Shown in pieces: positions 1 through 64,000 of a stretch of 64,000 nt of DNA. Under the pieces are notes generated by a model. It was given only the letters and a program-made list of their open reading frames with translations. It was not told the DNA's origin and did not search any database. The DNA comes from Rhodoferax sp. GTDB lineage: Bacteria; Pseudomonadota; Gammaproteobacteria; Burkholderiales; Burkholderiaceae_C. Made by a program: the position numbers and the translations under genes. The stretch is taken from the NCBI GenBank assembly GCA_030645355.1, contig JAUSNJ010000154.1, positions 1 through 64,000 of the forward strand, read 5' to 3'. The first letter of the stretch is position 1; every line of letters starts with the position of its first letter.

Positions 1-999
1 AAAACCTACGTCACCCTGGCGCTCGATGAATTCGAAGAAAACCGGGCAAAGCTGCTTTTCAGAGAAGATTTGCAGCATCAAGCGCGGCGTTCCACCCGCT
101 GTGCAGCCGTCCAGCAGGATGCCGCGCGTCTGCAACGCCGCCACCGGTTGGCCATGCCCCGGCAGGCGTGCATCCAGCATTTCGTAGTAACGCTCGCTCG
201 GCGCCGACATGAGCGGCACGCCCGCGAGCGCCAGTCGGTCGACCGTGGCCAGCAGGTCATCGCAAATCAGCGCAATGTGCTGAATGCCTTCGCCGTTGAA
301 CTTGAGCAGGAATTCTTCAATCTGGCCGCCCCCCTGTTTCGATTCCTCGTTCAGCGGGATGCGTATCTTGCCGTCGGGCGCGGTCATGGCGCGCGAGGTC
401 AGGCCGGTGTACTCGCCTTGAATGTCAAAGTAACGGATTTCGCGGAAGTTGAACAACTTCTCGTAAAAACCGCCCCAGAAGGCCATGCGACCGCGGTAGA
501 CGTTGTGCGTCAGGTGATCAATCAGCTTCAGGCCATGGCCCGGTGGGTGCCGGTCAACGCCGTCAATGAAATTGAAGTCGATGTCGTAGATCGATTTGCC
601 GTCTTCAAAACGGTCAATCAGGTACAGCGGTGCGCCGCCAATGCCCTTGATGGCCGGCAGGCGCAGCTCCATGGGACCGGGCTGGATGTCTATGGGCTGC
701 GCGCCCAGTTCCAGCGCGCGGGCATAGGCCTTGTGCGAATCGCGCACACGAAACGCCATGCTGCAGGCACAGGGGCCGTGCTCGGCGGCAAAGTAGGCCG
801 CGTGGCTTTTGGGTTCGCGGTTGATGATGAAGTTGATATCGCCCTGGCGGTACAGGTCCACATCCTTGGAGCGATGGCGTGCCACGTGCACAAAGCCCAT
901 TTGCTCAAAAATCGGCTCCATCAGGCCGGGTGTGGGCGAGGCAAACTCGACAAACTCAAACCCCATGAGTCCCATCGGGTTGTCAAAAAGATCGGCCAT
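1..999 (-). CDS. hpd: 4-hydroxyphenylpyruvate dioxygenase (3' partial)
   Basis: Converts 4-hydroxyphenylpyruvate to homogentisate in tyrosine catabolism (cytoplasmic, Fe(II)). The 333 visible residues begin [20 protein letters not shown] and run off the left edge, so only the last few tens of residues are missing. The three expected iron ligands are visible at about the positions known from Pseudomonas HPPD: His in IDHLTHNV (about 160), His in GIQHIAL (about 241) and Glu in FFEFIE (about 320). A GGAG lies seven bases before the ATG. It is divergent from an AsnC-type gene, a common arrangement for hpd regulation. Homogentisate would feed the fumarylacetoacetase/isomerase operon found 7 kb away. 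Confidence 0.95.
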
Positions 1000-1050
1000 T
1001 GTGGTGCTCCTCAGTACCTTGTTGTGAATACTTGATTGTGGTCAATCTGA

Positions 1051-1065
1051 CGTGCACAGTGTACG
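1051..1065. promoter_or_regulatory. Palindrome in hpd/asnC divergent promoter
   Basis: CGTGCACAGTGTACG is a near-perfect dyad (GTnCAC-A-GTGnAC) in the 93-bp gap between the divergent hpd and AsnC-family genes. A second symmetric stretch, ATGCAT-AATTC-ATGCAT, covers the AsnC start at 1093-1109. Either could be the operator of the AsnC-type regulator; this is inferred from position and symmetry only. Confidence 0.35.
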
Positions 1066-1092
1066 CAAGTTGTTACTCCAAAGCCCAAAGAT

Positions 1093-1641
1093 ATGCATAA
1101 TTCATGCATGAATCAAGAAAAAAATGATGATCTGCTGCTCGACAAGTTCGATATCAGCTTGCTTGCTGCACTGCAAAAGGATGCGCACGCCACCAACCAG
1201 CAGGTTGGTGAACAGATTCACCTGTCGGCCTCCCAGGTCAGCCGGCGAATCCAGCGCCTCGAAGGCAGCGGCATCATTCGCCGCTACGTGGCGCTGCTTG
1301 ACCCCGCCGCTGTGGGTCTGGGCGTGCGCGCCATCAGCTACGTGACGCTGAGCCGCCACGGCGGTGACGAAGGCTCGGCCTTCGAGCGCGAGATTGCCGC
1401 CATTCCCGAGGTGCTCGACTGCTATTCCGTTGCCGGCGAATCCGACTACATCCTGCAAATCGTGGCCGCCGATCTGGGCGTGCTATCCGAGTCGGTGCTG
1501 CGCGTGCTAACCCGCATCAAGGGCGTGGCGAACATCCGCTCCAACATCGTGCTGAACTGCATCAAGTCCAGTACCGAGCTGCCACTGGGGCATATCGGGC
1601 GGGCCGATGGGGTGGCGCGCAAGGTCCGCATAGCGGGTTGA
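1093..1641 (+). CDS. Lrp/AsnC family transcriptional regulator
   Basis: 182 residues. An N-terminal winged helix-turn-helix (about residues 17-65, with LSASQVSRRIQRLEGSGIIR as the recognition region) is followed by an RAM/ligand-binding domain (about 78-160). Family members are small octameric regulators that sense amino acids or aromatic acids. Divergent orientation from hpd suggests it regulates tyrosine/phenylalanine breakdown. The start is ambiguous: ATG at 1093 or the in-frame ATG at 1108 (MNQEKNDD), with no clear ribosome binding site for either. Confidence 0.9.
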   Translation: MHNSCMNQEKNDDLLLDKFDISLLAALQKDAHATNQQVGEQIHLSASQVSRRIQRLEGSGIIRRYVALLDPAAVGLGVRAISYVTLSRHGGDEGSAFEREIAAIPEVLDCYSVAGESDYILQIVAADLGVLSESVLRVLTRIKGVANIRSNIVLNCIKSSTELPLGHIGRADGVARKVRIAG

Positions 1642-1755
1642 AACCTCTGCGGCCGGGGCAGCAGAGTTTGATACATATCAAGCTGGTATTGCACCTAATG
1701 GCAAGAATCAGTAATCAAGCGCAAATCTGGCGTGTCACTGCCAGCGTAAAACAAC

Positions 1756-3216
1756 ATGAAAATACTGCTCAATGGGCGCAACGCCACCATCTTTGTGGGG
1801 GTGTTGATTGTCTGGCGCCTGTACCTGTCGGCGTCACTGCAACTGCATCCGGACGAGGCCTACTACTGGCTGTGGTCGCGCAATCTGGATATCGGCTACT
1901 TTGACCACCCGCCGCTGGTGGCGTATTGCATCTGGCTGACCACGCTGTTTTCCAAGTCTGAGCTATGGGTCAGGTTCTCTGGGACTCTAGTTTCCTTGGT
2001 GTTAAGCGGCCTGATCTGGCACCTGGCCCTCCAGCTGTTCAAAAACGTCCAAGTTGCAGCGGGCAGCGTCATTCTGTTCAATGCCCTCCCACTGACCACC
2101 ATGGGGCTGGTGGTGATAACCCCCGATACTCCGGTGCTGCTCTTCTGGGCGGTGAGCGTCTATCTTTTCTGGCAGGCTTTGCGCACAGACCAGGCATGGC
2201 GCTGGTATGCGCTGGGCGTGGCGTTGGGCCTGGCACTGCTTTCAAAATACACCGCCATCCTGTTGCTGCCCAGTTTGCTGGTATATCTGGTGCTGACAGA
2301 CGACAGGCGCTGGCTGAAAACCACCTACCCGTATCGCGCCCTATTGATCGGATTCCTGTGTTTCCTGCCCGTGCTGTACTGGAACAGCCAGCATGATTGG
2401 GTTTCTTTCACCTTCCAGCTCAAGAACGGCCTCAATAGCGAGGGCTACTCACTTGCCAAGGTCGGCGAATACCTGGGCGGGCAGCTCCTGATCATTGGCC
2501 CGATTGCCTGGGCTGTTGGCGTCTGGGGGGCGGTGGTTGGCATTTTTCGCAAGGACAGGGAAACGCTGCTGCTGGTATGCACCAGCCTGCCGGTGATTGC
2601 GTTCTTTGCACTGTCGTCATTCAAGAAAGCGGCCGGCCCCAACTGGCCCGCTTTTGCCTACGTGACACTCTGCATTTTGGTCGCCCAATACTGTCTCGGC
2701 AACGCGGCGAGCAAACGGCGCTGGATATGGTCCGCCGCATGCGTGACCAGCCTGTCGCTGTCGGCCCTTACCTCGCTGCATGCGCGGTTCAACGTGATTC
2801 CCCTGGACCGCTATTCCAGGGATCTGGTGACCGCGGATGCCACCAACTACTTCTACGGCTGGCGGGAACTGGCGGCCGAATTGTCCAAATACCCCGACAA
2901 GGGATTTGCTGTCACGCCGTCCCACCAGCTGAGTGCGGAAATCATCTACTACACCGACTCCAACGTTGCGGCCACCACGGCACGCATGGCCAGACCCAGC
3001 CAGTTCAATCTATGGAGGCAATACAACGACCTGCCGCGCGGGGAAGGACTGTACGTATGGACGGACAGCGACTTCATCGGCCACAACGGCGACTACTTTG
3101 CGTCCCCGGCACGCAGCGATCTGCTCAACATCGTGCGTGACGGCAACGTTGTGCGCAAATTCCATTTCAGTTCTGCCCAACCGGCATCGTTGCCCCATCC
3201 TTTTTCCGCGAACTAA
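1756..3216 (+). CDS. Glycosyltransferase family 39 (PMT/ArnT-like) membrane protein
   Basis: 486 residues with about ten hydrophobic segments. The first periplasmic loop carries HPDEAYYWLW...GYFDHPP (about residues 31-55), the acidic motif of GT39/ArnT-type enzymes, which use undecaprenyl- or dolichyl-phosphate sugars to glycosylate lipid A, lipids or proteins. The acceptor cannot be inferred: no polysaccharide or lipid A genes are nearby. It stands alone, convergent with the LysR gene 29 bp downstream. Base composition looks somewhat less GC-rich than its neighbours, so recent acquisition is possible. Confidence 0.85.
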   Translation: MKILLNGRNATIFVGVLIVWRLYLSASLQLHPDEAYYWLWSRNLDIGYFDHPPLVAYCIWLTTLFSKSELWVRFSGTLVSLVLSGLIWHLALQLFKNVQVAAGSVILFNALPLTTMGLVVITPDTPVLLFWAVSVYLFWQALRTDQAWRWYALGVALGLALLSKYTAILLLPSLLVYLVLTDDRRWLKTTYPYRALLIGFLCFLPVLYWNSQHDWVSFTFQLKNGLNSEGYSLAKVGEYLGGQLLIIGPIAWAVGVWGAVVGIFRKDRETLLLVCTSLPVIAFFALSSFKKAAGPNWPAFAYVTLCILVAQYCLGNAASKRRWIWSAACVTSLSLSALTSLHARFNVIPLDRYSRDLVTADATNYFYGWRELAAELSKYPDKGFAVTPSHQLSAEIIYYTDSNVAATTARMARPSQFNLWRQYNDLPRGEGLYVWTDSDFIGHNGDYFASPARSDLLNIVRDGNVVRKFHFSSAQPASLPHPFSAN

Positions 3217-3245
3217 CGGTGCGGTCTCGCTGGAGACGCGAGCCA

Positions 3246-4169
3246 TCACGGGCGGCGTGGCGTAACCGTGCACCACGCCTGGCGCGACACATAGTCCAGC
3301 AGATACGCCGAGAACTGCGCCGCTGCTGGCGACAAGGGCCGGTCCCTTCGGGTAAAGACGAAAAACTTGCGCCGCACCACGGGATCCTGCAGGGGGCGAC
3401 TCTGCAGCTGGTGCAGGCGGATCAGGCTGCTGGCATAGGGCAAACAGGTGGTCACGCCCAGACCGGCGCTAACCATCGCAAAGGCGGTGGTCATGAAACC
3501 CACCTCGTTGGCCGGGTTGAGTGCTTCGTCGTGCAGGGAGTCATGCAGGTCCACCCGCAGCCGGTGCGTGAATTCGCCCTTCAGGGCAATCACCGGGTAA
3601 CGCAGTGCATCGTCCCAGGTCACCCGCTTCTTCTTGCTCAGGGGGTGATCCGGCCGAAACACCACGACAAATGGAATCTCGAACAGGGTCTGGGCCTCGA
3701 TATCGGCCGACGACTCGCGTTCGGGGCCTACACCAAAGTCCACCTCACCGCTGTGCACCTTGGACAGCACGTGCTCCACCATGCAGTCGAGCAGACGGAT
3801 TTCAATATCCGGGTACTGCTGCCTAAAGCCGGCAATCACCTCGGGCAGCACGGAAGCGGACATCAGCTGCGGTGCCGCAATGCGCACCAGCCCGCGCTTG
3901 AGGGCCTTCAGATCGGCAATGGTGTCGAGCGCACCATCCAGATCCTGCAACAGCCGGGCCACCAGTGGATAGAACTCGCGCCCAACTTCCGACAGGCTGA
4001 CCTTGCGCGTGCTGCGGTTGACCACCTGCACACCCAAGGTCTGCTCCAGCTCCTTGATCAGGCCGCTCAGGGCCGACTGGGTGACGTGCAGGCTGGCGGC
4101 CGCGTCGGTAAAGCTGCCCGTCTCGGCCAGCGCCACGAAGGCGCGCAATTGGCGTAGTGTGATATTCAT
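3246..4169 (-). CDS. LysR family transcriptional regulator
   Basis: 307 residues: N-terminal HTH (MNITLRQLRAFVALAETGSF, about 1-60) and a periplasmic-binding-like effector domain (about 90-295). It is divergent from the VOC/TRAP/fumarylacetoacetase operon, with a 107-bp shared intergenic region containing a typical T-N11-A dyad, so it is probably the operon's activator responding to an aromatic acid or pathway intermediate. The effector is not known. Confidence 0.92.
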   Translation of the reverse strand: MNITLRQLRAFVALAETGSFTDAAASLHVTQSALSGLIKELEQTLGVQVVNRSTRKVSLSEVGREFYPLVARLLQDLDGALDTIADLKALKRGLVRIAAPQLMSASVLPEVIAGFRQQYPDIEIRLLDCMVEHVLSKVHSGEVDFGVGPERESSADIEAQTLFEIPFVVVFRPDHPLSKKKRVTWDDALRYPVIALKGEFTHRLRVDLHDSLHDEALNPANEVGFMTTAFAMVSAGLGVTTCLPYASSLIRLHQLQSRPLQDPVVRRKFFVFTRRDRPLSPAAAQFSAYLLDYVSRQAWCTVTPRRP

Positions 4170-4202
4170 AAGTTAATGGAATAAATTCATCACAAAAATC
4201 TG

Positions 4203-4220
4203 TTTGAATGATAGATCAAA
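4203..4220. promoter_or_regulatory. LysR-type operator (TTTGA-N8-TCAAA)
   Basis: A perfect 5-bp inverted repeat with 8-bp spacer that fits the T-N11-A LTTR box. It lies between the divergent LysR gene and the VOC operon, 57 bp before the VOC start codon. Assignment is by position and consensus. Confidence 0.55.
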
Positions 4221-4276
4221 CTCCACTCTAATGGCATGCATTGACAGGACCTACCGCCCCATTTCTGGAGACCACC

Positions 4277-4819
4277 ATGAGCATCAAGAAGATTCACCAC
4301 GTCGCCTATCGTTGCATCAACGCCAAGGAAACTGTCGAGTGGTACGCCAAGCACCTGGACATGAACTTTGTGCTGGCCATTGCGGAAGACGCCGTGCCCT
4401 CCACTGGCGCTGCCGATCCCTACATGCACGTCTTCATCGACGCCGGCGCAGGCAACATTTTGGCCTTCTTTGAGCTTCCCAACAGCCCGGCCATGGGCCG
4501 TGACACCAATACCCCAGCCTGGACCCAGCACCTGGCCTTTGAGGTCGCAACCATGGACGAGCTACTGGCCACCAAGGCCAAGCTGGAAGCAGCGGGCATC
4601 GAGGTAGTGGGCGTGACCGACCACACCATTTTCAAATCCATCTACTTCTTCGACCCCAGCGGCCACCGCCTGGAACTGGCCTGCAACACCACCACACCGG
4701 CCATGATGAAGGCGCTGGACGACGTGAAGTGGGACATGATCAACGAATGGGACCGCACCAAGAAGGCGCCCAAACACGCCGCGTGGATGCATGACGGCAA
4801 GGGCTTTGTCGCCGCCTGA
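4277..4819 (+). CDS. VOC family protein, possible extradiol-type dioxygenase
   Basis: 180 residues from the ATG preceded by GGAG (MSIKKIHHVAYRC); an upstream in-frame start at 4241 has no ribosome site. Two beta-alpha-beta-beta-beta modules are visible. The candidate metal ligands are His in IHHVAY, His in QHLAFE and Glu in HRLELA, the His-His-Glu pattern of metal-dependent VOC enzymes, which include extradiol dioxygenases and glyoxalases. It is the first gene of an operon with a TRAP carrier, fumarylacetoacetase and maleylacetoacetate isomerase. A ring-cleavage role is therefore attractive but unproven; glyoxalase or isomerase activity is equally compatible with the fold. Confidence 0.85.
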   Translation: MSIKKIHHVAYRCINAKETVEWYAKHLDMNFVLAIAEDAVPSTGAADPYMHVFIDAGAGNILAFFELPNSPAMGRDTNTPAWTQHLAFEVATMDELLATKAKLEAAGIEVVGVTDHTIFKSIYFFDPSGHRLELACNTTTPAMMKALDDVKWDMINEWDRTKKAPKHAAWMHDGKGFVAA

Positions 4820-4843
4820 TCGCCCCGGCAAAGCGATCGTCCC

Positions 4844-5410
4844 ATGTTTATTCGACTGACCCAGGCGGTCACCCGCGCACTGGAGCTGACCATCGTGGCC
4901 TGTCTGGCCACCATGGCACTGCTGGTGTTTGGCAATGTGGTGCTGCGTTACGGCTTTGATTCCGGGATTGCCGTGTCCGAAGAGCTGTCACGCCTGCTGT
5001 TTGTATGGCTGGTCCTGCTGGGTGCGATTCTGGCGTCACGCCAGCACGCGCACATCGGCTTCGACACCCTGGTCAAGAGCCTGCCCCCGCAGTGGAAAAA
5101 GGCTGCCATCACCTTTACCGGCCTGCTGATGCTGGCAGCCTGCGTGATCTTTGTCGTGGGTGGCTGGCAGCAAACCAACATCAACCTGGACAACAGCTAC
5201 CCCGTACTGGGCATCTCCTACGCCTGGCTGCATGGCTCGGCCATCGTCTTTGGGGTGGGGATGGGCATCAGCATTGTCTTCAATATTTGGGACGCGTTGA
5301 CCCAACCCCACACCGACGAAGAACTGAGCATGACCCTGAACCTGGGTGAACGCATTGAGGCGGAAATCGAGCAAGTCTCCACCCACCACGGCAAGGGGCC
5401 CAAGCCATGA
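4844..5410 (+). CDS. TRAP transporter small permease (DctQ type)
   Basis: 188 residues with four predicted membrane helices, the usual DctQ size, followed by a charged cytoplasmic tail. The N-terminal half contains the family-like stretch SEELSRLLFVWLVLLGA. It partners the large permease, whose ATG overlaps its stop by four bases (ATGA). Together with the downstream solute receptor it forms a sodium-coupled uptake system for an organic acid, probably an aromatic or related acid given the operon. Confidence 0.93.
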   Translation: MFIRLTQAVTRALELTIVACLATMALLVFGNVVLRYGFDSGIAVSEELSRLLFVWLVLLGAILASRQHAHIGFDTLVKSLPPQWKKAAITFTGLLMLAACVIFVVGGWQQTNINLDNSYPVLGISYAWLHGSAIVFGVGMGISIVFNIWDALTQPHTDEELSMTLNLGERIEAEIEQVSTHHGKGPKP

Positions 5411-6684
5411 GCGCAGCCATCTTTCTGGGCACGCTGCTGGGTGCCATCGCTCTCGGGATGCCTATCGCGTTTGCGTTGCTGTTCTCGGGCATTGCCATCA
5501 TGCTGGTGCTGGGCCAGTTCGATCCGCAAATTGTGGTGCAGAACACCATTGGCGGCGCCGACAACTTTGTGCTGATGGCCGTGCCCTTCTTCATCCTGGC
5601 GGGCGAATTCATGAATGCCGGCGGCCTGTCCAAACGCATTGTGGACATGGCAGGCGCCTTTGTCGGGCACTTGCGCGGGGGCCTGGGCTATGTGGCCATC
5701 ATCGCGGCGGTGTTGCTGGCCAGCCTGTCCGGCTCGGCCGTGGCAGACACGGCGGCCCTGGCAGCCATTCTGGTGCCCATGATGCGCTCTGCGGGCTATG
5801 ACGTGGGCCGTGCCTGCGGGCTGATGGCGGCTGGCGGCATCATCGCACCGGTGATCCCGCCATCCATCGGCTTCCTGCTGTTTGGTGTGGTGGCCAACGT
5901 GTCGGTGACCAAGCTGTTCTTTGCCGGCATGGTTCCGGGTGTGATGATGGGCCTCTCGCTGGTTGCCGCCTGGTGGCTGGTGTCGCGCCGTGAAGACACG
6001 CAACTCACGCCCAAGCTGCCGTGGGGCGAGCGCATGGTTCTGCTGGGCAAGGGCTTCTGGGCCCTGCTGCTGCCAGTCATCATCATTGGCGGTCTCAAGT
6101 TCGGCATCTTCACACCAACCGAAGCCGCCGTAGTGGCCGCTATGTATGCCATGTTTGTGGGCGTGGTCGTCTACCGCGAACTCAGCATGAAGGACGTTTA
6201 TCACAGCCTGCTGATCACCGCCCGCACCACGGCCGTGGTGTTGCTGCTCGCGGCCATGGCCATGGTGGCGTCCTACATGATCACGGTTGCCGACATTCCA
6301 GGCCAGGTGGGTGAGTGGATGCAGGTGTTTGCCGGCAACCAGTTGCTGCTGGTCACCGCCATGATGGTGGTGGTGTTCCTGGCCGGCATGGTGCTGGATT
6401 TCATTCCCATCGTGTTGATCTTCACACCAGTGTTTCTGCCGATCGCCATCCAGGCCGGTGTGGACCCGGTCTACTTCGGCGTGATCTTCATCATGAACTG
6501 CTCCATTGGCATGATCACGCCGCCGGTCGGCGTGGTGCTCAACGTGGTCAGCTCCATTGGCAAGATCAGCATGCCGCAAGCCGTCAAGGGTGTCATGCCC
6601 TTTCTGCTGGCGGAAGCCGTCGTGCTGGTGGCGCTGATCCTGTTCCCAGCCCTGGTCATGGTGCCCGCCGGCTGGTGGCGTTAG
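5407..6684 (+). CDS. TRAP transporter large permease (DctM type)
   Basis: 425 residues, strongly hydrophobic throughout, with the DctM hallmarks ALGMPIAFALLFSG near the N-terminus, SGSAVADTAA around residue 110 and GIITPP-like segments (IAPVIPPS; GMITPPVGVVLN). It forms the transport channel with DctQ and is translationally coupled to it by a 4-bp overlap. The solute receptor gene follows after 44 bp. Confidence 0.95.
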   Translation: MSAAIFLGTLLGAIALGMPIAFALLFSGIAIMLVLGQFDPQIVVQNTIGGADNFVLMAVPFFILAGEFMNAGGLSKRIVDMAGAFVGHLRGGLGYVAIIAAVLLASLSGSAVADTAALAAILVPMMRSAGYDVGRACGLMAAGGIIAPVIPPSIGFLLFGVVANVSVTKLFFAGMVPGVMMGLSLVAAWWLVSRREDTQLTPKLPWGERMVLLGKGFWALLLPVIIIGGLKFGIFTPTEAAVVAAMYAMFVGVVVYRELSMKDVYHSLLITARTTAVVLLLAAMAMVASYMITVADIPGQVGEWMQVFAGNQLLLVTAMMVVVFLAGMVLDFIPIVLIFTPVFLPIAIQAGVDPVYFGVIFIMNCSIGMITPPVGVVLNVVSSIGKISMPQAVKGVMPFLLAEAVVLVALILFPALVMVPAGWWR

Positions 6685-6728
6685 ACCGTTTTCGCTTCCC
6701 TCATACAACAACCCCAGGATACCTACCC

Positions 6729-7721
6729 ATGAAAACCACACTCGTTGCCAAACTCACCGGCATTGCATTGGCCACACTGATCAGCGCATCGGCCTTTGCC
6801 GACGTCACGGCCAAGTTCGCCGTGACGCTGTCCGACAAAACCCACCAGGGCCAAGGCGTCGCCCGCTTTGTGGAACTGGTCGATAAAAAGAGCCAGGGCC
6901 GCATCAAGATCAAGCCCTTTTACAACGGCGCACTGGGCAATGACGTGCAGGTCACCTCCTCGCTGCAAGGCGGCACCATCGAATTCACCGTGCCCCAGAC
7001 CAGCACGCTGACCGGCATGGTCAAGGAATTCGAGATTCTGGACTTCCCCTTCCTGTTTGGTAGCGAGCAAGAGGCCGAGAAGGTGCTCGACGGCGCCACC
7101 GGCCAGAAACTGCTGGACAAGCTGCCCGCCAAGGGACTGGTCGGCCTGGCCTATTGGGAAAACGGTTTCTTCAATGCCACCAACAGCAAACGCCCGATCC
7201 AGAAATGGGAGGACTTCCAGGGCCTGAAGTTCCGCGCCATCCAGGCCAAGATTTCGCAGGAAACTGTCAAGGCGCTGGGTGCCAACCCGGTCCCCTTGGC
7301 CGTGCCCGAGCTGTACACCGCGCTGGAAACCCGCACCGTCGATGGCCAGGGCACGCCATCGGCCGTGATCGCCGCGCTCAAGCTCAATGAGGTGCAGAAA
7401 TACCTGTCGCTGACCAAGCACTCCTACGGTGCCTTCCTGCCCCTGGTGTCCAAGAAGTTCTGGGACAGCCTGCCCCCGACCGACCAGACCATCTTGCGCG
7501 AAGCTGCGGTAGAGACACGCGCCTTCCAGCGCGGTGTGGCCCGTGACCAGGCCAAGAATGCAGAAACCACCATGGCTGCCAAGGGTCTGCTGATCAACGA
7601 CATCACCCCTGCCGAGCGCCAGCGCATGCGGGCCCAGGTCAAGCCGGTGTGGGACATGTTTGCCAAGGACGTGGGCGCCGATCTGGTAGCCGAAGTCATG
7701 GGCCAGCTCTCGTCCAAGTAA
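6729..7721 (+). CDS. TRAP transporter substrate-binding protein (DctP type)
   Basis: 330 residues starting MKTTLVAKLTGIALATLIS with a clear Sec signal peptide cleaved near SAFA-DV. AGGA lies nine bases upstream of the chosen ATG; the longer open frame that starts earlier lies inside dctM. The DctP fold is recognisable (LGNDVQV, GLKFRAIQAK, VPELYTALETRTVDGQGTP). The ligand is unknown; neighbours suggest an aromatic acid or dicarboxylate related to homogentisate-type catabolism. Confidence 0.94.
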   Translation: MKTTLVAKLTGIALATLISASAFADVTAKFAVTLSDKTHQGQGVARFVELVDKKSQGRIKIKPFYNGALGNDVQVTSSLQGGTIEFTVPQTSTLTGMVKEFEILDFPFLFGSEQEAEKVLDGATGQKLLDKLPAKGLVGLAYWENGFFNATNSKRPIQKWEDFQGLKFRAIQAKISQETVKALGANPVPLAVPELYTALETRTVDGQGTPSAVIAALKLNEVQKYLSLTKHSYGAFLPLVSKKFWDSLPPTDQTILREAAVETRAFQRGVARDQAKNAETTMAAKGLLINDITPAERQRMRAQVKPVWDMFAKDVGADLVAEVMGQLSSK

Positions 7722-7732
7722 GGACGCACGCC

Positions 7733-9055
7733 GTGATTCCATTGAACGAGACCCACCACCCGCACCTGCGCAGCTGGGTCGACTCCGCCAACGCCGCGGG
7801 CACCGACTTCCCCATCCAGAACCTGCCGTTTGGCGTGTTCCGCCGCTACAGCAGCGCTGAGGACTTCCGCGTCGGAGTGGCCATTGGCGACCAGATCCTG
7901 GACCTGACCGCCGTACAGGCCAAGTGCGTATTCACCGGCGACGCCGACCTGGCCGCCCAGGCCTGCTGCGCACCTACGCTAAACGCCTATATGGCGATGG
8001 GATCGCACGCCTGGTCCGCACTGCGGCTGGCCCTGTCGCGTGCGCTGCGCGAGGGCTATGCATTGCAATCCGCGCTGAGCACCTGCCTGGTCGCCCAGGC
8101 AGATGCCGAGTTTGCGGTGCCGGCGCAGATTGGCGACTACACCGACTTCTACACCTCGGTGCACCACGCCACCAACATCGGCAAACTGCTGCGGCCCGAC
8201 AACCCCCTGCTTCCGAACTACAAGTGGATTCCCATTGGCTACCACGGCCGGTCCTCCAGCATTGGCATCTCGGGCCAGGACGTGCGTCGCCCCGTCAGCC
8301 AGGTCATGCGGCCTGGCGCGACCGAGCCTGTCTTGGCACCCAGCGCCCGCATGGACTATGAGCTGGAAATGGGCATCTTTATCGGCCCAGGCAACGCACT
8401 GGGCGAGCCTGTGTCCATGCAGAAAGCCGAGCAACATGTGTTTGGCATGTGTCTGTTCAATGACTGGTCCGCTCGCGATGTGCAGGGCTGGGAATACCAA
8501 CCGCTGGGGCCCTTCCTGGCCAAGAACTTCGCCAGCACCGTGTCGCCGTGGGTCGTCACGCTGGAGGCTCTGGCACCCTATCGCCAGGCCTGGACCCGCG
8601 CCGAAGGCGACCCTCAGCCCCTGCCCTACCTCGATTCCACTGAACTGCGCGAACAAGGTGCCGTGAATATCGAGTTGGAAGTCTTCATCCAGACCGCCGC
8701 CATGCGTGAACGAGGCGTGGCCGAACACCGCCTGTCCCACAGCAACTTCCGCGATGCCTATTGGTCGGTCTCGCAAATGGTCGCCCACCACACGGTCAAC
8801 GGCTGCAACCTGCAGCCCGGAGATCTGCTGGGCAGCGGCACGCAGTCCGGCCCCACGCCCGGTGAAGCCGGCTCCCTGATGGAGCTGTCCAAGGGCGGCA
8901 AGGAACCCATCACGCTTCCCAATGGAGAGAAGCGCACCTTCCTGGAAGACGGCGACACGGTTGTGTTTCGTGGCACTTGCACGGCCCCCGGGGCCGCACG
9001 CATCGGCTTTGGTGAAGTGCGTGGCACGCTGTTGCCGGCGCGGGCGTTGTCATAG
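7733..9055 (+). CDS. fahA: Fumarylacetoacetase
   Basis: Hydrolyses fumarylacetoacetate to fumarate and acetoacetate, the last step of the homogentisate pathway. I place the start at the GTG at 7733 (VIPLNETHHPHLRSW), with AAGGA eight bases upstream and only 11 bases after dctP; this gives 440 residues, close to the family's usual 420-440. The N-terminal SH3-like domain (NLPFGVFRR) and the C-terminal catalytic domain with DYTDFYTSVHHATNIGKL, the metal-site Glu pair in YELEMGIFIG, and FNDWSARDVQGWEY are all present. Confidence 0.95.
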   Translation: MIPLNETHHPHLRSWVDSANAAGTDFPIQNLPFGVFRRYSSAEDFRVGVAIGDQILDLTAVQAKCVFTGDADLAAQACCAPTLNAYMAMGSHAWSALRLALSRALREGYALQSALSTCLVAQADAEFAVPAQIGDYTDFYTSVHHATNIGKLLRPDNPLLPNYKWIPIGYHGRSSSIGISGQDVRRPVSQVMRPGATEPVLAPSARMDYELEMGIFIGPGNALGEPVSMQKAEQHVFGMCLFNDWSARDVQGWEYQPLGPFLAKNFASTVSPWVVTLEALAPYRQAWTRAEGDPQPLPYLDSTELREQGAVNIELEVFIQTAAMRERGVAEHRLSHSNFRDAYWSVSQMVAHHTVNGCNLQPGDLLGSGTQSGPTPGEAGSLMELSKGGKEPITLPNGEKRTFLEDGDTVVFRGTCTAPGAARIGFGEVRGTLLPARALS

Positions 9056-9068
9056 CGGGAACCAGGCC

Positions 9069-9716
9069 ATGCTCACTTTACACAGCTACTTTCGCAGTTC
9101 GGCATCCTACCGGGTGCGCATTGCACTCAACCTCAAGGGACTGCCCTACACCTACGCGCCGGTCCATCTGCTCAAGGATGGCGGCCAACAGCACACTGCG
9201 GACTACCAGCGCGTCAACCCCGCCGAACTGGTGCCCACGCTGGTGGACGACGGCCACTCCATCGGCCAGTCACTGGCCATCATGGAATACCTGGAAGAGA
9301 CCCACCCCGAGCCGCCGCTGATGCCGCGTGATGCGCTGGGCCGGGCCCGGGTGCGCGCATTGGCGCAATCGGTTGCCTGCGAAATCCATCCGCTGAACAA
9401 CCTGCGGGTGCTGCAATACCTGGACAACGATCTGAAAGTGGATGAAGCCACCAAGGCGACGTGGTACCGGCACTGGATCAGCGTGGGCTTCACGGCCATT
9501 GAAGCCTTGCTGGCCAACAACCCGTCCACCGGCACGTTCTGTCATGGCAACACACCCGGACTGGCCGACTGCTGTTTGATCCCGCAGATCGCCAACTCGC
9601 GGCGCTTTGATACGCCGCTGGATGCGTTCCCGACCATCCGGCGCATTGAGAAAGCCTGTCTGGCATTGGACGCATTTGCGAAGGCTGCCCCACAACTCCA
9701 ACCGGACGCTGTCTAG
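9069..9716 (+). CDS. maiA: Maleylacetoacetate isomerase (zeta-class GST)
   Basis: 215 residues from MLTLHSYFRSSASYRVRIAL, with the zeta-GST signature SSxSxRVRIAL (active-site Ser-Ser plus a Cys-less variant, SSAS) at residues 9-19, a thioredoxin-like N-domain and an all-helical C-domain ending in PTIRRI. It isomerises maleylacetoacetate to fumarylacetoacetate using glutathione, supplying the upstream fumarylacetoacetase. Last gene of the operon, 13 bp after fahA and directly ahead of a terminator. Confidence 0.94.
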   Translation: MLTLHSYFRSSASYRVRIALNLKGLPYTYAPVHLLKDGGQQHTADYQRVNPAELVPTLVDDGHSIGQSLAIMEYLEETHPEPPLMPRDALGRARVRALAQSVACEIHPLNNLRVLQYLDNDLKVDEATKATWYRHWISVGFTAIEALLANNPSTGTFCHGNTPGLADCCLIPQIANSRRFDTPLDAFPTIRRIEKACLALDAFAKAAPQLQPDAV

Positions 9717-9725
9717 CAGAAAGCA

Positions 9726-9756
9726 AAAAGGCTGATCGCAATGACCAGCCTTTTTG
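9726..9756. terminator. Bidirectional intrinsic terminator
   Basis: AAAAAGGCTG (9726-9735) pairs with CAGCCTTTTT (9747-9756), an 11-base loop. The flanking A and T runs allow termination of maiA from the left and of the haem lipoprotein gene from the right. Confidence 0.85.
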
Positions 9757-9792
9757 GCGCGCTCCGCTCAATGCCAGAGCGCGTGCTGCGTC

Positions 9793-10863
9793 TTACTTCT
9801 TGCCAAACACCAGGTACAGCGGATCGTCCGACGTAGCGTGGCGCACCTGTGCATTGTCAAAGGCTGAGAAACCAAACCCGTAGCGTGCGGCCATGTCAGA
9901 GAACTGCACGTCGAACTTGCTGCCGGTCACCAGTTTGCGGCTGAGCACTGCGGTATGCATGCCGTTGCCATAGCTGCTGGCCACCCGCACGTCGCCCCTA
10001 TCGGTGCCTGTCAACGGGTTGCTGATGATGGAGGCCACCTCATCGCCCGCCTTGAATTTGCTGTCATCAAAAGGCACTTCGTCGCCCTTTTTGATGTAGT
10101 AGGTGCCACCGGCATTGGCGGCCTTGGCGTCGCGGCCCATGAATGCCGGTTTTCCGTTTACCAGTGCGATATTGGTGTATTCACCACCCGCTGGCCCTGG
10201 GTCCCCCTTGCGCCCGGCATTGGGGGAGGTTTTCTTGTCATAGCGCGTGTCATCGGTGTACTGGTCGTCCAGGGCGCCCCATGGTCCTGTGCGCTGGCCC
10301 TTCATGTGCCACATATCCAGCAACTGACCGGGCAGATTGGTGTATTTGTTGCCGTAGGGCTTTTCCTGGCCCTCATGGCAAGCCATGGCGCAACCTTCCT
10401 TGGCAAAAGGTTTGGCAGTTGCCTCATTCACCGGCCACAGCATGGCCCATTTGTCTTCGTAGTAGACGTTGTCATCGCCACCCTTGTCAGCGGGGTCTTT
10501 CAACTTCTTCCAGGAGCCATCCGCCTGTTTCTGGTACGGACCACGACGGATTGAGTTGGTCGGGTCCTTGTACTGGACCAGCATGTACAGCATGTCCGCG
10601 GTGTAGGCCGCTTTCAAGGTCACAACGGTTTCGCCTTTCTCACCAGGCTTTGCACCAAAGTTTGCACCGCCGGTCAACTCTGCCGACAGGGGACTGGCCT
10701 TGGCCCACAGAGGATCGGCAGCACCGGCCTCCATATTGGGCGCGTTAGTCGTGTAGACGGCCACCAATGTATCGGGAGATGCCTTGTCCTGTACCGATTG
10801 GCAACCTGCCAGGGCCAGCAGGGCGGTCCCCATCACCACAGTAAACATTTTCGTTTTCATCAT
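9793..10863 (-). CDS. Lipoprotein with ethylbenzene-dehydrogenase-type haem domain
   Basis: 356 residues from MMKTKMFTVVMGTALLALAG; lipobox LALAGC marks a lipoprotein. AAGGAG precedes the ATG pair at 10863/10860; the longer frame lacks a ribosome site. The body resembles the EB_dh haem-binding family: YMLVQYKDPTNSIRRG, a DGSWKKLKD stretch, DKWAMLWPVN, LDMWHMKGQR. Near residue 157 is GCAMACHEGQ, a C-X3-CH motif rather than the usual C-X2-CH of haem c. An FNR-like box lies upstream. A role in periplasmic anaerobic electron transfer is inferred; no partner oxidoreductase is present here. Confidence 0.8.
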   Translation of the reverse strand: MMKTKMFTVVMGTALLALAGCQSVQDKASPDTLVAVYTTNAPNMEAGAADPLWAKASPLSAELTGGANFGAKPGEKGETVVTLKAAYTADMLYMLVQYKDPTNSIRRGPYQKQADGSWKKLKDPADKGGDDNVYYEDKWAMLWPVNEATAKPFAKEGCAMACHEGQEKPYGNKYTNLPGQLLDMWHMKGQRTGPWGALDDQYTDDTRYDKKTSPNAGRKGDPGPAGGEYTNIALVNGKPAFMGRDAKAANAGGTYYIKKGDEVPFDDSKFKAGDEVASIISNPLTGTDRGDVRVASSYGNGMHTAVLSRKLVTGSKFDVQFSDMAARYGFGFSAFDNAQVRHATSDDPLYLVFGKK

Positions 10864-10986
10864 CACGCTCCTTCGTTGAAAAACCGGTCGACTTCTTTGC
10901 GGAATTCGTGCGGTCTTGCACCTGTGTGCGTGGCCCCTGGGCAAAGAAGAATGTCTTCAATGTAGAACTGTCCGAAGGTTTACAGT

Positions 10987-11000
10987 TTGACTTGGATCAA
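10987..11000. promoter_or_regulatory. FNR/ANR-like box
   Basis: TTGACTTGGATCAA matches TTGAT-N4-ATCAA with one mismatch. It lies 124 bp ahead of the haem lipoprotein start on one strand and 41 bp ahead of the YhgE/Pip start on the other, so it could give oxygen-responsive control of either gene. It also argues against a TTG start at 10987 for the rightward gene, because the box would then be coding. Confidence 0.6.
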
Positions 11001-11040
11001 GTTCGCGCAAGATGCGGAATTCCGGCACAAAATACAGACC

Positions 11041-12972
11041 ATGCGTTTCTTTCTCCAGGTCGTTTTCATTGTCCGCAACGAAGCCGGCTATTTGCTTCGC
11101 TTCCCCAAGAAGATGTTCAGCGGTGCCCTGCTGGCATTTGTGCCCGCCATGTACTGCGTGCTCTACATCACCAGCGTGTGGGACCCGGAAACCAAGACCG
11201 ATGCCCTGCCAGTCGCCGTGGTCAACCTGGACGAAGGCGTGCAGTACATGGAACATGCGTTCAACGTGGGCTGGGAGATCACGACCCGGCTCGAAGACAG
11301 TGGACGCTTCGGATTTGTGATGTACAGCGATGAGCAAAAGGCCCGCGCCCTGGTGCGCCAGGGCAAACTGGCCTTTGCCGTGATCATTCCGCGCGACTTC
11401 AGCGCCAGCGCGGTGCCCGGGGCAGAGGCCGGTGCCGGAAAGGTTGTGGTCTACACGTCGCAAGGCAATAACTATGAAACGGCGGCCATTGCCAGGCACT
11501 TTGCCGAAAGACTTGGGCGCGAGATCAACGAAAGCCTGAACGAACGGCGATGGGTTCTGGTCCTCCACCAGGCAGCAGGCTCACGACGCAATGTAGAACA
11601 TCTGCACGACGCGGTGGACAAGTTGCGCGTCAATGCCCGCGAGCTCAGCTTGGGCTCGGCCCAAGCGACCACCGGAGTCCAATCCCTGGCGGGTGGTGCA
11701 CGCCGCCTGAACGATGGTGTAACCCAGATCACCACCGGCGCAAAGCAGCTGGGCGCAAGCCTGAGGGTGCTGGATGCCACCTGGCCCAGCAATGCCGACA
11801 TCAACACGCTGACCAACCGGGCAAGAGTACTGGAGAACGGACACGCGGAGCTGGATCGGGCGATGGACGAATTGCAGAGAAGTGCTGTGAGTCTGCGTGA
11901 GCGTGTGGCGCAGATGCGAGACGAGTCGAAAGACAGGCCTTTTGCCGCGGGCATCGAATTTGAGCAGTTGAGCAGGTTTACCGATGCATTGACCGAACTC
12001 GATGCTGACATCAGGGCCACCAACGCCACGCAGGATTTGCTGGCCCTGCGGGCAGCCCGGCTGAAAAACAGCGTCCATGCGATGGCTGGGAGCCTGCGGG
12101 CCATGGGCGGCGATGAGCGCACCGTGGTCACCAGGTTTCCCAAAGATGCGCAGCTCGATGAACTGGCCAAGGGCGCAAACGATGTGGCGGCAAACGCGAC
12201 CAGTCTGGTGGGTGCGACACACAGGAACAGGCAAAGTGTGGAGCGCCTCTCCACCGGCATTGAGCTGCTGGCCCGAGCGCTGCCGGACAAGGTCGACAGC
12301 CTGGGCGGTAGCGCCGAAGGTCTGGCAAATTCGGTTGCACCCGTGCTGGAAATCGATGCGCCGGTGGAAAACAGTGGCAGCGGATTTGCTTCCAACGTGG
12401 TTCCCGGAGCCCTATGGCTGGGAGCAGCGATGGCGGCCTTCCTGATCCACATTCGGGTACTGCCACGCCATGCACAATTCTTTTCCCGCCCCGCACAGGC
12501 TGTCGGCAAGGTTTTCTTGCCGGCCTGCGTCACGCTTCTGCAAGCGCTGATGGTGTGTGTAGTGGTGCTCTATGTCCTGAAAATCCGGGTCGTGCATCCC
12601 TGGGCATTTGCGGTGACGATTGCTGTTTCGTCGATCGCCTTCCTGCTCATCGTCTTTGCCCTGACCAAGGCGTTTGGCGATGCAGGCAAGGGCATCGCCA
12701 TGTTTCTTCTGGCGGTGCAGTTGTCTTCATCGGGGGGCATCCTGCCGGTGGAACTGAGTGGCGGCCTGTTTGCACAAATCAGCCCCTGGCTGCCGCTCAC
12801 CTGGGTTGTCGAAAGCATCAAGGCCAGTATGTTCGGTGCATTTGGCGGCGCCTGGGCGCCACCCTTGATGCGGGTCGCGCTGGCGGGGTGGGCTGGCTTC
12901 GCGCTGTTGTGTGTCCTGGGGCGTTGGCGCTTTGTCAAATCCACCGCGCACCGGAAAATTATGACTTTTTAG
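11041..12972 (+). CDS. YhgE/Pip-family (ABC-2-like) membrane protein
   Basis: 643 residues from MRFFLQVVFIVRNEAGYLLR. One N-terminal helix (about 25-45), a large extracytoplasmic domain of about 400 residues with many Ala/Leu heptad-like stretches (for example LSLGSAQATTGVQSLAGGAR, probably coiled coil), then five or six C-terminal helices (from about 450) ending in ALAGWAGFALLCVLG. This is the YhgE/Pip architecture, related to the ABC-2 permease superfamily; several members export proteins or act as phage receptors. No ATPase or secretion partner is adjacent. It is divergent from the haem lipoprotein and convergent with the DUF748 gene, only 4 bp away. Confidence 0.75.
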   Translation: MRFFLQVVFIVRNEAGYLLRFPKKMFSGALLAFVPAMYCVLYITSVWDPETKTDALPVAVVNLDEGVQYMEHAFNVGWEITTRLEDSGRFGFVMYSDEQKARALVRQGKLAFAVIIPRDFSASAVPGAEAGAGKVVVYTSQGNNYETAAIARHFAERLGREINESLNERRWVLVLHQAAGSRRNVEHLHDAVDKLRVNARELSLGSAQATTGVQSLAGGARRLNDGVTQITTGAKQLGASLRVLDATWPSNADINTLTNRARVLENGHAELDRAMDELQRSAVSLRERVAQMRDESKDRPFAAGIEFEQLSRFTDALTELDADIRATNATQDLLALRAARLKNSVHAMAGSLRAMGGDERTVVTRFPKDAQLDELAKGANDVAANATSLVGATHRNRQSVERLSTGIELLARALPDKVDSLGGSAEGLANSVAPVLEIDAPVENSGSGFASNVVPGALWLGAAMAAFLIHIRVLPRHAQFFSRPAQAVGKVFLPACVTLLQALMVCVVVLYVLKIRVVHPWAFAVTIAVSSIAFLLIVFALTKAFGDAGKGIAMFLLAVQLSSSGGILPVELSGGLFAQISPWLPLTWVVESIKASMFGAFGGAWAPPLMRVALAGWAGFALLCVLGRWRFVKSTAHRKIMTF

Positions 12973-12976
12973 CGCG

Positions 12977-15900
12977 TCAACGGCTGGTGACACTCAGTTC
13001 GGCGTGCGGCTTCCAGGGCGCATCCGCGGTGTCAGACAGGGCAGTCCTGGGGGCACCCAGAAACAAGCGCTCGGCGCCCACTTTGCGACTGGCCAGGTAG
13101 TCCTTCACGGCCACTCCGCGCTGCTGCGCCAGTGTGCGCATGGCGTCTTCGGTCACGGAAATGCTGGCCAGTAACAGTGACTCCATTTCGGCGGCGGGCA
13201 GGTCCTTGGCAAACCCCACCAGATTGCGGGGCTTGGCGATGTCGGCGCGGCGGTACACGTCCTTGAGCAGCACCGGATACTCGGCATCCGTCAACACACC
13301 CACGGCCGAGGCGTCCTGGCCGCCCACCGCTGCACGACGGCGCTTTTCGGCCAACACCAAGGCCTTGAGGCGTTCGCGCTTCAGCGCTTCGCGCTCGGCC
13401 TCCAGGTTGGCAGTTCCGACCACGGTGACGTGCAACACTGGCCGGTCTGCCAGGGCCTTGGCAATCTTGTCCAGGCCCTGTGCGACGTCTGGCGCGAGCA
13501 CGCTACTGCCCGGCGCGAAACTGACAGAACTGAGGTCTTCCCCCCCACTGCCGCCAAACGCATTGGCCAGCAAGCTGAAAGGCGCAGTCAGTGCTTTGGC
13601 AATAAGGTTGGTGATGACCTTCCACACCACCGCCCCGATGCTGAACTGCGGATCGTTCAACGAGCCGCTGACGGGCAGGTTGATATCGATCACGCCATTG
13701 CGGTCGGCCAGCAGGGCCACGGCCAGCTTGACCGGCAGGCTGTTGGGGGCGCCCTCCACCTTGTCGCCAAAGCTCAGCTGGTTGAGCACCAGCTGGTTGG
13801 TGGCGGTCAGTTGGCCATCGGGCTGCACGCTGTACCTGACGTCCATGCTCAACTTGCCGCGTTCAATGCCATAGCCGGCGTATTTGATGGAATAGGCGGT
13901 GAGGGGCGGAAGGTCCAAATCGCGCACCCGGCCCTGAATGTCCAGCGCCAGGGGCTTGGCCAGCGGATTGATCTTGCCGGTGATCTCCAGCGAGGCCGTG
14001 CCTTCGGCCCGGCCGCGCAGTTCCAGGTCAGCCAGTTGCACGCTACCGTCCAGTGCCTGCGAGGAAAACGCGCTGAGCTTGCCGTTGAGTTCGCTCAGGT
14101 CGGCCGAGAAATTGGGCCGGATAAAACGGTCCGAGAACAGCACTTTGCCGTTGACCAGGGCGATGGGGCCCATCGCGACCACGGCGGCCGGTGCAGCCTG
14201 CGCACTGGCTGCGGCCGGTGCCGATGCGGGCGCGGCAGGTGCGCCGGCCGGCGTGGCCTTCACCAGGTCTTGCAGATTGACGCGCCCGCTGGCGTTGACG
14301 ATGACGCGGGCATAGAAGTCCGACAACGTGGCCTCGCGCACCTGCGCGCGGGTGGCGCTGCCGGGTGCCATGTTCAGGCTGATGCCGGGCAGGTTGAGGG
14401 ACTTCCAGCTCAATAGTTCCTCGGCCACGCCCAGGGTTTCGGACTCGACCGGGGCACTTCCCGCCTCCCCGGCAGCAGCCGTGCCTGCGACGCTGTTGGC
14501 CCGAAAGTCTTCCAGCGACGCGTCGCCCTGCAGTTGCACCTGGGCACCGTCGGCGCCAGCGGCGTAGCGCAGTTGCCCCTTGTAGCTGGCGTCGGCGCGC
14601 AGGATGGCGATGTTGAGCTGATCGGCAAAGTACGGCGTGACACCATGCACCGGCAGGTCGATTGCCTCGACACTGCCCTGCAGCGCCAGCGGCGCCCACA
14701 TCACCGTGCCGCGGTAGTTCAGCTTTCCGGGCTCCGCGCGGCCGGACTTGAGCCGGGCCGTGAGCGTCAGCGGTGCGGGCTTGGCACCATCCAGCGTGGC
14801 GCCTTTGAGCTGCAACTGCAGGGCCGACACTTCCAGCCGCGCCGGTCGGGCAAAACTGCGGTCGTCGAGCTTGACCGCGCCATCGGCAATGGCCAACTCA
14901 CCCAGCGCCACTTGCCAGGGAGCCTGGGGTTTGGCAACAGCCTCTGCCTTCAGAGGTGCATCGTCCCCAGTGGATTGCGTGGCAGGTTGCTGTGCTGCGA
15001 GAGTCGCAGTTTTCATCCAGCGCTGAAACATCCACTGACCCTGTGCATCGCGGTGCACCGTGGCGCTGGGTGCGCGCAGTGCCAGCTTGCCCACGCTGCC
15101 GGTCCGGGCCACCAGGTCCAGCTGGGCATCGGTCACTTCCAGCAGTTTGAAACCGGGCATCTCGTTGGCGGCACGCTCGGCATTGCTGGCGGCGGCGGCC
15201 ACAGCGGCGGTCCACTCTTTGGGTCCTTTCAGCGCAAAGTCGCGCACTGCCAGGCGGGGCACCGCCACTTGCAGTGCGTCACCCTGCATGCGCAGGTCCA
15301 GCTCGGCATCCAGCACACCGGCCACACCGGGCTGCAAAAACTGCGCAACATAGGGCGCGGCCAGCCCCAGATCCAGGTCGCCAATCGACGCGTGTACGGC
15401 GGTGCTGGACTCGGCACCCTCGCCCTTGGCGCTCAGGCGTGCGGGCTTGCCCCGCACCGGCATTTCGGCCGAGGCTTCAAAGGTATAGGGCGTGGCCGTC
15501 AGGGGCCAATGCAGGGACTGCGCCTGCAACTCCACCTGCGCCAGCACCAAGCGGCCCTGGGGCTGCAGGCTGTCGTCCGTCCACGACAGGCCCCCACGGT
15601 GCACCACCAGGCGCTCCAGCGCCAGGGTCCAGGGCTTGGTTGGTGCCAAAGTCTTTGTGGATTTCTGGCCGCTAGCCCTCGTAGATGCTGATGGTATAGC
15701 TATATTTTTAGTAGCAACCCGCTCTGACCTGGATTTTTCGAAATCGAGATTGAGGTGCCCCGCACGGTTGCGTGTGGCCTGCAGTCTGGGTGCGGTGATC
15801 TCCAGCGACGCCAGATGGACGGCCTGCTCCAGCGGGCGCACGTCGGCCAGTTCGGCGGCGATGACTTCCACGCCCAATAGCGGTTGGCCCGACGCATCGG

Positions 15901-16756
15901 CCAGCGCCAGGCCCGACACCTTGACCGTGCCTTTGAGCGTGAGCTTGGACTGTGCCGCCTGCTCAAAGCCCAGACGCACGTCGGCATCCACCACGGCGCT
16001 TTGCAGGCGCACCGGCAAGCTGGCAGGCAGGTAGGGCAAATAGGGCGCCAGGTCCAGCTGCGCAATCTTGATCGTGGCATCGCCCTTGCGGGTTTGCGCA
16101 AAGGGTGCGCCCTCGGTTGCAGTGTCGAAATGGCTGCCATTGAGATCAAACGCCAGGCGGGGCTGCACCTTGACATCGCGCTTGGATTCCAGCGTGCTCA
16201 AAAACGGCACGGCCAAGTGCAGCGCGCGCAGCGTGTGGTGGCGTTCGCCGGTGGGCAGGCGGTCCATGAAATCCACAGAACCGCCGTTGATGGTGAGGTT
16301 GTACAGGGCAAAAGGCAGCGGTGCTGACGGCGCAGCAGATGCGTTGGCCTGGCTCAGCGTTTCCAGAATGTCGTCGATGTCGTAGTGGCCATCACCCAGG
16401 TGGGCCAGGTGCAGTGTGGGCGTATCCACCGTGATGGCATCCACCACGGGGGCCAGGCGCAGCACGGACTCCAGTTCAGCATCCAGGTACAGACGAACAA
16501 TGGAAAGCTGCTTGCCGCGCCCGTCGGCAGTGGCAATGGCCAGCTCGTGCACAGTGAGTTCGAGTGACCAGGGGTGAAAGTCCACCGCGCCAATGGTCAG
16601 CGTCCGGCCCAGCGCGGTACTGCCCTTCTCTTCGATCATCCGCTTGGCCATTGGTGGCACTGCCAGCCAGGCCAACAACCAGACCACCAACAGACTTCCC
16701 AGAAACCAGCGGCCACGGCGCTGCCATTGGGGGGATACGGAAAAGGGAACCTGCAT
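12977..16756 (-). CDS. Giant DUF748/AsmA-like envelope protein
   Basis: 1259 residues from ATG at 16756 (MQVPFSVSPQWQRRG); an in-frame GTG lies six bases upstream. A single membrane helix (about 13-33) anchors a long periplasmic body typical of DUF748/AsmA-like proteins, which are linked to lipid transport and outer-membrane biogenesis. Ala/Pro/Ser-rich linkers occur near residue 860. An OmpA-like segment (VSFAPGSSVLAPDVAQGLDK) is near residue 1085 before a charged helix. A copy of the dispersed repeat lies in frame around residue 350, adding the peptide KNIAIPSASTRASGQ. It is the last gene of a leftward block starting with the MFS gene. Confidence 0.88.
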   Translation of the reverse strand: MQVPFSVSPQWQRRGRWFLGSLLVVWLLAWLAVPPMAKRMIEEKGSTALGRTLTIGAVDFHPWSLELTVHELAIATADGRGKQLSIVRLYLDAELESVLRLAPVVDAITVDTPTLHLAHLGDGHYDIDDILETLSQANASAAPSAPLPFALYNLTINGGSVDFMDRLPTGERHHTLRALHLAVPFLSTLESKRDVKVQPRLAFDLNGSHFDTATEGAPFAQTRKGDATIKIAQLDLAPYLPYLPASLPVRLQSAVVDADVRLGFEQAAQSKLTLKGTVKVSGLALADASGQPLLGVEVIAAELADVRPLEQAVHLASLEITAPRLQATRNRAGHLNLDFEKSRSERVATKNIAIPSASTRASGQKSTKTLAPTKPWTLALERLVVHRGGLSWTDDSLQPQGRLVLAQVELQAQSLHWPLTATPYTFEASAEMPVRGKPARLSAKGEGAESSTAVHASIGDLDLGLAAPYVAQFLQPGVAGVLDAELDLRMQGDALQVAVPRLAVRDFALKGPKEWTAAVAAAASNAERAANEMPGFKLLEVTDAQLDLVARTGSVGKLALRAPSATVHRDAQGQWMFQRWMKTATLAAQQPATQSTGDDAPLKAEAVAKPQAPWQVALGELAIADGAVKLDDRSFARPARLEVSALQLQLKGATLDGAKPAPLTLTARLKSGRAEPGKLNYRGTVMWAPLALQGSVEAIDLPVHGVTPYFADQLNIAILRADASYKGQLRYAAGADGAQVQLQGDASLEDFRANSVAGTAAAGEAGSAPVESETLGVAEELLSWKSLNLPGISLNMAPGSATRAQVREATLSDFYARVIVNASGRVNLQDLVKATPAGAPAAPASAPAAASAQAAPAAVVAMGPIALVNGKVLFSDRFIRPNFSADLSELNGKLSAFSSQALDGSVQLADLELRGRAEGTASLEITGKINPLAKPLALDIQGRVRDLDLPPLTAYSIKYAGYGIERGKLSMDVRYSVQPDGQLTATNQLVLNQLSFGDKVEGAPNSLPVKLAVALLADRNGVIDINLPVSGSLNDPQFSIGAVVWKVITNLIAKALTAPFSLLANAFGGSGGEDLSSVSFAPGSSVLAPDVAQGLDKIAKALADRPVLHVTVVGTANLEAEREALKRERLKALVLAEKRRRAAVGGQDASAVGVLTDAEYPVLLKDVYRRADIAKPRNLVGFAKDLPAAEMESLLLASISVTEDAMRTLAQQRGVAVKDYLASRKVGAERLFLGAPRTALSDTADAPWKPHAELSVTSR
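15668..15718 (-). repeat. Dispersed repeat copy A (inside DUF748 gene, sense)
   Basis: On the minus strand: GGTTGCTACTAAAAATATAG, then CTATACCATCAGCATCTACG, then AGGGCTAGCGGCC. It shares the TGCTA...TAGC half and ACGAGGGCTAGCGGCC half with the other copies. It is a multiple of codons here and is read through without a stop. Confidence 0.8.
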
Positions 16757-16797
16757 CAACACGCTTTCAAAAATGGGGGCAGTCTGGCTGGCCGATT

Positions 16798-17358
16798 TTA
16801 GTGGTGATGACCTAGCGGTGATGGGCCAGATGAGGCTTGCGCCACGGGCAAGCGCCCCAACAAATCGACATACGCGGTACCCACCAGTTGTGACTTTTGC
16901 ACACCCAGTCTCGCCATGATTTCGTAGGCTTCCTGTTCACCCGCCTCAAACGCTTCGTCATCAGCCATCATGACTTCCAGCTCCAGGTAGTCACCCAGTC
17001 CCTCAACGCTATCCAGATGAATGCGCGTTCTCCCGAAGGTGAACAGCGTGCGGTGCTTCTTGACGCGCCCCGACTGGCCGTACGCCAGGGACAGCGTGTC
17101 ACGCAAGGCGTCTGGTGCGTGGGTTGTTACGGTGGAGTAGAAACTCTCACTGGGGCCTTGCGCGTTCGTCCGCTGATAGAAAATCAGTACGCCTGTCCCA
17201 TCCACGAAAGCACGCAACTTGAGTCGTCCGGCGTCGCATCGAAAGAAGGTGTCATCCTGCAGAATTTCTACCGGGTCATCGCCGGTGATGGCCGTTACCA
17301 CAATTTTCAGTTTTTGCACGCTCTCGATGCGGGCTTTGATTTCAACATTTCTTGGCAT
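16798..17358 (-). CDS. CYTH domain protein (class IV adenylate cyclase / triphosphatase-like)
   Basis: 186 residues. The N-terminus, MPRNVEIKARI, resembles the CYTH signature ExExK, with the first Glu replaced by Asn (NxExK). Charged beta-strand motifs follow: RLKLRAFVDGTG, VKKHRTLFTFGRTRIHLDSV and DYLELEV, as in the triphosphate tunnel of class IV adenylate cyclases and thiamine triphosphatases. The substrate cannot be decided from sequence. The C-terminus ends in a Gly/Pro/His tail (SPLGHHH). It lies 8 bp after the ABC ATPase gene, same strand. Confidence 0.82.
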   Translation of the reverse strand: MPRNVEIKARIESVQKLKIVVTAITGDDPVEILQDDTFFRCDAGRLKLRAFVDGTGVLIFYQRTNAQGPSESFYSTVTTHAPDALRDTLSLAYGQSGRVKKHRTLFTFGRTRIHLDSVEGLGDYLELEVMMADDEAFEAGEQEAYEIMARLGVQKSQLVGTAYVDLLGRLPVAQASSGPSPLGHHH

Positions 17359-17366
17359 GTGCGCTG

Positions 17367-18008
17367 TCAGCCCCCCAGCGCAACCGTTGCCGCCAAGGCC
17401 ACACCACGCGGCGCCACATAGTCGGCCACAACCCAGGCCCGGCTGGGGTGCGAAGCCGCTTCTTGCAGCACGTCCAGCACCAGTGCAATCGACGTCTTGT
17501 CCAAGGCGGCAAAAGGCTCGTCCAATAGCGTGACCGCGGCACCGCTGGCAAATGCGGCGGCCAGGAAGACCTTGCGCTTGGTACCGGTGGAGAGCATGTA
17601 CAGGGACTTGCCGCTATGCGCTGTCAGCGCGAATTCATCGACCAGGTCCGCCAGCAACGCTTCGGCAAACGCCGGGTACTGCCGGCGCACGGCGTCCCAA
17701 TAGGTTTGGGGGGTAAGCGCATCAAAGGACGTCGTTCGCGGGTCCACCCAGAACAGCTGGCTGCGGTAGGCCTGGGCCTGCCCGGCAAGTGTGACGCCGT
17801 TGACCTGCAGCGCGCCTTTGCGGGCTGGCAACTCGGCTGCCAGCAGCCGCAGCAGTGTGGTCTTGCCCGTGCTCTCGTCGCCACCAACCCAGATCACACC
17901 AGGCGGAATTTCGACTGAAAAGTCCTTGAAAAGGTCCACGCCGGCAAAGCCAAAGCTCAACCGGACCACACGCAATACGGCGGGCCGGGTGGGGTCGGGA
18001 TTGCTCAT
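17367..18008 (-). CDS. ABC-type ATPase, no adjacent permease
   Basis: 213 residues from MSNPDPTRPAVLRVVRLSF. Walker A is GGDESTGKTTLLRL (DEST in place of the common xxGSG), the signature region is LSTGTKRKV and Walker B is VTLLDEPFAALD. It is smaller than usual and lacks a nearby membrane or substrate-binding subunit, so it may supply energy to a distant permease or act in a non-transport role. It sits between ProQ-like and CYTH genes in one leftward block. Confidence 0.85.
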   Translation of the reverse strand: MSNPDPTRPAVLRVVRLSFGFAGVDLFKDFSVEIPPGVIWVGGDESTGKTTLLRLLAAELPARKGALQVNGVTLAGQAQAYRSQLFWVDPRTTSFDALTPQTYWDAVRRQYPAFAEALLADLVDEFALTAHSGKSLYMLSTGTKRKVFLAAAFASGAAVTLLDEPFAALDKTSIALVLDVLQEAASHPSRAWVVADYVAPRGVALAATVALGG

Positions 18009-18033
18009 GCCCGGGGGAGTGCCGTGGAGTGCT

Positions 18034-18711
18034 TCAGGCCTGTGACGCCGGCGCACGTGCCAGCATGCGGCTCACGGAACGTGGGTCCATGCCGTACATG
18101 TCGGCAAACTCGTCCACCGTCTTGCCGCTGGCTTGGAAGGCCTGCAACAGAGCCTGAGTCTTGGCTGCACGCGCCTCCAGTTCGACCATCGCCTCATCCA
18201 GCACGGCGTTAGCGGCTTCGTCACGGCTGCGCACCCGCTCGGCATACGCGGCAGGCGTCAGGCCCGATGCCTCGCAGGCCTGCACGATGCGGGCGATCAA
18301 TTTGGGACGCAGGTCTTCCTTGCTGCGGGTCTGGCGGCGGCGAAAAACCTCCAGCAGGGCATGGTGCACATGCTCGGGCGCCATGGCTTCGACCGGCTGG
18401 CCGCTAAGGTCGTGGCGCTGTTCGCCGGACGCGACCGCCGTCAGGTAACGCGTGGAGCGGGTATGCAGGGAGAGTGCGGCCTTGAGGCTGTCGCGCTCAA
18501 ACACGTCGGGGTGCGCATCTTGCAGGTCCTGAAAAATGCCGCGTTTGAGGGGCAAGAAAACGGCGCCGAAGAGTTGGGGATACAGCTCGGCCATCTTTTC
18601 CAGCACGGGAAAGACATCCGGCTTGGCAGGCCGCTTGGGTATGGCGGCGGGCGAAACAGCTGGTTCGGTGGTTACAACCGGTTCAGTAGAAATTGGCAAG
18701 GGTTCTGTCAT
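18034..18711 (-). CDS. ProQ/FinO-family RNA chaperone
   Basis: 225 residues from ATG at 18711 (MTEPLPIST); a TTG 12 bases upstream extends the frame. A Pro/Thr-rich N-terminus precedes the FinO-like domain (about 30-140: FPVLEKMAELYPQLFG, PLKRGIFQDL, ALSLHTRSTRYLTAVASG with the conserved Arg/Tyr surface). The C-terminal part is helical with an HTH-like end (KTVDEFADMYGMDPRSVSRM). Family members bind structured sRNAs and mRNA 3' ends. Target RNAs are unknown. Confidence 0.88.
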   Translation of the reverse strand: MTEPLPISTEPVVTTEPAVSPAAIPKRPAKPDVFPVLEKMAELYPQLFGAVFLPLKRGIFQDLQDAHPDVFERDSLKAALSLHTRSTRYLTAVASGEQRHDLSGQPVEAMAPEHVHHALLEVFRRRQTRSKEDLRPKLIARIVQACEASGLTPAAYAERVRSRDEAANAVLDEAMVELEARAAKTQALLQAFQASGKTVDEFADMYGMDPRSVSRMLARAPASQA

Positions 18712-18785
18712 GACTGAATTCAAAAAGTGCGGGCAAAAACCCTAAGAAAAGCCCTCCATCATGCCAGCAATTGCATTTGCACCCC

Positions 18786-20012
18786 TCACTTGCCGGTACG
18801 CACCCCCACGCCCAGCGCGGCGCCTACGCTGAGCAGCAGCACCAGTGCGGCGCCCAGCAGCGTGGCACCGTACCAGCCGCGGTCCATGAAGACGCCGAAA
18901 ACGATGGGCGAAATGGCAAACCCCGTGTCCAGTCCCGAGTACACCAGGCCATAGACACGGCCGGTGGCGCCCTTGGGCGTGGCCTTCTTGATCATCATGT
19001 CACGTGACGGCCCGCCAATGCCCACAGCAAAGCCGGTGGCCGCCAGCACCACCATGGTGGCGGTGGCGCCCAGCCAGCCGGTACCACACACGGCCAGCAG
19101 TACCGCCCCAGTGGCCATCGCCATCGCCACTACGCGGTCGCTATTGGCCGCGCGGGCCGCGATGAAGCCGCCGACAAACATGCCCGCGGCGCCGCACAGC
19201 ATGTAGGCCGTGATGGTGTAGGTAGCCGACTCGAAGCTGATGCCATGCATGGCCTTGAGAATGGAAACCGCGAAGCTCTGCACCACGGCCAGCGTCATAG
19301 TCGACAGCAGAAAGAAGCCGAAGCACCACCACACCACGGGCAGCTTCATGAAGGCCATGTCGTGCTCGGCATGGCCCTTGGCCACCGCATGCGGATCACG
19401 GTGCGCCACCTGGGTGCTGAGCTTGTCGCGCTGCAGCACCATCAGGGCCAGAATGCCCACGTACATCAGCGCTGCGGCCACATAGGCATTGCGCCAGCCT
19501 ATGGTCGCGCCCAGGCTGGCAAAAAACACCGGTGCCGCGGCCCAGCCCAGGTTGCCGGTCAGCCCGTGCGCGCTGAAGGCGTGACCCAGGCGGGGCGCCG
19601 ATACCCGCTGGTTCAAAATCGTGAAGTCCACCGGGTGGAAGGTGGCGTTGCCCAGTCCGGCCAGCGCCGCCACGAACAACAGCCCGCCGTAGCCGGTGAC
19701 CATGGACGCCGCCACACATGCCGCAATGAAGATGCCCAGTGCCACAAACAGCAGGGGCCGCGCGCCCAGGCGGTCCACGACAAAGCCGGAACTGGCCTGG
19801 CCAACGCCAGAGACCACAAAAAACGTGCTCATCAACAGGCCCAGCTCCGAGTAACTCAGGCCAAACTCTTTCATGAACACCGGAAACATCAGCGGCAACA
19901 GCAGGTGGCCAAAGTGCGAGCTGGCATGGGCCAGGCCCACCAGGCCAATGATGGTGGCGTCCTGTTGCAGGGGCACGCTATTGGCGCCGGAAGGGAAGGT
20001 GGTAGCGGTCAT
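18786..20012 (-). CDS. MFS transporter (fosmidomycin-resistance-like)
   Basis: 408 residues from MTATTFPSGANSVPLQQDAT; about twelve helices. HFGHLLLPLMFPVFMKEFGL, near the N-terminus, and DRLGARPLL after helix 2 resemble the Fsr-type MFS group. It is divergent from the AraC regulator gene (103-bp gap), which may control it. The substrate is unknown. The longer open frame to 20264 runs through the divergent gene and is not credible. Confidence 0.87.
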   Translation of the reverse strand: MTATTFPSGANSVPLQQDATIIGLVGLAHASSHFGHLLLPLMFPVFMKEFGLSYSELGLLMSTFFVVSGVGQASSGFVVDRLGARPLLFVALGIFIAACVAASMVTGYGGLLFVAALAGLGNATFHPVDFTILNQRVSAPRLGHAFSAHGLTGNLGWAAAPVFFASLGATIGWRNAYVAAALMYVGILALMVLQRDKLSTQVAHRDPHAVAKGHAEHDMAFMKLPVVWWCFGFFLLSTMTLAVVQSFAVSILKAMHGISFESATYTITAYMLCGAAGMFVGGFIAARAANSDRVVAMAMATGAVLLAVCGTGWLGATATMVVLAATGFAVGIGGPSRDMMIKKATPKGATGRVYGLVYSGLDTGFAISPIVFGVFMDRGWYGATLLGAALVLLLSVGAALGVGVRTGK

Positions 20013-20115
20013 GCCGCAATGGTAGGCGTGGCGCACCCAGCAGGAATACGACAAACAGACAATAATCATCGAAATCCCGCCAACCCTGCCAATCCGTCGA
20101 CTAGCCCGCGCCGCC

Positions 20116-20940
20116 ATGACCCGCAAAACCCAATTGACCCCAGTACCGTACGACAACTCCAGCAGTCGCGCCCCGACCCTGGCGCGCCCGGTGCGCAGTC
20201 GGGCCCGCACGTTGGCCATGGACGCGCACATCGAGCCGCACCAGCACACCTGGTCGCAGTTCACCTACTGCGCCAGCGGGCTGATGCAGGTTACCGTCAC
20301 CCAGGGCGAGGTACAAACCACCTTCATCGTTCCACCATCGCGCGCGCTGTGGATTCCCCCCCATGTGCAGCACACGGTGGTGGTGCTGGAGTCCGCGGAA
20401 TTGCGCAACATCGATCTGCACCCCAGCGTGACACCCGCCGACTGGAGCGACTGCCGGGTGCTGGTGGTCAGCAAGCTGCTGCGGGAGCTGATACACAGCC
20501 TGGAAGACTCTGTCCCGGGCACCCGCGATGCGGCGCTGATGGCGCTCACGGTCGACGAAATGGCCAGCGCCACGACACAGGCGCTGGGCGTGCCCATGCC
20601 CCACCCGGAGCATGGCGACAAGCGCCTGCGCGCCCTGTGCGAGGCCGTACTGCGCAACCCGGCGGAAAAGTCCCAGCTCAGCGAATGGGTGGCCCAGGTT
20701 GGTGCCAGCGAGCGCACGGTGGCACGGCTTTTCAGGGATGAGTTGGGCACCAACTTTCAGCAATGGCGCCAGCAGGCCATCCTGGCACACGCCCTGCCCC
20801 TGCTGGCACGCGGCATACCCATCAGTCAGGTGGCTGCCGCCAGCGGCTACGCCAGTGACAGTGCGTTCAGTGCCATGTTCAAACTGGCCATGGGCAAGGC
20901 GCCGAGTCACTTCCAGACCAAAACACTATCAAAACAATAG
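20116..20940 (+). CDS. AraC family transcriptional regulator (cupin N-domain)
   Basis: 274 residues: cupin-like sensor (about 25-110; EPHQHTWSQFTYCASG, IPPHVQHTV) followed by a double-HTH AraC domain (about 165-270; SERTVARLFRDELGTNFQQW and SQVAAASGYASDSAFSAMFK). It is divergent from an MFS exporter and is followed after 11 bp by a LigB/DODA-type dioxygenase, so it probably controls one or both. Confidence 0.92.
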   Translation: MTRKTQLTPVPYDNSSSRAPTLARPVRSRARTLAMDAHIEPHQHTWSQFTYCASGLMQVTVTQGEVQTTFIVPPSRALWIPPHVQHTVVVLESAELRNIDLHPSVTPADWSDCRVLVVSKLLRELIHSLEDSVPGTRDAALMALTVDEMASATTQALGVPMPHPEHGDKRLRALCEAVLRNPAEKSQLSEWVAQVGASERTVARLFRDELGTNFQQWRQQAILAHALPLLARGIPISQVAAASGYASDSAFSAMFKLAMGKAPSHFQTKTLSKQ

Positions 20941-20951
20941 TCCTGCTTACC

Positions 20952-21863
20952 ATGCAACGCCGAACCACATTGGCCACATTGGCCGCCTTACCCGGAGTTT
21001 TTATGACCACACTGGCAGACGCCGCCCGCTCTCCACTGCTCCAAGCCCTCAAGCCCTCGCCGCGCATGCCGGTTTTGTTCGTCGGCCACGGCAGCCCCAT
21101 GAACGCCATTGAAGACAATGCCTGGCGGCGCGGCTGGCAAACCATAGGCACCGAACTGCTGGCGCGCGCCGAGCGGCCCCAACTGGTTTTGTGTATTTCG
21201 GCGCACTGGCTGACCCGGGGCGGTTGGCAGATCACCGGCATGCCCGCGCCCAAAACCATCCACGACTTTGGCGGCTTTCCGCAGGCCCTGTTTGACCAGC
21301 AATACCCGGCACCTGGCGCGCCGGTGGTTGCTGCCAGCCTAGCCAAGGAGCTGAAGTCCCCCACTACGAGCGCACCGCTGAGCGTGGACCTGGATACCTG
21401 GGGCCTGGACCATGGCACCTGGTCCGTGCTCAAGCCCATGTTCCCCAAGGCGGACATTCCCGTGCTGCAGCTGAGCATGGACTACAGCCGTCCGGCCAGC
21501 GAGCACTACGCACTGGGGCGGCAACTGCAGGCGCTGCGTGAACGCGGTGTGCTGATCGTGGGCAGTGGCAACACGGTGCACAACCTGCGGGCCATGCGCC
21601 GGGACGCAGCCGACAACCAGGCATACGACTGGGCCGTGCAATTTGACACGGTGGTGCAGGACCAGATCAGCAAAGGCCAGCTCGACGCCCTGCAAAACTT
21701 CCAGACCCTGGGCGCCGTGGCCCAACAGGCCCACCCCACCTACGAGCACTATCTGCCGCTGCTGTATGCCGCGGGTGCGGCCCGCACCTCCGATTCGCCG
21801 CGTTTTTTCAACACTGGCTACCAGGGGGCGGCGATATCGATGCGGTCGGTGCTGTGGGGCTGA
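20952..21863 (+). CDS. ygiD: LigB/DODA-type extradiol dioxygenase (YgiD family), Tat-like leader
   Basis: 303 residues. The YgiD/4,5-DOPA dioxygenase family is recognised by FVGHGSPMNAIEDN, LCISAHWLTRGG, DHGTWSVLKPMFP and VGSGNTVHNL, which hold the His/Glu metal site. E. coli YgiD is cytoplasmic; here MQRRTTLATLAALPGVFMTT, a twin-Arg start followed by a hydrophobic stretch, suggests Tat export, though an internal ATG (residue 18) would give a leaderless form. It lies 11 bp after the AraC gene. Its substrate is presumably a catechol but is not determined. Confidence 0.85.
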   Translation: MQRRTTLATLAALPGVFMTTLADAARSPLLQALKPSPRMPVLFVGHGSPMNAIEDNAWRRGWQTIGTELLARAERPQLVLCISAHWLTRGGWQITGMPAPKTIHDFGGFPQALFDQQYPAPGAPVVAASLAKELKSPTTSAPLSVDLDTWGLDHGTWSVLKPMFPKADIPVLQLSMDYSRPASEHYALGRQLQALRERGVLIVGSGNTVHNLRAMRRDAADNQAYDWAVQFDTVVQDQISKGQLDALQNFQTLGAVAQQAHPTYEHYLPLLYAAGAARTSDSPRFFNTGYQGAAISMRSVLWG

Positions 21864-21984
21864 CCTAGGGTTCCTACGCAGATGAGAGGCTCGGCCAAGG
21901 TGCGATACTTGGCGTTATGGATTTGAAACAATAATCCATAGAAAATGGAACGCCTTTCCATTTAATAAACCAGAGCCAGTGGAT

Positions 21985-23496
21985 ATGACCAGACACATCA
22001 CAATGAAGCACACATTGTGTTACGGAAGTGCGAACCTCTTGGGCAGTGGAGCCCTGGCCATCAGTGGCGCCTGGTTGATCTACTTCTATACGACATTCTG
22101 CAACCTGTCGGTCGTGGAAGCCGCGGCCATCTTCTCGGTCGCAAGCATCTTGGACGCGATCAGCAACCCGGTAATGGGGTACATCAGCGACAACTTCTAC
22201 AACACCAAGATCGGAAGACGGTTTGGGCGACGGCGATTTTTCATCCTCATCGGCATACCGCTGGTTCTGTTGTATCCGCTGATGTGGATCCAGGGCTTTG
22301 GCTTCTGGTACTACCTGACCATGTACGCACTGTTTGAGCTGGTTTACACCTCGATCATGGTTCCGTACGAGACGTTGGCCACCGAAATGACGACGGACTT
22401 TGCGGTGCGTTCCAAACTGACCGGGTCCAAAGCCATGTTTGGCAAAGGTGCGAACTTCCTCGCGGCGTTCATTCCTGCTCAGCTCTTTCTCATCTACAGC
22501 AAAGAGTCCCCCACCCCCTTCCTGCTGACTGGCATCATCTACGCCGTCATCATGTCAGGAGCCATGCTGGCCCTGTATCTGACATCCTGGGAGCGCCCGT
22601 TCAATGAGGTTGCACAGGAGCGAACGGCAAGCCTGTGGCAGGCGCTGAAAAAACTGTGTGTCGACATGGCATCCACGTTTCACCTGAAGATTTTTCGCAA
22701 ACATTTGGGAATGTACTTGCTGGGTTTTGGTGCCGAATGGCTGTTTGCGTCGGCCTTCACCTACTTCATTATTTTTGGTTTGGGGCAGGACAAGCACATC
22801 GTTGCCTACCTCAATGGCTTCAGTTCCGTGATGCAATTGGGCTCGACCTTGCTGTTCATCGCCATCTGCATCCGAATGGGATTTGCGAGGCCGTACCGGA
22901 TTGCCCTCACCATTGTCTGCGTCAGCGTATTGGGCTATACCGCGCTGTATTTTTTGGGCTGGTCACAACAAACCACCGTCATTGCATTGTTTGCTATCAC
23001 AGCGGTGTTTGGACTCGGCACCGGCGGCGTTTACTACATTCCCTGGACCGTCTACACGTTCCTGGCCGATGTGGATGAAGTGCTGACCGGCAGACGACGC
23101 GAAGGCATATACGCCGGTGCCATGACCTTTGCCGGCAAGTTGACGCGCTCGGTCGTGGTATTCGGGATGGGCTGGACGCTCAGCCAATTTGGATTTCTCT
23201 CGGGTCAGGCCACACAACCGGAGACTGCGGTGCAGGCGATTGTTGGCGTCTTCACACTGGGTGTCATTGGTTTGGCTTTGGGCGGCATCTACTACACAAC
23301 GCAAATGAAACTGGATCGGAAGAACCACGCCGTTTTATTGGAAGAAATTGCACGCATCAAGGCAGGGGGAAAGATTGCCGAAGTGCCCGCCCATGCCCGA
23401 GCGGTTGCCGAAGAATTGACCGGCTGGAAATATGAACAATGTTGGGGTAATAATTCGTTGGCAACTACCCGAAACAGCCATGCACATTCGAATTGA
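21985..23496 (+). CDS. GPH-family sugar:cation symporter
   Basis: 503 residues from ATG at 21985; a GTG six bases earlier and an ATG at 22003 (MKHTLCYGSANL) are alternatives and no clear ribosome site decides. About twelve helices; the GPH features ISNPVMGYISDN, GRRFGRRRFFILIG and VPYETLATEMT are visible. Carriers of this family import glycosides, pentosides or hexuronides. Composition is visibly less GC-rich than adjacent genes and no sugar catabolic genes are near, which hints at separate acquisition. Its 3' end overlaps the next start by 17 bases. Confidence 0.85.
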   Translation: MTRHITMKHTLCYGSANLLGSGALAISGAWLIYFYTTFCNLSVVEAAAIFSVASILDAISNPVMGYISDNFYNTKIGRRFGRRRFFILIGIPLVLLYPLMWIQGFGFWYYLTMYALFELVYTSIMVPYETLATEMTTDFAVRSKLTGSKAMFGKGANFLAAFIPAQLFLIYSKESPTPFLLTGIIYAVIMSGAMLALYLTSWERPFNEVAQERTASLWQALKKLCVDMASTFHLKIFRKHLGMYLLGFGAEWLFASAFTYFIIFGLGQDKHIVAYLNGFSSVMQLGSTLLFIAICIRMGFARPYRIALTIVCVSVLGYTALYFLGWSQQTTVIALFAITAVFGLGTGGVYYIPWTVYTFLADVDEVLTGRRREGIYAGAMTFAGKLTRSVVVFGMGWTLSQFGFLSGQATQPETAVQAIVGVFTLGVIGLALGGIYYTTQMKLDRKNHAVLLEEIARIKAGGKIAEVPAHARAVAEELTGWKYEQCWGNNSLATTRNSHAHSN

Positions 23497-23935
23497 CGAC
23501 CTCACCGGCCCTGAAGTCCATGGCCTGCTGGAGGAACACCTGCACCATATGCGCCAGCTCTCTCCGCCCGAGAGCGTGCACGCGCTGGACCTGGATGGTC
23601 TCCGCAAACCCGAGATCACGTTTTGGACCATCTGGTCAGGCGCCGAACTGCTGGGCAGCGGCGCGCTCAAGGAACTCAGCCCCGACCACGGCGAGATCAA
23701 GTCCATGCGCACCGCAGCAAAGCACCGCAACAAGGGCGCGGCCAAGGCCATGATGGTCCATATCCTGGCCGAAGCGCGCAAACGCTCGTACGGCCGCCTC
23801 AGCCTGGAAACCGGCTCGGTACCGGGCTTTGAGCCCGCCATCAAGCTCTACGAAGGATTTGGCTTCCAACGCTGCGGGCCGTTCGCCGACTACCCCGAAG
23901 ACCCCTACAGCGTCTTCATGACAAGGGCACTGTAA
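23480..23935 (+). CDS. GNAT family N-acetyltransferase
   Basis: 151 residues from MHIRIDDLTGPEVHGLLEEH. Acetyl-CoA motif A is visible as MRTAAKHRNKGAAKAMM, and the C-terminal strand region FEPAIKLYEGFGFQRCGPF is typical of small GNATs such as the YsnE/PhnO-like group. It overlaps the symporter's stop by 17 bp, suggesting coupled translation. Substrate unknown. Confidence 0.9.
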   Translation: MHIRIDDLTGPEVHGLLEEHLHHMRQLSPPESVHALDLDGLRKPEITFWTIWSGAELLGSGALKELSPDHGEIKSMRTAAKHRNKGAAKAMMVHILAEARKRSYGRLSLETGSVPGFEPAIKLYEGFGFQRCGPFADYPEDPYSVFMTRAL

Positions 23936-23955
23936 AACACCTTGGCCAACGGGTT

Positions 23956-24375
23956 TTACCAGCGGCCGACGTAACGGCCGTTGGAAGTCATTGCGCAGTA
24001 GCGTCCCACCACATAGCTGCCGTCGGGACACTGCGTGTACTGGTTGTCGTTGCGAATGTTGTCCCGCCGCCGCTCTACCGGCGAGGGCACCATGTCCAGT
24101 GGGCTTTGCAGTTGGTTGTTGAACGGTGTGCTATCCACCCGCGCCGGCTCCGACAAGGGACGTGGGTGTTGCACACGCGCCGACGGCGGTACGGCGGTCT
24201 GACCGGCAATATAGCTGCCATTGGGCAGCAAGACACACACGCTGCCGCCCACGTACTGGCCATTGGGGCACTGCGTGCACACCGCACCTTCCACCAACTG
24301 ACCGTTGGGGCAGACGGTGCGGGCGCTGACGGTGCAGGCGTTCAGTGCGACCAGCAGGGCTAGAAGACGCTTCAT
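23956..24375 (-). CDS. Secreted protein with repeated CPNGxYVGGxxC modules
   Basis: 139 residues from MKRLLALLVALNACTVSART, a Sec signal peptide. The mature protein consists of about four short units: CPNGQLVEGAVC, CPNGQYVGGSVC, LPNGSYIAGQ, and after a Pro/Arg-rich linker CPDGSYVVGRYC with a final SNGRYVGRW. Paired Cys suggest disulphide-linked beta hairpins. I do not recognise a named family. It lies just downstream of clpB on the same strand but is probably independent. Confidence 0.8.
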   Translation of the reverse strand: MKRLLALLVALNACTVSARTVCPNGQLVEGAVCTQCPNGQYVGGSVCVLLPNGSYIAGQTAVPPSARVQHPRPLSEPARVDSTPFNNQLQSPLDMVPSPVERRRDNIRNDNQYTQCPDGSYVVGRYCAMTSNGRYVGRW

Positions 24376-24425
24376 GGTTTGAGATGCTATCGGTGCGCTG
24401 ACGCTTGTCAAGCCACCGTGCGCCA

Positions 24426-27026
24426 TCAATTGAAGCTGAACTGCCCGGGTGCCTGAATCGTATCCACACCCACGTTGATGGTGTCCTTGGGCGCAAACTT
24501 GCCTTCCAGCAACAGCTTGGACAGCGGGTTCTCAATGCGCTGCTGGATCGCGCGCTTGAGTGGCCGCGCACCAAACACCGGGTCGAAGCCGACCTTGGCC
24601 AGTTCGGCCACCGCCGCGTCGGACACCACCAGGCCCAGGTCCATCTTGGCCAGGCGGGTCATCAGCACCTGCAACTGGATCTTGGCGATATTGGCGATGT
24701 GGGTGGCGTCCAGCGAATGGAAGACCACGGTCTCGTCAATGCGGTTCAAAAACTCGGGGCGGAAGTGGTTCTTCAGCTCACCGGTCACCGCATCTTTCAC
24801 GTCCTCATAGTCGTCACCGACCATGGCCTGGATCATTTGCGAGCCAATGTTGCTGGTCATCACGATGATGGTGTTCTTGAAGTCCACAGTGCGGCCCTGG
24901 CCATCGGTCAGGCGGCCATCGTCCAGCACCTGCAGCAGTACGTTGAACACGTCGGGGTGGGCCTTTTCCACCTCGTCGAGCAGCAGAACGGCATAGGGTT
25001 TGCGGCGCACGGCTTCGGTCAGGTAGCCGCCCTCCTCGTAGCCCACATAGCCGGGGGGCGCACCGATCAAACGGGCCACGGAGTGCTTCTCCATGAACTC
25101 GCTCATGTCGATGCGGATCAGGTGGTCTTCGCTGTCAAACAGGAAACCGGCCAGCGCCTTGCACAACTCGGTCTTGCCCACGCCGGTGGGGCCCAGGAAC
25201 AGGAAGGAGCCGGTGGGGCGGTTTGGATCGGAGAGGCCCGAGCGCGAACGGCGGATAGCGTTGGCGACGGCCGCAATGGCCTCGTTCTGGCCGATGACGC
25301 GGTCATGCAGCTTGGCTTCCATCTGCAGCAGCTTGTCCTTCTCGCCCTGCATCATCTTGGCCACGGGGATGCCGGTGGCACGACTGACCACTTCGGCAAT
25401 TTCCTCGGCGCCGACCATGGTGCGCAGCAGTTGGGCGCGGCCACCATCCTTGGCGTTCTTGGCCTTGCCGGCCTCTTGCGCCTGGGCATCTTTCAGGCGC
25501 TTTTCCAGCTCGGGCAGCTTGCCGTATTGCAGCTCGCCGGCCTTGTTGAAGTCGCCCTTGTCGGTCAACTCCTTGATCTGGAAGCGCAGCTTTTCCACCT
25601 CTTGCATGATGGTCTTCGACCCTTGGGCCTGGGCCTTCTCGGCCTTCCAGATTTCGTCCAGGTCCGCAATCTCTTTTTGCAGCGCGGTGATCTCTTCGTT
25701 GATCAGCTCCAGGCGCTTTTGCGAGGCTTCGTCTTTCTCGCGCTTCACGGCTTCGCGCTCAATCTGCAGCTGGATCAGGCGGCGGTCCTTCTTGTCCATG
25801 ACCTCGGGCTTGGAGTCCAGCTCAATCTTGATCTTGGAGGCGGCTTCGTCGATCAGGTCGATGGCCTTGTCGGGCAAGAAGCGGTCCGTGATGTAGCGGT
25901 TGGACAGCTCGGCCGCAGCCACGATGGCCGGGTCGGTGATCTGCACGCCGTGGTGGGTTTCATAACGCTCTTTCAGGCCGCGCAGGATGGCGATGGTGGC
26001 TTCCACCGTCGGCTCGCCCACCAGAATCTTCTGGAAGCGGCGTTCCAGCGCGGCGTCTTTCTCGATGTATTTGCGGTATTCGTCCAGTGTGGTGGCGCCC
26101 ACGCAATGCAACTCGCCACGGGCCAGTGCGGGTTTCAGCATATTGCCGGCGTCCATGGCGCCTTCGGCCTTGCCGGCGCCGACCATGGTGTGCAGTTCGT
26201 CAATGAAGACGATGGTCTGGCCTTCATCCTTGGCCAGATCTTTCAGCACATTCTTCAGGCGCTCTTCAAACTCACCGCGGAACTTGGCACCAGCCAGCAG
26301 CGCGGCCATGTCCAGGCTCAGCACGCGTTTGCCCTTCAGCGAATCGGGCACCGCGCCGTCCACAATGCGCTGGGCCAGGCCTTCCACAATGGCGGTCTTG
26401 CCGACACCGGGCTCGCCGATCAGCACCGGGTTGTTCTTGGTGCGGCGTTGCAGCACTTGGATGGCGCGGCGGATCTCGTCGTCGCGGCCAATCACTGAGT
26501 CCAGCTTGCCCAGGCGGGCGCGCTCGGTCAGGTCGATACAGTATTTTTTCAGCGACTCGCGCTGCTCTTCGGCATCGGCGCTGTCCACATTTTGGCCGCC
26601 GCGCACGGCGTCAATGGCGCTCTCCAGGCTCTTGCGCGTCATGCCGTTGGCACGGGCGATGTTGGCCACCTCAATCTTGCTGTCAGCCAGCGCCAGCAGG
26701 AACAATTCACCCGCCACAAACTGGTCACCACGCTTGATGGCTTCCTTCTCGGAGGCCTGCAACAGGACGCCCACGTCCCGGTCCACGGAAACCTGTTCCT
26801 GGCCCTGAACCTGGGGCTGTTTCTTCATGTAGGCCTCTGCGGCTGTCAGCAGCTGGGGCACGTTGACACCAGCGCGCTGAAGCAGCGCCCTGGGGCCGTC
26901 GTCCTGGCGCAGCATGGCCACCAGCACATGGGCTGGGGTGATGTAGGCATGGTCGTTGCCCAAGGCAAGGCTCTGGGCTTCGCCCAAGGCTTCCTGGAAC
27001 TTGGTGGTGAGTTTTTCGATTCGCAT
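24426..27026 (-). CDS. clpB: ATP-dependent disaggregase ClpB
   Basis: 866 residues, full length. N-domain (1-150), first AAA with [13 protein letters not shown] (about 205), the coiled-coil middle domain (about 400-540) and second AAA with [14 protein letters not shown] (about 610). With DnaK it solubilises aggregated proteins after heat stress. GGAGG precedes the ATG by eight bases, and a sigma-32-like promoter lies further upstream. Its position next to moaE matches related Burkholderiales. Confidence 0.98.
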
Positions 27027-27050
27027 AGATAAATCCTCCGGTTGGCCTAG

Positions 27051-27078
27051 ACCTTGGGCTCACTGGGTGTATTTCAAG
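27051..27078 (-). promoter_or_regulatory. Sigma-32-like heat-shock promoter of clpB
   Basis: On the minus strand CTTGAAA (27078-27072) is followed, after 13 bases, by CCCAAGGT (27058-27051), close to the consensus CTTGAAA-N13-CCCCATNT. It lies 25-52 bp before the clpB start, which fits heat-shock control. Confidence 0.65.
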
Positions 27079-27115
27079 CCCCTTTGTGGCAGTGCGACCT
27101 GACTAAAATCAAAGG

Positions 27116-27718
27116 ATGGACATCCGCCAGCTCTCGGTTCGCTATCACCAGGACCACGATCGCATCCTGATGCGCATCAACACCAGCGCGGGAGACGAAG
27201 TGCAGATGTGGCTGACCCGGCGCCTTCTGCTCAGTCTTTGGCCCCTGCTGAACCGCGTCGTCATTGACCACCTGGCGATTCCGGCCGATGCCAGGACCGA
27301 CGGATTTGTCGACCTGGCGGCCATGGGTCCCAGTACGCGAAAAATGCTCGCCGACATGCGCCAGCAGGAGGCCATGCAAGATGCCGATTTTGTGACACCC
27401 TACCGCAATGACTCCACCAACCGGCCGCTGGGCGACACGCCGCTGCTGGTCACCGAGGTCAGTTTGACACCCAAAGGCGATGGTCTGATGCTGATGAACT
27501 TCAAGGAACAGTTAGACGAGCCACCGCCTTCACGCGGCTTCCAGCTGGAATTGCCGGCGGACCTGGTGTTTGGCATCATCCAGCTGCTCAGCCAGTCGCT
27601 GGAGCAAGCGCAGTGGAAGGTTGGTGCTGAACCATCGGCTCCCGTGCACATCGTCGAAGCGGCGGCCGAGGAAATTGACCTCAGCCCCGATGCGACCCGG
27701 CCGACGTATTTGAATTGA
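27116..27718 (+). CDS. Conserved-looking hypothetical protein
   Basis: 200 residues, soluble, no signal peptide. MDIRQLSVRYHQDHDRILMR begins a beta-rich section; DEVQMWLTRRLLLSLWPLLN looks amphipathic. I do not recognise the family. It is divergent from clpB and its 3' end overlaps the convergent moaE by 38 bases. Codon use resembles the neighbours, supporting a real gene. Confidence 0.75.
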   Translation: MDIRQLSVRYHQDHDRILMRINTSAGDEVQMWLTRRLLLSLWPLLNRVVIDHLAIPADARTDGFVDLAAMGPSTRKMLADMRQQEAMQDADFVTPYRNDSTNRPLGDTPLLVTEVSLTPKGDGLMLMNFKEQLDEPPPSRGFQLELPADLVFGIIQLLSQSLEQAQWKVGAEPSAPVHIVEAAAEEIDLSPDATRPTYLN

Positions 27719-28226
27719 CCTGAATCCCCCATCGGGCCAGTGCCGCGTCGTCACTGACGCGCGCATCCACCCACTGGGCACCGGCGGCGGTCTGCTCCTT
27801 CTTCCAGAATGGCGCCTGGGTCTTGAGGTAGTCCATCAAAAATTCGCAGGCCTTGAAGCTCTCGCCGCGGTGCGCCGAGGTAACGGCCACCAGCACGATC
27901 TGGTCTGGCGGCTGCAGCAGGCCAATGCGGTGGATGACCCGGGCCCCAAAGATGTCGAAACGGCGGTGTGCCTCATCGATCATGTCCTCAATGGCCTTTT
28001 CCGTCATGCCGGGGTAGTGCTCCAGCTCCATGGAGAGAACGGACGGCTCTGCCGCCACAGAGCCATCCGCAGGAGGACGGACCACATTCCGGTCCCGCAC
28101 CGTACCGACAAACGTACACACAGCGCCCACACTATGGTCACCGGCGCGCAGGGCATTCACAACCGCAGTCAGGTCAAAGTCTTCGGTCTGGATGGAAACA
28201 CGGGGAAGAGTCTGGTGCGTCGTCAT
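27681..28226 (-). CDS. moaE: Molybdopterin synthase catalytic subunit
   Basis: 181 residues from MTTHQTLPRVSIQTEDFDLT. Transfers sulfur from MoaD thiocarboxylate to precursor Z. Family features: GAVCTFVGTVRDRN, LELEHYPGMTEKA-like MELEHYPGM, RIGLLQPPDQIVLVAV, HRGESFKACEFLMDYLKTQAPFWKKE with the catalytic Lys. It is separated from moaD by a reversed dapA-like gene, so it probably needs its own promoter. Confidence 0.96.
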   Translation of the reverse strand: MTTHQTLPRVSIQTEDFDLTAVVNALRAGDHSVGAVCTFVGTVRDRNVVRPPADGSVAAEPSVLSMELEHYPGMTEKAIEDMIDEAHRRFDIFGARVIHRIGLLQPPDQIVLVAVTSAHRGESFKACEFLMDYLKTQAPFWKKEQTAAGAQWVDARVSDDAALARWGIQVNSNTSAGSHRG

Positions 28227-28355
28227 GGCTGAATTGTGGCACCACCCAGCTGCTAAACTCAAGCTATGCCCACAATCCACTGCTCCATTTCGGCCATGGC
28301 CCTGTGCCGTGTCGACTGCGTGGTGGCGTGCGCCAGCAAACCCCAAAAACCCAGG

Positions 28356-28394
28356 CTCATCTGACCGGAGCCCGTGGTTCCGTCCTCAGATGAG
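28356..28394. promoter_or_regulatory. 9-bp inverted repeat upstream of dapA-like gene
   Basis: CTCATCTGA (28356-28364) and TCAGATGAG (28386-28394) form a perfect dyad with 21-bp spacer in the 263-bp gap between moaE and the dapA-like gene, 96 bp before the latter's start. It could be an operator or an mRNA hairpin; nothing else identifies it. The rest of the gap shows no gene I trust. Confidence 0.4.
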
Positions 28395-28489
28395 CGACGG
28401 AACTGCCAAAAAGCCCCCTCTTTTTGTTCTTCGCGCGCATCTGACGGTGGTTTTCCATCGGTCATCTTTCTATTGCAAAGGATGCATGC

Positions 28490-29380
28490 ATGCCAAGCTC
28501 TTCCCTCTTCTCGGGCCTGTGGATTCCCCTGGTCACGCCCTTTCATGACGACGCCGTAGACCACGCTGCCCTGGCCCGTCTGGTGAAACATTACGTTGCC
28601 GCGGGCGTCGACGGATTTGTGGCCTGTGGCTCGACCGGCGAGGCCGCCGCGCTGAGCCCGGCAGAGCAGTTGGCCGTGCTGGACACCGTGCTCCAGGCCA
28701 GCGCCGGGCTTCCGGTCGTCATGGGCCTGTCGGGCTACCACCTGGGTGAAACGCTGGCCTGGGTCCAGACGCTGGCCACCTACCCTATCGCCGGGCTGCT
28801 GGTGCCGGCGCCTCACTACATCCGCCCCTCGCAAGCCGGCTTGCAACTCTGGTTCAGCGCCCTGGCCGACGCGTCCGACAAGCCGTTGATCGTCTACGAC
28901 ATTCCCTACCGCACCGGATCGCAACTGGCTCTGGACACCCTGCTGGCATTGGCCGCGCACCCCAATATCCGGGCCATCAAGGATTGCGGTGGTGACCCGG
29001 GCAAGACCCAGGCCTTGATTGCAGATGGTCGCCTGCAGGTGCTGGCCGGCGAAGACGCGCAGATTTTCACGACCCTCGCCCTGGGCGGCACGGGTGCGAT
29101 CGCGGCCAGCGCGCACCTGTGCACGGTGCAATTCGTTGCCGTGCTGCGCTGCCTGCAAGCGGGTCAACTGCAGCAGGCCCGCAGGCTATGGCACCCCCTG
29201 GTACCACTGATCCAGGCGGCCTTTGCCGAGCCCAACCCGGCCTTGATCAAGTACGCGCTGGCGCAGCAGGGCCTGCTAGTCGACGGGCTGCGTTTGCCGA
29301 TGACAGCGGCCAGCAGCGGCGCCGCACTGCGCATGCAGGCGGTGCTGGACCAGCTGACCCTTAACAGCGCAGCGGATTGA
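28490..29380 (+). CDS. DapA-family aldolase (dihydrodipicolinate synthase-like)
   Basis: 296 residues, complete TIM-barrel of the DHDPS/N-acetylneuraminate lyase superfamily. Schiff-base Lys is in AIKDCGGD (about 162), Tyr in IVYDIPYRTG (about 135), and the GTTGE loop appears as GSTGEA, Thr to Ser at the position of E. coli Thr44. True DapA or a related pyruvate aldolase are both possible. It is inserted head-on between moaD and moaE, four bases from the moaD stop. Confidence 0.88.
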   Translation: MPSSSLFSGLWIPLVTPFHDDAVDHAALARLVKHYVAAGVDGFVACGSTGEAAALSPAEQLAVLDTVLQASAGLPVVMGLSGYHLGETLAWVQTLATYPIAGLLVPAPHYIRPSQAGLQLWFSALADASDKPLIVYDIPYRTGSQLALDTLLALAAHPNIRAIKDCGGDPGKTQALIADGRLQVLAGEDAQIFTTLALGGTGAIAASAHLCTVQFVAVLRCLQAGQLQQARRLWHPLVPLIQAAFAEPNPALIKYALAQQGLLVDGLRLPMTAASSGAALRMQAVLDQLTLNSAAD

Positions 29381-29383
29381 GGT

Positions 29384-29635
29384 CTAACCGCCGGTGACGG
29401 GCGGAAAGAAGGCCACTTCAGCGCCTTCTGTTAATAGCGTGGTCTCGTCGCTCAGTGTCTGGTTGAGCGCGACCCGCACGGCCTTGCCGCGGGCCAGTGC
29501 ATCTGCATAGACTCCGCCTTGGGCGATCAGTTCATCCCGCAGGGCCGCCACGGTGGCGGCCGTGGTGTCTACGGCTTCGCTGCCCTTGCCCAAGAGCTCA
29601 CGGATGGACGCAAAGTATTTGACGTGAATTTTCAT
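29384..29635 (-). CDS. moaD: Molybdopterin synthase sulfur carrier subunit
   Basis: 83 residues, ubiquitin-like, ending with the required Gly-Gly (FFPPVTGG) that becomes a thiocarboxylate. Its start overlaps the moeA stop by four bases (ATGA), so the two are translationally coupled. Partner of MoaE. Confidence 0.96.
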   Translation of the reverse strand: MKIHVKYFASIRELLGKGSEAVDTTAATVAALRDELIAQGGVYADALARGKAVRVALNQTLSDETTLLTEGAEVAFFPPVTGG

Positions 29636-30885
29636 GCCAGCAGTTCCGCAAAAGACACATAGCGAACCATGTCACCGGGCACGATGTCACGCCCGGACGG
29701 GTTGTCGACCAGACCCTCGCCCCATACGGCCGAGGTCAGCACGCCCGCACTCTGATTGGGGAACAGGTCAAGGCCCCCGTTCACATTGCGCCGCACGCGC
29801 AGAAACTCGCGACGTTTGTCGGGCTTGGCCCAGGCGAAATCGGCACGTACAGCTTCAGTATTCATCGCAACGTCGTGCATGCCCTGCAGGTGCAGCAGAA
29901 AAGGCCGCACCAAAACCAAAAAGGTCACAAAACTGGACACTGGGTTACCGGGTAGACCCAAAAAGTGCGCGTCGGCAATGCGCCCATATGCAAAGGGCTT
30001 GCCCGGCTTGATGGCGATCTGCCACAGGTCCAGTGTGCCCAGCGTTTGCACGGCGGGTTTGATGTGGTCTTCTTCGCCCTCCGTCACGCCGCCACTGGTC
30101 AGAATGACGTCGTGCGACTGCGCCGCAGCGCGCAAAGCATCGATCGTGGCTGCGCGCTGGTCGGGGACGATGCCCAGGTCGCTGACGACACAGCCCATGC
30201 GACGCAACAGGGCGCTCAAAAAGTAGCGGTTGGAGTTGTAGATGGCACCGGGCAGCATGTCCTGCGGGGCCACTGCCCCTGGCATGACCAACTCGTCGCC
30301 GGTTGAAAACAGCGCAACGCGGGGGCGCCTGACCACGGACAGCTGGGCCATACCGATGCTGGCAGCCAGTCCCAATTCGGCGGGGCCCAGGCGTTGACCA
30401 CGGACCAGCACCACATCGCCCCGGGCCACATCTTCACCGGCACGGCGGATGTTTTGTCCTGCCTGGGGTTGGGTGTTGACCCGGACGCTGGGTAGCCCGT
30501 TCTGGTCTGCATCGTATGGCAAGGCGGTGCAGTCTTCTTGCATGACTACTGCGTCCGCACCAGCCGGCACCGGGGCGCCGGTAAAAATGCGTGCGGCTGT
30601 TCCGGCCAGAAGAACGTCTCCACTCGCACCGGCTGCGATGCGCTGCGAGACCGGGAGCAAGGTACCGGCGGCGGCCACGTCGTCACATCGCAGCGCGTAA
30701 CCATCCATGGAGCTGTTGTCGTGCGGTGGCACGTGGAGCGCAGACACCACGTCTGCGGCCAGCACGCGGCCATCGGCATCACCGACCGGTACCGACTGGG
30801 TGTCGGGCAGCGCACTGGCACAGGCCAGCAATCGTGCCAGCGCGTCATCCAATGGCAACAGGGGGGGACGCGTAGGAGCGGTCAT
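29632..30885 (-). CDS. moeA: Molybdopterin molybdenumtransferase
   Basis: 417 residues. Inserts molybdate into MPT-AMP. Domain order: MoeA N domain (DNSSMDGYALRCDD, about 56-70), molybdopterin-binding MPT domain with SVVRRPRVALFSTGDELV and TSGGVTEGEEDH, and C-terminal domain. It is preceded by a repeat copy in the 73-bp gap after thrC; it may be cotranscribed with hom-thrC. Confidence 0.96.
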   Translation of the reverse strand: MTAPTRPPLLPLDDALARLLACASALPDTQSVPVGDADGRVLAADVVSALHVPPHDNSSMDGYALRCDDVAAAGTLLPVSQRIAAGASGDVLLAGTAARIFTGAPVPAGADAVVMQEDCTALPYDADQNGLPSVRVNTQPQAGQNIRRAGEDVARGDVVLVRGQRLGPAELGLAASIGMAQLSVVRRPRVALFSTGDELVMPGAVAPQDMLPGAIYNSNRYFLSALLRRMGCVVSDLGIVPDQRAATIDALRAAAQSHDVILTSGGVTEGEEDHIKPAVQTLGTLDLWQIAIKPGKPFAYGRIADAHFLGLPGNPVSSFVTFLVLVRPFLLHLQGMHDVAMNTEAVRADFAWAKPDKRREFLRVRRNVNGGLDLFPNQSAGVLTSAVWGEGLVDNPSGRDIVPGDMVRYVSFAELLA

Positions 30886-30897
30886 GCGGGAATCCTG

Positions 30898-30955
30898 GGT
30901 TGCTATAACAATGATAGCTGCCTACGCATATTTCACGAGGGCTAGCGACCTATTT
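30898..30955 (+). repeat. Dispersed repeat copy B (thrC-moeA gap)
   Basis: GGTTGCTATAACAATGATAG, then CTGCCTACGCATATTTCACG, then AGGGCTAGCGACC. Fills almost all of the gap between thrC and moeA, up to the thrC stop. It shares both halves with copies A and C. Confidence 0.8.
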
Positions 30956-30958
30956 CGT

Positions 30959-32404
30959 TTAAGACTTCTGGCACTCGGCGGCAATCAGCGCCTTGATGGC
31001 ATCCACATCGGCATCCATGACCTGCACGCGTTTGGGTAGGTCTTCGATGCCGACAAACTTGGCCGGCCGGTCGGGCTCGCGGCCCAGGGCTTCATAAACG
31101 GTCTCGGCAAATTTGATCGGCAAGGCGGTTTCCAGCACCAGCATGGGCACGCCGGGCTTGCGCTTCTCCAGCGCCACTTTGACGCCGTCGGCGGTGTGGG
31201 TGTCGATCATCACACCGTGGCGCGTCCAGCAGTCGCGAATCGTGGCCAGGCGGTCGGCGTGGGTGCTTTTGCCGCTGATGAAACCGTAGCGCTCGGCGCA
31301 GTGCACAAAGGCCGGATCACGGCTCAGGTCAAAGCGCCCGGCCTTGGCCAGTTGCGCGCCAAACAGGTCTGCCGTGCGCGCACCATCGCGGCCCAACAGG
31401 TCGAACACAAAGCGCTCGAAGTTGGACGCCTTGGAAATGTCCATGGACGGGCTGGAGGTCTCGTGTGTATCGGCACTGCCGCGCACGCGGTAGACACCGG
31501 TACGGAAAAACTCGTCCAGCACGTCGTTTTCGTTGGTGGCGACCACCAGCTGTTCAATCGGCAGGCCCATCATGCGCGCCACGTGGCCGGCGCAGACATT
31601 GCCGAAGTTGCCGCTGGGCACGGTGAACGACACCTTCTGCGAGTTCGTTTCAGTGGCCTGGATATAGCCGGCGAAGTAATACACCACCTGGGCCAACAAG
31701 CGTGCCCAGTTGATGGAATTGACCGTGCCAATCTTGTACTTGCGTTTGAAGTCCAGGTCGTTGGACACGGCTTTGACCATGTCCTGGCAGTCATCAAACA
31801 CGCCCTTGACGGCGATGTTGTAGATGTTGGCGTCCATCAGGCTGAACATCTGGGCCTGCTGGAAGGCGCTCATGCGCCCGAACGGGCTGGTCATGAAGAC
31901 ACGCACGCCTTTCTTGCCGCGCATCGCGTATTCGGCCGCGCTGCCGGTGTCGCCACTGGTGGCGCCCAGGATGTTCAGCTCTTCGCCGCGGCGCGCCAGT
32001 TCATATTCGAACAGATTGCCCAGCAACTGCATGGCCATGTCCTTGAAGGCCAGCGTGGGGCCGTTGGACAGGGCTTCCAGCCACAGACCGTCTTCCAGAT
32101 GGCGCAAGGGCACGATCTCGCCGGTGCCAAACACCTCGGCGGTGTAGGTCTTGTCACAAATGGCACGCAGGTCGGCCGCGGGAATGTCGTCGATGTACAG
32201 CGACAGAATCTCAAACGCCAGCGCCGCATAGCCTTGTGTGTGGTAGACCGTGCGCCACTGGCTGAGCGTGGCATCGCTGACCTGGGGATAGTGCTCGGGC
32301 AGGTACAGGCCGCCGTCGGGCGCCAGGCCTTCAAGCAGGATTTCACAGAAACGCTTGCGCTCAGGCGCAGCGGAACCAGAGGCGCGGGTACTGAGGTATT
32401 TCAT
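30959..32404 (-). CDS. thrC: Threonine synthase
   Basis: 481 residues, the long fungal/proteobacterial form. PLP Lys in NGPTLAFKDMAMQLLGN (about 115), phosphate-binding SGDTGSAAEYAM-like loop (GATSGDTGSA), and SGNFGNVCAG. Converts O-phosphohomoserine to threonine. Its ATG overlaps the hom stop (TGATG), indicating tight coupling. Confidence 0.97.
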   Translation of the reverse strand: MKYLSTRASGSAAPERKRFCEILLEGLAPDGGLYLPEHYPQVSDATLSQWRTVYHTQGYAALAFEILSLYIDDIPAADLRAICDKTYTAEVFGTGEIVPLRHLEDGLWLEALSNGPTLAFKDMAMQLLGNLFEYELARRGEELNILGATSGDTGSAAEYAMRGKKGVRVFMTSPFGRMSAFQQAQMFSLMDANIYNIAVKGVFDDCQDMVKAVSNDLDFKRKYKIGTVNSINWARLLAQVVYYFAGYIQATETNSQKVSFTVPSGNFGNVCAGHVARMMGLPIEQLVVATNENDVLDEFFRTGVYRVRGSADTHETSSPSMDISKASNFERFVFDLLGRDGARTADLFGAQLAKAGRFDLSRDPAFVHCAERYGFISGKSTHADRLATIRDCWTRHGVMIDTHTADGVKVALEKRKPGVPMLVLETALPIKFAETVYEALGREPDRPAKFVGIEDLPKRVQVMDADVDAIKALIAAECQKS

Positions 32405-33750
32405 CAGGCGAGTTCTTCTTTGCGTATGCGCACAATGGACTGCAGCACGGTAGGCAGTGCCTGCATCTGGGCCAGTGCGGCGTTCATCTTGGCCTCCTGG
32501 CAGTCGTGCGTCAAGATGATCAGGTCGGTCTGCGGTACGGTGGCGGAACCGCCCTCGCCGCTCACTTCATCGGCCTCACGCTGCAAGACCGCGTCGATGC
32601 TGATATTGGCTTCGGCCAGGATGCCGGTCACCTTGGCCAGCACGCCGGCCTGGTCAGCCACCCGCAGGCGCAGGTAGTAGCTGGTCACCACGTCGCCCAT
32701 GGGCAGCACGGGCAGCGAGTCCATGGCCTTGTCAAAGGTGTTGGGCTGGAAGGCCAAGTGCGGCACGCGGTTGGCCGCGTCCACGGTGTGCAGGCGGGTG
32801 ATGTCGACCAGGTCGGCAATCACGGCGCTGGCGGTGGGCTCGGAGCCAGCGCCCTTGCCGTAGTACAACGTATTGCCCACCGCGTCGCCATTGACGACGA
32901 CGGCGTTCATGGCGCCTTCCACATTGGCAATCAGGCGCTTGGATGGGACCAGGCTGGGGTGCACGCGCAGCTCGACGCCCTTGGCCGTGCGCTTCGTGAT
33001 CCCCAACAGCTTGATGCGGTAGCCCAACTGTTCTGCGTATTTGATGTCGGTCGCGCCGAGCTTGGTAATGCCCTCCACATAGGCCTTGTCAAACTGCACG
33101 GGAATGCCAAACGCGATAGCCGACATCAGTGTGACCTTGTGCGCGGCGTCCACGCCTTCGATGTCGAAGGTCGGGTCGGCTTCGGCATAGCCCAGGCGTT
33201 GCGCTTCCTTCAGGACCACGGCAAAGTCCAGACCCTTGTCGCGCATCTCGGAGAGGATGAAGTTGGTCGTTCCGTTGATGATGCCGGCAATCCACTGGAT
33301 CCGGTTGGCGGTCAGGCCCTCACGCAAGGCCTTGATGATGGGAATGCCGCCAGCCACCGCCGCCTCGAACGCCACCATCACACCCTTGGCAGACGCTGCG
33401 GCAAAGATTTCGGTGCCGTGCACGGCCAGCAAGGCCTTGTTGGCGGTGACCACATGCTTGCCGGCCGCAATGGCTTCCAGCACCAGCTGCTTGGCAATGC
33501 CATAGCCGCCAATCAATTCAATGACGATGTCGATCTCGGGGTTGGCGATGATGGCACGGGCGTCATTCACCACCTGCACGCCGTCACCCACGATGGACTG
33601 GGCCCGCGCCACGTCCAGATCGGCCACCATGGTGATGGCAATGCCGCGGCCGGCGCGGCGCTGGATTTCTTCCTGGTTGCGCTTGAGCACATTGAAAGTA
33701 CCTGCACCCACGACGCCAATGCCCATCAATCCAACTTGTATCGGTTTCAT
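32404..33750 (-). CDS. hom: Homoserine dehydrogenase
   Basis: 448 residues. NAD-binding GLMGIGVVGAGTFN at the N-terminus, catalytic domain with GIINGTTNFILSEM and the DPTFDIEGVDAAHK stretch, and a C-terminal ACT domain (about 365-445) expected to mediate threonine feedback. Followed directly by thrC. Monofunctional, with no aspartokinase domain. Confidence 0.97.
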   Translation of the reverse strand: MKPIQVGLMGIGVVGAGTFNVLKRNQEEIQRRAGRGIAITMVADLDVARAQSIVGDGVQVVNDARAIIANPEIDIVIELIGGYGIAKQLVLEAIAAGKHVVTANKALLAVHGTEIFAAASAKGVMVAFEAAVAGGIPIIKALREGLTANRIQWIAGIINGTTNFILSEMRDKGLDFAVVLKEAQRLGYAEADPTFDIEGVDAAHKVTLMSAIAFGIPVQFDKAYVEGITKLGATDIKYAEQLGYRIKLLGITKRTAKGVELRVHPSLVPSKRLIANVEGAMNAVVVNGDAVGNTLYYGKGAGSEPTASAVIADLVDITRLHTVDAANRVPHLAFQPNTFDKAMDSLPVLPMGDVVTSYYLRLRVADQAGVLAKVTGILAEANISIDAVLQREADEVSGEGGSATVPQTDLIILTHDCQEAKMNAALAQMQALPTVLQSIVRIRKEELA

Positions 33751-33767
33751 AAAATCTCTGAGTAAAT

Positions 33768-33826
33768 GAGGGCTCTAGCCCTCGTAAATCATGCGCGGGC
33801 AGCTACCAATTTCATAGCAGACGGTG
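33768..33826 (-). repeat. Dispersed repeat copy C (alaA 3' end)
   Basis: Minus strand: GTCTGCTATGAAATTGGTAG, then CTGCCCGCGCATGATTTACG, then AGGGCTAGAGCCCTC. Its right end is the hairpin GAGGGCT-CT-AGCCCTC (33768-33783). It supplies the last codons and the TGA stop of alaA. Confidence 0.8.
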
Positions 33827-35075
33827 GCGTCTGGGCTGTTTGGACGTTGTGCGTTCCGTGGCTCTTGCGGTAACCTTCAAGGAACTTGGCGATGCGGCTG
33901 ATGGCTTCGCGCAAATCATCCTCATGCGGCAGGAATACGATACGGAAATGGTCAGGCTGCTGCCAGTTGAAGCCGGTGCCCTGGACCAGCATGACGCGGG
34001 TCGCCTTGAGCAGCTCCAGGAAGAACTGCCGGTCATCCGCAATCGGATAGACCTTGGGGTCCAGCTTGGGGAACATGTACAGCGCCGCCTGCGGTTTGAC
34101 ACAGCTCACACCCGGGATGGCCGTGATCAGCTCATAGGCCAGATCGCGCTGGCGGCGCAGGCGTCCGCCTTCGCAGACCAGGTCGTTGATGCTCTGGTAG
34201 CCGCCCAATGCAGTCTGGATGGCCCACTGACCGGGCACGTTGGAGCACAGCTTCATGTTGGAGAGCATGTTCAGGCCCTCGATGTAGTCCGCAGCCGACT
34301 TCTTGTCACCCGACACCACCATCCAGCCCGCGCGGTAGCCGCAGGAACGGTAGCTCTTGGACAGCGAGTTGAAGGTCAGCGTCAACACGTCGGTCGACAG
34401 CGAGGCCAGTGCCGTGTGCTTGACTCCGTCGTACAGGACCTTGTCATACACCTCGTCGGCCAGGATCACCAAGCCGTGTTCGCGGGCGATTTCGACAATG
34501 CTTTTGAGCAAGGCATCGGAATACAGCACGCCCGTGGGGTTATTGGGGTTGATGACCACAATGCCCTTGGTACGCGGCGTGATCTTGGCGCGGATGTCGT
34601 CCAGATCGGGCATCCAGCCATTCGCCTCGTCGCATAGGTAGTGCACCGGTGTGCCGCCGGAAAGGCTGGTGGACGCAGTCCACAGCGGGTAGTCGGGCAT
34701 GGGCAGCAGCAGCTCGTCGCCATTGTCCAGTAGTGCATTGGTGGCCATGGTAATCAGCTCGCTGGCACCATTGCCCAGGTAGATGTCGTCCAGCGTGACG
34801 CCGGCAATACCCTGCTTCTGGGTTTCGTGCATCACCGCCTTGCGCGCGGCGAAGATGCCCTTGCTGTCCGAATAGCCGGCCGAGTTGGGCAGGTTGCGGA
34901 TCATGTCCTGCTGGATTTCTTCAGGCGCATCAAAGCCGAAAACCGCGAGGTTGCCGAGGTTCAGCTTGATGATCTTCTGGCCCTCGTCCTCCATTTGCCG
35001 GGCCGCATCCATGATGGGGCCGCGAATGTCATAGAGCACGTTTGCCAGCTTGGCAGATTTTTGAATGGTTCTCAA
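33789..35075 (-). CDS. alaA: Alanine aminotransferase, AlaA type
   Basis: 428 residues using a TTG start at 35075 (LRTIQKSAKLANVLYDIRGP), which has GGAGG five bases upstream and aligns with the start of E. coli AlaA; the earlier in-frame start at 35138 has no such support. Class I PLP fold: NPNNPTG, ADEVYDKVLYD, SLSKSYRSCGYRAGW with the PLP Lys, FRIVFLPHEDDL. Interconverts pyruvate/glutamate and alanine. The C-terminus is about 20 residues longer than E. coli AlaA, and its final residues, SAMKLVAARA, come from a repeat copy. Confidence 0.93.
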   Translation of the reverse strand: MRTIQKSAKLANVLYDIRGPIMDAARQMEDEGQKIIKLNLGNLAVFGFDAPEEIQQDMIRNLPNSAGYSDSKGIFAARKAVMHETQKQGIAGVTLDDIYLGNGASELITMATNALLDNGDELLLPMPDYPLWTASTSLSGGTPVHYLCDEANGWMPDLDDIRAKITPRTKGIVVINPNNPTGVLYSDALLKSIVEIAREHGLVILADEVYDKVLYDGVKHTALASLSTDVLTLTFNSLSKSYRSCGYRAGWMVVSGDKKSAADYIEGLNMLSNMKLCSNVPGQWAIQTALGGYQSINDLVCEGGRLRRQRDLAYELITAIPGVSCVKPQAALYMFPKLDPKVYPIADDRQFFLELLKATRVMLVQGTGFNWQQPDHFRIVFLPHEDDLREAISRIAKFLEGYRKSHGTHNVQTAQTPPSAMKLVAARA

Positions 35076-35178
35076 AGTCCCTCCGGAAGTCAGGATCACA
35101 GGGCGAAACCTATAATTTGACCACAGTTCCGCGCCCAATTAGTGCGGTGCAGCATTCAAATTTCACCCGGGCACCTCT

Positions 35179-35544
35179 ATGAAATTCCTTCCAGACGCCA
35201 TACAGGCGTCCTCAGTGACCGGTTATGGGCCGGGCTGGGTGGCCGTTAACGGCGAAAAAATAAGCTCCAGTGTGGTCATCAGTGCGGCCGGTGCACGTTT
35301 TGCGTGGGATTGCGCGCAGTTTGCCGATCTGCAGGCCAGCCATTTCGAACGCATCGCGGACATGGATGTCGAACTGGTGATTTTTGGCAGTGGCATACGC
35401 ATCCAGTTTCCCAAACCCGCTTTGTTGCAGGCGCTGTACGCAAAACGTATCGGCGTGGAAACCATGGACACCCAGGCCGCTTGCCGCACCTATAACTTTC
35501 TCGCCGGAGAGGGCCGCAAGGTCGCTGCGGCCCTTTTGTTGTAA
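35179..35544 (+). CDS. Mth938-like domain protein (DUF498 family)
   Basis: 121 residues. Compact alpha/beta fold of the Mth938/NDUFAF3 family: VTGYGPGWVAVNGEKISSSV, ELVIFGSGIRIQFPKPAL, IGVETMDTQAACRTYNFLAGEGR-like ending. Biochemical role is not established. It is divergent from alaA. An intrinsic terminator overlaps its last codons. Confidence 0.88.
   Translation: MKFLPDAIQASSVTGYGPGWVAVNGEKISSSVVISAAGARFAWDCAQFADLQASHFERIADMDVELVIFGSGIRIQFPKPALLQALYAKRIGVETMDTQAACRTYNFLAGEGRKVAAALLL
35510..35537 (+). terminator. Terminator inside the 3' end of the Mth938-like gene
   Basis: AGGGCCGC (35510-35517) pairs with GCGGCCCT (35527-35534), followed by TTTTGTT. The stem lies entirely within coding sequence and the stop codon follows it at 35542, so the terminator sits in the final codons. 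Confidence 0.7.
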
Positions 35545-35620
35545 GCGTGTTTACCCTGAAGGCTCAACGGGCGCTTTTCAGAGTAAAATCATGGGTTGCA
35601 GTCGAGGGTAAACAAACGCT
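35544..35620 (+). other. Long-stem hairpin ahead of peroxiredoxin gene
   Basis: AGCGT-GTTTACCCT (35544-35557) can pair with AGGGTAAAC-AA-ACGCT (35605-35620): 14 base pairs with a 2-base bulge and a 47-base loop. The loop holds a second possible pair, CTGAA/TTCAG. It lies 62 bp before the bcp start. It could be a leader RNA, operator or small RNA; no known family is recognised. Confidence 0.5.
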
Positions 35621-35681
35621 GTCACGTTTAACCCCCTCTACTTTGACTGACACATCCAGAACGCGAGACTAAAAGTACCAT

Positions 35682-36158
35682 ATGGCGATCGTTGTCAACA
35701 AGCCCCTACCTGAATTTGAAGCCAACGCAACCGGTGGCATCCGAGTGAGTAATACTACCCACGTCGGAAAGACCATGGTGTTGTATTTCTACCCCAAGGA
35801 CAACACACCCGGTTGCACCACCGAGGCGATGCAGTTCCGCGACAAATACAAAGATTTTGTCAAAGCCGGAGCCACCGTGTTTGGCGTGTCCCGTGACAAC
35901 ATGAAGTCGCACGACGAGTTCAAGACCAAACTGGAACTCCCGTTTGAACTGATCGCCGATACCGAAGAAAAAATGTGCCACATGTTCGGCGTGGTCAAGA
36001 ACAAGATCATGTACGGCAAGAAGGTCAAAGGCATTGAGCGCAGCACCTTCCTGATCGGCGCCGATGGCCTGTTGAAAGAAGAATGGCGCGGCCTCAAGGT
36101 TCCCGGCCATGTAGACGACGTTCTCAAGGCGGTCAAAGCGCTAAAAAAAGCGGTCTGA
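35682..36158 (+). CDS. bcp: Thiol peroxidase, Bcp/PrxQ type
   Basis: 158 residues. Peroxidatic Cys in YPKDNTPGCTTEA (about 45), with no Cys five residues later; the candidate resolving Cys is in EEKMCHMFG (about 99). Reduces H2O2 and organic peroxides with thioredoxin. It has a strong hairpin upstream and an intrinsic terminator downstream, so it is probably monocistronic. Confidence 0.94.
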   Translation: MAIVVNKPLPEFEANATGGIRVSNTTHVGKTMVLYFYPKDNTPGCTTEAMQFRDKYKDFVKAGATVFGVSRDNMKSHDEFKTKLELPFELIADTEEKMCHMFGVVKNKIMYGKKVKGIERSTFLIGADGLLKEEWRGLKVPGHVDDVLKAVKALKKAV

Positions 36159-36254
36159 GTCGACAACGTGGTTTTGGCGCACGCCGACATGGCGGTGCCA
36201 TCTGGCTCATGCATAATGATCCAATGCCGTTGAACACCGCAAACGCGCCACAAC

Positions 36255-36286
36255 AAAAAGCCGCCTTGGCTCAGGGCGGCTTTTTT
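36255..36286 (+). terminator. Intrinsic terminator after bcp
   Basis: AAAAAGCCGCC (36255-36265) pairs with GGCGGCTTTTT (36275-36285), followed by TTTGCTTTT. It lies between bcp and phoH. Confidence 0.85.
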
Positions 36287-36338
36287 GCTTTTGCGATTCC
36301 CTTTTCTTCCACTTCCCCTTCCATGAGCCCCACCATCC

Positions 36339-38033
36339 ATGCCACTGCCACCCGCACCTACCAAACCTGCTGACCGTCTCCCACCCAAAGCCTTTGTCGC
36401 GACTGCTCGCAGCGCTGCCCGTCCCGCGCAGAAATCGGAACACTTCGAGCCTGCCAAGGCGCCCAGTGCGCGGCCCGCCGCGGAAAAAGTCGTGGTCAAG
36501 GAAGCCCCCAAACGGGCGACGGCCGCACTGCTGGACAAGTCCACGCGTCAGCAACCGCCGATGGTGGAGCCAGTCACTGCGCCCGTGATGGTTCAGGTGG
36601 AGACCCGCCCCAGCACCGCCCGCTCGCGCAAACCCGTGCGCACCGGGCCCACCAAGCTGTTTGTGCTGGACACCAATGTGCTGCTGCACGACCCGATGTC
36701 GCTGTTCCGTTTTGAAGAGCACGACATCTACCTGCCGATGATCGTGCTGGAAGAGTTGGACGGCCACAAAAAGGGCATGACCGAAGTCGCCCGCAATGCC
36801 CGCCAGACCAGCCGCACGCTGGACGCACTGGCCGGCGCACCGGGTGCCGATATCACCGCGGGTTTCCAGCTGTCGAGCACCGGCAACCGCGACGCGCGCG
36901 GCAAGCTGCTATTCCAGACCCAGCCGCTCGATTACGCACTGCCCACCAGCCTGCCCCAAGGCAAGGCCGACAACCAGATCCTGGGCGTGGTCGAAGCCCT
37001 GCGCCACCACTACGCGCCACGCGAGGTGGTACTGGTGTCCAAGGACATCAATATGCGGGTCAAGGCCCGCGCACTGGGTCTGGCCACCGACGACTACCAG
37101 AATGACAAGACGCTGGAAGACGGCGACCTGCTGTACGCCGGATCGTTGGCCCTGCCCACCGACTTCTGGGCCACGCACGGCCAGACCGTGGAGAGCTGGC
37201 AGCAAGGCCAGCACACCTTCTACAAGATCAATGGCCCGGTGGTTCCCAGCCTGATGATCAACCAGTTTGTCTATTTTGAGTCGCCCGGCGAGCCCAGCCT
37301 GTATGCCCGTGTGACCGAGATCCGCGGCACCACGGCTGTCATCAAGACGCTACGCGACTTCAACCATCTCAAAAATGCGGTGTGGGGCGTTACCACCCGC
37401 AACCGCGAGCAGAACTTCGCGATGAACCTGCTGATGGACCCGGAAGTGGACTTCGTCACCCTGACCGGCACGGCAGGCACCGGCAAAACCCTGATGGCCC
37501 TGGCGGCTGGCCTGACCCAGGTTCTGGACGACAGGCGCTACACCGAGATCATCGTCACGCGCGCCACGGTCAGCGTGGGCGAGGACATCGGTTTCCTGCC
37601 CGGAACCGAAGAAGAAAAGATGGGGCCTTGGATGGGCGCGCTGGACGACAACCTGGAAGTGCTGGGCAAGACCGACACCAGCGCCGGCGAATGGGGCCGC
37701 GCCGCCACCAACGAGCTGATCCGAAGCCGCATCAAGATCAAGAGCATGAACTTCATGCGGGGTCGTACCTTCATGAACAAGTACGTCATCATCGATGAGG
37801 CGCAAAACCTGACGCCCAAGCAGATGAAGACGCTGATCACCCGCGCCGGCCCCGGCACCAAGATCATCTGCATGGGCAATCTGGCCCAGATCGACACGCC
37901 CTACCTGACCGAAGGCTCCTCCGGTTTGACCTTTGCCGTGGACCGCTTCAAGGGCTGGCCGCATGGCGGGCACATCACACTGGCGCGCGGCGAGCGTTCG
38001 CGCCTGGCGGACTTTGCCAGCGAAGTGCTCTAG
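36339..38033 (+). CDS. PIN-domain PhoH-family ATPase
   Basis: 564 residues. A low-complexity Ala/Pro/Lys N-terminus (about 1-105) precedes a PIN nuclease-like domain (TKLFVLDTNVLLHDP, ELDGHKKGMTEVARNAR, VLVSKDINMRVKARALG; acidic triad present) and a PhoH ATPase (GTAGTGKTLMALAAG Walker A at about 385; YVIIDEAQNL Walker B). This PIN-PhoH architecture is linked to RNA unwinding and cleavage. Convergent with dnaB. Confidence 0.92.
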   Translation: MPLPPAPTKPADRLPPKAFVATARSAARPAQKSEHFEPAKAPSARPAAEKVVVKEAPKRATAALLDKSTRQQPPMVEPVTAPVMVQVETRPSTARSRKPVRTGPTKLFVLDTNVLLHDPMSLFRFEEHDIYLPMIVLEELDGHKKGMTEVARNARQTSRTLDALAGAPGADITAGFQLSSTGNRDARGKLLFQTQPLDYALPTSLPQGKADNQILGVVEALRHHYAPREVVLVSKDINMRVKARALGLATDDYQNDKTLEDGDLLYAGSLALPTDFWATHGQTVESWQQGQHTFYKINGPVVPSLMINQFVYFESPGEPSLYARVTEIRGTTAVIKTLRDFNHLKNAVWGVTTRNREQNFAMNLLMDPEVDFVTLTGTAGTGKTLMALAAGLTQVLDDRRYTEIIVTRATVSVGEDIGFLPGTEEEKMGPWMGALDDNLEVLGKTDTSAGEWGRAATNELIRSRIKIKSMNFMRGRTFMNKYVIIDEAQNLTPKQMKTLITRAGPGTKIICMGNLAQIDTPYLTEGSSGLTFAVDRFKGWPHGGHITLARGERSRLADFASEVL

Positions 38034-38036
38034 CGA

Positions 38037-38088
38037 AATGCTATACGTTTAGTAGCAACCTACGCAGTAGATACGAGGGCTAGAGGCC
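38037..38088 (+). repeat. Dispersed repeat copy D (after phoH)
   Basis: AATGCTATACGTTTAGTAGC, then AACCTACGCAGTAGATACGA, then GGGCTAGAGGCC. It begins three bases after the phoH stop. Its right half is part of a terminator. Confidence 0.8.
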
Positions 38089-38109
38089 AATTGGGCTTCT
38101 AGCCTTTTT
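38078..38109 (+). terminator. Intrinsic terminator of phoH built from repeat copy D
   Basis: GGCTAGA (38078-38084) pairs with TCTAGCC (38098-38104); GCC/GGC adds inner pairs around AATT, and TTTTT follows (38105-38109). The left arm is the conserved GAGGGCTAG block of the repeat. Confidence 0.7.
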
Positions 38110-38120
38110 CTTTGCATACG

Positions 38121-38232
38121 CAGCTGAGCATCAGGGCTGGGGTGCGTGGCAAAGCGAAGTCAAGGAGGAGACCCAGGGCAAAGCCATGGGTCGGGGGACA
38201 TGAGCGGCGCCACGCACCCCAGTCCTGCTGCG
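38121..38232. other. Nested long inverted repeat between phoH and dnaB
   Basis: CTGGGGTGCGTGGC (38137-38150) is perfectly complementary to GCCACGCACCCCAG (38209-38222). Outer CAGG/CCTG and GCAG/CTGC extend the stem. The 58-base loop holds a second dyad, GACCCA/TGGGTC. It lies between the convergent phoH and dnaB genes, after the phoH terminator. There is no T-run, so it is not a simple terminator. The element is unidentified; a structured RNA or repeat unit is possible. Confidence 0.55.
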
Positions 38233-38256
38233 GCCAGGTAGACCTGCAACTTGACT

Positions 38257-39660
38257 TTAGTAGTCCCCGCCCCCACCCGATGCCAAGCTCTCGAACTTGG
38301 TAATGTTCTTCAGGAAGGCCAGCTTGACGGTCCCCGTAGGGCCGTTACGCTGCTTGGCGATGATGACTTCTGCCACACCCGGCTCCTTGCAGGCGTCCTT
38401 GGTGTAGTACTCGTCACGGTAGATGAACATGATGATGTCGGCATCCTGCTCGATGGCGCCCGACTCGCGCAAATCGCTCATCATGGGCCGTTTGTCAGGG
38501 CGTTGCTCCACGCTGCGGTTGAGCTGCGACAGCGCGATCACCGGGCATTTCAACTCTCGGGCCAGCATTTTCAAACCCCGGGAGATCTCTCCCAGCTCGG
38601 TAGCCCGGTTCTCGCCATCACTGCTGCTGCCACTCATCAGCTGCAAATAGTCGACCACGATCAGGCCCAGCTGACCACACTGCCGTGACAGACGCCGTGC
38701 ATTGGCGCGCAGTTCGCTGGAGGTCAGGCCTGCGCTCTCGTCGATGTGCAGCGAGATGGTGCGCAGCTTTTCGATGGCTTCCGACAGGCGCGGCCATTCG
38801 TCATCGGTCAGTTTGCCGGTGCGCAAATGCCCCTGGTCAATACGGCCAATCGAACCCACGATACGCACCGCCAGTTGTGCAGCACCCATTTCCATCGAGA
38901 ACACCGCAACCGGCAAGCCTTCATTCAGGGCCACGTGTTCGGCAATGTTGATGGCCAGCGCTGTTTTTCCCATGGAAGGACGGGCAGCCAGCACGATCAG
39001 GTCGCCGGCCTGAAGACCCGCGGTCATGCGGTCCAGGTCGTAGAAGCCCGTGGGCACACCGGTCACGTCGTTGGGGTTATCGGCCATCTCCTGCACACGG
39101 TCCAGCAGCTTGACCACCAGCGAATCCATGGCCTGGAAGCCCTGGTTGTTGCGCTTGCCCTGTTCGCCGATATTGAAGATCTTCTGCTCCGACTCGTCCA
39201 CAATGTCGGCCACCGGACGGCCCTTGGGGTTGAACGCATTGGTGGCAATTTCGTCGCTGGCGCTGACCAGTTTGCGCAGCAGGGAGCGGTCCCGCACGAT
39301 TTCGGCATAGCGGCGGATATTGCTGGCACTGGGCACGTACTGCGCCAGTGAGTTCAAATAGGCCAGGCCACCGATCTCTTCGGCCCGACCCTGGTTTTGC
39401 ATGTGCTCGAACACGGTGATCACGTCCGCCGGCTTGCTGGCGTTGACCAGCGCGCCGATGGCGGCATAGATCAGGCGATGTTCATAACGATAAAAATCGC
39501 CATCCATCAGGATGTCACCGACGCGGTCCCAGGCCGCGTTGTCCAGCAGCAAGCCGCCCAGCACGCTGGATTCGCCCTCAATGGAATGCGGCGGCACACG
39601 CAACTGTGCAATCTGGCGGTCTTGGCCGTATTCGTCTACGGGAGAAAGGACGGTGGACAT
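38257..39660 (-). CDS. dnaB: Replicative DNA helicase
   Basis: 467 residues. N-terminal DnaB domain (about 25-125; PPHSIEGESSVLGGLLLDN), linker, then RecA-like helicase with Walker A ARPSMGKTALAINIAEH (about 220) and VDYLQLMSG Walker B. No intein. Hexameric 5'-3' helicase at the replication fork. It follows the rpsF-priB-rpsR-rplI operon, the usual betaproteobacterial order, but a terminator separates them. Confidence 0.97.
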   Translation of the reverse strand: MSTVLSPVDEYGQDRQIAQLRVPPHSIEGESSVLGGLLLDNAAWDRVGDILMDGDFYRYEHRLIYAAIGALVNASKPADVITVFEHMQNQGRAEEIGGLAYLNSLAQYVPSASNIRRYAEIVRDRSLLRKLVSASDEIATNAFNPKGRPVADIVDESEQKIFNIGEQGKRNNQGFQAMDSLVVKLLDRVQEMADNPNDVTGVPTGFYDLDRMTAGLQAGDLIVLAARPSMGKTALAINIAEHVALNEGLPVAVFSMEMGAAQLAVRIVGSIGRIDQGHLRTGKLTDDEWPRLSEAIEKLRTISLHIDESAGLTSSELRANARRLSRQCGQLGLIVVDYLQLMSGSSSDGENRATELGEISRGLKMLARELKCPVIALSQLNRSVEQRPDKRPMMSDLRESGAIEQDADIIMFIYRDEYYTKDACKEPGVAEVIIAKQRNGPTGTVKLAFLKNITKFESLASGGGGDY

Positions 39661-39778
39661 GGATGTTCCTTGAAGCCTTTGATGCTAAGTGCTCGGGCCT
39701 GCGGCAGCAATGGCAATGGCTGGGAAGAATCTGTGGAAAAGATGTGGATTGCGCGGGATAAGCACAGGGTGCAAAAAC

Positions 39779-39810
39779 AAAAGCCGCCAGGGCGAACCCT
39801 TGCGGCTTTT
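39779..39810. terminator. Intrinsic terminator after rplI
   Basis: AAAAGCCGC (39779-39787) pairs with GCGGCTTTT (39802-39810), with an internal AGGG/CCCT pair. It lies between rplI and dnaB on the minus strand and ends the ribosomal operon. Confidence 0.8.
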
Positions 39811-39848
39811 GGTAACAGTGCCAACCCTTGCGGGCCGATCTATTGTCT

Positions 39849-40301
39849 TTAGGCTGTTTCGCCGTACACGGAAACCGTGATGTCCACCACCACGTCGGTG
39901 TGCAGAGCCACGGCAACCGTGCTTTCGCTAACGGTCTTGATGGGGCCCAAAGGCATGCGGATTTGCGACTTGACGACCTTGTAGCCATTCTTGACCAGCT
40001 CTTCAGCGATGTCAGAATTGGTCACAGAACCGAACAAACGACCATCCACACCGGCTTTTTGGGTCAGCTTGATGGTGGTACCACCGAGCTTTTCGCCCAG
40101 AGCCTGGCACTCGGCCAGCTTGGCGGCGGCGGCTTTTTCCAGTTCAGCGCGTTTGGCTTCAAAAGCAGCCTTGGCGGCTTCGGTGGCGCGGCGAGCGCGG
40201 CCCGAAGGGATCAGAAAGTTGCGAGCGTAGCCATCCTTGACCTTGACGATATCGCCCAGGTTGCCCAGATTCACGACCTTGTCGAGCAGAATAATTTGCA
40301 T
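39849..40301 (-). CDS. rplI: 50S ribosomal protein L9
   Basis: 150 residues. N-domain [20 protein letters not shown] with the L9 signature [19 protein letters not shown], long connecting helix and C-terminal rRNA-binding domain. Last gene of rpsF-priB-rpsR-rplI. Confidence 0.98.
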
Positions 40302-40312
40302 GTTCGTACTCC

Positions 40313-40594
40313 TTAGATCTTGTGCTGGTCGCTGTAAGGCAGCATCGCCAGGAAGCGAGCGCGCTTGATAGCGGTGTTGAGCTGGCGCTGGAAAATCGCG
40401 CGGGTGCCGGTCAGACGTGCGGGAATGATCTTGCCGTTTTCGGCGATGAAATCACGCAGGGTGTCGATGTCCTTGTAGTCGATCTCTTCGACGCCGGTCA
40501 CCGTGAAGCGGCAGAAACGCTTGCGCTTGAACAGCAGGTTCTGTGCGGGGCGCTTGGGGCGCTTGTCTTTGTTGAATTTTTTGAACGTGGCCAT
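40313..40594 (-). CDS. rpsR: 30S ribosomal protein S18
   Basis: 93 residues. Contains [20 protein letters not shown] and [20 protein letters not shown], typical of S18. Binds with S6 in the small subunit platform. Lies 11 bp before rplI. Confidence 0.98.
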
Positions 40595-40611
40595 GTGGGC
40601 CTCCTAAAAAA

Positions 40612-40905
40612 CTAATCTTGCGAAAATTCTTGAATATGCAAAACGATACTTTTACCGTGACGGGCGTTGCCTAGAAAACCGCTGAACTTCCAGACACTGC
40701 CAATGGGTTGTTTGACCAACCGCTCTGCCAATGCGCCAAAAGCCACTGCTTTCACTGCCACCTTGATTTGTCTGGCTTGCCCGGCTTCCTGTGTTTCAGA
40801 CTCGTGTTCGAGCTGCAGGTTCAGGGCGGGTATTCCAGCTGGTGTGTAACGCATGGCATCCAGCTCTGCGATACAGGCACTCAGTACAAGGGAATTGGCA
40901 GGCAC
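40612..40905 (-). CDS. priB: Primosomal replication protein N (PriB)
   Basis: 97 residues, single OB-fold: LVLSACIAELDAMRYTPAGI, VKAVAFGALAERL, and WKFSGFLGNARHGKSIVLHI. Single-stranded DNA-binding component of the replication-restart primosome. Located between rpsF and rpsR, as in related genomes. Confidence 0.94.
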   Translation of the reverse strand: MPANSLVLSACIAELDAMRYTPAGIPALNLQLEHESETQEAGQARQIKVAVKAVAFGALAERLVKQPIGSVWKFSGFLGNARHGKSIVLHIQEFSQD

Positions 40906-40927
40906 TCTCCGTCAGTAAAAAAGTTCG

Positions 40928-41293
40928 TTAGGCGTTGTATTCAGCCTGTTGTGTCTTGCGCGTCTCTTCGCGCTCCACGGTCTTCATCATGGACGAAGGG
41001 CCGGTATCAGCCTTCTTCTTCAGCACGGTCAGATGGCGCAATACGGCGTCGTTGAACTTGAACGCGTGTTCCAGTTCGGACATCACAGCCTGGTCGGCTT
41101 CGATGTTGACACACAGGTAGTGGGCTTTGGCAAGCTTGTTGATCATGTAGACCAACTGGCGGCGACCCCAGTCTTCCACGCGATGGATCTTGCCACCGCC
41201 GGCAGTGATCATGCCTTTGTAACGCTCCAGCATGGCTGGAACTTGTTCGCTCTGATCCGGGTGGATCATGAGAATGATTTCGTAGTGACGCAT
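40928..41293 (-). CDS. rpsF: 30S ribosomal protein S6
   Basis: 121 residues from [27 protein letters not shown] lies directly upstream (start fixed by this; the longer frame is discarded). Signature [20 protein letters not shown]. Promoter-proximal gene of the operon with priB, rpsR and rplI. Confidence 0.98.
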
Positions 41294-41420
41294 TGATACT
41301 CCTTTTGGATATCCCCACATTAAATGTTCAGGGGGTAATGAAAAGCTGCCCTCAGCGTCTAATTGAGGTGCAGCAAGGCGAAGCCCAAGATTATAGCCCA
41401 CGCAGGCTTTGCCCGGCAAG

Positions 41421-43706
41421 TCAGACGTTGGCAGCTGGCTCGGGTCGGGTCACCAGACTCACCAGGACAGCGGTGGCCAGGCCGGCCGCCACGCCAAACA
41501 CGCCCGCCGACACGGGTTGTATGCCCCACCAAAGGCCCTCTCCCGTCAGGCCCAACATGGTACGTACGGCGGGAAGGTTGATACCCATGTAATACACGGT
41601 CACGCCCAGCCCGGCCAACATGCCGGCAACCGCGCCAGCCCGTGTTGTGCTTCTCCAGAAAATTCCGAGCACCATGACCGGCACAAATGCCGCGCCCGCC
41701 AGCGAAAACGAAGCCGATACCAGGTAAAGGATGCCCGCCGGCCTTTGCGCAGCGGCATAGGCAGCAATCAGGGCGACGACCAGCAGCGCAAACTTGGACC
41801 ACATGACCCGTCGCATGGCCTGGGCCTTGTCACCATCGCCTTCAAAGTAAACATCATGGGCCAATGCGTTGCCAATGGTCAGGAGCAAGCCATCCGCAGT
41901 GCTCAATGCTGCCGCCAGACCACCGGCGGCGACCAGCACCGACACCACATAGGGTAGTCCCCCAATTTCGGGCGTCGCCAGCATGACCAGATCAGGGCTG
42001 ATTTTCAACTCGGCAAATTGCAGAATATGGTCCCCGTTGACGTCGGACACACTCAAAAGACTTGGATCGCGCGCCCATTGGGCCACCCAGGCAGGCAAAC
42101 TGTCAAAAGGTTGTCCGACCAAATGTGCCATGACTTCGTACTTCACCAACACCGCCAAAGCGGGCGCAGACAAGTACAACAGGGCGATAAAAACCAGAGA
42201 CCACGCCACCGAACTGCGTGCCTCGGCTACCGTGGGCGTCGTGTAATAACGGGTCAACAGGTGGGGCAAACCAACGGTACCCACCATCAGGCAGAACATC
42301 AGCGCCAGGAAATTCAAGCGGGATGTATCAAAGGCATCCCGTTGCTCGGCTGTTCCCAGTGGGTCGCCCCCGAACGGTGTGGCATGGTTGGGCATGCCAC
42401 CCAAAGGCTTGGCCCGCGACCAGTTCTCGGCTGCAGCACGCGTCCAGCTTTCGCGGGCGGCGGGCGCATCTTTTGGGACTGCGGCCAATTCGCGTCGCAG
42501 CGCAACCGCACGCTCGTCATCGGCCTTCATGTCACCCAAGGCGCGCAATTGGCGACGCAACTCCTGCCGTTCAAACTGCAGTGAGCCCTCCACATCCTGG
42601 AGCTTCTTTTCAAATGCGCGCGCCCGGCGGGCATACTCGTCGATGACCTGCTGCTCCTGTGGTGAATCCCGCAACTGCTGCTCCATGGCTGCAATTTTCT
42701 GCAACTGCTGCCCATACACCACAGGCGCAAATGGATTGCCCACCTGCTTGTACGCCAGCCACGAAACTGGAATCAGAAACGCCATGATGATGACCACGTA
42801 CTGCGTGACCTGGGTCCACGTCACCGCCCGCATGCCACCCAGAAACGAACACACCAGCACGCCGCCGAGGCCCAGCAAAATGCCAATTTCAAAATGCACG
42901 CCCGTCAAACGCGAGGTAATCAGGCCCACGCCATAGATCTGCGCAACCACATAGGTAAACGAGCACAGAACCGCGGCAAACGCCGCAATCATGCGGGGCC
43001 AGCGGCCGCCAAAACGCACTGCAAAATAATCGGGCACCGTATACAGCCGCATGCGCCGCAAATACGGAGCCACCAACAACGCCACCAGACAAAAGCCGCC
43101 GGTCCAGCCCAGGACATAGGCCAGGCCACCAGCCTGCGCCCCGGTTCCAGAGTACCCCTGCAAGTAGAGACCACCGGCCATGCTGATGAACGATGCGGCG
43201 CTCATCCAGTCCGCGGCGGTCGCCATACCGTTGTAAACGGCCGGTATGCGCCGGCCCGCCACGTAATATTCAGATGCTTCGGCCGTGCGTCCGTAGACAC
43301 CAATCACGGCATACAGAACCAGCGTGGCTGACAGGAAGATGCCAGCCACCCAGACCTTGGACAGCCCCATGCGTTCCGCTATAGCCAACGCCAGCAAAAA
43401 AAGTACCAGGCAAATGACGTACACGGCAAACCGGCGGTCCAACGTGCGCTTGTAGCGGGCATAGGTCTTGCCGTCAAACCCGGGCTCCGGCCCTTCCCGG
43501 CGGTTCGCCATCCAGGCAAACACCACGACAATGCCGATAAAGATGAGCACGGAACCCTGGGCCGCAAACCAGAACCCGACGGGCCAGTTCGCCACCACGA
43601 ACTGCAGATCGTGCGCAAAAAACACCACCCCGAACGACGCGACAAACCACAGCGCCAGCAAACCTGCGTGCAGGCTCCACCGGCGCGGGCTTGGCGTCGA
43701 AATCAT
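41421..43706 (-). CDS. Sodium/solute symporter fused to DUF4212-like small subunit
   Basis: 761 residues from [20 protein letters not shown]. The first two helices with an intervening loop (residues 10-70; [16 protein letters not shown]) match the separate DUF4212 protein that usually accompanies this symporter group. They are followed by an SSS transporter of the VC_2705/ActP-like group ([38 protein letters not shown]). Between helices, residues about 335-440 form a hydrophilic Arg/Glu/Gln-rich probable coiled coil. Its ATG overlaps the ppsA stop by four bases, so it is expressed with ppsA. An acetate or other organic-acid substrate is plausible but unproven. Confidence 0.85.
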
Positions 43707-46096
43707 TGTGCCGCGAGCTGCTGCCAGGTAGAGATGACGGAGTCCGGATTGAGCGAGATGGATGAAATGCCCTGCTCCACCAGCCACTGTGCGAAGTCGG
43801 GATGGTCGCTGGGACCTTGACCGCAAATGCCGATGTATTTGCCCTGGCGCTTGCACGCGGCAATCGCCAGGCTGATCAGGGATTTGACCGCCGGATCACG
43901 CTCGTCGAAGTCTGCGGCCAGCAACTCAAGCCCGGAGTCCCGGTCCAGCCCCAAAGTGAGCTGGGTCAGGTCGTTGGAACCAATCGAGAAGCCGTCAAAG
44001 TACTCCAGGAACTGGTCGGCCAGGATCGCGTTGCTGGGGATCTCGCACATCATGATGAGCTTCAACGCGTTTTCGCCGCGTTTCAAGCCGTGCTTGCCCA
44101 ACAATTCGGTCACCTTCTTGGCTTGGCCCAGGGTGCGCACAAAGGGCACCATGACCTGCACATTGTTCAGGCCCATGTCGTTGCGCACGCGCTTCAAGGC
44201 CTCGCACTCCATGGCAAAGGCCTCACCAAACTCGGCACTCACATAGCGCGCAGCACCCCGGAAGCCCAGCATGGGGTTCTCTTCTTCCGGCTCGTAGCGG
44301 CTGCCGCCAATCAGTTTGCGGTATTCATTGCTCTTGAAGTCCGACAGGCGCACGATGACGGGCTTGGGCCAGAAGGCCGCGGCAATGGTGGCCACGCCCT
44401 CGGCGACGCGGTCCACGTAGAAGGCACGGGGTGAGGCGTGGCCACGGGCTACCGACTCCACGGCTTTCTTCAAATCGGCATCCACATTGGGGTAGTCCAG
44501 GATCGCCTTGGGGTGCACACCGATGTTGTTGTTAATGATGAACTCCAGCCGCGCCAGGCCCACACCTTCGTTGGGCAACTGGCAGAAGTCAAAGGCCAGT
44601 TGCGGGTTGCCCACGTTCATCATGATCTTGACCGGGCTCTCGGGCATGGTGCCGCGCTGGACTTCGGTCACTTCGGTTTCCAGCAGGCCGTCATAAATGA
44701 AGCCGGTGTCGCCCTGCGCGCAGCTCACGGTGACCAGCATGCCGTCCTTCAGCGCTTCGGTGGCGTGGCCACAACCGACCACGGCCGGAATGCCCAGCTC
44801 GCGGGCGATGATGGCGGCGTGGCAGGTGCGCCCGCCGCGGTTGGTGACGATGGCCGAGGCCCGCTTCATGACCGGCTCCCAGTTGGGATCGGTCATATCG
44901 GTCACCAGGATGTCGCCAGCCTGGACCTTGTCCATCTCGCTGATGTTGTGCACGATGCGCACCGGGCCGGTACCAATCTTTTGCCCGATGGCGCGGCCTT
45001 CGACCAGCACGGTGCCCGAGCCCTTGAGCTTGTAGCGGTATTCGGCCTGGTTGCCCGCCTGGCTTTTCACGGTTTCGGGGCGGGCCTGCAGGATGTAGAG
45101 TTGGCCGTCGATTCCGTCCTTGCCCCACTCGATGTCCATGGGGCGGCCATAGTGCTCTTCAATCACCAACGCATAGTGGGCCAGTTGCTCCACGTCGGCG
45201 TCCGTCAGCGAATAGCGGTTGCGCAGTTCGGTCGGCACATCGGTGGTCTTGACCAGCTTGCCGCCTTGTGCCTTTTCCTCGGCCGTGGTGAACTGCATCT
45301 GGATCAGCTTGGAGCCCAGGCTGCGGCGGATGACGGCGCGGTTGCCCGCCTTCAGCATGGGCTTGTGCACGTAAAACTCGTCGGGGTTGACGGCGCCCTG
45401 CACCACGGTTTCGCCCAGGCCATAGCTGGAGGTGATGAATACCACCTGGTCAAAGCCGGACTCCGTGTCGATGGTGAACATCACACCAGCGGCGCCCAGG
45501 TCAGAGCGCACCATGCGCTGGATGCCGGCGGAGAGCGCCACCACATCATGGGCAAAGCCCTTGTGCACGCGGTAGCTGATGGCGCGGTCGTTGTACAGCG
45601 AGGCGAACACCTCTCGGATCTTGTGCAGGATGTCATCGATGCCGTGCACGTTCAGGAAGGTCTCCTGCTGGCCGGCAAAGGACGCATCGGGCAAGTCTTC
45701 TGCGGTGGCGGAGGAACGCACGGCGAAGGTGGCCTCAGCATTGCCGGCGCTCAGCGTGGCAAACGCCTCCCGAATGCCTTTTTCCAGTTCGGGCGGAAAC
45801 GGCTGGGCCTCGACCAGGGCGCGGATTTCGGCACCCACCTGGGCCAGCGCGCGCACGTCCTCCACGTCCAGTGCCTTGAGCTTGGCGCTGATCTTTTCTG
45901 TCAAACCGTCAAACTTGAGAAATTCGCGGAAGGCATGGGCCGTGGTGGCAAAGCCGGTGGGCACCTTGACCCCGGTGGGAAGATTAGAAATCATCTCCCC
46001 CAGGCTGGCATTCTTGCCGCCGACCGACTCGACGTCGGTCATGCGCAGATGCTCGAAAGGGACGACCAGATCGGTCGGATTGAACAGGGTTGACAT
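43703..46096 (-). CDS. ppsA: Phosphoenolpyruvate synthase
   Basis: 797 residues. N-terminal ATP-grasp domain ([31 protein letters not shown]), swivelling phosphohistidine domain ([20 protein letters not shown], about 425) and C-terminal PEP-utilising barrel with the catalytic Cys in [12 protein letters not shown]. Converts pyruvate and ATP to PEP, AMP and Pi during growth on organic acids. Divergent ppsR encodes its regulator; downstream symporter is translationally coupled. Confidence 0.97.
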
Positions 46097-46324
46097 GGCA
46101 AAGCTCCGGAAGTTAAAAACCTATTGCTACTGCATCAGCACCGGCACACGCCCGCCAAGACAGCAGCGATCACGCCCGATTCACCCACTGTTGTTGCTAT
46201 TGGGGGCGCACGGGAATGACAAAATGTGGAAATTGCCGCTATTGTAGGGGGCACACCCTAACGTTGGCACCCTCGGCTACCGACCCGCGCTTGCATTTCA
46301 CTGACAACCCAGCGACCCAGCACC

Positions 46325-47146
46325 ATGACCCACCGCACCGTATTTTTTGTGTCCGACGGCACCGGCATTACCGCCGAGACCTTTGGCAACGCCATCCTGG
46401 CCCAGTTCGAGGCCAAGGCACGCCACGTGCGGCTGCCGTTTTGCGACACCGTAGACAAGGCACACCAGGCTGTGCGGCAGATCAACCACTCGGCGCTGGT
46501 CGATGGCAACCGCCCCATTGTGTTCACGACGTTGGTCAATATGGACGTTCTCAAGGTCATACAGGACGGCTGCCAGGGCATGCTGTTGGACATGTTCGGC
46601 ATGTTTGTGCACCCGCTGGAGCAGGAGCTCAAGCTCAAATCCAACCACCGCATTGGCCGGTTCAGTGACGCCAGCAAGAGCAAGGAGTACCAGAGCCGCA
46701 TTGAGGCCATCAATTTTTCGCTGGCCCATGACGACGGCCAAAGCAACCGCGATCTGGAGCACTCCGACGTGATCCTGGTAGGCGTGAGCCGCAGCGGCAA
46801 GACACCGACCTCGCTGTACCTGGCCATGCAGTACGGCCTGAAGGCCTCCAACTACCCGCTGATTCCCGAGGACTTTGAGCGCCGCCAGCTGCCACCGGCC
46901 CTGGTACCGCACAAGGCCAAGATCTTCGGCCTGACCATCCAGCCCGAACGCCTGAGCGAAATCCGCAACGAGCGCCGGCCCCATTCCAAGTACGCGTCGC
47001 TGGAAAACTGCCGCATGGAAATCAACGAGGCCGAGGCCATGATGCGGCGCACCGGCATCCGCTGGCTGTCCACCACCACCAAATCGATTGAAGAGATCGC
47101 CACCACCATCCTTCAAGAGATCCACCCGGAACGGCTGATGTATTGA
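46325..47146 (+). CDS. ppsR: PEP synthase regulatory kinase/pyrophosphorylase
   Basis: 273 residues, DUF299/PSRP family. [20 protein letters not shown] at the N-terminus and P-loop [16 protein letters not shown] (about 155), [15 protein letters not shown]-dependent kinase and Pi-dependent pyrophosphorylase that switches PpsA off and on. Divergent from ppsA, 228-bp gap with no other gene that I can support. Confidence 0.96.
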
Positions 47147-47170
47147 TACCCCTAGTGAGGCGGACGGGTG

Positions 47171-48052
47171 TCAGATGGGCGTCCTTTGCCGACGTCGAAA
47201 CTCTGCTGGTGTGCAATTCACCTCGCGCTTGAAGAACTTGCTGAAGTTGGTAGGCTCGTCAAAACCCAGTTTCTCTGCGATGGCGACGACGGACGCTTCC
47301 GTATGCACCAGCAATCGCTTCGCTTCCAGATTGATGCGCGCAGCGATGAAGGCTTTGGCTGTCATGCCGGTCGCTGCGGCCACTGCACGCGCCAGGCTCT
47401 TTTCCGTGTAGCCGAGCTGACCGGCGTAGTCGGCCACTTGGTGCCATTCAGCAAAGCGCTCGTCCACAAGCTGCTGGAAGCGCCTGAAGCGTTGCGATGC
47501 GGGAGAGACCAGTGGATCCTGTGCTGGTTGTCTGCCTTGCAGAATACTTAAGCGAGTCAAGAGCGTATGGAGCTGATGGCGCAGCAATGCATGCACGTCT
47601 TCCTGTTGCGCGTCGATCAGCGTGTCTTCCCGCATCTGCTGCAACAAGTCCGTTACCTTGCGCAGCTCTTGGCTACTGAGGACCATGTGTTCCGGCAACT
47701 GCTCTAAATTGAGAGCGAGCTTGAGATCGTGTGCGGTAGTTGAAACGGGTAAGACGAATTCAGGGCGGAACAATAGGTTCCAGCCGTCCCAGTCTTCACT
47801 TTGTCCGTAGTTGTGGGCCTGTCCCGCTCGCACCACCAGCAGCGATCCTGGCTCACAGGTGATCGACTTGAAGTCGACCATCTGGGTGCATGTGCCCTGC
47901 GTGACGCACACCAAGGTATGGAACTCGTACCGATGGGTAACTCGCACTTGCTCCTTGCCCCGGAGCCTGAGGTCGGCCACAGAAAAAACTTCCAGATCGA
48001 GTTGGTAAGGCGCTTGCGGTCGATAGCCCAGGCGCTGAATCTCCGAATTCAT
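47171..48052 (-). CDS. AraC family transcriptional regulator
   Basis: 293 residues from MNSEIQRLGYRPQAPYQLDL; the longer frame starts in the AT-rich promoter region. N-terminal cupin (RYEFHTLVCVTQGTC, GSLLVVRAGQAHNYG) and C-terminal double HTH (about 190-290; TEKSLARAVAAATGMTAKAF, SVVAIAEKLGFDEPTNFSKF). Divergent from two NTF2-like genes, which it probably controls. Base composition is less GC-rich than most neighbours. Confidence 0.92.
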   Translation of the reverse strand: MNSEIQRLGYRPQAPYQLDLEVFSVADLRLRGKEQVRVTHRYEFHTLVCVTQGTCTQMVDFKSITCEPGSLLVVRAGQAHNYGQSEDWDGWNLLFRPEFVLPVSTTAHDLKLALNLEQLPEHMVLSSQELRKVTDLLQQMREDTLIDAQQEDVHALLRHQLHTLLTRLSILQGRQPAQDPLVSPASQRFRRFQQLVDERFAEWHQVADYAGQLGYTEKSLARAVAAATGMTAKAFIAARINLEAKRLLVHTEASVVAIAEKLGFDEPTNFSKFFKREVNCTPAEFRRRQRTPI

Positions 48053-48139
48053 CTTCGTCCTTCCTGACGCGGGCTGTGCCGCTTTCGTGGTCTTGCATAT
48101 ATGACTTCCGCAATTGTCCAAAATGCACCCTTAAAAGGA

Positions 48140-48178
48140 GTATATATACCTGTCAAATTAGCCTCCAGTGTCAAATAA
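48140..48178. promoter_or_regulatory. Palindrome and direct repeats in AraC/NTF2 divergent promoter
   Basis: GTATATATAC (48140-48149) is a perfect palindrome. TGTCAAATTA (48151-48160) and TGTCAAATAA (48169-48178) are direct repeats 18 bp apart, like AraC-type half-sites. They lie in the AT-rich 159-bp gap between the AraC gene and the first NTF2-like gene. Assignment is by position. Confidence 0.45.
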
Positions 48179-48211
48179 TAACCATACACAACCACTTGAG
48201 AAAGACAACCA

Positions 48212-48655
48212 ATGAAGGCAGCAGACGTCAGCAAGATCACCGAAACCATCCTCGCCCTAGAGCTGGCAATCAACGAACGCTGGAACAAGGGCGATGTCGA
48301 CGGCGCGCTGGAGATGTACAGCGAGGACGTGACCTATTTCGACCCTATGACCGAGATGCGCCTGGAGGGCCGCAAGGCCGTGGAGGCGTACTTCCGCCAG
48401 TTTTTCGAGGGCAAGCTCAATATCCTGCGCAACGAGTTCCCCAACCCCCAGGTGATCGTCAGCGATGGCGGCGACCTCGCGGTGTTGCACTACAACCTGA
48501 TCAACATCGTTCTTGACGGACAAGGTGGCGAGAAGCAGGGCACCCCCTGGAACTCGACACAGGTCTATCGCCTCATCGAAGGCCAGTGGCGTGTGGTGCA
48601 TGTGAACTGGTCGTTCACGCGCAATCTGGCCGCCTTGCAGGCCATGATGGCCTGA
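48212..48655 (+). CDS. NTF2-like/SnoaL-like protein 1
   Basis: 147 residues. Cone-shaped NTF2 fold inferred from AINERWNKGDVDGALEMYSE, DVTYFDPMTEMRLEGRKAVE, and VYRLIEGQWRVVHVNWSF. Family members include polyketide cyclases, steroid isomerases and stress proteins of unknown function. It is followed 89 bp later by a second, different NTF2-like gene, both divergent from an AraC regulator. Confidence 0.85.
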   Translation: MKAADVSKITETILALELAINERWNKGDVDGALEMYSEDVTYFDPMTEMRLEGRKAVEAYFRQFFEGKLNILRNEFPNPQVIVSDGGDLAVLHYNLINIVLDGQGGEKQGTPWNSTQVYRLIEGQWRVVHVNWSFTRNLAALQAMMA

Positions 48656-48744
48656 TTTCTCCCCATGAAAACCACCACCTGCCGAGGCACCGCCCCGCGC
48701 TGGCACAAGCATTTTCCACAACCGCGTCAACACAGGAGCACGCC

Positions 48745-49134
48745 ATGCACAACATCGATATCGCCAAGGCCTACATCAAGGCCGTACAAACTAACGACCA
48801 AGTCACACTGGGCAACATCATTTCGCCCGACGTAATCTGGCACCAGCCGGGCAAGAACCGGTTTTCCGGCACGCACCAGGGCATGGCTGCCGTCGGCCCG
48901 ATGCTGGGCAAGATGATGGAGGTCTCCAAGGGGACGTTCGCCAACACCCGCGCCGACCACTACATGGCCAACGGGGATTGGGTGGTCATCACCATAGAGT
49001 TTGCTGGAGAGGCCAATGGCCTCAAGCTCAAGCAGCCCGGCGTGGACCTCATCCGCATGGAAGACGGCAAGATCGTCGAGGTCCGGCTGTTCTCGAGCGA
49101 CCAAGCGCAAGAGGACGCTTTCTGGGGGCAGTGA
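48745..49134 (+). CDS. NTF2-like/SnoaL-like protein 2
   Basis: 129 residues from MHNIDIAKAYIKAVQTNDQV; the longer frame overlaps the previous gene and lacks support. Ribosome site AGGAG is upstream (cacaggagcacgcc). The SnoaL-like core shows SPDVIWHQPGKNRFSGTHQG and GVDLIRMEDGKIVEVRLFS. Probably cotranscribed with the first NTF2-like gene. Function not known. Confidence 0.87.
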   Translation: MHNIDIAKAYIKAVQTNDQVTLGNIISPDVIWHQPGKNRFSGTHQGMAAVGPMLGKMMEVSKGTFANTRADHYMANGDWVVITIEFAGEANGLKLKQPGVDLIRMEDGKIVEVRLFSSDQAQEDAFWGQ

Positions 49135-49221
49135 CTCGTTGCACATTGCGCTGCCCCGCCAACACGGCGGTGTAAAGCGCTGACATGCAAATCAGGTTTC
49201 AACTCTCGTGGAACATGCCTG

Positions 49222-49277
49222 AACGCTATGTATTTTATAGCTACATAGTCATATTTCACGAGGGCTACAGGCTTGTT
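49222..49277 (+). repeat. Dispersed repeat copy E (3' of DUF2325 gene)
   Basis: ACGCTATGTATTTTATAGCT, then ACATAGTCATATTTCACGAG, then GGCTACAGGCTTG. It abuts the DUF2325 stop codon on the opposite strand. Confidence 0.75.
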
Positions 49278-50519
49278 TTACTCACAACTCTCTGGTGAAA
49301 TGCCGGCATGTCCCGTTGCCAGTACCGTCGCATCCTGCTTGAGGACCTGCTCCAGCCCGCGCACCAGCGATGAGGTGCTGGGGTTTTCCACAAACACACA
49401 GCGCTTGCCGGTGCGTTTGCAGAAGTCCTTGACCTTCCAATAGGCGTTGTGGCTGATGCAGCCGGTCTGGCAGATCACCAGGTCGGCGGCGGACAGGCTG
49501 GCGTCGAGCACGCTGTGGCTGTCTTCCAACCCGCCATCGTGGTGGGCAAAGCGCCCACCCACCCGTTCTACCACGTCGCGGTAGCTGGCCACATTGCCGC
49601 TGCGCCCGCCGACACACAGCACCACCTTCTGGTTCAGAACCACCGAGACCGGCACCGCCCACGGCTCGCGCTGTTTACCACTGTCTGCCCGCGTCGGGGC
49701 CGCCTGCCCGGTTTCCAGCAATTTGGTTGCGGCGGCAAGCTGCTGGCGCAGCGCCGCGTTCTGCCCTTCCAGTTCGACCTGGCGCTGGGCCATCTGCTCG
49801 ACTTTTTTCTGCTGGCGCACAAGGTTGTCCATGCCCGGTATCGAGGCCTTCAGGGCTACCAAATCCTCCCGCGCCATGGCGGCCGCGCTGTCCTTGGCCA
49901 GGCCATCGGCGCGAACCCGCACCAGTTGCGCCTGGAGTTGGGCCATGTCTGCCGACTTTTGCGCCAGCAGGCGGGTGCTGCGCTCCTGCACCCGGCCGAG
50001 TTCGCGGGCCAGCACCGCGTTTTCACCCAGCACGGCGTGGAAACGTGCCAGGTCCACCTGCACCCGTGCTCCGGCCTGGTGCTGCAGCATGTGCATGTCG
50101 CGGCACACGCGGCCCTGCAGCTCGGTGTCGCAACGCGGGTGTGTCAGCGTCGCCCACAGGGCGCCGGCCACGTCACCGCGGTGCACGGCTTGCGTCCAAC
50201 TTCCCGCCAGGGCCTGCGTCGTCTTGGCGCTGCGCGCCTGCTGCACTTCTCGGCTGTAGCGGGTGTCGAGTTCATCCTGCAGCAGCTCTGAGAGCCGATT
50301 GCGGTGCATGCATTCGGCCACAGCGCCCACATGCACGTCGTAGTCATCGGCCACCGCCTTGCCGCGCAGGGCCTTGCCGACGAGGCGGCGCAGGGTATCC
50401 AGCGGCAGGCAGACGCCCACCACGGGGCAGTGGCATTGGTGGTCCAGTTCCCAGATCCGGCGCCGCCGGGAGCCAGATGGCGGTTTTGCAGTCAGCAAGG
50501 CATTCGCGTGTTCACACAT
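49278..50519 (-). CDS. DUF2325 domain protein with coiled coil
   Basis: 413 residues. N-terminal Cys/His-containing part (MCEHANALL, HQCHCPVVGVC), a long Gln/Ala/Leu/Arg coiled-coil section (about 150-285) and a C-terminal DUF2325 domain (VVLCVGGRSGNVASYRDVVE, LVICQTGCISHNAYWKVKDF). Function unknown. It follows hemP and DUF1513 genes on the same strand, suggesting an iron/haem-linked role. AAGGAAA precedes the ATG. Confidence 0.88.
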   Translation of the reverse strand: MCEHANALLTAKPPSGSRRRRIWELDHQCHCPVVGVCLPLDTLRRLVGKALRGKAVADDYDVHVGAVAECMHRNRLSELLQDELDTRYSREVQQARSAKTTQALAGSWTQAVHRGDVAGALWATLTHPRCDTELQGRVCRDMHMLQHQAGARVQVDLARFHAVLGENAVLARELGRVQERSTRLLAQKSADMAQLQAQLVRVRADGLAKDSAAAMAREDLVALKASIPGMDNLVRQQKKVEQMAQRQVELEGQNAALRQQLAAATKLLETGQAAPTRADSGKQREPWAVPVSVVLNQKVVLCVGGRSGNVASYRDVVERVGGRFAHHDGGLEDSHSVLDASLSAADLVICQTGCISHNAYWKVKDFCKRTGKRCVFVENPSTSSLVRGLEQVLKQDATVLATGHAGISPESCE

Positions 50520-50604
50520 GGTGCTTTCCTTCGTTGAGGTTGGAGCACTGGCTGGCGGCCGCGGGCTGGTGCAGGTGGCTCCCGTTCGGGAGTTTGGGGG
50601 CGTG

Positions 50605-50823
50605 CTACTTGGTCAGTATCAGCTTGCCCAATGCGGTCTGGCGCAGCCGGTAGACCGCGCCGTTGTGCTCGATTTCGACTTCCTGGGCGCCGACAAAAAT
50701 GGCGCGGCTGGGCAGCCGGAGCACAGCCCCGGTGGCGGGCGCGCCCTTGCGCTGTACCGTTGCCGGGTCATCATGGGGCGCCACGCGAGTGTCTGGCGGG
50801 ATGGGCTCGGTTGGATGGGTCAT
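50605..50823 (-). CDS. hemP: Hemin uptake protein HemP
   Basis: 72 residues. The C-terminal half shows the HemP pattern: LPSRAIFVGAQEVEIEHNGA and YRLRQTALGKLILTK. The flexible N-terminus is Pro/Asp-rich. It starts just after the DUF1513 stop (4-bp gap), suggesting coupling. In other beta-/gammaproteobacteria HemP supports expression of haem or siderophore uptake genes. Confidence 0.92.
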   Translation of the reverse strand: MTHPTEPIPPDTRVAPHDDPATVQRKGAPATGAVLRLPSRAIFVGAQEVEIEHNGAVYRLRQTALGKLILTK

Positions 50824-50827
50824 TGGC

Positions 50828-52000
50828 TTAGCCCACCAGCGCCCAATGGTTGTCCAGTGCCAGCCCGACCGGCCACTTCAGGAACACCGGAGCCAGCGCG
50901 GGGTGCCAGCGCGCGACACCCCGGGCCGAACCCAACAACACGCCATCGCTATGTTGCGCCAACGGCCAGTTCGTCAAGGCGCCGGCGTCCTGCAGCTTGG
51001 CGATGGCGGTCAGCTCCTCGGGCGCATGCGGGCTCCACTGGAACGCGGTATTCGTGCGCAGGCAGCTCAGCACAAAGCCGCCATCCGGGCTGGCGACGAT
51101 GTCACCGCTGTAGCCCCCGCCATCATGGCCTTGTGCCGGGGTTTGCAGGGTGTCGCCGTCCCACACGGCCAGCACCGGAGAGGCACGGCGGCGGATCACA
51201 TCGTCATGCTCGTTCTGCAGCGCAATTCCCAACAGCGGCTTGGCCGTCGGCTGGCTGCTACCCGGTGTGACAACCGGCCGGCTCCAGGCCATGTGGCGAA
51301 TGCCCAGGCGCTGGTCCTTCAGTCGCCACTGCCCCAGGCGCTCACCGGTGGTGGGGTCCATGCGCACCAGGGACGAGTCCATCAGGTGCAGGTCGCGCTT
51401 CTTGTCGCCCTCGGCGCGCAGGATGCCGCCATTGGCCACCATCAGGTTGCCGGTGGCGTCCAGCAGCAACTGGTGGGGCTCCACGCCATAGGTGCGCCAC
51501 TGCGCCACCTTGCGCAGGGTCTGGCTGTCGCGCACCGACACCCAGCCCTGACCGGAACGCGCGCTGGTTTCGGCGGTGTACAGCCACTGGCCGTCGGCAC
51601 TGGCGCACAGGTGGCCATCCAGGGTGCGGCCCTCGGGCTCACTGTCCATGCGCAACCACTGCACCGCCTGGCCCTTGGCGTCGCAGCGCACGATCCACAT
51701 GCCTGGGCGGACCGCTACCGCAACAAAGCCACCGTCGGGCTGAACCAGCAGGCCATGCGTGCGCGTGGGAACCGCCAGCGTGGACTGGATGCGCACCTGG
51801 GCCGCCTGCCAATCCAGCTCAAACAGGCCAACAAATTCACCGGCCGCCGAGGTCGTACTTGCGTCCTGGTGCCAGGCCGCCAGCACGGTGGACCGGGAAG
51901 CTGGCCCCGCCTCGCTCGCGGACTGGGCCATCACTGCGAATGGCCACAGTGCGCCGGCGGCCAAAGCGCCGCCGGCGTGCAAGAAATCACGTTTTTGCAT
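50828..52000 (-). CDS. DUF1513 family periplasmic protein
   Basis: 390 residues from MQKRDFLHAGGALAAGALWP, a Tat-like leader (KRDFL) cleaved near VMAQ-SA. The mature part looks like a beta-propeller (repeats such as GLLVQPDGGFVAVAVRPG and DIVASPDGGFVLSCLR). DUF1513 proteins often accompany imelysin and iron-uptake genes; function unknown. It heads the DUF1513-hemP-DUF2325 block and is divergent from the TonB receptor across a Fur-like box. Confidence 0.9.
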   Translation of the reverse strand: MQKRDFLHAGGALAAGALWPFAVMAQSASEAGPASRSTVLAAWHQDASTTSAAGEFVGLFELDWQAAQVRIQSTLAVPTRTHGLLVQPDGGFVAVAVRPGMWIVRCDAKGQAVQWLRMDSEPEGRTLDGHLCASADGQWLYTAETSARSGQGWVSVRDSQTLRKVAQWRTYGVEPHQLLLDATGNLMVANGGILRAEGDKKRDLHLMDSSLVRMDPTTGERLGQWRLKDQRLGIRHMAWSRPVVTPGSSQPTAKPLLGIALQNEHDDVIRRRASPVLAVWDGDTLQTPAQGHDGGGYSGDIVASPDGGFVLSCLRTNTAFQWSPHAPEELTAIAKLQDAGALTNWPLAQHSDGVLLGSARGVARWHPALAPVFLKWPVGLALDNHWALVG

Positions 52001-52029
52001 ATTCGCTCTCAAATAAAACCATAGTTTAT

Positions 52030-52053
52030 TGCAAATGACAACGATTCGCATTT
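52030..52053. promoter_or_regulatory. Fur-like box
   Basis: TGCAAATGACAACGATTCGC, then ATTT. It resembles the betaproteobacterial Fur pattern (AATGA-nAA-nGATT-CGCATT) and is close to an inverted repeat. It is in the 145-bp gap between the divergent DUF1513 and TonB-receptor genes, consistent with iron repression of both. Confidence 0.7.
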
Positions 52054-52145
52054 AGAATTGCATTAAATCTTTTCGCCAGCCACACCGCCGGGGTTTCATT
52101 TCCCGCGGATTCAGCCAGCCAACAACCCCTGACCGAAACCGCACC

Positions 52146-54446
52146 ATGACCCAGCAGCACTTCAAGACAAATAAACCTCCAGCCCTCGTCAATATTGATT
52201 CATCTGCTACACATTCAATAGCAAAGCCGGGCAGGCACCTGCCGCTGGGCGCGCTGCTGCTGATGGGCTCGCTCAGTGCCATGGCCCAAACCGCCAACCC
52301 GGGCGCAGAAAAAACCCTCAAACCCGTCGTCATCAAAGAGCGGTTCGAGGCCGCAGAAGGCAAAGACGCCGTGCGCGCCACCACCAGCGGCATCGGCAAA
52401 GGCAACCAGGCGCTGCGCGACATTCCCCAGTCCATCACCGTCGTCACCGAAAAACTGGTGGACGACCGCAACCTGGACACCCTGAAAGACGTGCTGCACA
52501 ACACGGCCGGCGTGACCTTTCAGGCCGCCGAGGGCGGCGAGGAAGACATCCGCCTGCGCGGGTTTTCACTGGCAACCAGCGGCGACATTTTTGTGGATGG
52601 CCTGCGCGACCCGGCCTTCTACGACCGCGACACCTTCAACAACGACCGCATCGAACTGCTACGCGGCTCAGCCTCCATGCTGTTTGGCCGTGGCTCCACC
52701 GGCGGCGCAGTCAACCAGGTGTCCAAAGCGCCGCGCACCATTGACCAGCACGAAATCTCCACCACGCTGGGCCAGTACAACTACCGGCGCATCACCGGGG
52801 ACTTCAACGTCAAAACCGGAGACGATGCCGCCCTGCGCATCAACGCCATGGTGACCAAGGCCGACAACAATGCCGCAGGCAGCAGCATCGACAAAAAGGG
52901 CGTCGCCGGTGCCTACCGGTTTGGCATTGGCACGGCCGACGAGTTCTCAATCGGCCTGTACACGCTGCAAAACAACAATGGCATGAACTACGGGCTGCCG
53001 TGGACCAAGCCGACCGCGGCGTCGCCCACATCGGACACCACGGTCAACGACAAGATGGACCCCAGTGCCTTTTACGGCATGGCCAGCGACTACAACAATG
53101 GCACCGCCAAATATCTGACGGCCAGCCACCTGCACCGCTTCCAGGACGACAGCGAGATCAAGACCGTGGTCCGCAAAGGCGCCTACACCCGCGACCAGCG
53201 TGCCGGCACCGTGCGCTACTGCCAGAAGACAACCAACGCCACCACCGGTGTGGTGACCAATCCGCAGTGCCCCGCCACCGCCGTGGCACTGGACACGTAC
53301 GGCCCCAGCACCATTCTGAACCGCGGCAACAACGCCAAGATTCAGGACCTGGACGGCCTCTACGCCCAGAGCGACTACAGCCAAAAGATGACAGCCTGGG
53401 GCGTCAAGCACGAAATTCTGGCGGGGCTGGACTTTGCCCGCGAGTCCAAGAACGTCTACGCAGCATCCGCCGTCACCAAGCCCAAAACGCTGGCCGGCAC
53501 GCCATTTGACGGCGCTTCCATCGACGAGAGCGCCCGCACGGTGCTGCGCACCAGCGCTTTCCAGGCGCAAAACCTGGGCGCCTATGCCCAGGACATGGTG
53601 CATGTTGCCCCCAAATGGAAGGTACTGGGCGGCCTGCGTTACGACAGCATGCGTGGTGACTTCAACACCATCACCGCCACCGGTGCCGTTGGTTCGTCGT
53701 ATGCACAAACGATTGGCGACTGGAGCGAGCGCGTCGGCGTGCTGTACCAGCCCAGTGACCTGAGCTCGTACCACTTCTCGTGGGGCACGTCCTTCAACAC
53801 CTCGGCCGACACCTACTCCTACAGCGCCCTGAGCGCCAACACACCGCCCGAGCAAAGCCGCAACATCGAACTCGGTGCCAAGCTGGACACGGCCGACAAG
53901 CGCTTCACCACCCGCCTGGCCCTCTTCCAGTCCACCAAGTACAACGAACGCAACACCGACCCGGATTCCGCCGCCACCGCCTTCCTGCTGTCCGGAAAAC
54001 GCCACAGCAGCGGTCTGGAGATCGACATCACCGGCCACCTCAGCCCCAAGTGGGAAGTCTTTGGCTCCTACATGTGGATGCCGGATGCGGCCATTGACAT
54101 CGCATCGCCAACCGCCGGTGCCGGTGACCGGGCGGGTGAGCGCCCTGCCCTGACGCCCATCCACAGCGGCACGGTGTGGACCACTTACCAGCTCAACACG
54201 CAATGGCGCGTGGGCGCCGGTGTCAACTTCCGCTCGGAACAGGCGGCCAACCGCAACCCTGGCTGGATGGCACCCGCCTTTGCCACGGTGGACCTGATGA
54301 GTGAATACACCTTCAGCGAGCAGGTCACGCTCAAAGGCAACATCAGCAACATAGCCAACGTGGTCTACGCCGACTCGTTGTACACCGGGCACTACATCCC
54401 AGGTGCGGGCCGCAACGCGCAGTTGACACTGAGCCTGAAGTTCTAG
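52146..54446 (+). CDS. TonB-dependent siderophore receptor
   Basis: 766 residues. Signal peptide includes [16 protein letters not shown] TonB-box candidate (KPVVIKE) precedes the plug ([49 protein letters not shown]) and a 22-strand barrel ending in a C-terminal Phe (LTLSLKF). It resembles catecholate receptors of the Fiu/BfrA type, as expected beside a PiuC dioxygenase, but the ligand is not known. TGCTA...TAGCA at 52205-52223 looks like one half of the dispersed repeat. Confidence 0.92.
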
Positions 54447-54460
54447 ATCCCGGCCCGACC

Positions 54461-55144
54461 ATGCTGCTCCACTTACCCGACATCCTGACTGCTGACGAAG
54501 TGCGGCAGGCCCAATCCCTGCTGGCCGACGCGCCCTGGGGCGATGGCCGCATGGGTGCGGGCGACCAGGCGCGCCAGGTCAAGAACAACGAGCAGCTGGA
54601 CCACGACTGCGCAGCCGCCCAGGAGATCCGCGCCCTGGTGCTGCGCGCGCTGGACCGCAGCCCGCTGTTCTTCTCGGCCGCCCTGCCCAAGCGGGTGTTC
54701 CCGCCACGGCTGAACCGCTACGGTGGTGACAGCAACTTCTACGGCAACCACATCGACGGCTCGGTGCGCTACCTCCCCGACACCGGCCAGCGCGTGCGCA
54801 CCGACGTGTCGTGCACCATTTTCCTGGCCGACCCGGACAGCTACGACGGTGGCGAACTCTGCATCGCCGACACCTATGGCGAGCAGGCCGTCAAGCTGCC
54901 GGCCGGCCACATGGTGCTGTACCCCGGCACCAGCCTGCACCAGGTCAAGCCCGTCACGCGTGGCCACCGTCTAGCCTGTTTCTTCTGGATTGAAAGCATG
55001 GTGCGCAGCGACGAGCAACGCCGCCTGCTGTACGAGCTGGACATGAACCTGCTGGCCCTGCGCAAGCAGCATGGCGACTCGGCCGAGACCACCGCGCTGA
55101 CCGGCGTCTACCACAACCTGCTGCGCATGTGGGCCGATACCTGA
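54461..55144 (+). CDS. piuC: PKHD-type Fe(II)/2-oxoglutarate dioxygenase PiuC
   Basis: 227 residues. The jelly-roll iron site shows HxD in [11 protein letters not shown] (about 96-98), a distal His in [13 protein letters not shown] (about 157) and Arg in [10 protein letters not shown]. PiuC/YbiX genes are almost always next to catecholate siderophore receptors; here the receptor ends 14 bp upstream. It is iron-regulated with it. The substrate is not established. Confidence 0.94.
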
Positions 55145-55168
55145 CGCCCGCTGCGACGAGATAACCCC

Positions 55169-55243
55169 ATGCAAACCTTCACTTTTCTGGCCCTGAGTTT
55201 TGCCCTGTCCATGGGCGCCGCTTTCTGGGTGCTGCGCAAATGA
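55169..55243 (+). CDS. 24-residue membrane peptide coupled to tonB
   Basis: MQTFTFLALSFALSMGAAFW followed by VLRK: one predicted transmembrane helix with a positive C-terminus. It sits between piuC and tonB. Its stop codon overlaps the tonB ATG in the pattern ATGA, so translation would be coupled. Ribosome site is weak (GAG). It may be a real small protein or only a coupling cistron. Confidence 0.5.
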   Translation: MQTFTFLALSFALSMGAAFWVLRK

Positions 55244-55893
55244 GCCGAAACCTGCGCATTGTTCTGGCCGTGCTGCTGCTACACGGTGGCGCACTGTGGG
55301 CGCTGCAGTCCGGGCTGCTGCGCAAGGTCGCAGAACTCGTGGTTCCCGCCGTGATTCTGGTGGAGATGGCCGCACCCGAAGCGGCCCAACCCGAGAAACC
55401 GGCACCGGTCCCGGCGCCGGTTGCAGCGCGGGTGCCCCAGGCCAAGCCCATCACACCGCCCACACCTTCTACGTTGGCCATTCAGGAAACGACACCGTCG
55501 ACAACGGAACTCGCCACCGTTGCCGCATCCGCAACGGTGGCGACCGCCCACACGGCGACCAGCACCCAGGCCAGCGCGCCCAACCTCCAGGCGGCGCCCG
55601 CGCCTGCAACATTGGTGCTGCCCTCCAGCGACGCCGACTACCTCAACAACCCCCGGCCGCCCTACCCGCCCATGAGTAAACGGCTGCGTGAACAGGGCAA
55701 AGTGGTGGTGCGCACCCTCATTGGCGTGGACGGCACGGCCCAGCAGGCTGAAATCAAACAGAGCAGCGGCTTTGACCGCCTGGATCAGGCGGCCCTTGCC
55801 ACCGCTCTGCGCTGGCGCTACGTGCCGGGCAAACGCTCTGGAGTGGCGGAGACCATGTGGTTCAACCTGCCCTTCACCTTTGTACTCGAATAA
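55240..55893 (+). CDS. tonB: Energy transducer TonB
   Basis: 217 residues. N-terminal anchor helix (about 6-24), Pro/Ala/Thr-rich spacer (about 45-130) and a C-terminal TonB domain with NPRPPYPPMSKRLREQGKVV and VPGKRSGVAETMWFNLPFTF. Transmits proton motive force to outer-membrane receptors such as the upstream receptor. Followed by exbB and exbD. Confidence 0.95.
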   Translation: MSRNLRIVLAVLLLHGGALWALQSGLLRKVAELVVPAVILVEMAAPEAAQPEKPAPVPAPVAARVPQAKPITPPTPSTLAIQETTPSTTELATVAASATVATAHTATSTQASAPNLQAAPAPATLVLPSSDADYLNNPRPPYPPMSKRLREQGKVVVRTLIGVDGTAQQAEIKQSSGFDRLDQAALATALRWRYVPGKRSGVAETMWFNLPFTFVLE

Positions 55894-55917
55894 CCCTTAA
55901 CCTTTTTGAAGAAGACC

Positions 55918-56628
55918 ATGGACACACACACCACCTCGTCACAACTCGGCCTGCTGGCACTCTGGAGCCAGGGCGATTGGGTCACCCGGTTCGTCGCACT
56001 GCTGCTGCTGGTCATGTCCCTTGCCTCGTGGATCGTCATCCTGATCAAGGCGCTGGACATCGTGAAATACAAGGGCCTGAGCCGCCGCACCGAGACGTTC
56101 TGGCACAGCGAAAGCTTTGAGGCGGGTCTGCGTGAACTGGGGCCCCACGCGGGCAACCCGTTTGTGGAGCTGGCCCATGCCGGACGCGAGGCCACGGCCC
56201 ACCACCGCAACGCGCAGACCCAGTTGCATGACACGCTGGACATCAGCGACTGGGTGATCCGCACGCTGCGCAACTCCATCGACGACAGCACCGCGCGCTT
56301 CCAGTCCGGCCTGGCCATCCTGGCGTCAGTCGGCTCCACCGCGCCCTTTGTCGGGCTGTTCGGCACGGTCTGGGGCATTTACCACGCGCTCATGGGCATC
56401 AGTTCTGAGGGCATGGCCACCATCGACAAGGTGGCAGGGCCGATTGGCGAGTCGCTGATCATGACCGCGCTGGGCCTGGCGGTCGCCATTCCGGCCGTGC
56501 TGGGCTACAACGCCCTGGTGCGCGGCAACAAGTCCATCCTGACCCGCCTGAACCGCTTCGCCCACGACCTGCACTCGTACTTTGTCACCGGCGCGCGCGT
56601 CGGCACGGGCACGGTCCGCAACGCTTAA
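55918..56628 (+). CDS. exbB: ExbB proton channel subunit
   Basis: 236 residues from MDTHTTSSQLGLLALWSQGD; GAAGAAG precedes this ATG, so the upstream in-frame TTG at 55906 is less likely. Three helices; conserved SVGSTAPFVGLFGTVWGIYH and GLAVAIPAVLGYN. With ExbD it powers TonB. Confidence 0.96.
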   Translation: MDTHTTSSQLGLLALWSQGDWVTRFVALLLLVMSLASWIVILIKALDIVKYKGLSRRTETFWHSESFEAGLRELGPHAGNPFVELAHAGREATAHHRNAQTQLHDTLDISDWVIRTLRNSIDDSTARFQSGLAILASVGSTAPFVGLFGTVWGIYHALMGISSEGMATIDKVAGPIGESLIMTALGLAVAIPAVLGYNALVRGNKSILTRLNRFAHDLHSYFVTGARVGTGTVRNA

Positions 56629-56640
56629 CCGAGAAACACC

Positions 56641-57063
56641 ATGGCCTTTGGAACACTGGACGACACCCTGGACGCCGACACGGAAGTCATGAACGAGATC
56701 AACATGACGCCACTGGTCGACGTGATGCTGGTCCTGCTCATCATCTTCATCATCACCGTGCCGGTCATGAAGCACGCCATCACCGTGGCCCTACCCAGCG
56801 CCACGGCACAGCCGCTGGCGACCAAGCCGGAAACCCTACAACTCAGCGTGGATGCCCAGGGGACCATCTTCCTGAACCAGAGCCCGCTGGTGGAGGCCGA
56901 GCTGGCCACACGGCTGCAGGCCGAAGCGCGCAAGGAGCCGCAGCCCGAGCTACACATCCGGGGCGACAAGGCGGTGCGCTACGAGTTTGTGGCACAGGCC
57001 ATGGCGCAGGCGCAGCAGGCGGGACTGCGCAAGATTAACTTTGTGACCGAGCCCAAGCACTAG
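56641..57063 (+). CDS. exbD: ExbD proton channel subunit
   Basis: 140 residues. One helix with the proton-conducting Asp in INMTPLVDVMLVLLIIFIIT (about 28), then a periplasmic domain. Last gene of the piuC-tonB-exbB-exbD operon. Confidence 0.96.
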   Translation: MAFGTLDDTLDADTEVMNEINMTPLVDVMLVLLIIFIITVPVMKHAITVALPSATAQPLATKPETLQLSVDAQGTIFLNQSPLVEAELATRLQAEARKEPQPELHIRGDKAVRYEFVAQAMAQAQQAGLRKINFVTEPKH

Positions 57064-57089
57064 CCCCTACGCTCCGCCGCTGCGTCTGG

Positions 57090-57497
57090 TTACAGGCCGA
57101 TGGCAGCCACGCCGGCCTTGGCGACCTGCGCGTCCTCGGTGGACTTGACGCCGCTGACGCCCACAGCGCCCAGGCACTGGCCGTCCTTCAGAATCGGCAC
57201 GCCGCCTTCGAGCATGCCTTCAAGGCCGGGTGCACTCAAGAACGAGACGCGCCCGCCGTTGATCATGTCTTCATAGATTTTGGTTTCGCGCCGTCCCAGA
57301 GCGGACGTGCGCGCCTTGCCGGGCGCAATGTGCGCTGAGATGGGTGCTGCGCCGTCCAGGCGCTGGAACCACAACAAATGGCCGCCATCGTCGACGATGG
57401 CGATGCTGACCGCCCAGTTGTTTTTCAGGGCCTCAGCCTCAGCCGCTGCGGCAATGGCTTTGACGTCGGCAAATTCAAGAACAGATTTGGTTTTCAT
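57090..57497 (-). CDS. GlcG/HbpS family heme-binding-type protein
   Basis: 135 residues from MKTKSVLEFADVKAIAAAAE. Family pattern: NWAVSIAIVDDGGHLLWFQR, PGKARTSALGRRE, GGVPILKDGQCLGAVGVSG. Some members bind haem or cobalamin; others act in small-molecule metabolism. No signal peptide in this start; a longer in-frame start at 57569 is less likely. Convergent with exbD. Confidence 0.9.
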   Translation of the reverse strand: MKTKSVLEFADVKAIAAAAEAEALKNNWAVSIAIVDDGGHLLWFQRLDGAAPISAHIAPGKARTSALGRRETKIYEDMINGGRVSFLSAPGLEGMLEGGVPILKDGQCLGAVGVSGVKSTEDAQVAKAGVAAIGL

Positions 57498-57628
57498 GGT
57501 GGAAGGCTCCTCAAGACAATTGGTTTTTGGCGGTAGGGTGCAAGCATAACCCCCGACAGCAAGACCCATTGCATACCGGTTTGCACAACAGCCTCACACT
57601 AATTGGGGCCAATTCCAGACGAAATGTC

Positions 57629-57656
57629 TTGAAGCTGCCTTGAGAAACCCTAGAAT
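57629..57656 (+). promoter_or_regulatory. Sigma-70-like promoter of BI-1 gene
   Basis: TTGAAG (57629-57634), 16-bp spacer, TAGAAT (57651-57656). It lies 41-69 bp before the start. CTTGAAG...CCCTAGAAT also resembles sigma-32 spacing, so stress control is possible. Confidence 0.45.
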
Positions 57657-57697
57657 CCCCCCATCTGCAGCCTGCAGACACTGAAGGAGTTTTCACT

Positions 57698-58393
57698 ATG
57701 ACTGACCGCATCACCACTTTGAACCTTGACCAGGGCTATATCAGCTCTGGTGCAGAGCGCAACAAGGTCTTGCGCAATACCTACATGCTTCTGGCCCTGA
57801 GCCTGATGCCCACTGTGCTGGGCGCCTGGCTGGGTGTCGAACTGGGACTCGCGGCCCTGTTCCGCGGCTGGCTGGGCATGCTGCTGTTCATTGGCGTGGC
57901 GTTTGGGCTTATTTACGGCATCGAGAAGACCAAGAACTCCGCAGCCGGCGTGCCTATGTTGCTGGCCTTCACCTTCTTCATGGGCCTGATGCTCTCTCCG
58001 ATGATCCAGTCCACCCTGGGCTTCAAGAATGGCCCTCAGCTGATCATGACGGCGTTTGCCGGTACGGCTGGCGTGTTCATGGGCATGGCGGCGCTCTCCA
58101 GCGTCATCAAGCGTGACCTCTCCGGCATGGGCAAGTTCCTGTTTGTCGGCCTGATCATGCTGGTCATTGGTGGCTTGATCAATGTTTTTGTGGGCTCCAC
58201 CACCGGCATGATCGTGCTGTCCATGGTCAGCATCGGCATCTTCAGCGCCTACATGCTGTATGACCTCAAGCGCATCATCGACGGCGGCGAGACCAACTAC
58301 ATCAGCGCCACGCTGGCCCTGTATCTGGACATCATCAATGTGTTCCAGAGCCTGCTGGCACTGTTGGGCATCTTTGGTGGCGAGCGCGACTGA
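57698..58393 (+). CDS. Bax inhibitor-1 (BI-1)/YccA family membrane protein
   Basis: 231 residues, seven predicted helices. AAGGAG precedes ATG by eight bases. Family stretches: NTYMLLALSLMPTVLGAWLG, SAYMLYDLKRIIDGGETNYI and SATLALYLDIINVFQSLLAL. E. coli YccA modulates FtsH; others are ion channels. Ends before a strong terminator. Confidence 0.93.
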   Translation: MTDRITTLNLDQGYISSGAERNKVLRNTYMLLALSLMPTVLGAWLGVELGLAALFRGWLGMLLFIGVAFGLIYGIEKTKNSAAGVPMLLAFTFFMGLMLSPMIQSTLGFKNGPQLIMTAFAGTAGVFMGMAALSSVIKRDLSGMGKFLFVGLIMLVIGGLINVFVGSTTGMIVLSMVSIGIFSAYMLYDLKRIIDGGETNYISATLALYLDIINVFQSLLALLGIFGGERD

Positions 58394-58435
58394 TAGATCG
58401 CTGGTCCGGTCGCAAGACCAACCCTAAGACCCAAA

Positions 58436-58458
58436 AAAAGGCCCATTTCGGGCCTTTT
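58436..58458 (+). terminator. Intrinsic terminator after BI-1 gene
   Basis: AAAAGGCCC (58436-58444) pairs with GGGCCTTTT (58450-58458), five-base loop ATTTC. Confidence 0.9.
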
Positions 58459-58535
58459 CTGCGTTCAATCCGAGCGATGATCATTCAATCCACGACCACC
58501 TTGGCCGATATACAAACCACTCCACACCACGACCC

Positions 58536-58931
58536 ATGACTGCACGCCTGATCCTTCTCGCCATAACGCTGACTATGGCTCTGACTCTGGGTGGTTGTGA
58601 TGCCGTCACCGCACTGATGGCCGACCCCAAGGCCGCCCAGCGCATCGCCGACTCCAAGGCCATTGGCAGCGCCTGCCGCCACGGGCTGCGCAGCATTGAA
58701 GACTGCTACCGGCTGAACGAAAAAGCCTCCAAGGCCGCGATCTTTGACGGCTGGAAAGAGATGGACCAGTACATGCGCGACAACAAGATCGAAGGCATTG
58801 CACCGACAGCCGACAAGGCGCCCCAGCCGGTAGAGGAAATCATCGACGAAAAAGCCAGCGACAGCGCTGGCAAAGACAAACCGGGTGCGTCCAAATCCAA
58901 GCCCAAGCCCGCCGACAAAGCCGCGCACTGA
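58536..58931 (+). CDS. Small lipoprotein, unknown function
   Basis: 131 residues. MTARLILLAITLTMALTLGG followed by Cys is a lipobox. The mature part has two Cys (ACRHGLRSIEDCYRLNEKAS) that may form a disulphide and a Lys/Asp/Ala-rich C-terminal tail. I do not recognise the family. It is convergent with rlmD. Confidence 0.8.
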   Translation: MTARLILLAITLTMALTLGGCDAVTALMADPKAAQRIADSKAIGSACRHGLRSIEDCYRLNEKASKAAIFDGWKEMDQYMRDNKIEGIAPTADKAPQPVEEIIDEKASDSAGKDKPGASKSKPKPADKAAH

Positions 58932-58964
58932 ACAAGCCGCAACGCTTGTCGCTACGCGCAGTCT

Positions 58965-60431
58965 CTAGTCCTGCAGGTCAAACACCGCCATGCTTTCCAC
59001 GTGCGCCGTGTGCGGAAACATGTTGACCACACCCGCCGACGAACACCTGTAGCCCCCCTGCTGCACCAGCACGCCCGCATCGCGTGCCAACGTGGCCGGA
59101 TTACAGCTGACGTACACGATGCGCTTGGGTGCGTTCCAGCTCTTCTCCGAATCGGAGGCCGTGCCGTCAGCCACCCGCTGGCGGATAGCAGCCAGGGCCT
59201 GCACCAGCGCAAACGCACCCTCGCGCGGCGGGTCTACCAGCCACTTGTCGGCGGCACCATCGCCGACCAGCATCTCCGGTGTCATCCCGAAGAGGTCACG
59301 CGCTACGAATTTTGTAGCACATAGAGCACGTTTTCCGAGGGCTGCAGCCTGATTGAGCTTGAGGTTTTCGCGGGAACGCTCGACCAGGGACTCGGCACCC
59401 TCCACGCCCAGCACTTCGCGGGCCTGCGTGGCCAGCGGCAGCGTAAAGTTGCCCAGCCCGCAGAACCAGTCAATCACCCGCTCGTGCGGAGCCACCGCCA
59501 GCAGGCCCAGGGCACGCGACACCAGCACCCGGTTGATATGGGGATTCACCTGCGTGAAATCGGTGGGACGAAACGGCATGGTGATGCCAAAGTCGGGCAA
59601 GGAATAGGCCAGTTGCACCGTCTCGTGACCGGGCACTTCATCCAGGCGATGCACCGTCTCCAGCCCCTTGGGTTGCAGCCACCACTGCACGCCCGGGTGG
59701 GCCACGGCAAACCCGCGCAAACGGTTCAGGTCAGCGTCGCCCAACGGCGTCAGGTGGCGCAGTACCAGGGCCGTCACATTCCGGGCACAGCCCTCCATGT
59801 CGCCCACCGCCAGTTCGATCTGTGGGCAGGCCTCGACCGCGTCCATGGCGCCGATCAGTTCCCGCAGTGGCATCAGCATGGCGCTGACGTGGGGTGCCAG
59901 CACGCGGCACTCTTTCATATCGGCCACGTAACGGCTTTTGCGTTCGTGAAATCCCACCAGCACGGCACCCTTCTTGCGCACATGCTTGACCGACAGGCGC
60001 GCCCGGTAGCGATAACCCCAGGCCGGGCCTTCGATGGCGCGCAGGATGTTGTCGGGCTTGACCTTGCTGATGTGCCACAGGTTGTCCTCCAGCACCCGCT
60101 GCTTGACGGCCACCTGCGCACCGACATGCAGGTGCTGCATCTTGCAGCCGCCACAGGCGCCTTCGTGCAGGCCAAAGTGCGGGCACTCGGGGCGCACACG
60201 CTGCGAGGATTCGGTATGGATCTCGGTCAGCGTGCCTTTCTCGAAACTGTTCTTGGAGCGGTGTATCTGCGCGCTGACCACCTCGAAGGGCAACGCGCCG
60301 TCAATAAAGACCACCTTGCCATCGGGTTTGTGGGCCACGCCCTGGGCTTCGAGGTCCAGGGATTTCACTTTGAGCCAGCCCTCGGGCAGCGGTTTTTCAG
60401 TGGGAGATTGGGTTGGGTTCACGTCTGTCAT
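58965..60431 (-). CDS. rlmD: 23S rRNA (uracil-5-)-methyltransferase RlmD
   Basis: 488 residues, slightly long. TRAM domain N-terminal; Fe-S Cys cluster [23 protein letters not shown] site [16 protein letters not shown]; catalytic VDPPREGA and [15 protein letters not shown]. Methylates U1939 of 23S rRNA. A repeat copy lies in frame at about residue 370 ([19 protein letters not shown]), between the SAM motif and the catalytic Cys, which explains the extra length. Confidence 0.93.
59299..59350 (+). repeat. Dispersed repeat copy F (inside rlmD, antisense)
   Basis: CGCGCTACGAATTTTGTAGC, then ACATAGAGCACGTTTTCCGA, then GGGCTGCAGCC. More diverged in the second half than copies A-D. Read through without a stop in rlmD on the minus strand. 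Confidence 0.65.
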
Positions 60432-60512
60432 GCCTGAATTGTCTCAGGTTGGTGGTGGGGACCAAAGATCCGCGTACCATGCGGTTTTCAAAGCAGCATC
60501 AGGAGAGCAACG

Positions 60513-61205
60513 ATGGGAACCATGGTGAACTTTCAGCGCCCCGATGGCAAGACCGTGCAGGGCTATCTGGCGGAGCCGGCACACGTTTCGGGGGCTCCCG
60601 CGGTGGTGGTCATTCAGGAGTGGTGGGGGCTCAATGCGCAAATTCGCGGCGTTGCCGACCGGCTGGCCACTGCCGGCTATCAGGCGCTGGTGCCCGACCT
60701 GTACCGCGGGCAGTCCACCGTGGAGGCCGAGGAGGCGCACCATCTTATGACAGGACTGGATTTTGGCGATGCTGCGTCGCAGGACATTCGAGGTGCCGTG
60801 CAATATCTGAAGACCCGCGCGCCCAAGGTCGCTGTCTCCGGCTTTTGCATGGGTGGCGCGCTGACGCTGCTGGCCATGACCCAGACGCCGGAGGCGGACG
60901 CGGGTGTGGTCTGGTACGGCTGCCCGCCACTGGAATACATAGACGCCAGCAAGATCAAAGCCCCGCTGCTGGGACACTGGGCCACGCAGGACGAGTTTTT
61001 CAAGATTGAAACCATCGACGCGCTGGAAGCCAAGCTGCGCGCGGCCGGTGTCGGTTTTGAATTCCATCGCTACCTGGCCCACCACGCCTTTGCCAACGAG
61101 ACCGCAGTCGGCCCGGGCCGCATTCCGGCCACGCAATTTGATGCGGTGTGGGCACAACAGGCCTGGGACCGCACCCTGCGTTTCCTGGGCCGTACGCTGG
61201 GCTAA
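60513..61205 (+). CDS. Dienelactone hydrolase family protein
   Basis: 230 residues. AGGAG lies seven bases before the ATG. Alpha/beta hydrolase with Cys nucleophile in SGFCMGGALTLL (about 112), Asp in WATQDEFF (about 155) and His in LAHHAFANE (about 190), the Cys-Asp-His triad of DLH enzymes. Could hydrolyse dienelactones of catechol pathways or other lactones/esters. Divergent from rlmD. Confidence 0.93.
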   Translation: MGTMVNFQRPDGKTVQGYLAEPAHVSGAPAVVVIQEWWGLNAQIRGVADRLATAGYQALVPDLYRGQSTVEAEEAHHLMTGLDFGDAASQDIRGAVQYLKTRAPKVAVSGFCMGGALTLLAMTQTPEADAGVVWYGCPPLEYIDASKIKAPLLGHWATQDEFFKIETIDALEAKLRAAGVGFEFHRYLAHHAFANETAVGPGRIPATQFDAVWAQQAWDRTLRFLGRTLG

Positions 61206-61209
61206 GGCG

Positions 61210-61686
61210 CTATTCGCAGGTGGCCTGGCCGGCTGGCTGCTGCGTCGCGCTGCTGTCCAGTGTGCATTGCGCACGCGTCCGGTAGACGAAGTTGACGCCC
61301 TGCCCGTAGCTGCAGGTCAGCAAGGTAAGTTTGCCCCGCTGAGTGACTTTGGCGCCGCTAAGCCTGGTGCTTTTGAGCGCGTCCTTGGGAAGCTCGCACG
61401 ACACATAGGCGTCAAACACGCCATCCGCGGATTCCCACAGGGCCACGTTCTTCAATTGCCGGTAGCGCTGAAAATCGGTGCAGACATCGGTCTCGCCCTT
61501 GTAGGCCTTGGCATCGTCACTGCAGTAGCCGGTGAAGGTGTGTTTCAACTCCTCGTCGCTGGGGCAGGTGCCAACCTGCACGGCCTTTGCCACATCGGGA
61601 CACACCAGCGTTGCGGCCATGGCCACGGGCAAGGCCGCAACCAGTCCAAGAAGCACAAGAACACCACCCGACACAACCGATTTCAT
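61210..61686 (-). CDS. Secreted Cys-rich protein, unknown function
   Basis: 158 residues. MKSVVSGGVLVLLGLVAALP is a Sec signal peptide cleaved near AMAA. Mature part has seven to eight Cys (VCPDVAKAVQVGTCPSDEEL, CSDDAKAY, CTDFQRY) suggesting disulphides. Family not recognised. Four bases from the convergent hydrolase stop. Confidence 0.75.
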   Translation of the reverse strand: MKSVVSGGVLVLLGLVAALPVAMAATLVCPDVAKAVQVGTCPSDEELKHTFTGYCSDDAKAYKGETDVCTDFQRYRQLKNVALWESADGVFDAYVSCELPKDALKSTRLSGAKVTQRGKLTLLTCSYGQGVNFVYRTRAQCTLDSSATQQPAGQATCE

Positions 61687-61723
61687 TCAGGACTCCTGAT
61701 TCACGCGCATTGGGGGTCGACGC

Positions 61724-62761
61724 TCACATCACCGACTGGCGCGTGATGCCCCGGCGGTTGAGGTAGCGTTTGAGCTTGACCAGGGCTTCGTTTTGCACCT
61801 GGCGCACGCGCTCCCGGGTCAGGCCCAAGCGCACGCTCAGCGTGTCCAGGGTCTCGGGGTCGTGGTCATGCAGGCCAAAACGCCCTTCCAGCACCTCCCG
61901 CTCGCGTGGGGACAGCGTGCCAATCCACTCTTCCAGCAACAGGTCGACCTCGTGGGCCAACGTGACGTCTTCCGGGGCCAGCGTCAGCTCGTCCACCAGC
62001 CCGTCCCCCAGGGTCTGGTCGTCGCCGGTGCGGTCCAGCGAGGCATCCAGTGATCGTGGCGCCTCGGCCATGGACAGTAAATCGGCCACGTGGTGAGGCT
62101 CGCTACCCAGCAGTGCAGCAATATCCTCGACGCGAATCCCCTCGGGCCGCTTGGCAACCAGCTCGGAATCGTTCTCCAGCAGCCGGCGCGCCCGCAGCAC
62201 ATGCTGCAGTTCCCGTACCACGTTGACCGGCAGGCGCACGGCGCGGCCTTGGTACATCAACGCCCGGTCCACCGACTGGCGAATCCACCAGGTGGCGTAG
62301 GTCGAGAAGCGGAAACCCCGCTCGGGTTCAAACTTGTCGATGGCGTGCATCAGGCCCAAATTTCCCTCTTCCACCAGGTCGGCCATGGGAACGCCGCGCC
62401 CCATATAGCCCTTGGCAATGCTGACCACCAGGCGCAGGTTGTGCTCGATCATGCTCTGGCGAGCGGCAAAATCACCGGCACGGGCCCGCGTGGCGGTCTC
62501 AAATTCCTGTTGCGGGGTAAACAGCTCGGTTCGGCGCACACTGCGCAGGTAGAGCGATAGCGCGTCGACCGACTCGTCGGTCACGGCGTCATCCGCGGCG
62601 AGTTCGCGCGCGAGCAACTCGACAGCCTGCAATGCTATTGAATCAGGAGCAACATCCTCAGCATCCTCGAGGGCTGGAGGGCTAATTGGCTCTGGGTGAT
62701 GGCCCGCAAGCCCCGGGTCTGCGGCGCTGCTGCCCAAACCACTGTTGCGGGGTTTTTTCAT
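61724..62761 (-). CDS. rpoS: RNA polymerase sigma factor RpoS
   Basis: 345 residues. Regions 1.2-2.4 ([40 protein letters not shown]), 3 and 4 ([40 protein letters not shown]). Stationary-phase and general stress sigma factor. The N-terminal variable part contains a repeat copy that reads [20 protein letters not shown]. It follows nlpD by 11 bp, the classical pcm-nlpD-rpoS order. Confidence 0.97.
62630..62690 (+). repeat. Dispersed repeat copy G (inside rpoS, antisense)
   Basis: CAATGCTATTGAATCAGGAG, then CAACATCCTCAGCATCCTCG, then AGGGCTGGAGGGCTAATTGG. The first half is diverged but the CGAGGGCTGGAGG block is clear. In frame in rpoS, N-terminal of region 1.2. Confidence 0.65.
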
Positions 62762-62772
62762 GGCACCATCCG

Positions 62773-63669
62773 TTAGCGGGAGGGCAGGTATTTGACCGGA
62801 TCGACGGGCTTGCCCTGGCGGCGCACTTCAAAGTGCAGCTTCACGCGGTCTGCATCACTGTTGCCCATTTCGGCAATCTTCTGGCCTTTCTTCACCGACT
62901 GGTCTTCCTTCACCAGCAGCGTCTGGTTGTGGGCATAGGCCGTCAGATACATATTGTTGTGCTTGAGGATGATCAGGTTGCCGTAGCCGCGCAGGCCGGC
63001 GCCGGCGTACACCACCTTGCCGTCCGAAGACGCTACGACCGCATCACCTGCCGCACCACCAATGTCCAGTCCCTTGTTCTTGGCCTCGTCAAACCCGGCC
63101 AGCACCGGGCCACTGCCGGGCCAGATCCAGCCCAGGTCTTCCTCACCGCTGGCCGCTGGCGCCGTCACGGCAGCCGTCGTGGCTGCAGGGGCTGAGGCGG
63201 GAGCCGATGCAACCGCAGCCGCCGCTGGCACAGATGCAGGGGTCGAAGCCGGTTTGGAAGACCCCGCGGCTATCGCGGTCGGAGTTGCAGCGCCAGATGC
63301 AACAGGCTTGGCCACAGCAGTGCCTTCAGACGCCACCGGCGGTGTCACCCGCAACACCTGGCCGACCTCGATGCGGTTGGGGTTCTCCAGGCTGTTCCAG
63401 CGGGCTATGTCCTTGTGGCTTTGTCCGGCCTCCAGACCGATGCCAATCAGCGTGTCCTTGGGCTTGACGGTGTAGTAACCCGCCTTGCCTGCATTCTCAA
63501 AGCCTGGGGGCTGTTTCACCGGCACCACGGGTGCAGGCGTCTCCACCCGGCTGGGCACCGAGGCGCGGTCCTCCACGGGCGCATGGCTGAGGGGTTTGGA
63601 GCCGCACGCGGACAACGCCACCACCACCGCAGCTGTCAACCAAACACCGGGACGCATCAAACCAAACAT
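62773..63669 (-). CDS. nlpD: Murein hydrolase activator NlpD
   Basis: 298 residues from [20 protein letters not shown], lipobox LSAC; AAGGAAG upstream fixes the start. LysM domain ([20 protein letters not shown], about 65-110), a long Ala/Pro/Thr linker, and C-terminal LytM domain ([20 protein letters not shown]). The LytM metal site is degenerate: NKGLD instead of HxxxD and KLHFE instead of HLHFE, as expected for an amidase activator. Confidence 0.95.
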
Positions 63670-63680
63670 AAGCACTTCCT

Positions 63681-64000
63681 TCAAGCAACACCCGATTTTA
63701 GGGGGACAAAGTGCACGGTCTCCAAAATGGTCTGGCGTACACCTTGTGGCGTCTTGTCCAGCACCAGCAGGGCCTGCGCGCCCCCCGGTGCGCCCGGCGT
63801 CACCACCGGGGCCACCAGCCGACCGCCAACGGCCAACTGGTCGACCCATGCCTGCGGTACGGCCTCACCACCCGCCGCGGCAATGATGGCCGCATAGGGC
63901 GCGCCCTTGGCGTAGCCCACCATGCCATCGCCAAACAGCAGGTGCAGATTGGCCAGGCGCAGGTGGCGCAGGTTCTCGCGGGCGCGGTCATGCAGGCCGC
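63681..64000 (-). CDS. pcm: Protein-L-isoaspartate O-methyltransferase (5' partial)
   Basis: The last about 106 residues; the N-terminus lies beyond the window. GLHDRARENLRHLRLANLHL, FGDGMVGYAKGAPYAAIIAA and QLAVGGRLVAPV are typical of Pcm. Repairs isoaspartyl residues. Upstream of nlpD-rpoS. Confidence 0.92.
   Translation of the reverse strand, partial: GLHDRARENLRHLRLANLHLLFGDGMVGYAKGAPYAAIIAAAGGEAVPQAWVDQLAVGGRLVAPVVTPGAPGGAQALLVLDKTPQGVRQTILETVHFVPLKSGVA

Follow-up and report, generated by a model that had tools for sequence, protein, structure and literature searches.

A dispersed bipartite motif of about 60 bp in a Rhodoferax genome: layout, dialects, and a possible role as a genome-wide DNA signal

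The window, that is, the whole 64-kb stretch of Rhodoferax DNA analysed here, contains a short sequence that recurs both at gene boundaries and inside reading frames. We asked what kind of element this is, how its copies arose, and what might hold them in place.

Layout of the element and its copies in and around genes

Seven copies had been proposed in the first-pass annotation, and each was found at its reported place. A search with a profile built from 70 genomic copies added an eighth at 52157–52224 (-), which had been missed. The annotation had counted three copies between genes and four in frames; in our analysis, four copies lie at gene boundaries and, with the added copy, four in frames, giving eight in total. 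In the window, the element is 57–67 bp long and reads GCTAY-N8-RTAGC, about 16 looser bases, and CACGAGGGCTAGNGGCC-NATTT. The motif covers 67 columns and carries about 61 bits, with 43–45% GC. The column profile, whose core columns are inflated because its copies were picked by the core, showed an essentially ungapped layout. The left edge was sharp, at the A/T-rich bases preceding TGCTAY, and was followed by eight A/T-rich, weakly kept bases, RTAGC, and about 16 looser bases around GCATATT. The right half consisted of CACGAGGGCTAGNGGCCNATTT and a weak tail. An R-TAG was present beside an imperfect palindrome, and no terminal inverted repeat was evident in the profile. Allowing up to three mismatches, ACGAGGGCTAGNGGCC gave nine matches in the window, seven of them profile-supported copies and two not; shuffled windows gave a mean of 2.47, and none of 100 shuffles reached nine. 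The copy at 59301 was the weakest and was detected by the profile only.

Among the boundary copies (30899, 33751, 38037, and 49222), the one at 30899..30972 (+, profile E 4.4e-16) lies between thrC (30959–32404, -) and a moeA-like gene (29632–30885, -), both named by gene family, and overlaps the 3′ end of thrC. The copy at 33751..33819 (-, E 8.2e-14) is located just upstream of the homoserine dehydrogenase gene (32404–33750, -) and provides the last codons of the preceding ORF 33789–35138, which we take to be alaT-like. The convergent phoH-like (36339–38033, +) and dnaB (38257–39660, -) genes are separated by the copy at 38037..38108 (+, E 1.9e-14), and the copy at 49222..49298 (+, E 9.2e-16) lies at the 3′ end of ORF 49278–50519 (-). 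The phoH–dnaB spacer also holds another dispersed repeat, about 107 bp long (GGGCTGGGGTGCGTGGCAAAGCGAAGTCAAGGAGGAG...), at 38127–38233, for which a DNA search lists more copies in G000 (the genome under study), G003, G015, G022, G034, and others. A further hairpin repeat, GGGTCAGACCACTCGC...GTGCTCTGACCCC, fills this spacer at loci L346, L347, L350, L362, and L368, with and without the element.

The in-frame copies (15645, 52157, 59301, and 62631) lie in ORF 12977–16762 (-) at 15645..15718 (-, E 1.2e-12), in the N-terminal part of the ORF for a TonB-dependent siderophore receptor (52146–54446, +) at 52157..52224 (-, E 1.3e-6), inside rlmD (58965–60431, -, named by family) at 59301..59367 (+, E 2.5e-4), and in the N-terminal linker of rpoS (61724–62761, -) at 62631..62698 (+, E 9.7e-7). 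The automatic in-frame test flagged the first and the third of these, whereas the rpoS copy was placed by alignment and the receptor copy by eye. The rlmD segment is of nearly constant length among relatives.

Across G000, 20 of 88 copies (about a quarter) lay in frame inside ORFs by the strict test, in a collection biased to strong copies because core matches guided the choice of 68 of the fetched and window loci. The rpoS and TonB receptor copies add two to this number. The host genes include metH, dapF, trmB, thiL, and an error-prone DNA polymerase gene, as well as ComEC-type, N-acetylmuramoyl-alanine amidase, LysE-type, and UvrD-like genes. A 489-aa host protein, presumably ImuB-like, gave no Pfam match at E 1e-10. 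In the relative G221, 20 of 53 classified copies (about a third) were intragenic, 11 on the strand of the gene and 9 on the opposite one, and convergent junctions carried 10 copies versus 2 at divergent ones. In-frame copies encode about 19 residues, for example AINMEAAYAISTRARGLFG in the forward and PNWPLALVEYAQGATSLIA in the reverse orientation. Conservation applies to the motif as DNA, which is read in both orientations and in several frames. Annotators may wish to note that some 19 residues of many proteins in these organisms derive from the motif. Third-position conservation across the whole motif was modest (0.67 vs 0.61 and 0.66 vs 0.58); synonymous conservation over the whole motif was rejected as a signal, the same level being attained by 82 of 423 and 29 of 219 control windows.

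Abundance, shared sites, and spacing

In G000 (4.45 Mb, 88% complete), 305 matches to the core were obtained at up to two mismatches, compared with 12 for the reversed pattern. Therefore, the earlier expectation of hundreds of genomic copies stands, and the two-part, very abundant repeat family is genuine. The genome belongs to the Comamonadaceae; among named organisms, a window gene had its best relatives in Rhodoferax-like and other members of this family. In G221, 54 copies were found in 440 kb versus none in the reversed control, a density of about one per 8 kb, the same as in the window. We searched the ACGAGGGCTAG core in 61 genomes of the genus. The richest were G003 (424 matches), G000 (305), G022 (301), and G012 (190), followed by G015 (132), G033 (93), and G031 (64); G034, G026, G001, G030, and G020 had 35–51, and most other genomes were near or below their own control. 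A generalised profile, iterated on the same 80 named Comamonadaceae loci that it scored, found 93 full-length copies in 29 of them and none in the reversed control. Nineteen of the 93 fall on a conserved coding stretch of moeA type and were set aside. This stretch, IAxRADFxWPKADKRREFLRV, resembles the element in the forward frame (e.g., L076 14567 and L144 19781) and may be an ancient protein-fixed copy or else a chance similarity. A family-wide pattern search was rejected as too strict and mostly noise, as it matched 44 of 150 genomes and gave none in G000. Our search of the open-access literature, with subscription journals and preprints outside its scope, found no description of the repeat.

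To compare sites between G000 and G221, we used the 88 copies of the former. A flank of 25 was present in the sampled G221 DNA, 12 had both flanks, and 11 were comparable; the 13 one-flank copies and the phoH copy, which has overlapping flanks, were left out. All 11 sites were occupied in both genomes. Thirteen conserved columns of our choosing were identical at 139 of 143 positions (97%), while the remaining motif columns agreed at 257 of 385 (67%), and the flanks were 73–90% identical where aligned. ACG is followed by A in 83 of 88 G000 copies, and in 24 of the 29 not picked via the core pattern, but by G in 88 of 97 G221 copies. At shared sites with A in G000, eight of nine have G in G221, each genome following its own spelling; the exception, the second site in the ImuB-like gene, keeps A. 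This shift at shared sites is therefore not explicable by new insertions. Gene conversion also fits poorly, as it would be expected to carry the variable columns along.

The tracking of dialects by genomes is imperfect. The GGGGG spelling occurs at two sites in G022 and at one each in G003 and G033, despite the GAGGG-core-rich nature of these genomes. Among the 80 named loci, a copy upstream of hom was present in 15 and a copy downstream of thrC in 20. Each of these two old sites leans towards the spelling of its own genome: similarity to the other copies of that genome prevailed over unrelated copies in 28 of 30 cases. Own-genome similarity exceeded orthologue similarity in only 21 of 30, and this comparison was rejected as evidence.

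The copies in the 440 kb of G221 are evenly spaced. The coefficient of variation was 0.69 for the 54 copies, compared with 0.97 for random placement (P 0.003) and 0.96 in a gene-aware null (P 0.0039). The closest pair was 1,069 bp apart, and no pair fell below 1 kb versus 5.3 expected (P 0.0018). Even spacing is weaker in G000, where the 88 copies include seven neighbour pairs below 1 kb, one of them an inverted pair 149 bp apart; around the 60 fetched copies, seven neighbours lay within 1 kb versus 14.6 expected at one per 8.1 kb. No tandem arrays of the element were seen in the 440 kb of G221 or among the 88 copies. Judged by the GC skew of 20 sampled pieces, 46 of 64 strong G221 copies lie on the lagging strand, which is no more than suggestive of a strand polarity. 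An unbiased sample did not confirm the bias (27 of 49); the combined figure is 58 of 97 (P 0.067).

Stems, inserted copies, and the transposase

Covarying stems had been anticipated for the element. The arms turned out to be fixed in sequence, and the covariation analysis supported no helix in GCTAY/RTAGC or in two more candidate stems, in the own-genome, G221, or family set; a few single pairs reached P 0.015–0.05. Fixed arms without covariation point to recognition as double-stranded DNA more than to a hairpin, and the GCTAY/RTAGC dyad would fit a protein dimer on double-stranded DNA. In several relatives, the phoH–dnaB spacer copy forms a bidirectional terminator. This would agree with a cis-acting element at the RNA level, for instance a terminator at the ends of genes, a reading that we regard as very improbable in view of the intragenic copies in both orientations, the stems that do not covary, and the lack of an Rfam match in the window at the gathering threshold. 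We take the terminator copies as a local reuse of the element.

Protein comparisons revealed extra length at several in-frame copies. MetH carries a clean 19-residue insertion relative to the best of 21 solved homologues, in the single alignment shown, and at the motif DapF, TrmB, and ThiL exceed solved homologues by about 11 residues. Some copies thus came in as inserted DNA. The RpoS segment is absent by alignment from G006, G014, G018, and G032, whose core matches do not exceed the control, and the second ImuB-like segment is absent from the same four genomes and from G218. Among 30 genomes compared, the phoH–dnaB spacer occurs with and without the element. No target duplications were resolved at the compared sites, namely the upstream site of the homoserine dehydrogenase gene and the phoH–dnaB spacer.

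Other sites showed no such gain. At the first ImuB-like site, the motif was recognised by eye in 20 of 30 genomes and absent in 10, and protein length is the same in 26 of 30, with no clear gain in length where the motif is present. The exceptions are G219 and G035 (two residues shorter), G214 (eight longer), and G012, which bears the motif (five longer). Bearers typically have the codons GCT ACA TCT TTA ATA GC, and the non-bearer G008 has GCC ACC TCG CTG CTG GCG. All 20 bearers use ATA or GTA at one codon, where the remaining 10 genomes use CTG, TTG, or GTG. Across 11 window ORFs, ATA accounts for 2.8% of the Ile codons and GTA for 3.5% of the Val codons. A similar picture was obtained for the spacer between a Y1_Tnp gene and its neighbour, which we take to be gltB. 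With the motif, 13 loci had a median of 58 nt (range 53–67); 24 low-scoring loci had a median of 52.5 nt (range 9–67), some retaining a partial GCTAT-N8 arm. Of the 54 Y1 loci, 16 lacked a readable spacer and one had an intermediate score; these were left out of the count. The inserted segments and the equal-length sites point to two kinds of copy, some having entered as DNA and others apparently sitting on native sequence without length change. The latter may have been gained or lost by point changes, or may descend from an older shared insertion.

An origin by a REP-type transposase (TnpA-REP) had been proposed for checking and was not supported. No Y1_Tnp gene was found in the 88% complete G000. 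Such a gene is present in 54 of the 61 genomes of the genus, and a 246-aa Y1 protein was matched in 189 of 200 family genomes. Around 30 Y1 loci, 10 element matches in 108 kb were not clearly enriched over a background of 88 in 1,394 kb, the latter being loci on which the profile was partly built. Most of the ten represent one old orthologous site behind the gene, beside gltB, and the Y1/RAYT-type gene itself is bounded by a different repeat, GGGGTCAGATTCCAATT. Elements had at first seemed to flank Y1 genes, but this weakened on inspection of the flanks, and the Y1 transposase is a doubtful driver. In the 189 family genomes, the Y1/RAYT-type gene often adjoins the gltB-like gene and has its own repeat, AATTGGGGTCAGATTCCAATT and TTGATATGTCCC; the Y1–gltB loci of relatives are L221, L227, L228, L233–L253, and L314–L343.

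Candidate readings of the motif

According to two papers (PMC3630211, PMC2397512), the DUS/USS uptake signals of Neisseriaceae and Pasteurellaceae are characterised by dialects, abundance, conserved sites, genic copies, and spacing linked to recombination. Similarly, the present element has at least hundreds of copies with dialects by species, and it lies in permissive parts of the core genome, genes included. Over-representation (305 vs 12, and 54 vs 0 in 440 kb of G221), a change of spelling at shared sites (8 of 9 A to G in G221, 28 of 30 in the family test, with exceptions), a motif more conserved than its surroundings, and even spacing in G221, weaker in G000, were all found. Since these are published DUS traits, we tentatively favour an uptake-type signal. 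The element may be a genome-wide DNA signal that molecular drive or selection maintains, most likely serving DNA uptake or recombination, a reading to which we give somewhat less than an even chance. The motif would then be a long recognition sequence read by something in the cell, and selection or biased gene transfer would hold it at fixed genome places, in contrast to copies that are defunct or still moving. As a working model, transformation comes closest. Fragments with a good match would be preferentially taken up or recombined, so that matches accumulate and survive at any position where the surrounding sequence can accommodate them, within genes as well, and the spelling of a species would follow its receptor. 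Both the putative reader and its part in uptake or recombination are deduced from the sequence patterns. The uptake reading is weakened by the length of the element, 57–67 bp and about 61 bits compared with a DUS/USS word of 10–12 bp or a core of about 9–12 bp, as well as by the density of about one per 8 kb, the copies born by insertion, the imperfect dialect tracking, and the close pairs in G000.

The element could also be mobile, an old, family-wide repeat of REP-like or other non-autonomous type that a RAYT or another enzyme copied into the ends of genes and into in-frame positions where it was tolerated, with the old copies diverging later. A REP survey (PMC3733652) places GTAG/CGTC-tagged elements mainly between tandem or convergent genes, with some in frame in DNA-repair genes, and its main text names none of Rhodoferax, Polaromonas, Acidovorax, and Delftia. 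The present copies are likewise dispersed, prefer convergent over divergent junctions, occur in error-prone polymerase, UvrD-like helicase, and ComEC genes, and have an R-TAG adjoining an imperfect palindrome; the MetH insertion, the RpoS and second ImuB-like segments, the variable phoH–dnaB spacer, and the Y1/RAYT gene in most genomes of the genus agree with mobility. However, REPs are stem-loops of 20–40 bp with a GTAG or CGTC end and frequent dimers or clusters, whereas the present unit is longer and fixed in layout, has no covarying stem, and is rarely paired. Near-identical pairs, as recent MITE copies would form, were absent; the highest identity was 0.82 in 2,415 pairs of 70 G000 copies and 0.79 in 4,656 pairs of 97 G221 copies. 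The 11 common sites with one base changed in concert, the different repeat bounding the Y1 gene without enrichment of the element, and the motif sites without length gain also oppose this explanation, and we consider it doubtful. If it were true, old copies would have changed in concert, which likewise needs explanation. The motif might also bind a protein that organises the chromosome or processes DNA and would need regular genome sites for segregation, repair, or nucleoid structure, but this appears unlikely. The even spacing, the fixed dyad without covariation, the occurrence in genes in both orientations, and the lagging-strand excess of the strong G221 copies are consistent with it, but the excess was not confirmed in the unbiased sample, and core matches at or below the control in some genomes of the genus, other spellings being uncounted, are unexpected for a general need.

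Returning to the uptake-type signal, we consider it possible, though with reserve, that the Comamonadaceae contain a new class of species-specific genome-wide signal, a bipartite motif of about 60 bp at roughly one per 8 kb, partly built on native coding sequence, the spelling of which shifts in concert as its reader changes. Such a signal could be a species barrier to gene exchange. The described uptake signals with dialects, those of Neisseriaceae and Pasteurellaceae, use words of roughly ten letters. In a large environmental family, a dialect motif of 60 letters would imply that selection or drive can hold much longer sequences, even through coding parts of the error-prone polymerase, metH, and rpoS genes, and would offer a handle on which freshwater bacteria exchange DNA.

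Rickettsia palindromic elements are repeats read in frame in many unrelated proteins. The present element resembles them in its in-frame copies in unrelated genes (20 of 88, and the 19-residue MetH insertion); it differs in having no supported palindromic fold and a host of a different bacterial class. Those elements are cited in PMC3733652. BRE, as described in PMC3110155, occurs in Bordetella and other Betaproteobacteria, including Polaromonas and Rhodoferax, is about 90 bp long with 69% GC in Bordetella, and has at most 29 copies, often tandem and some inside genes. Both are dispersed in Betaproteobacteria and partly genic; the present element is set apart from BRE by description, having 67 columns, lower GC, and hundreds of copies that are not tandem. 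A search of viral contigs with the G000 dialect gave no matches, and a palindromic dialect of the element had an exact match in one viral contig (L394, 1269–1305).
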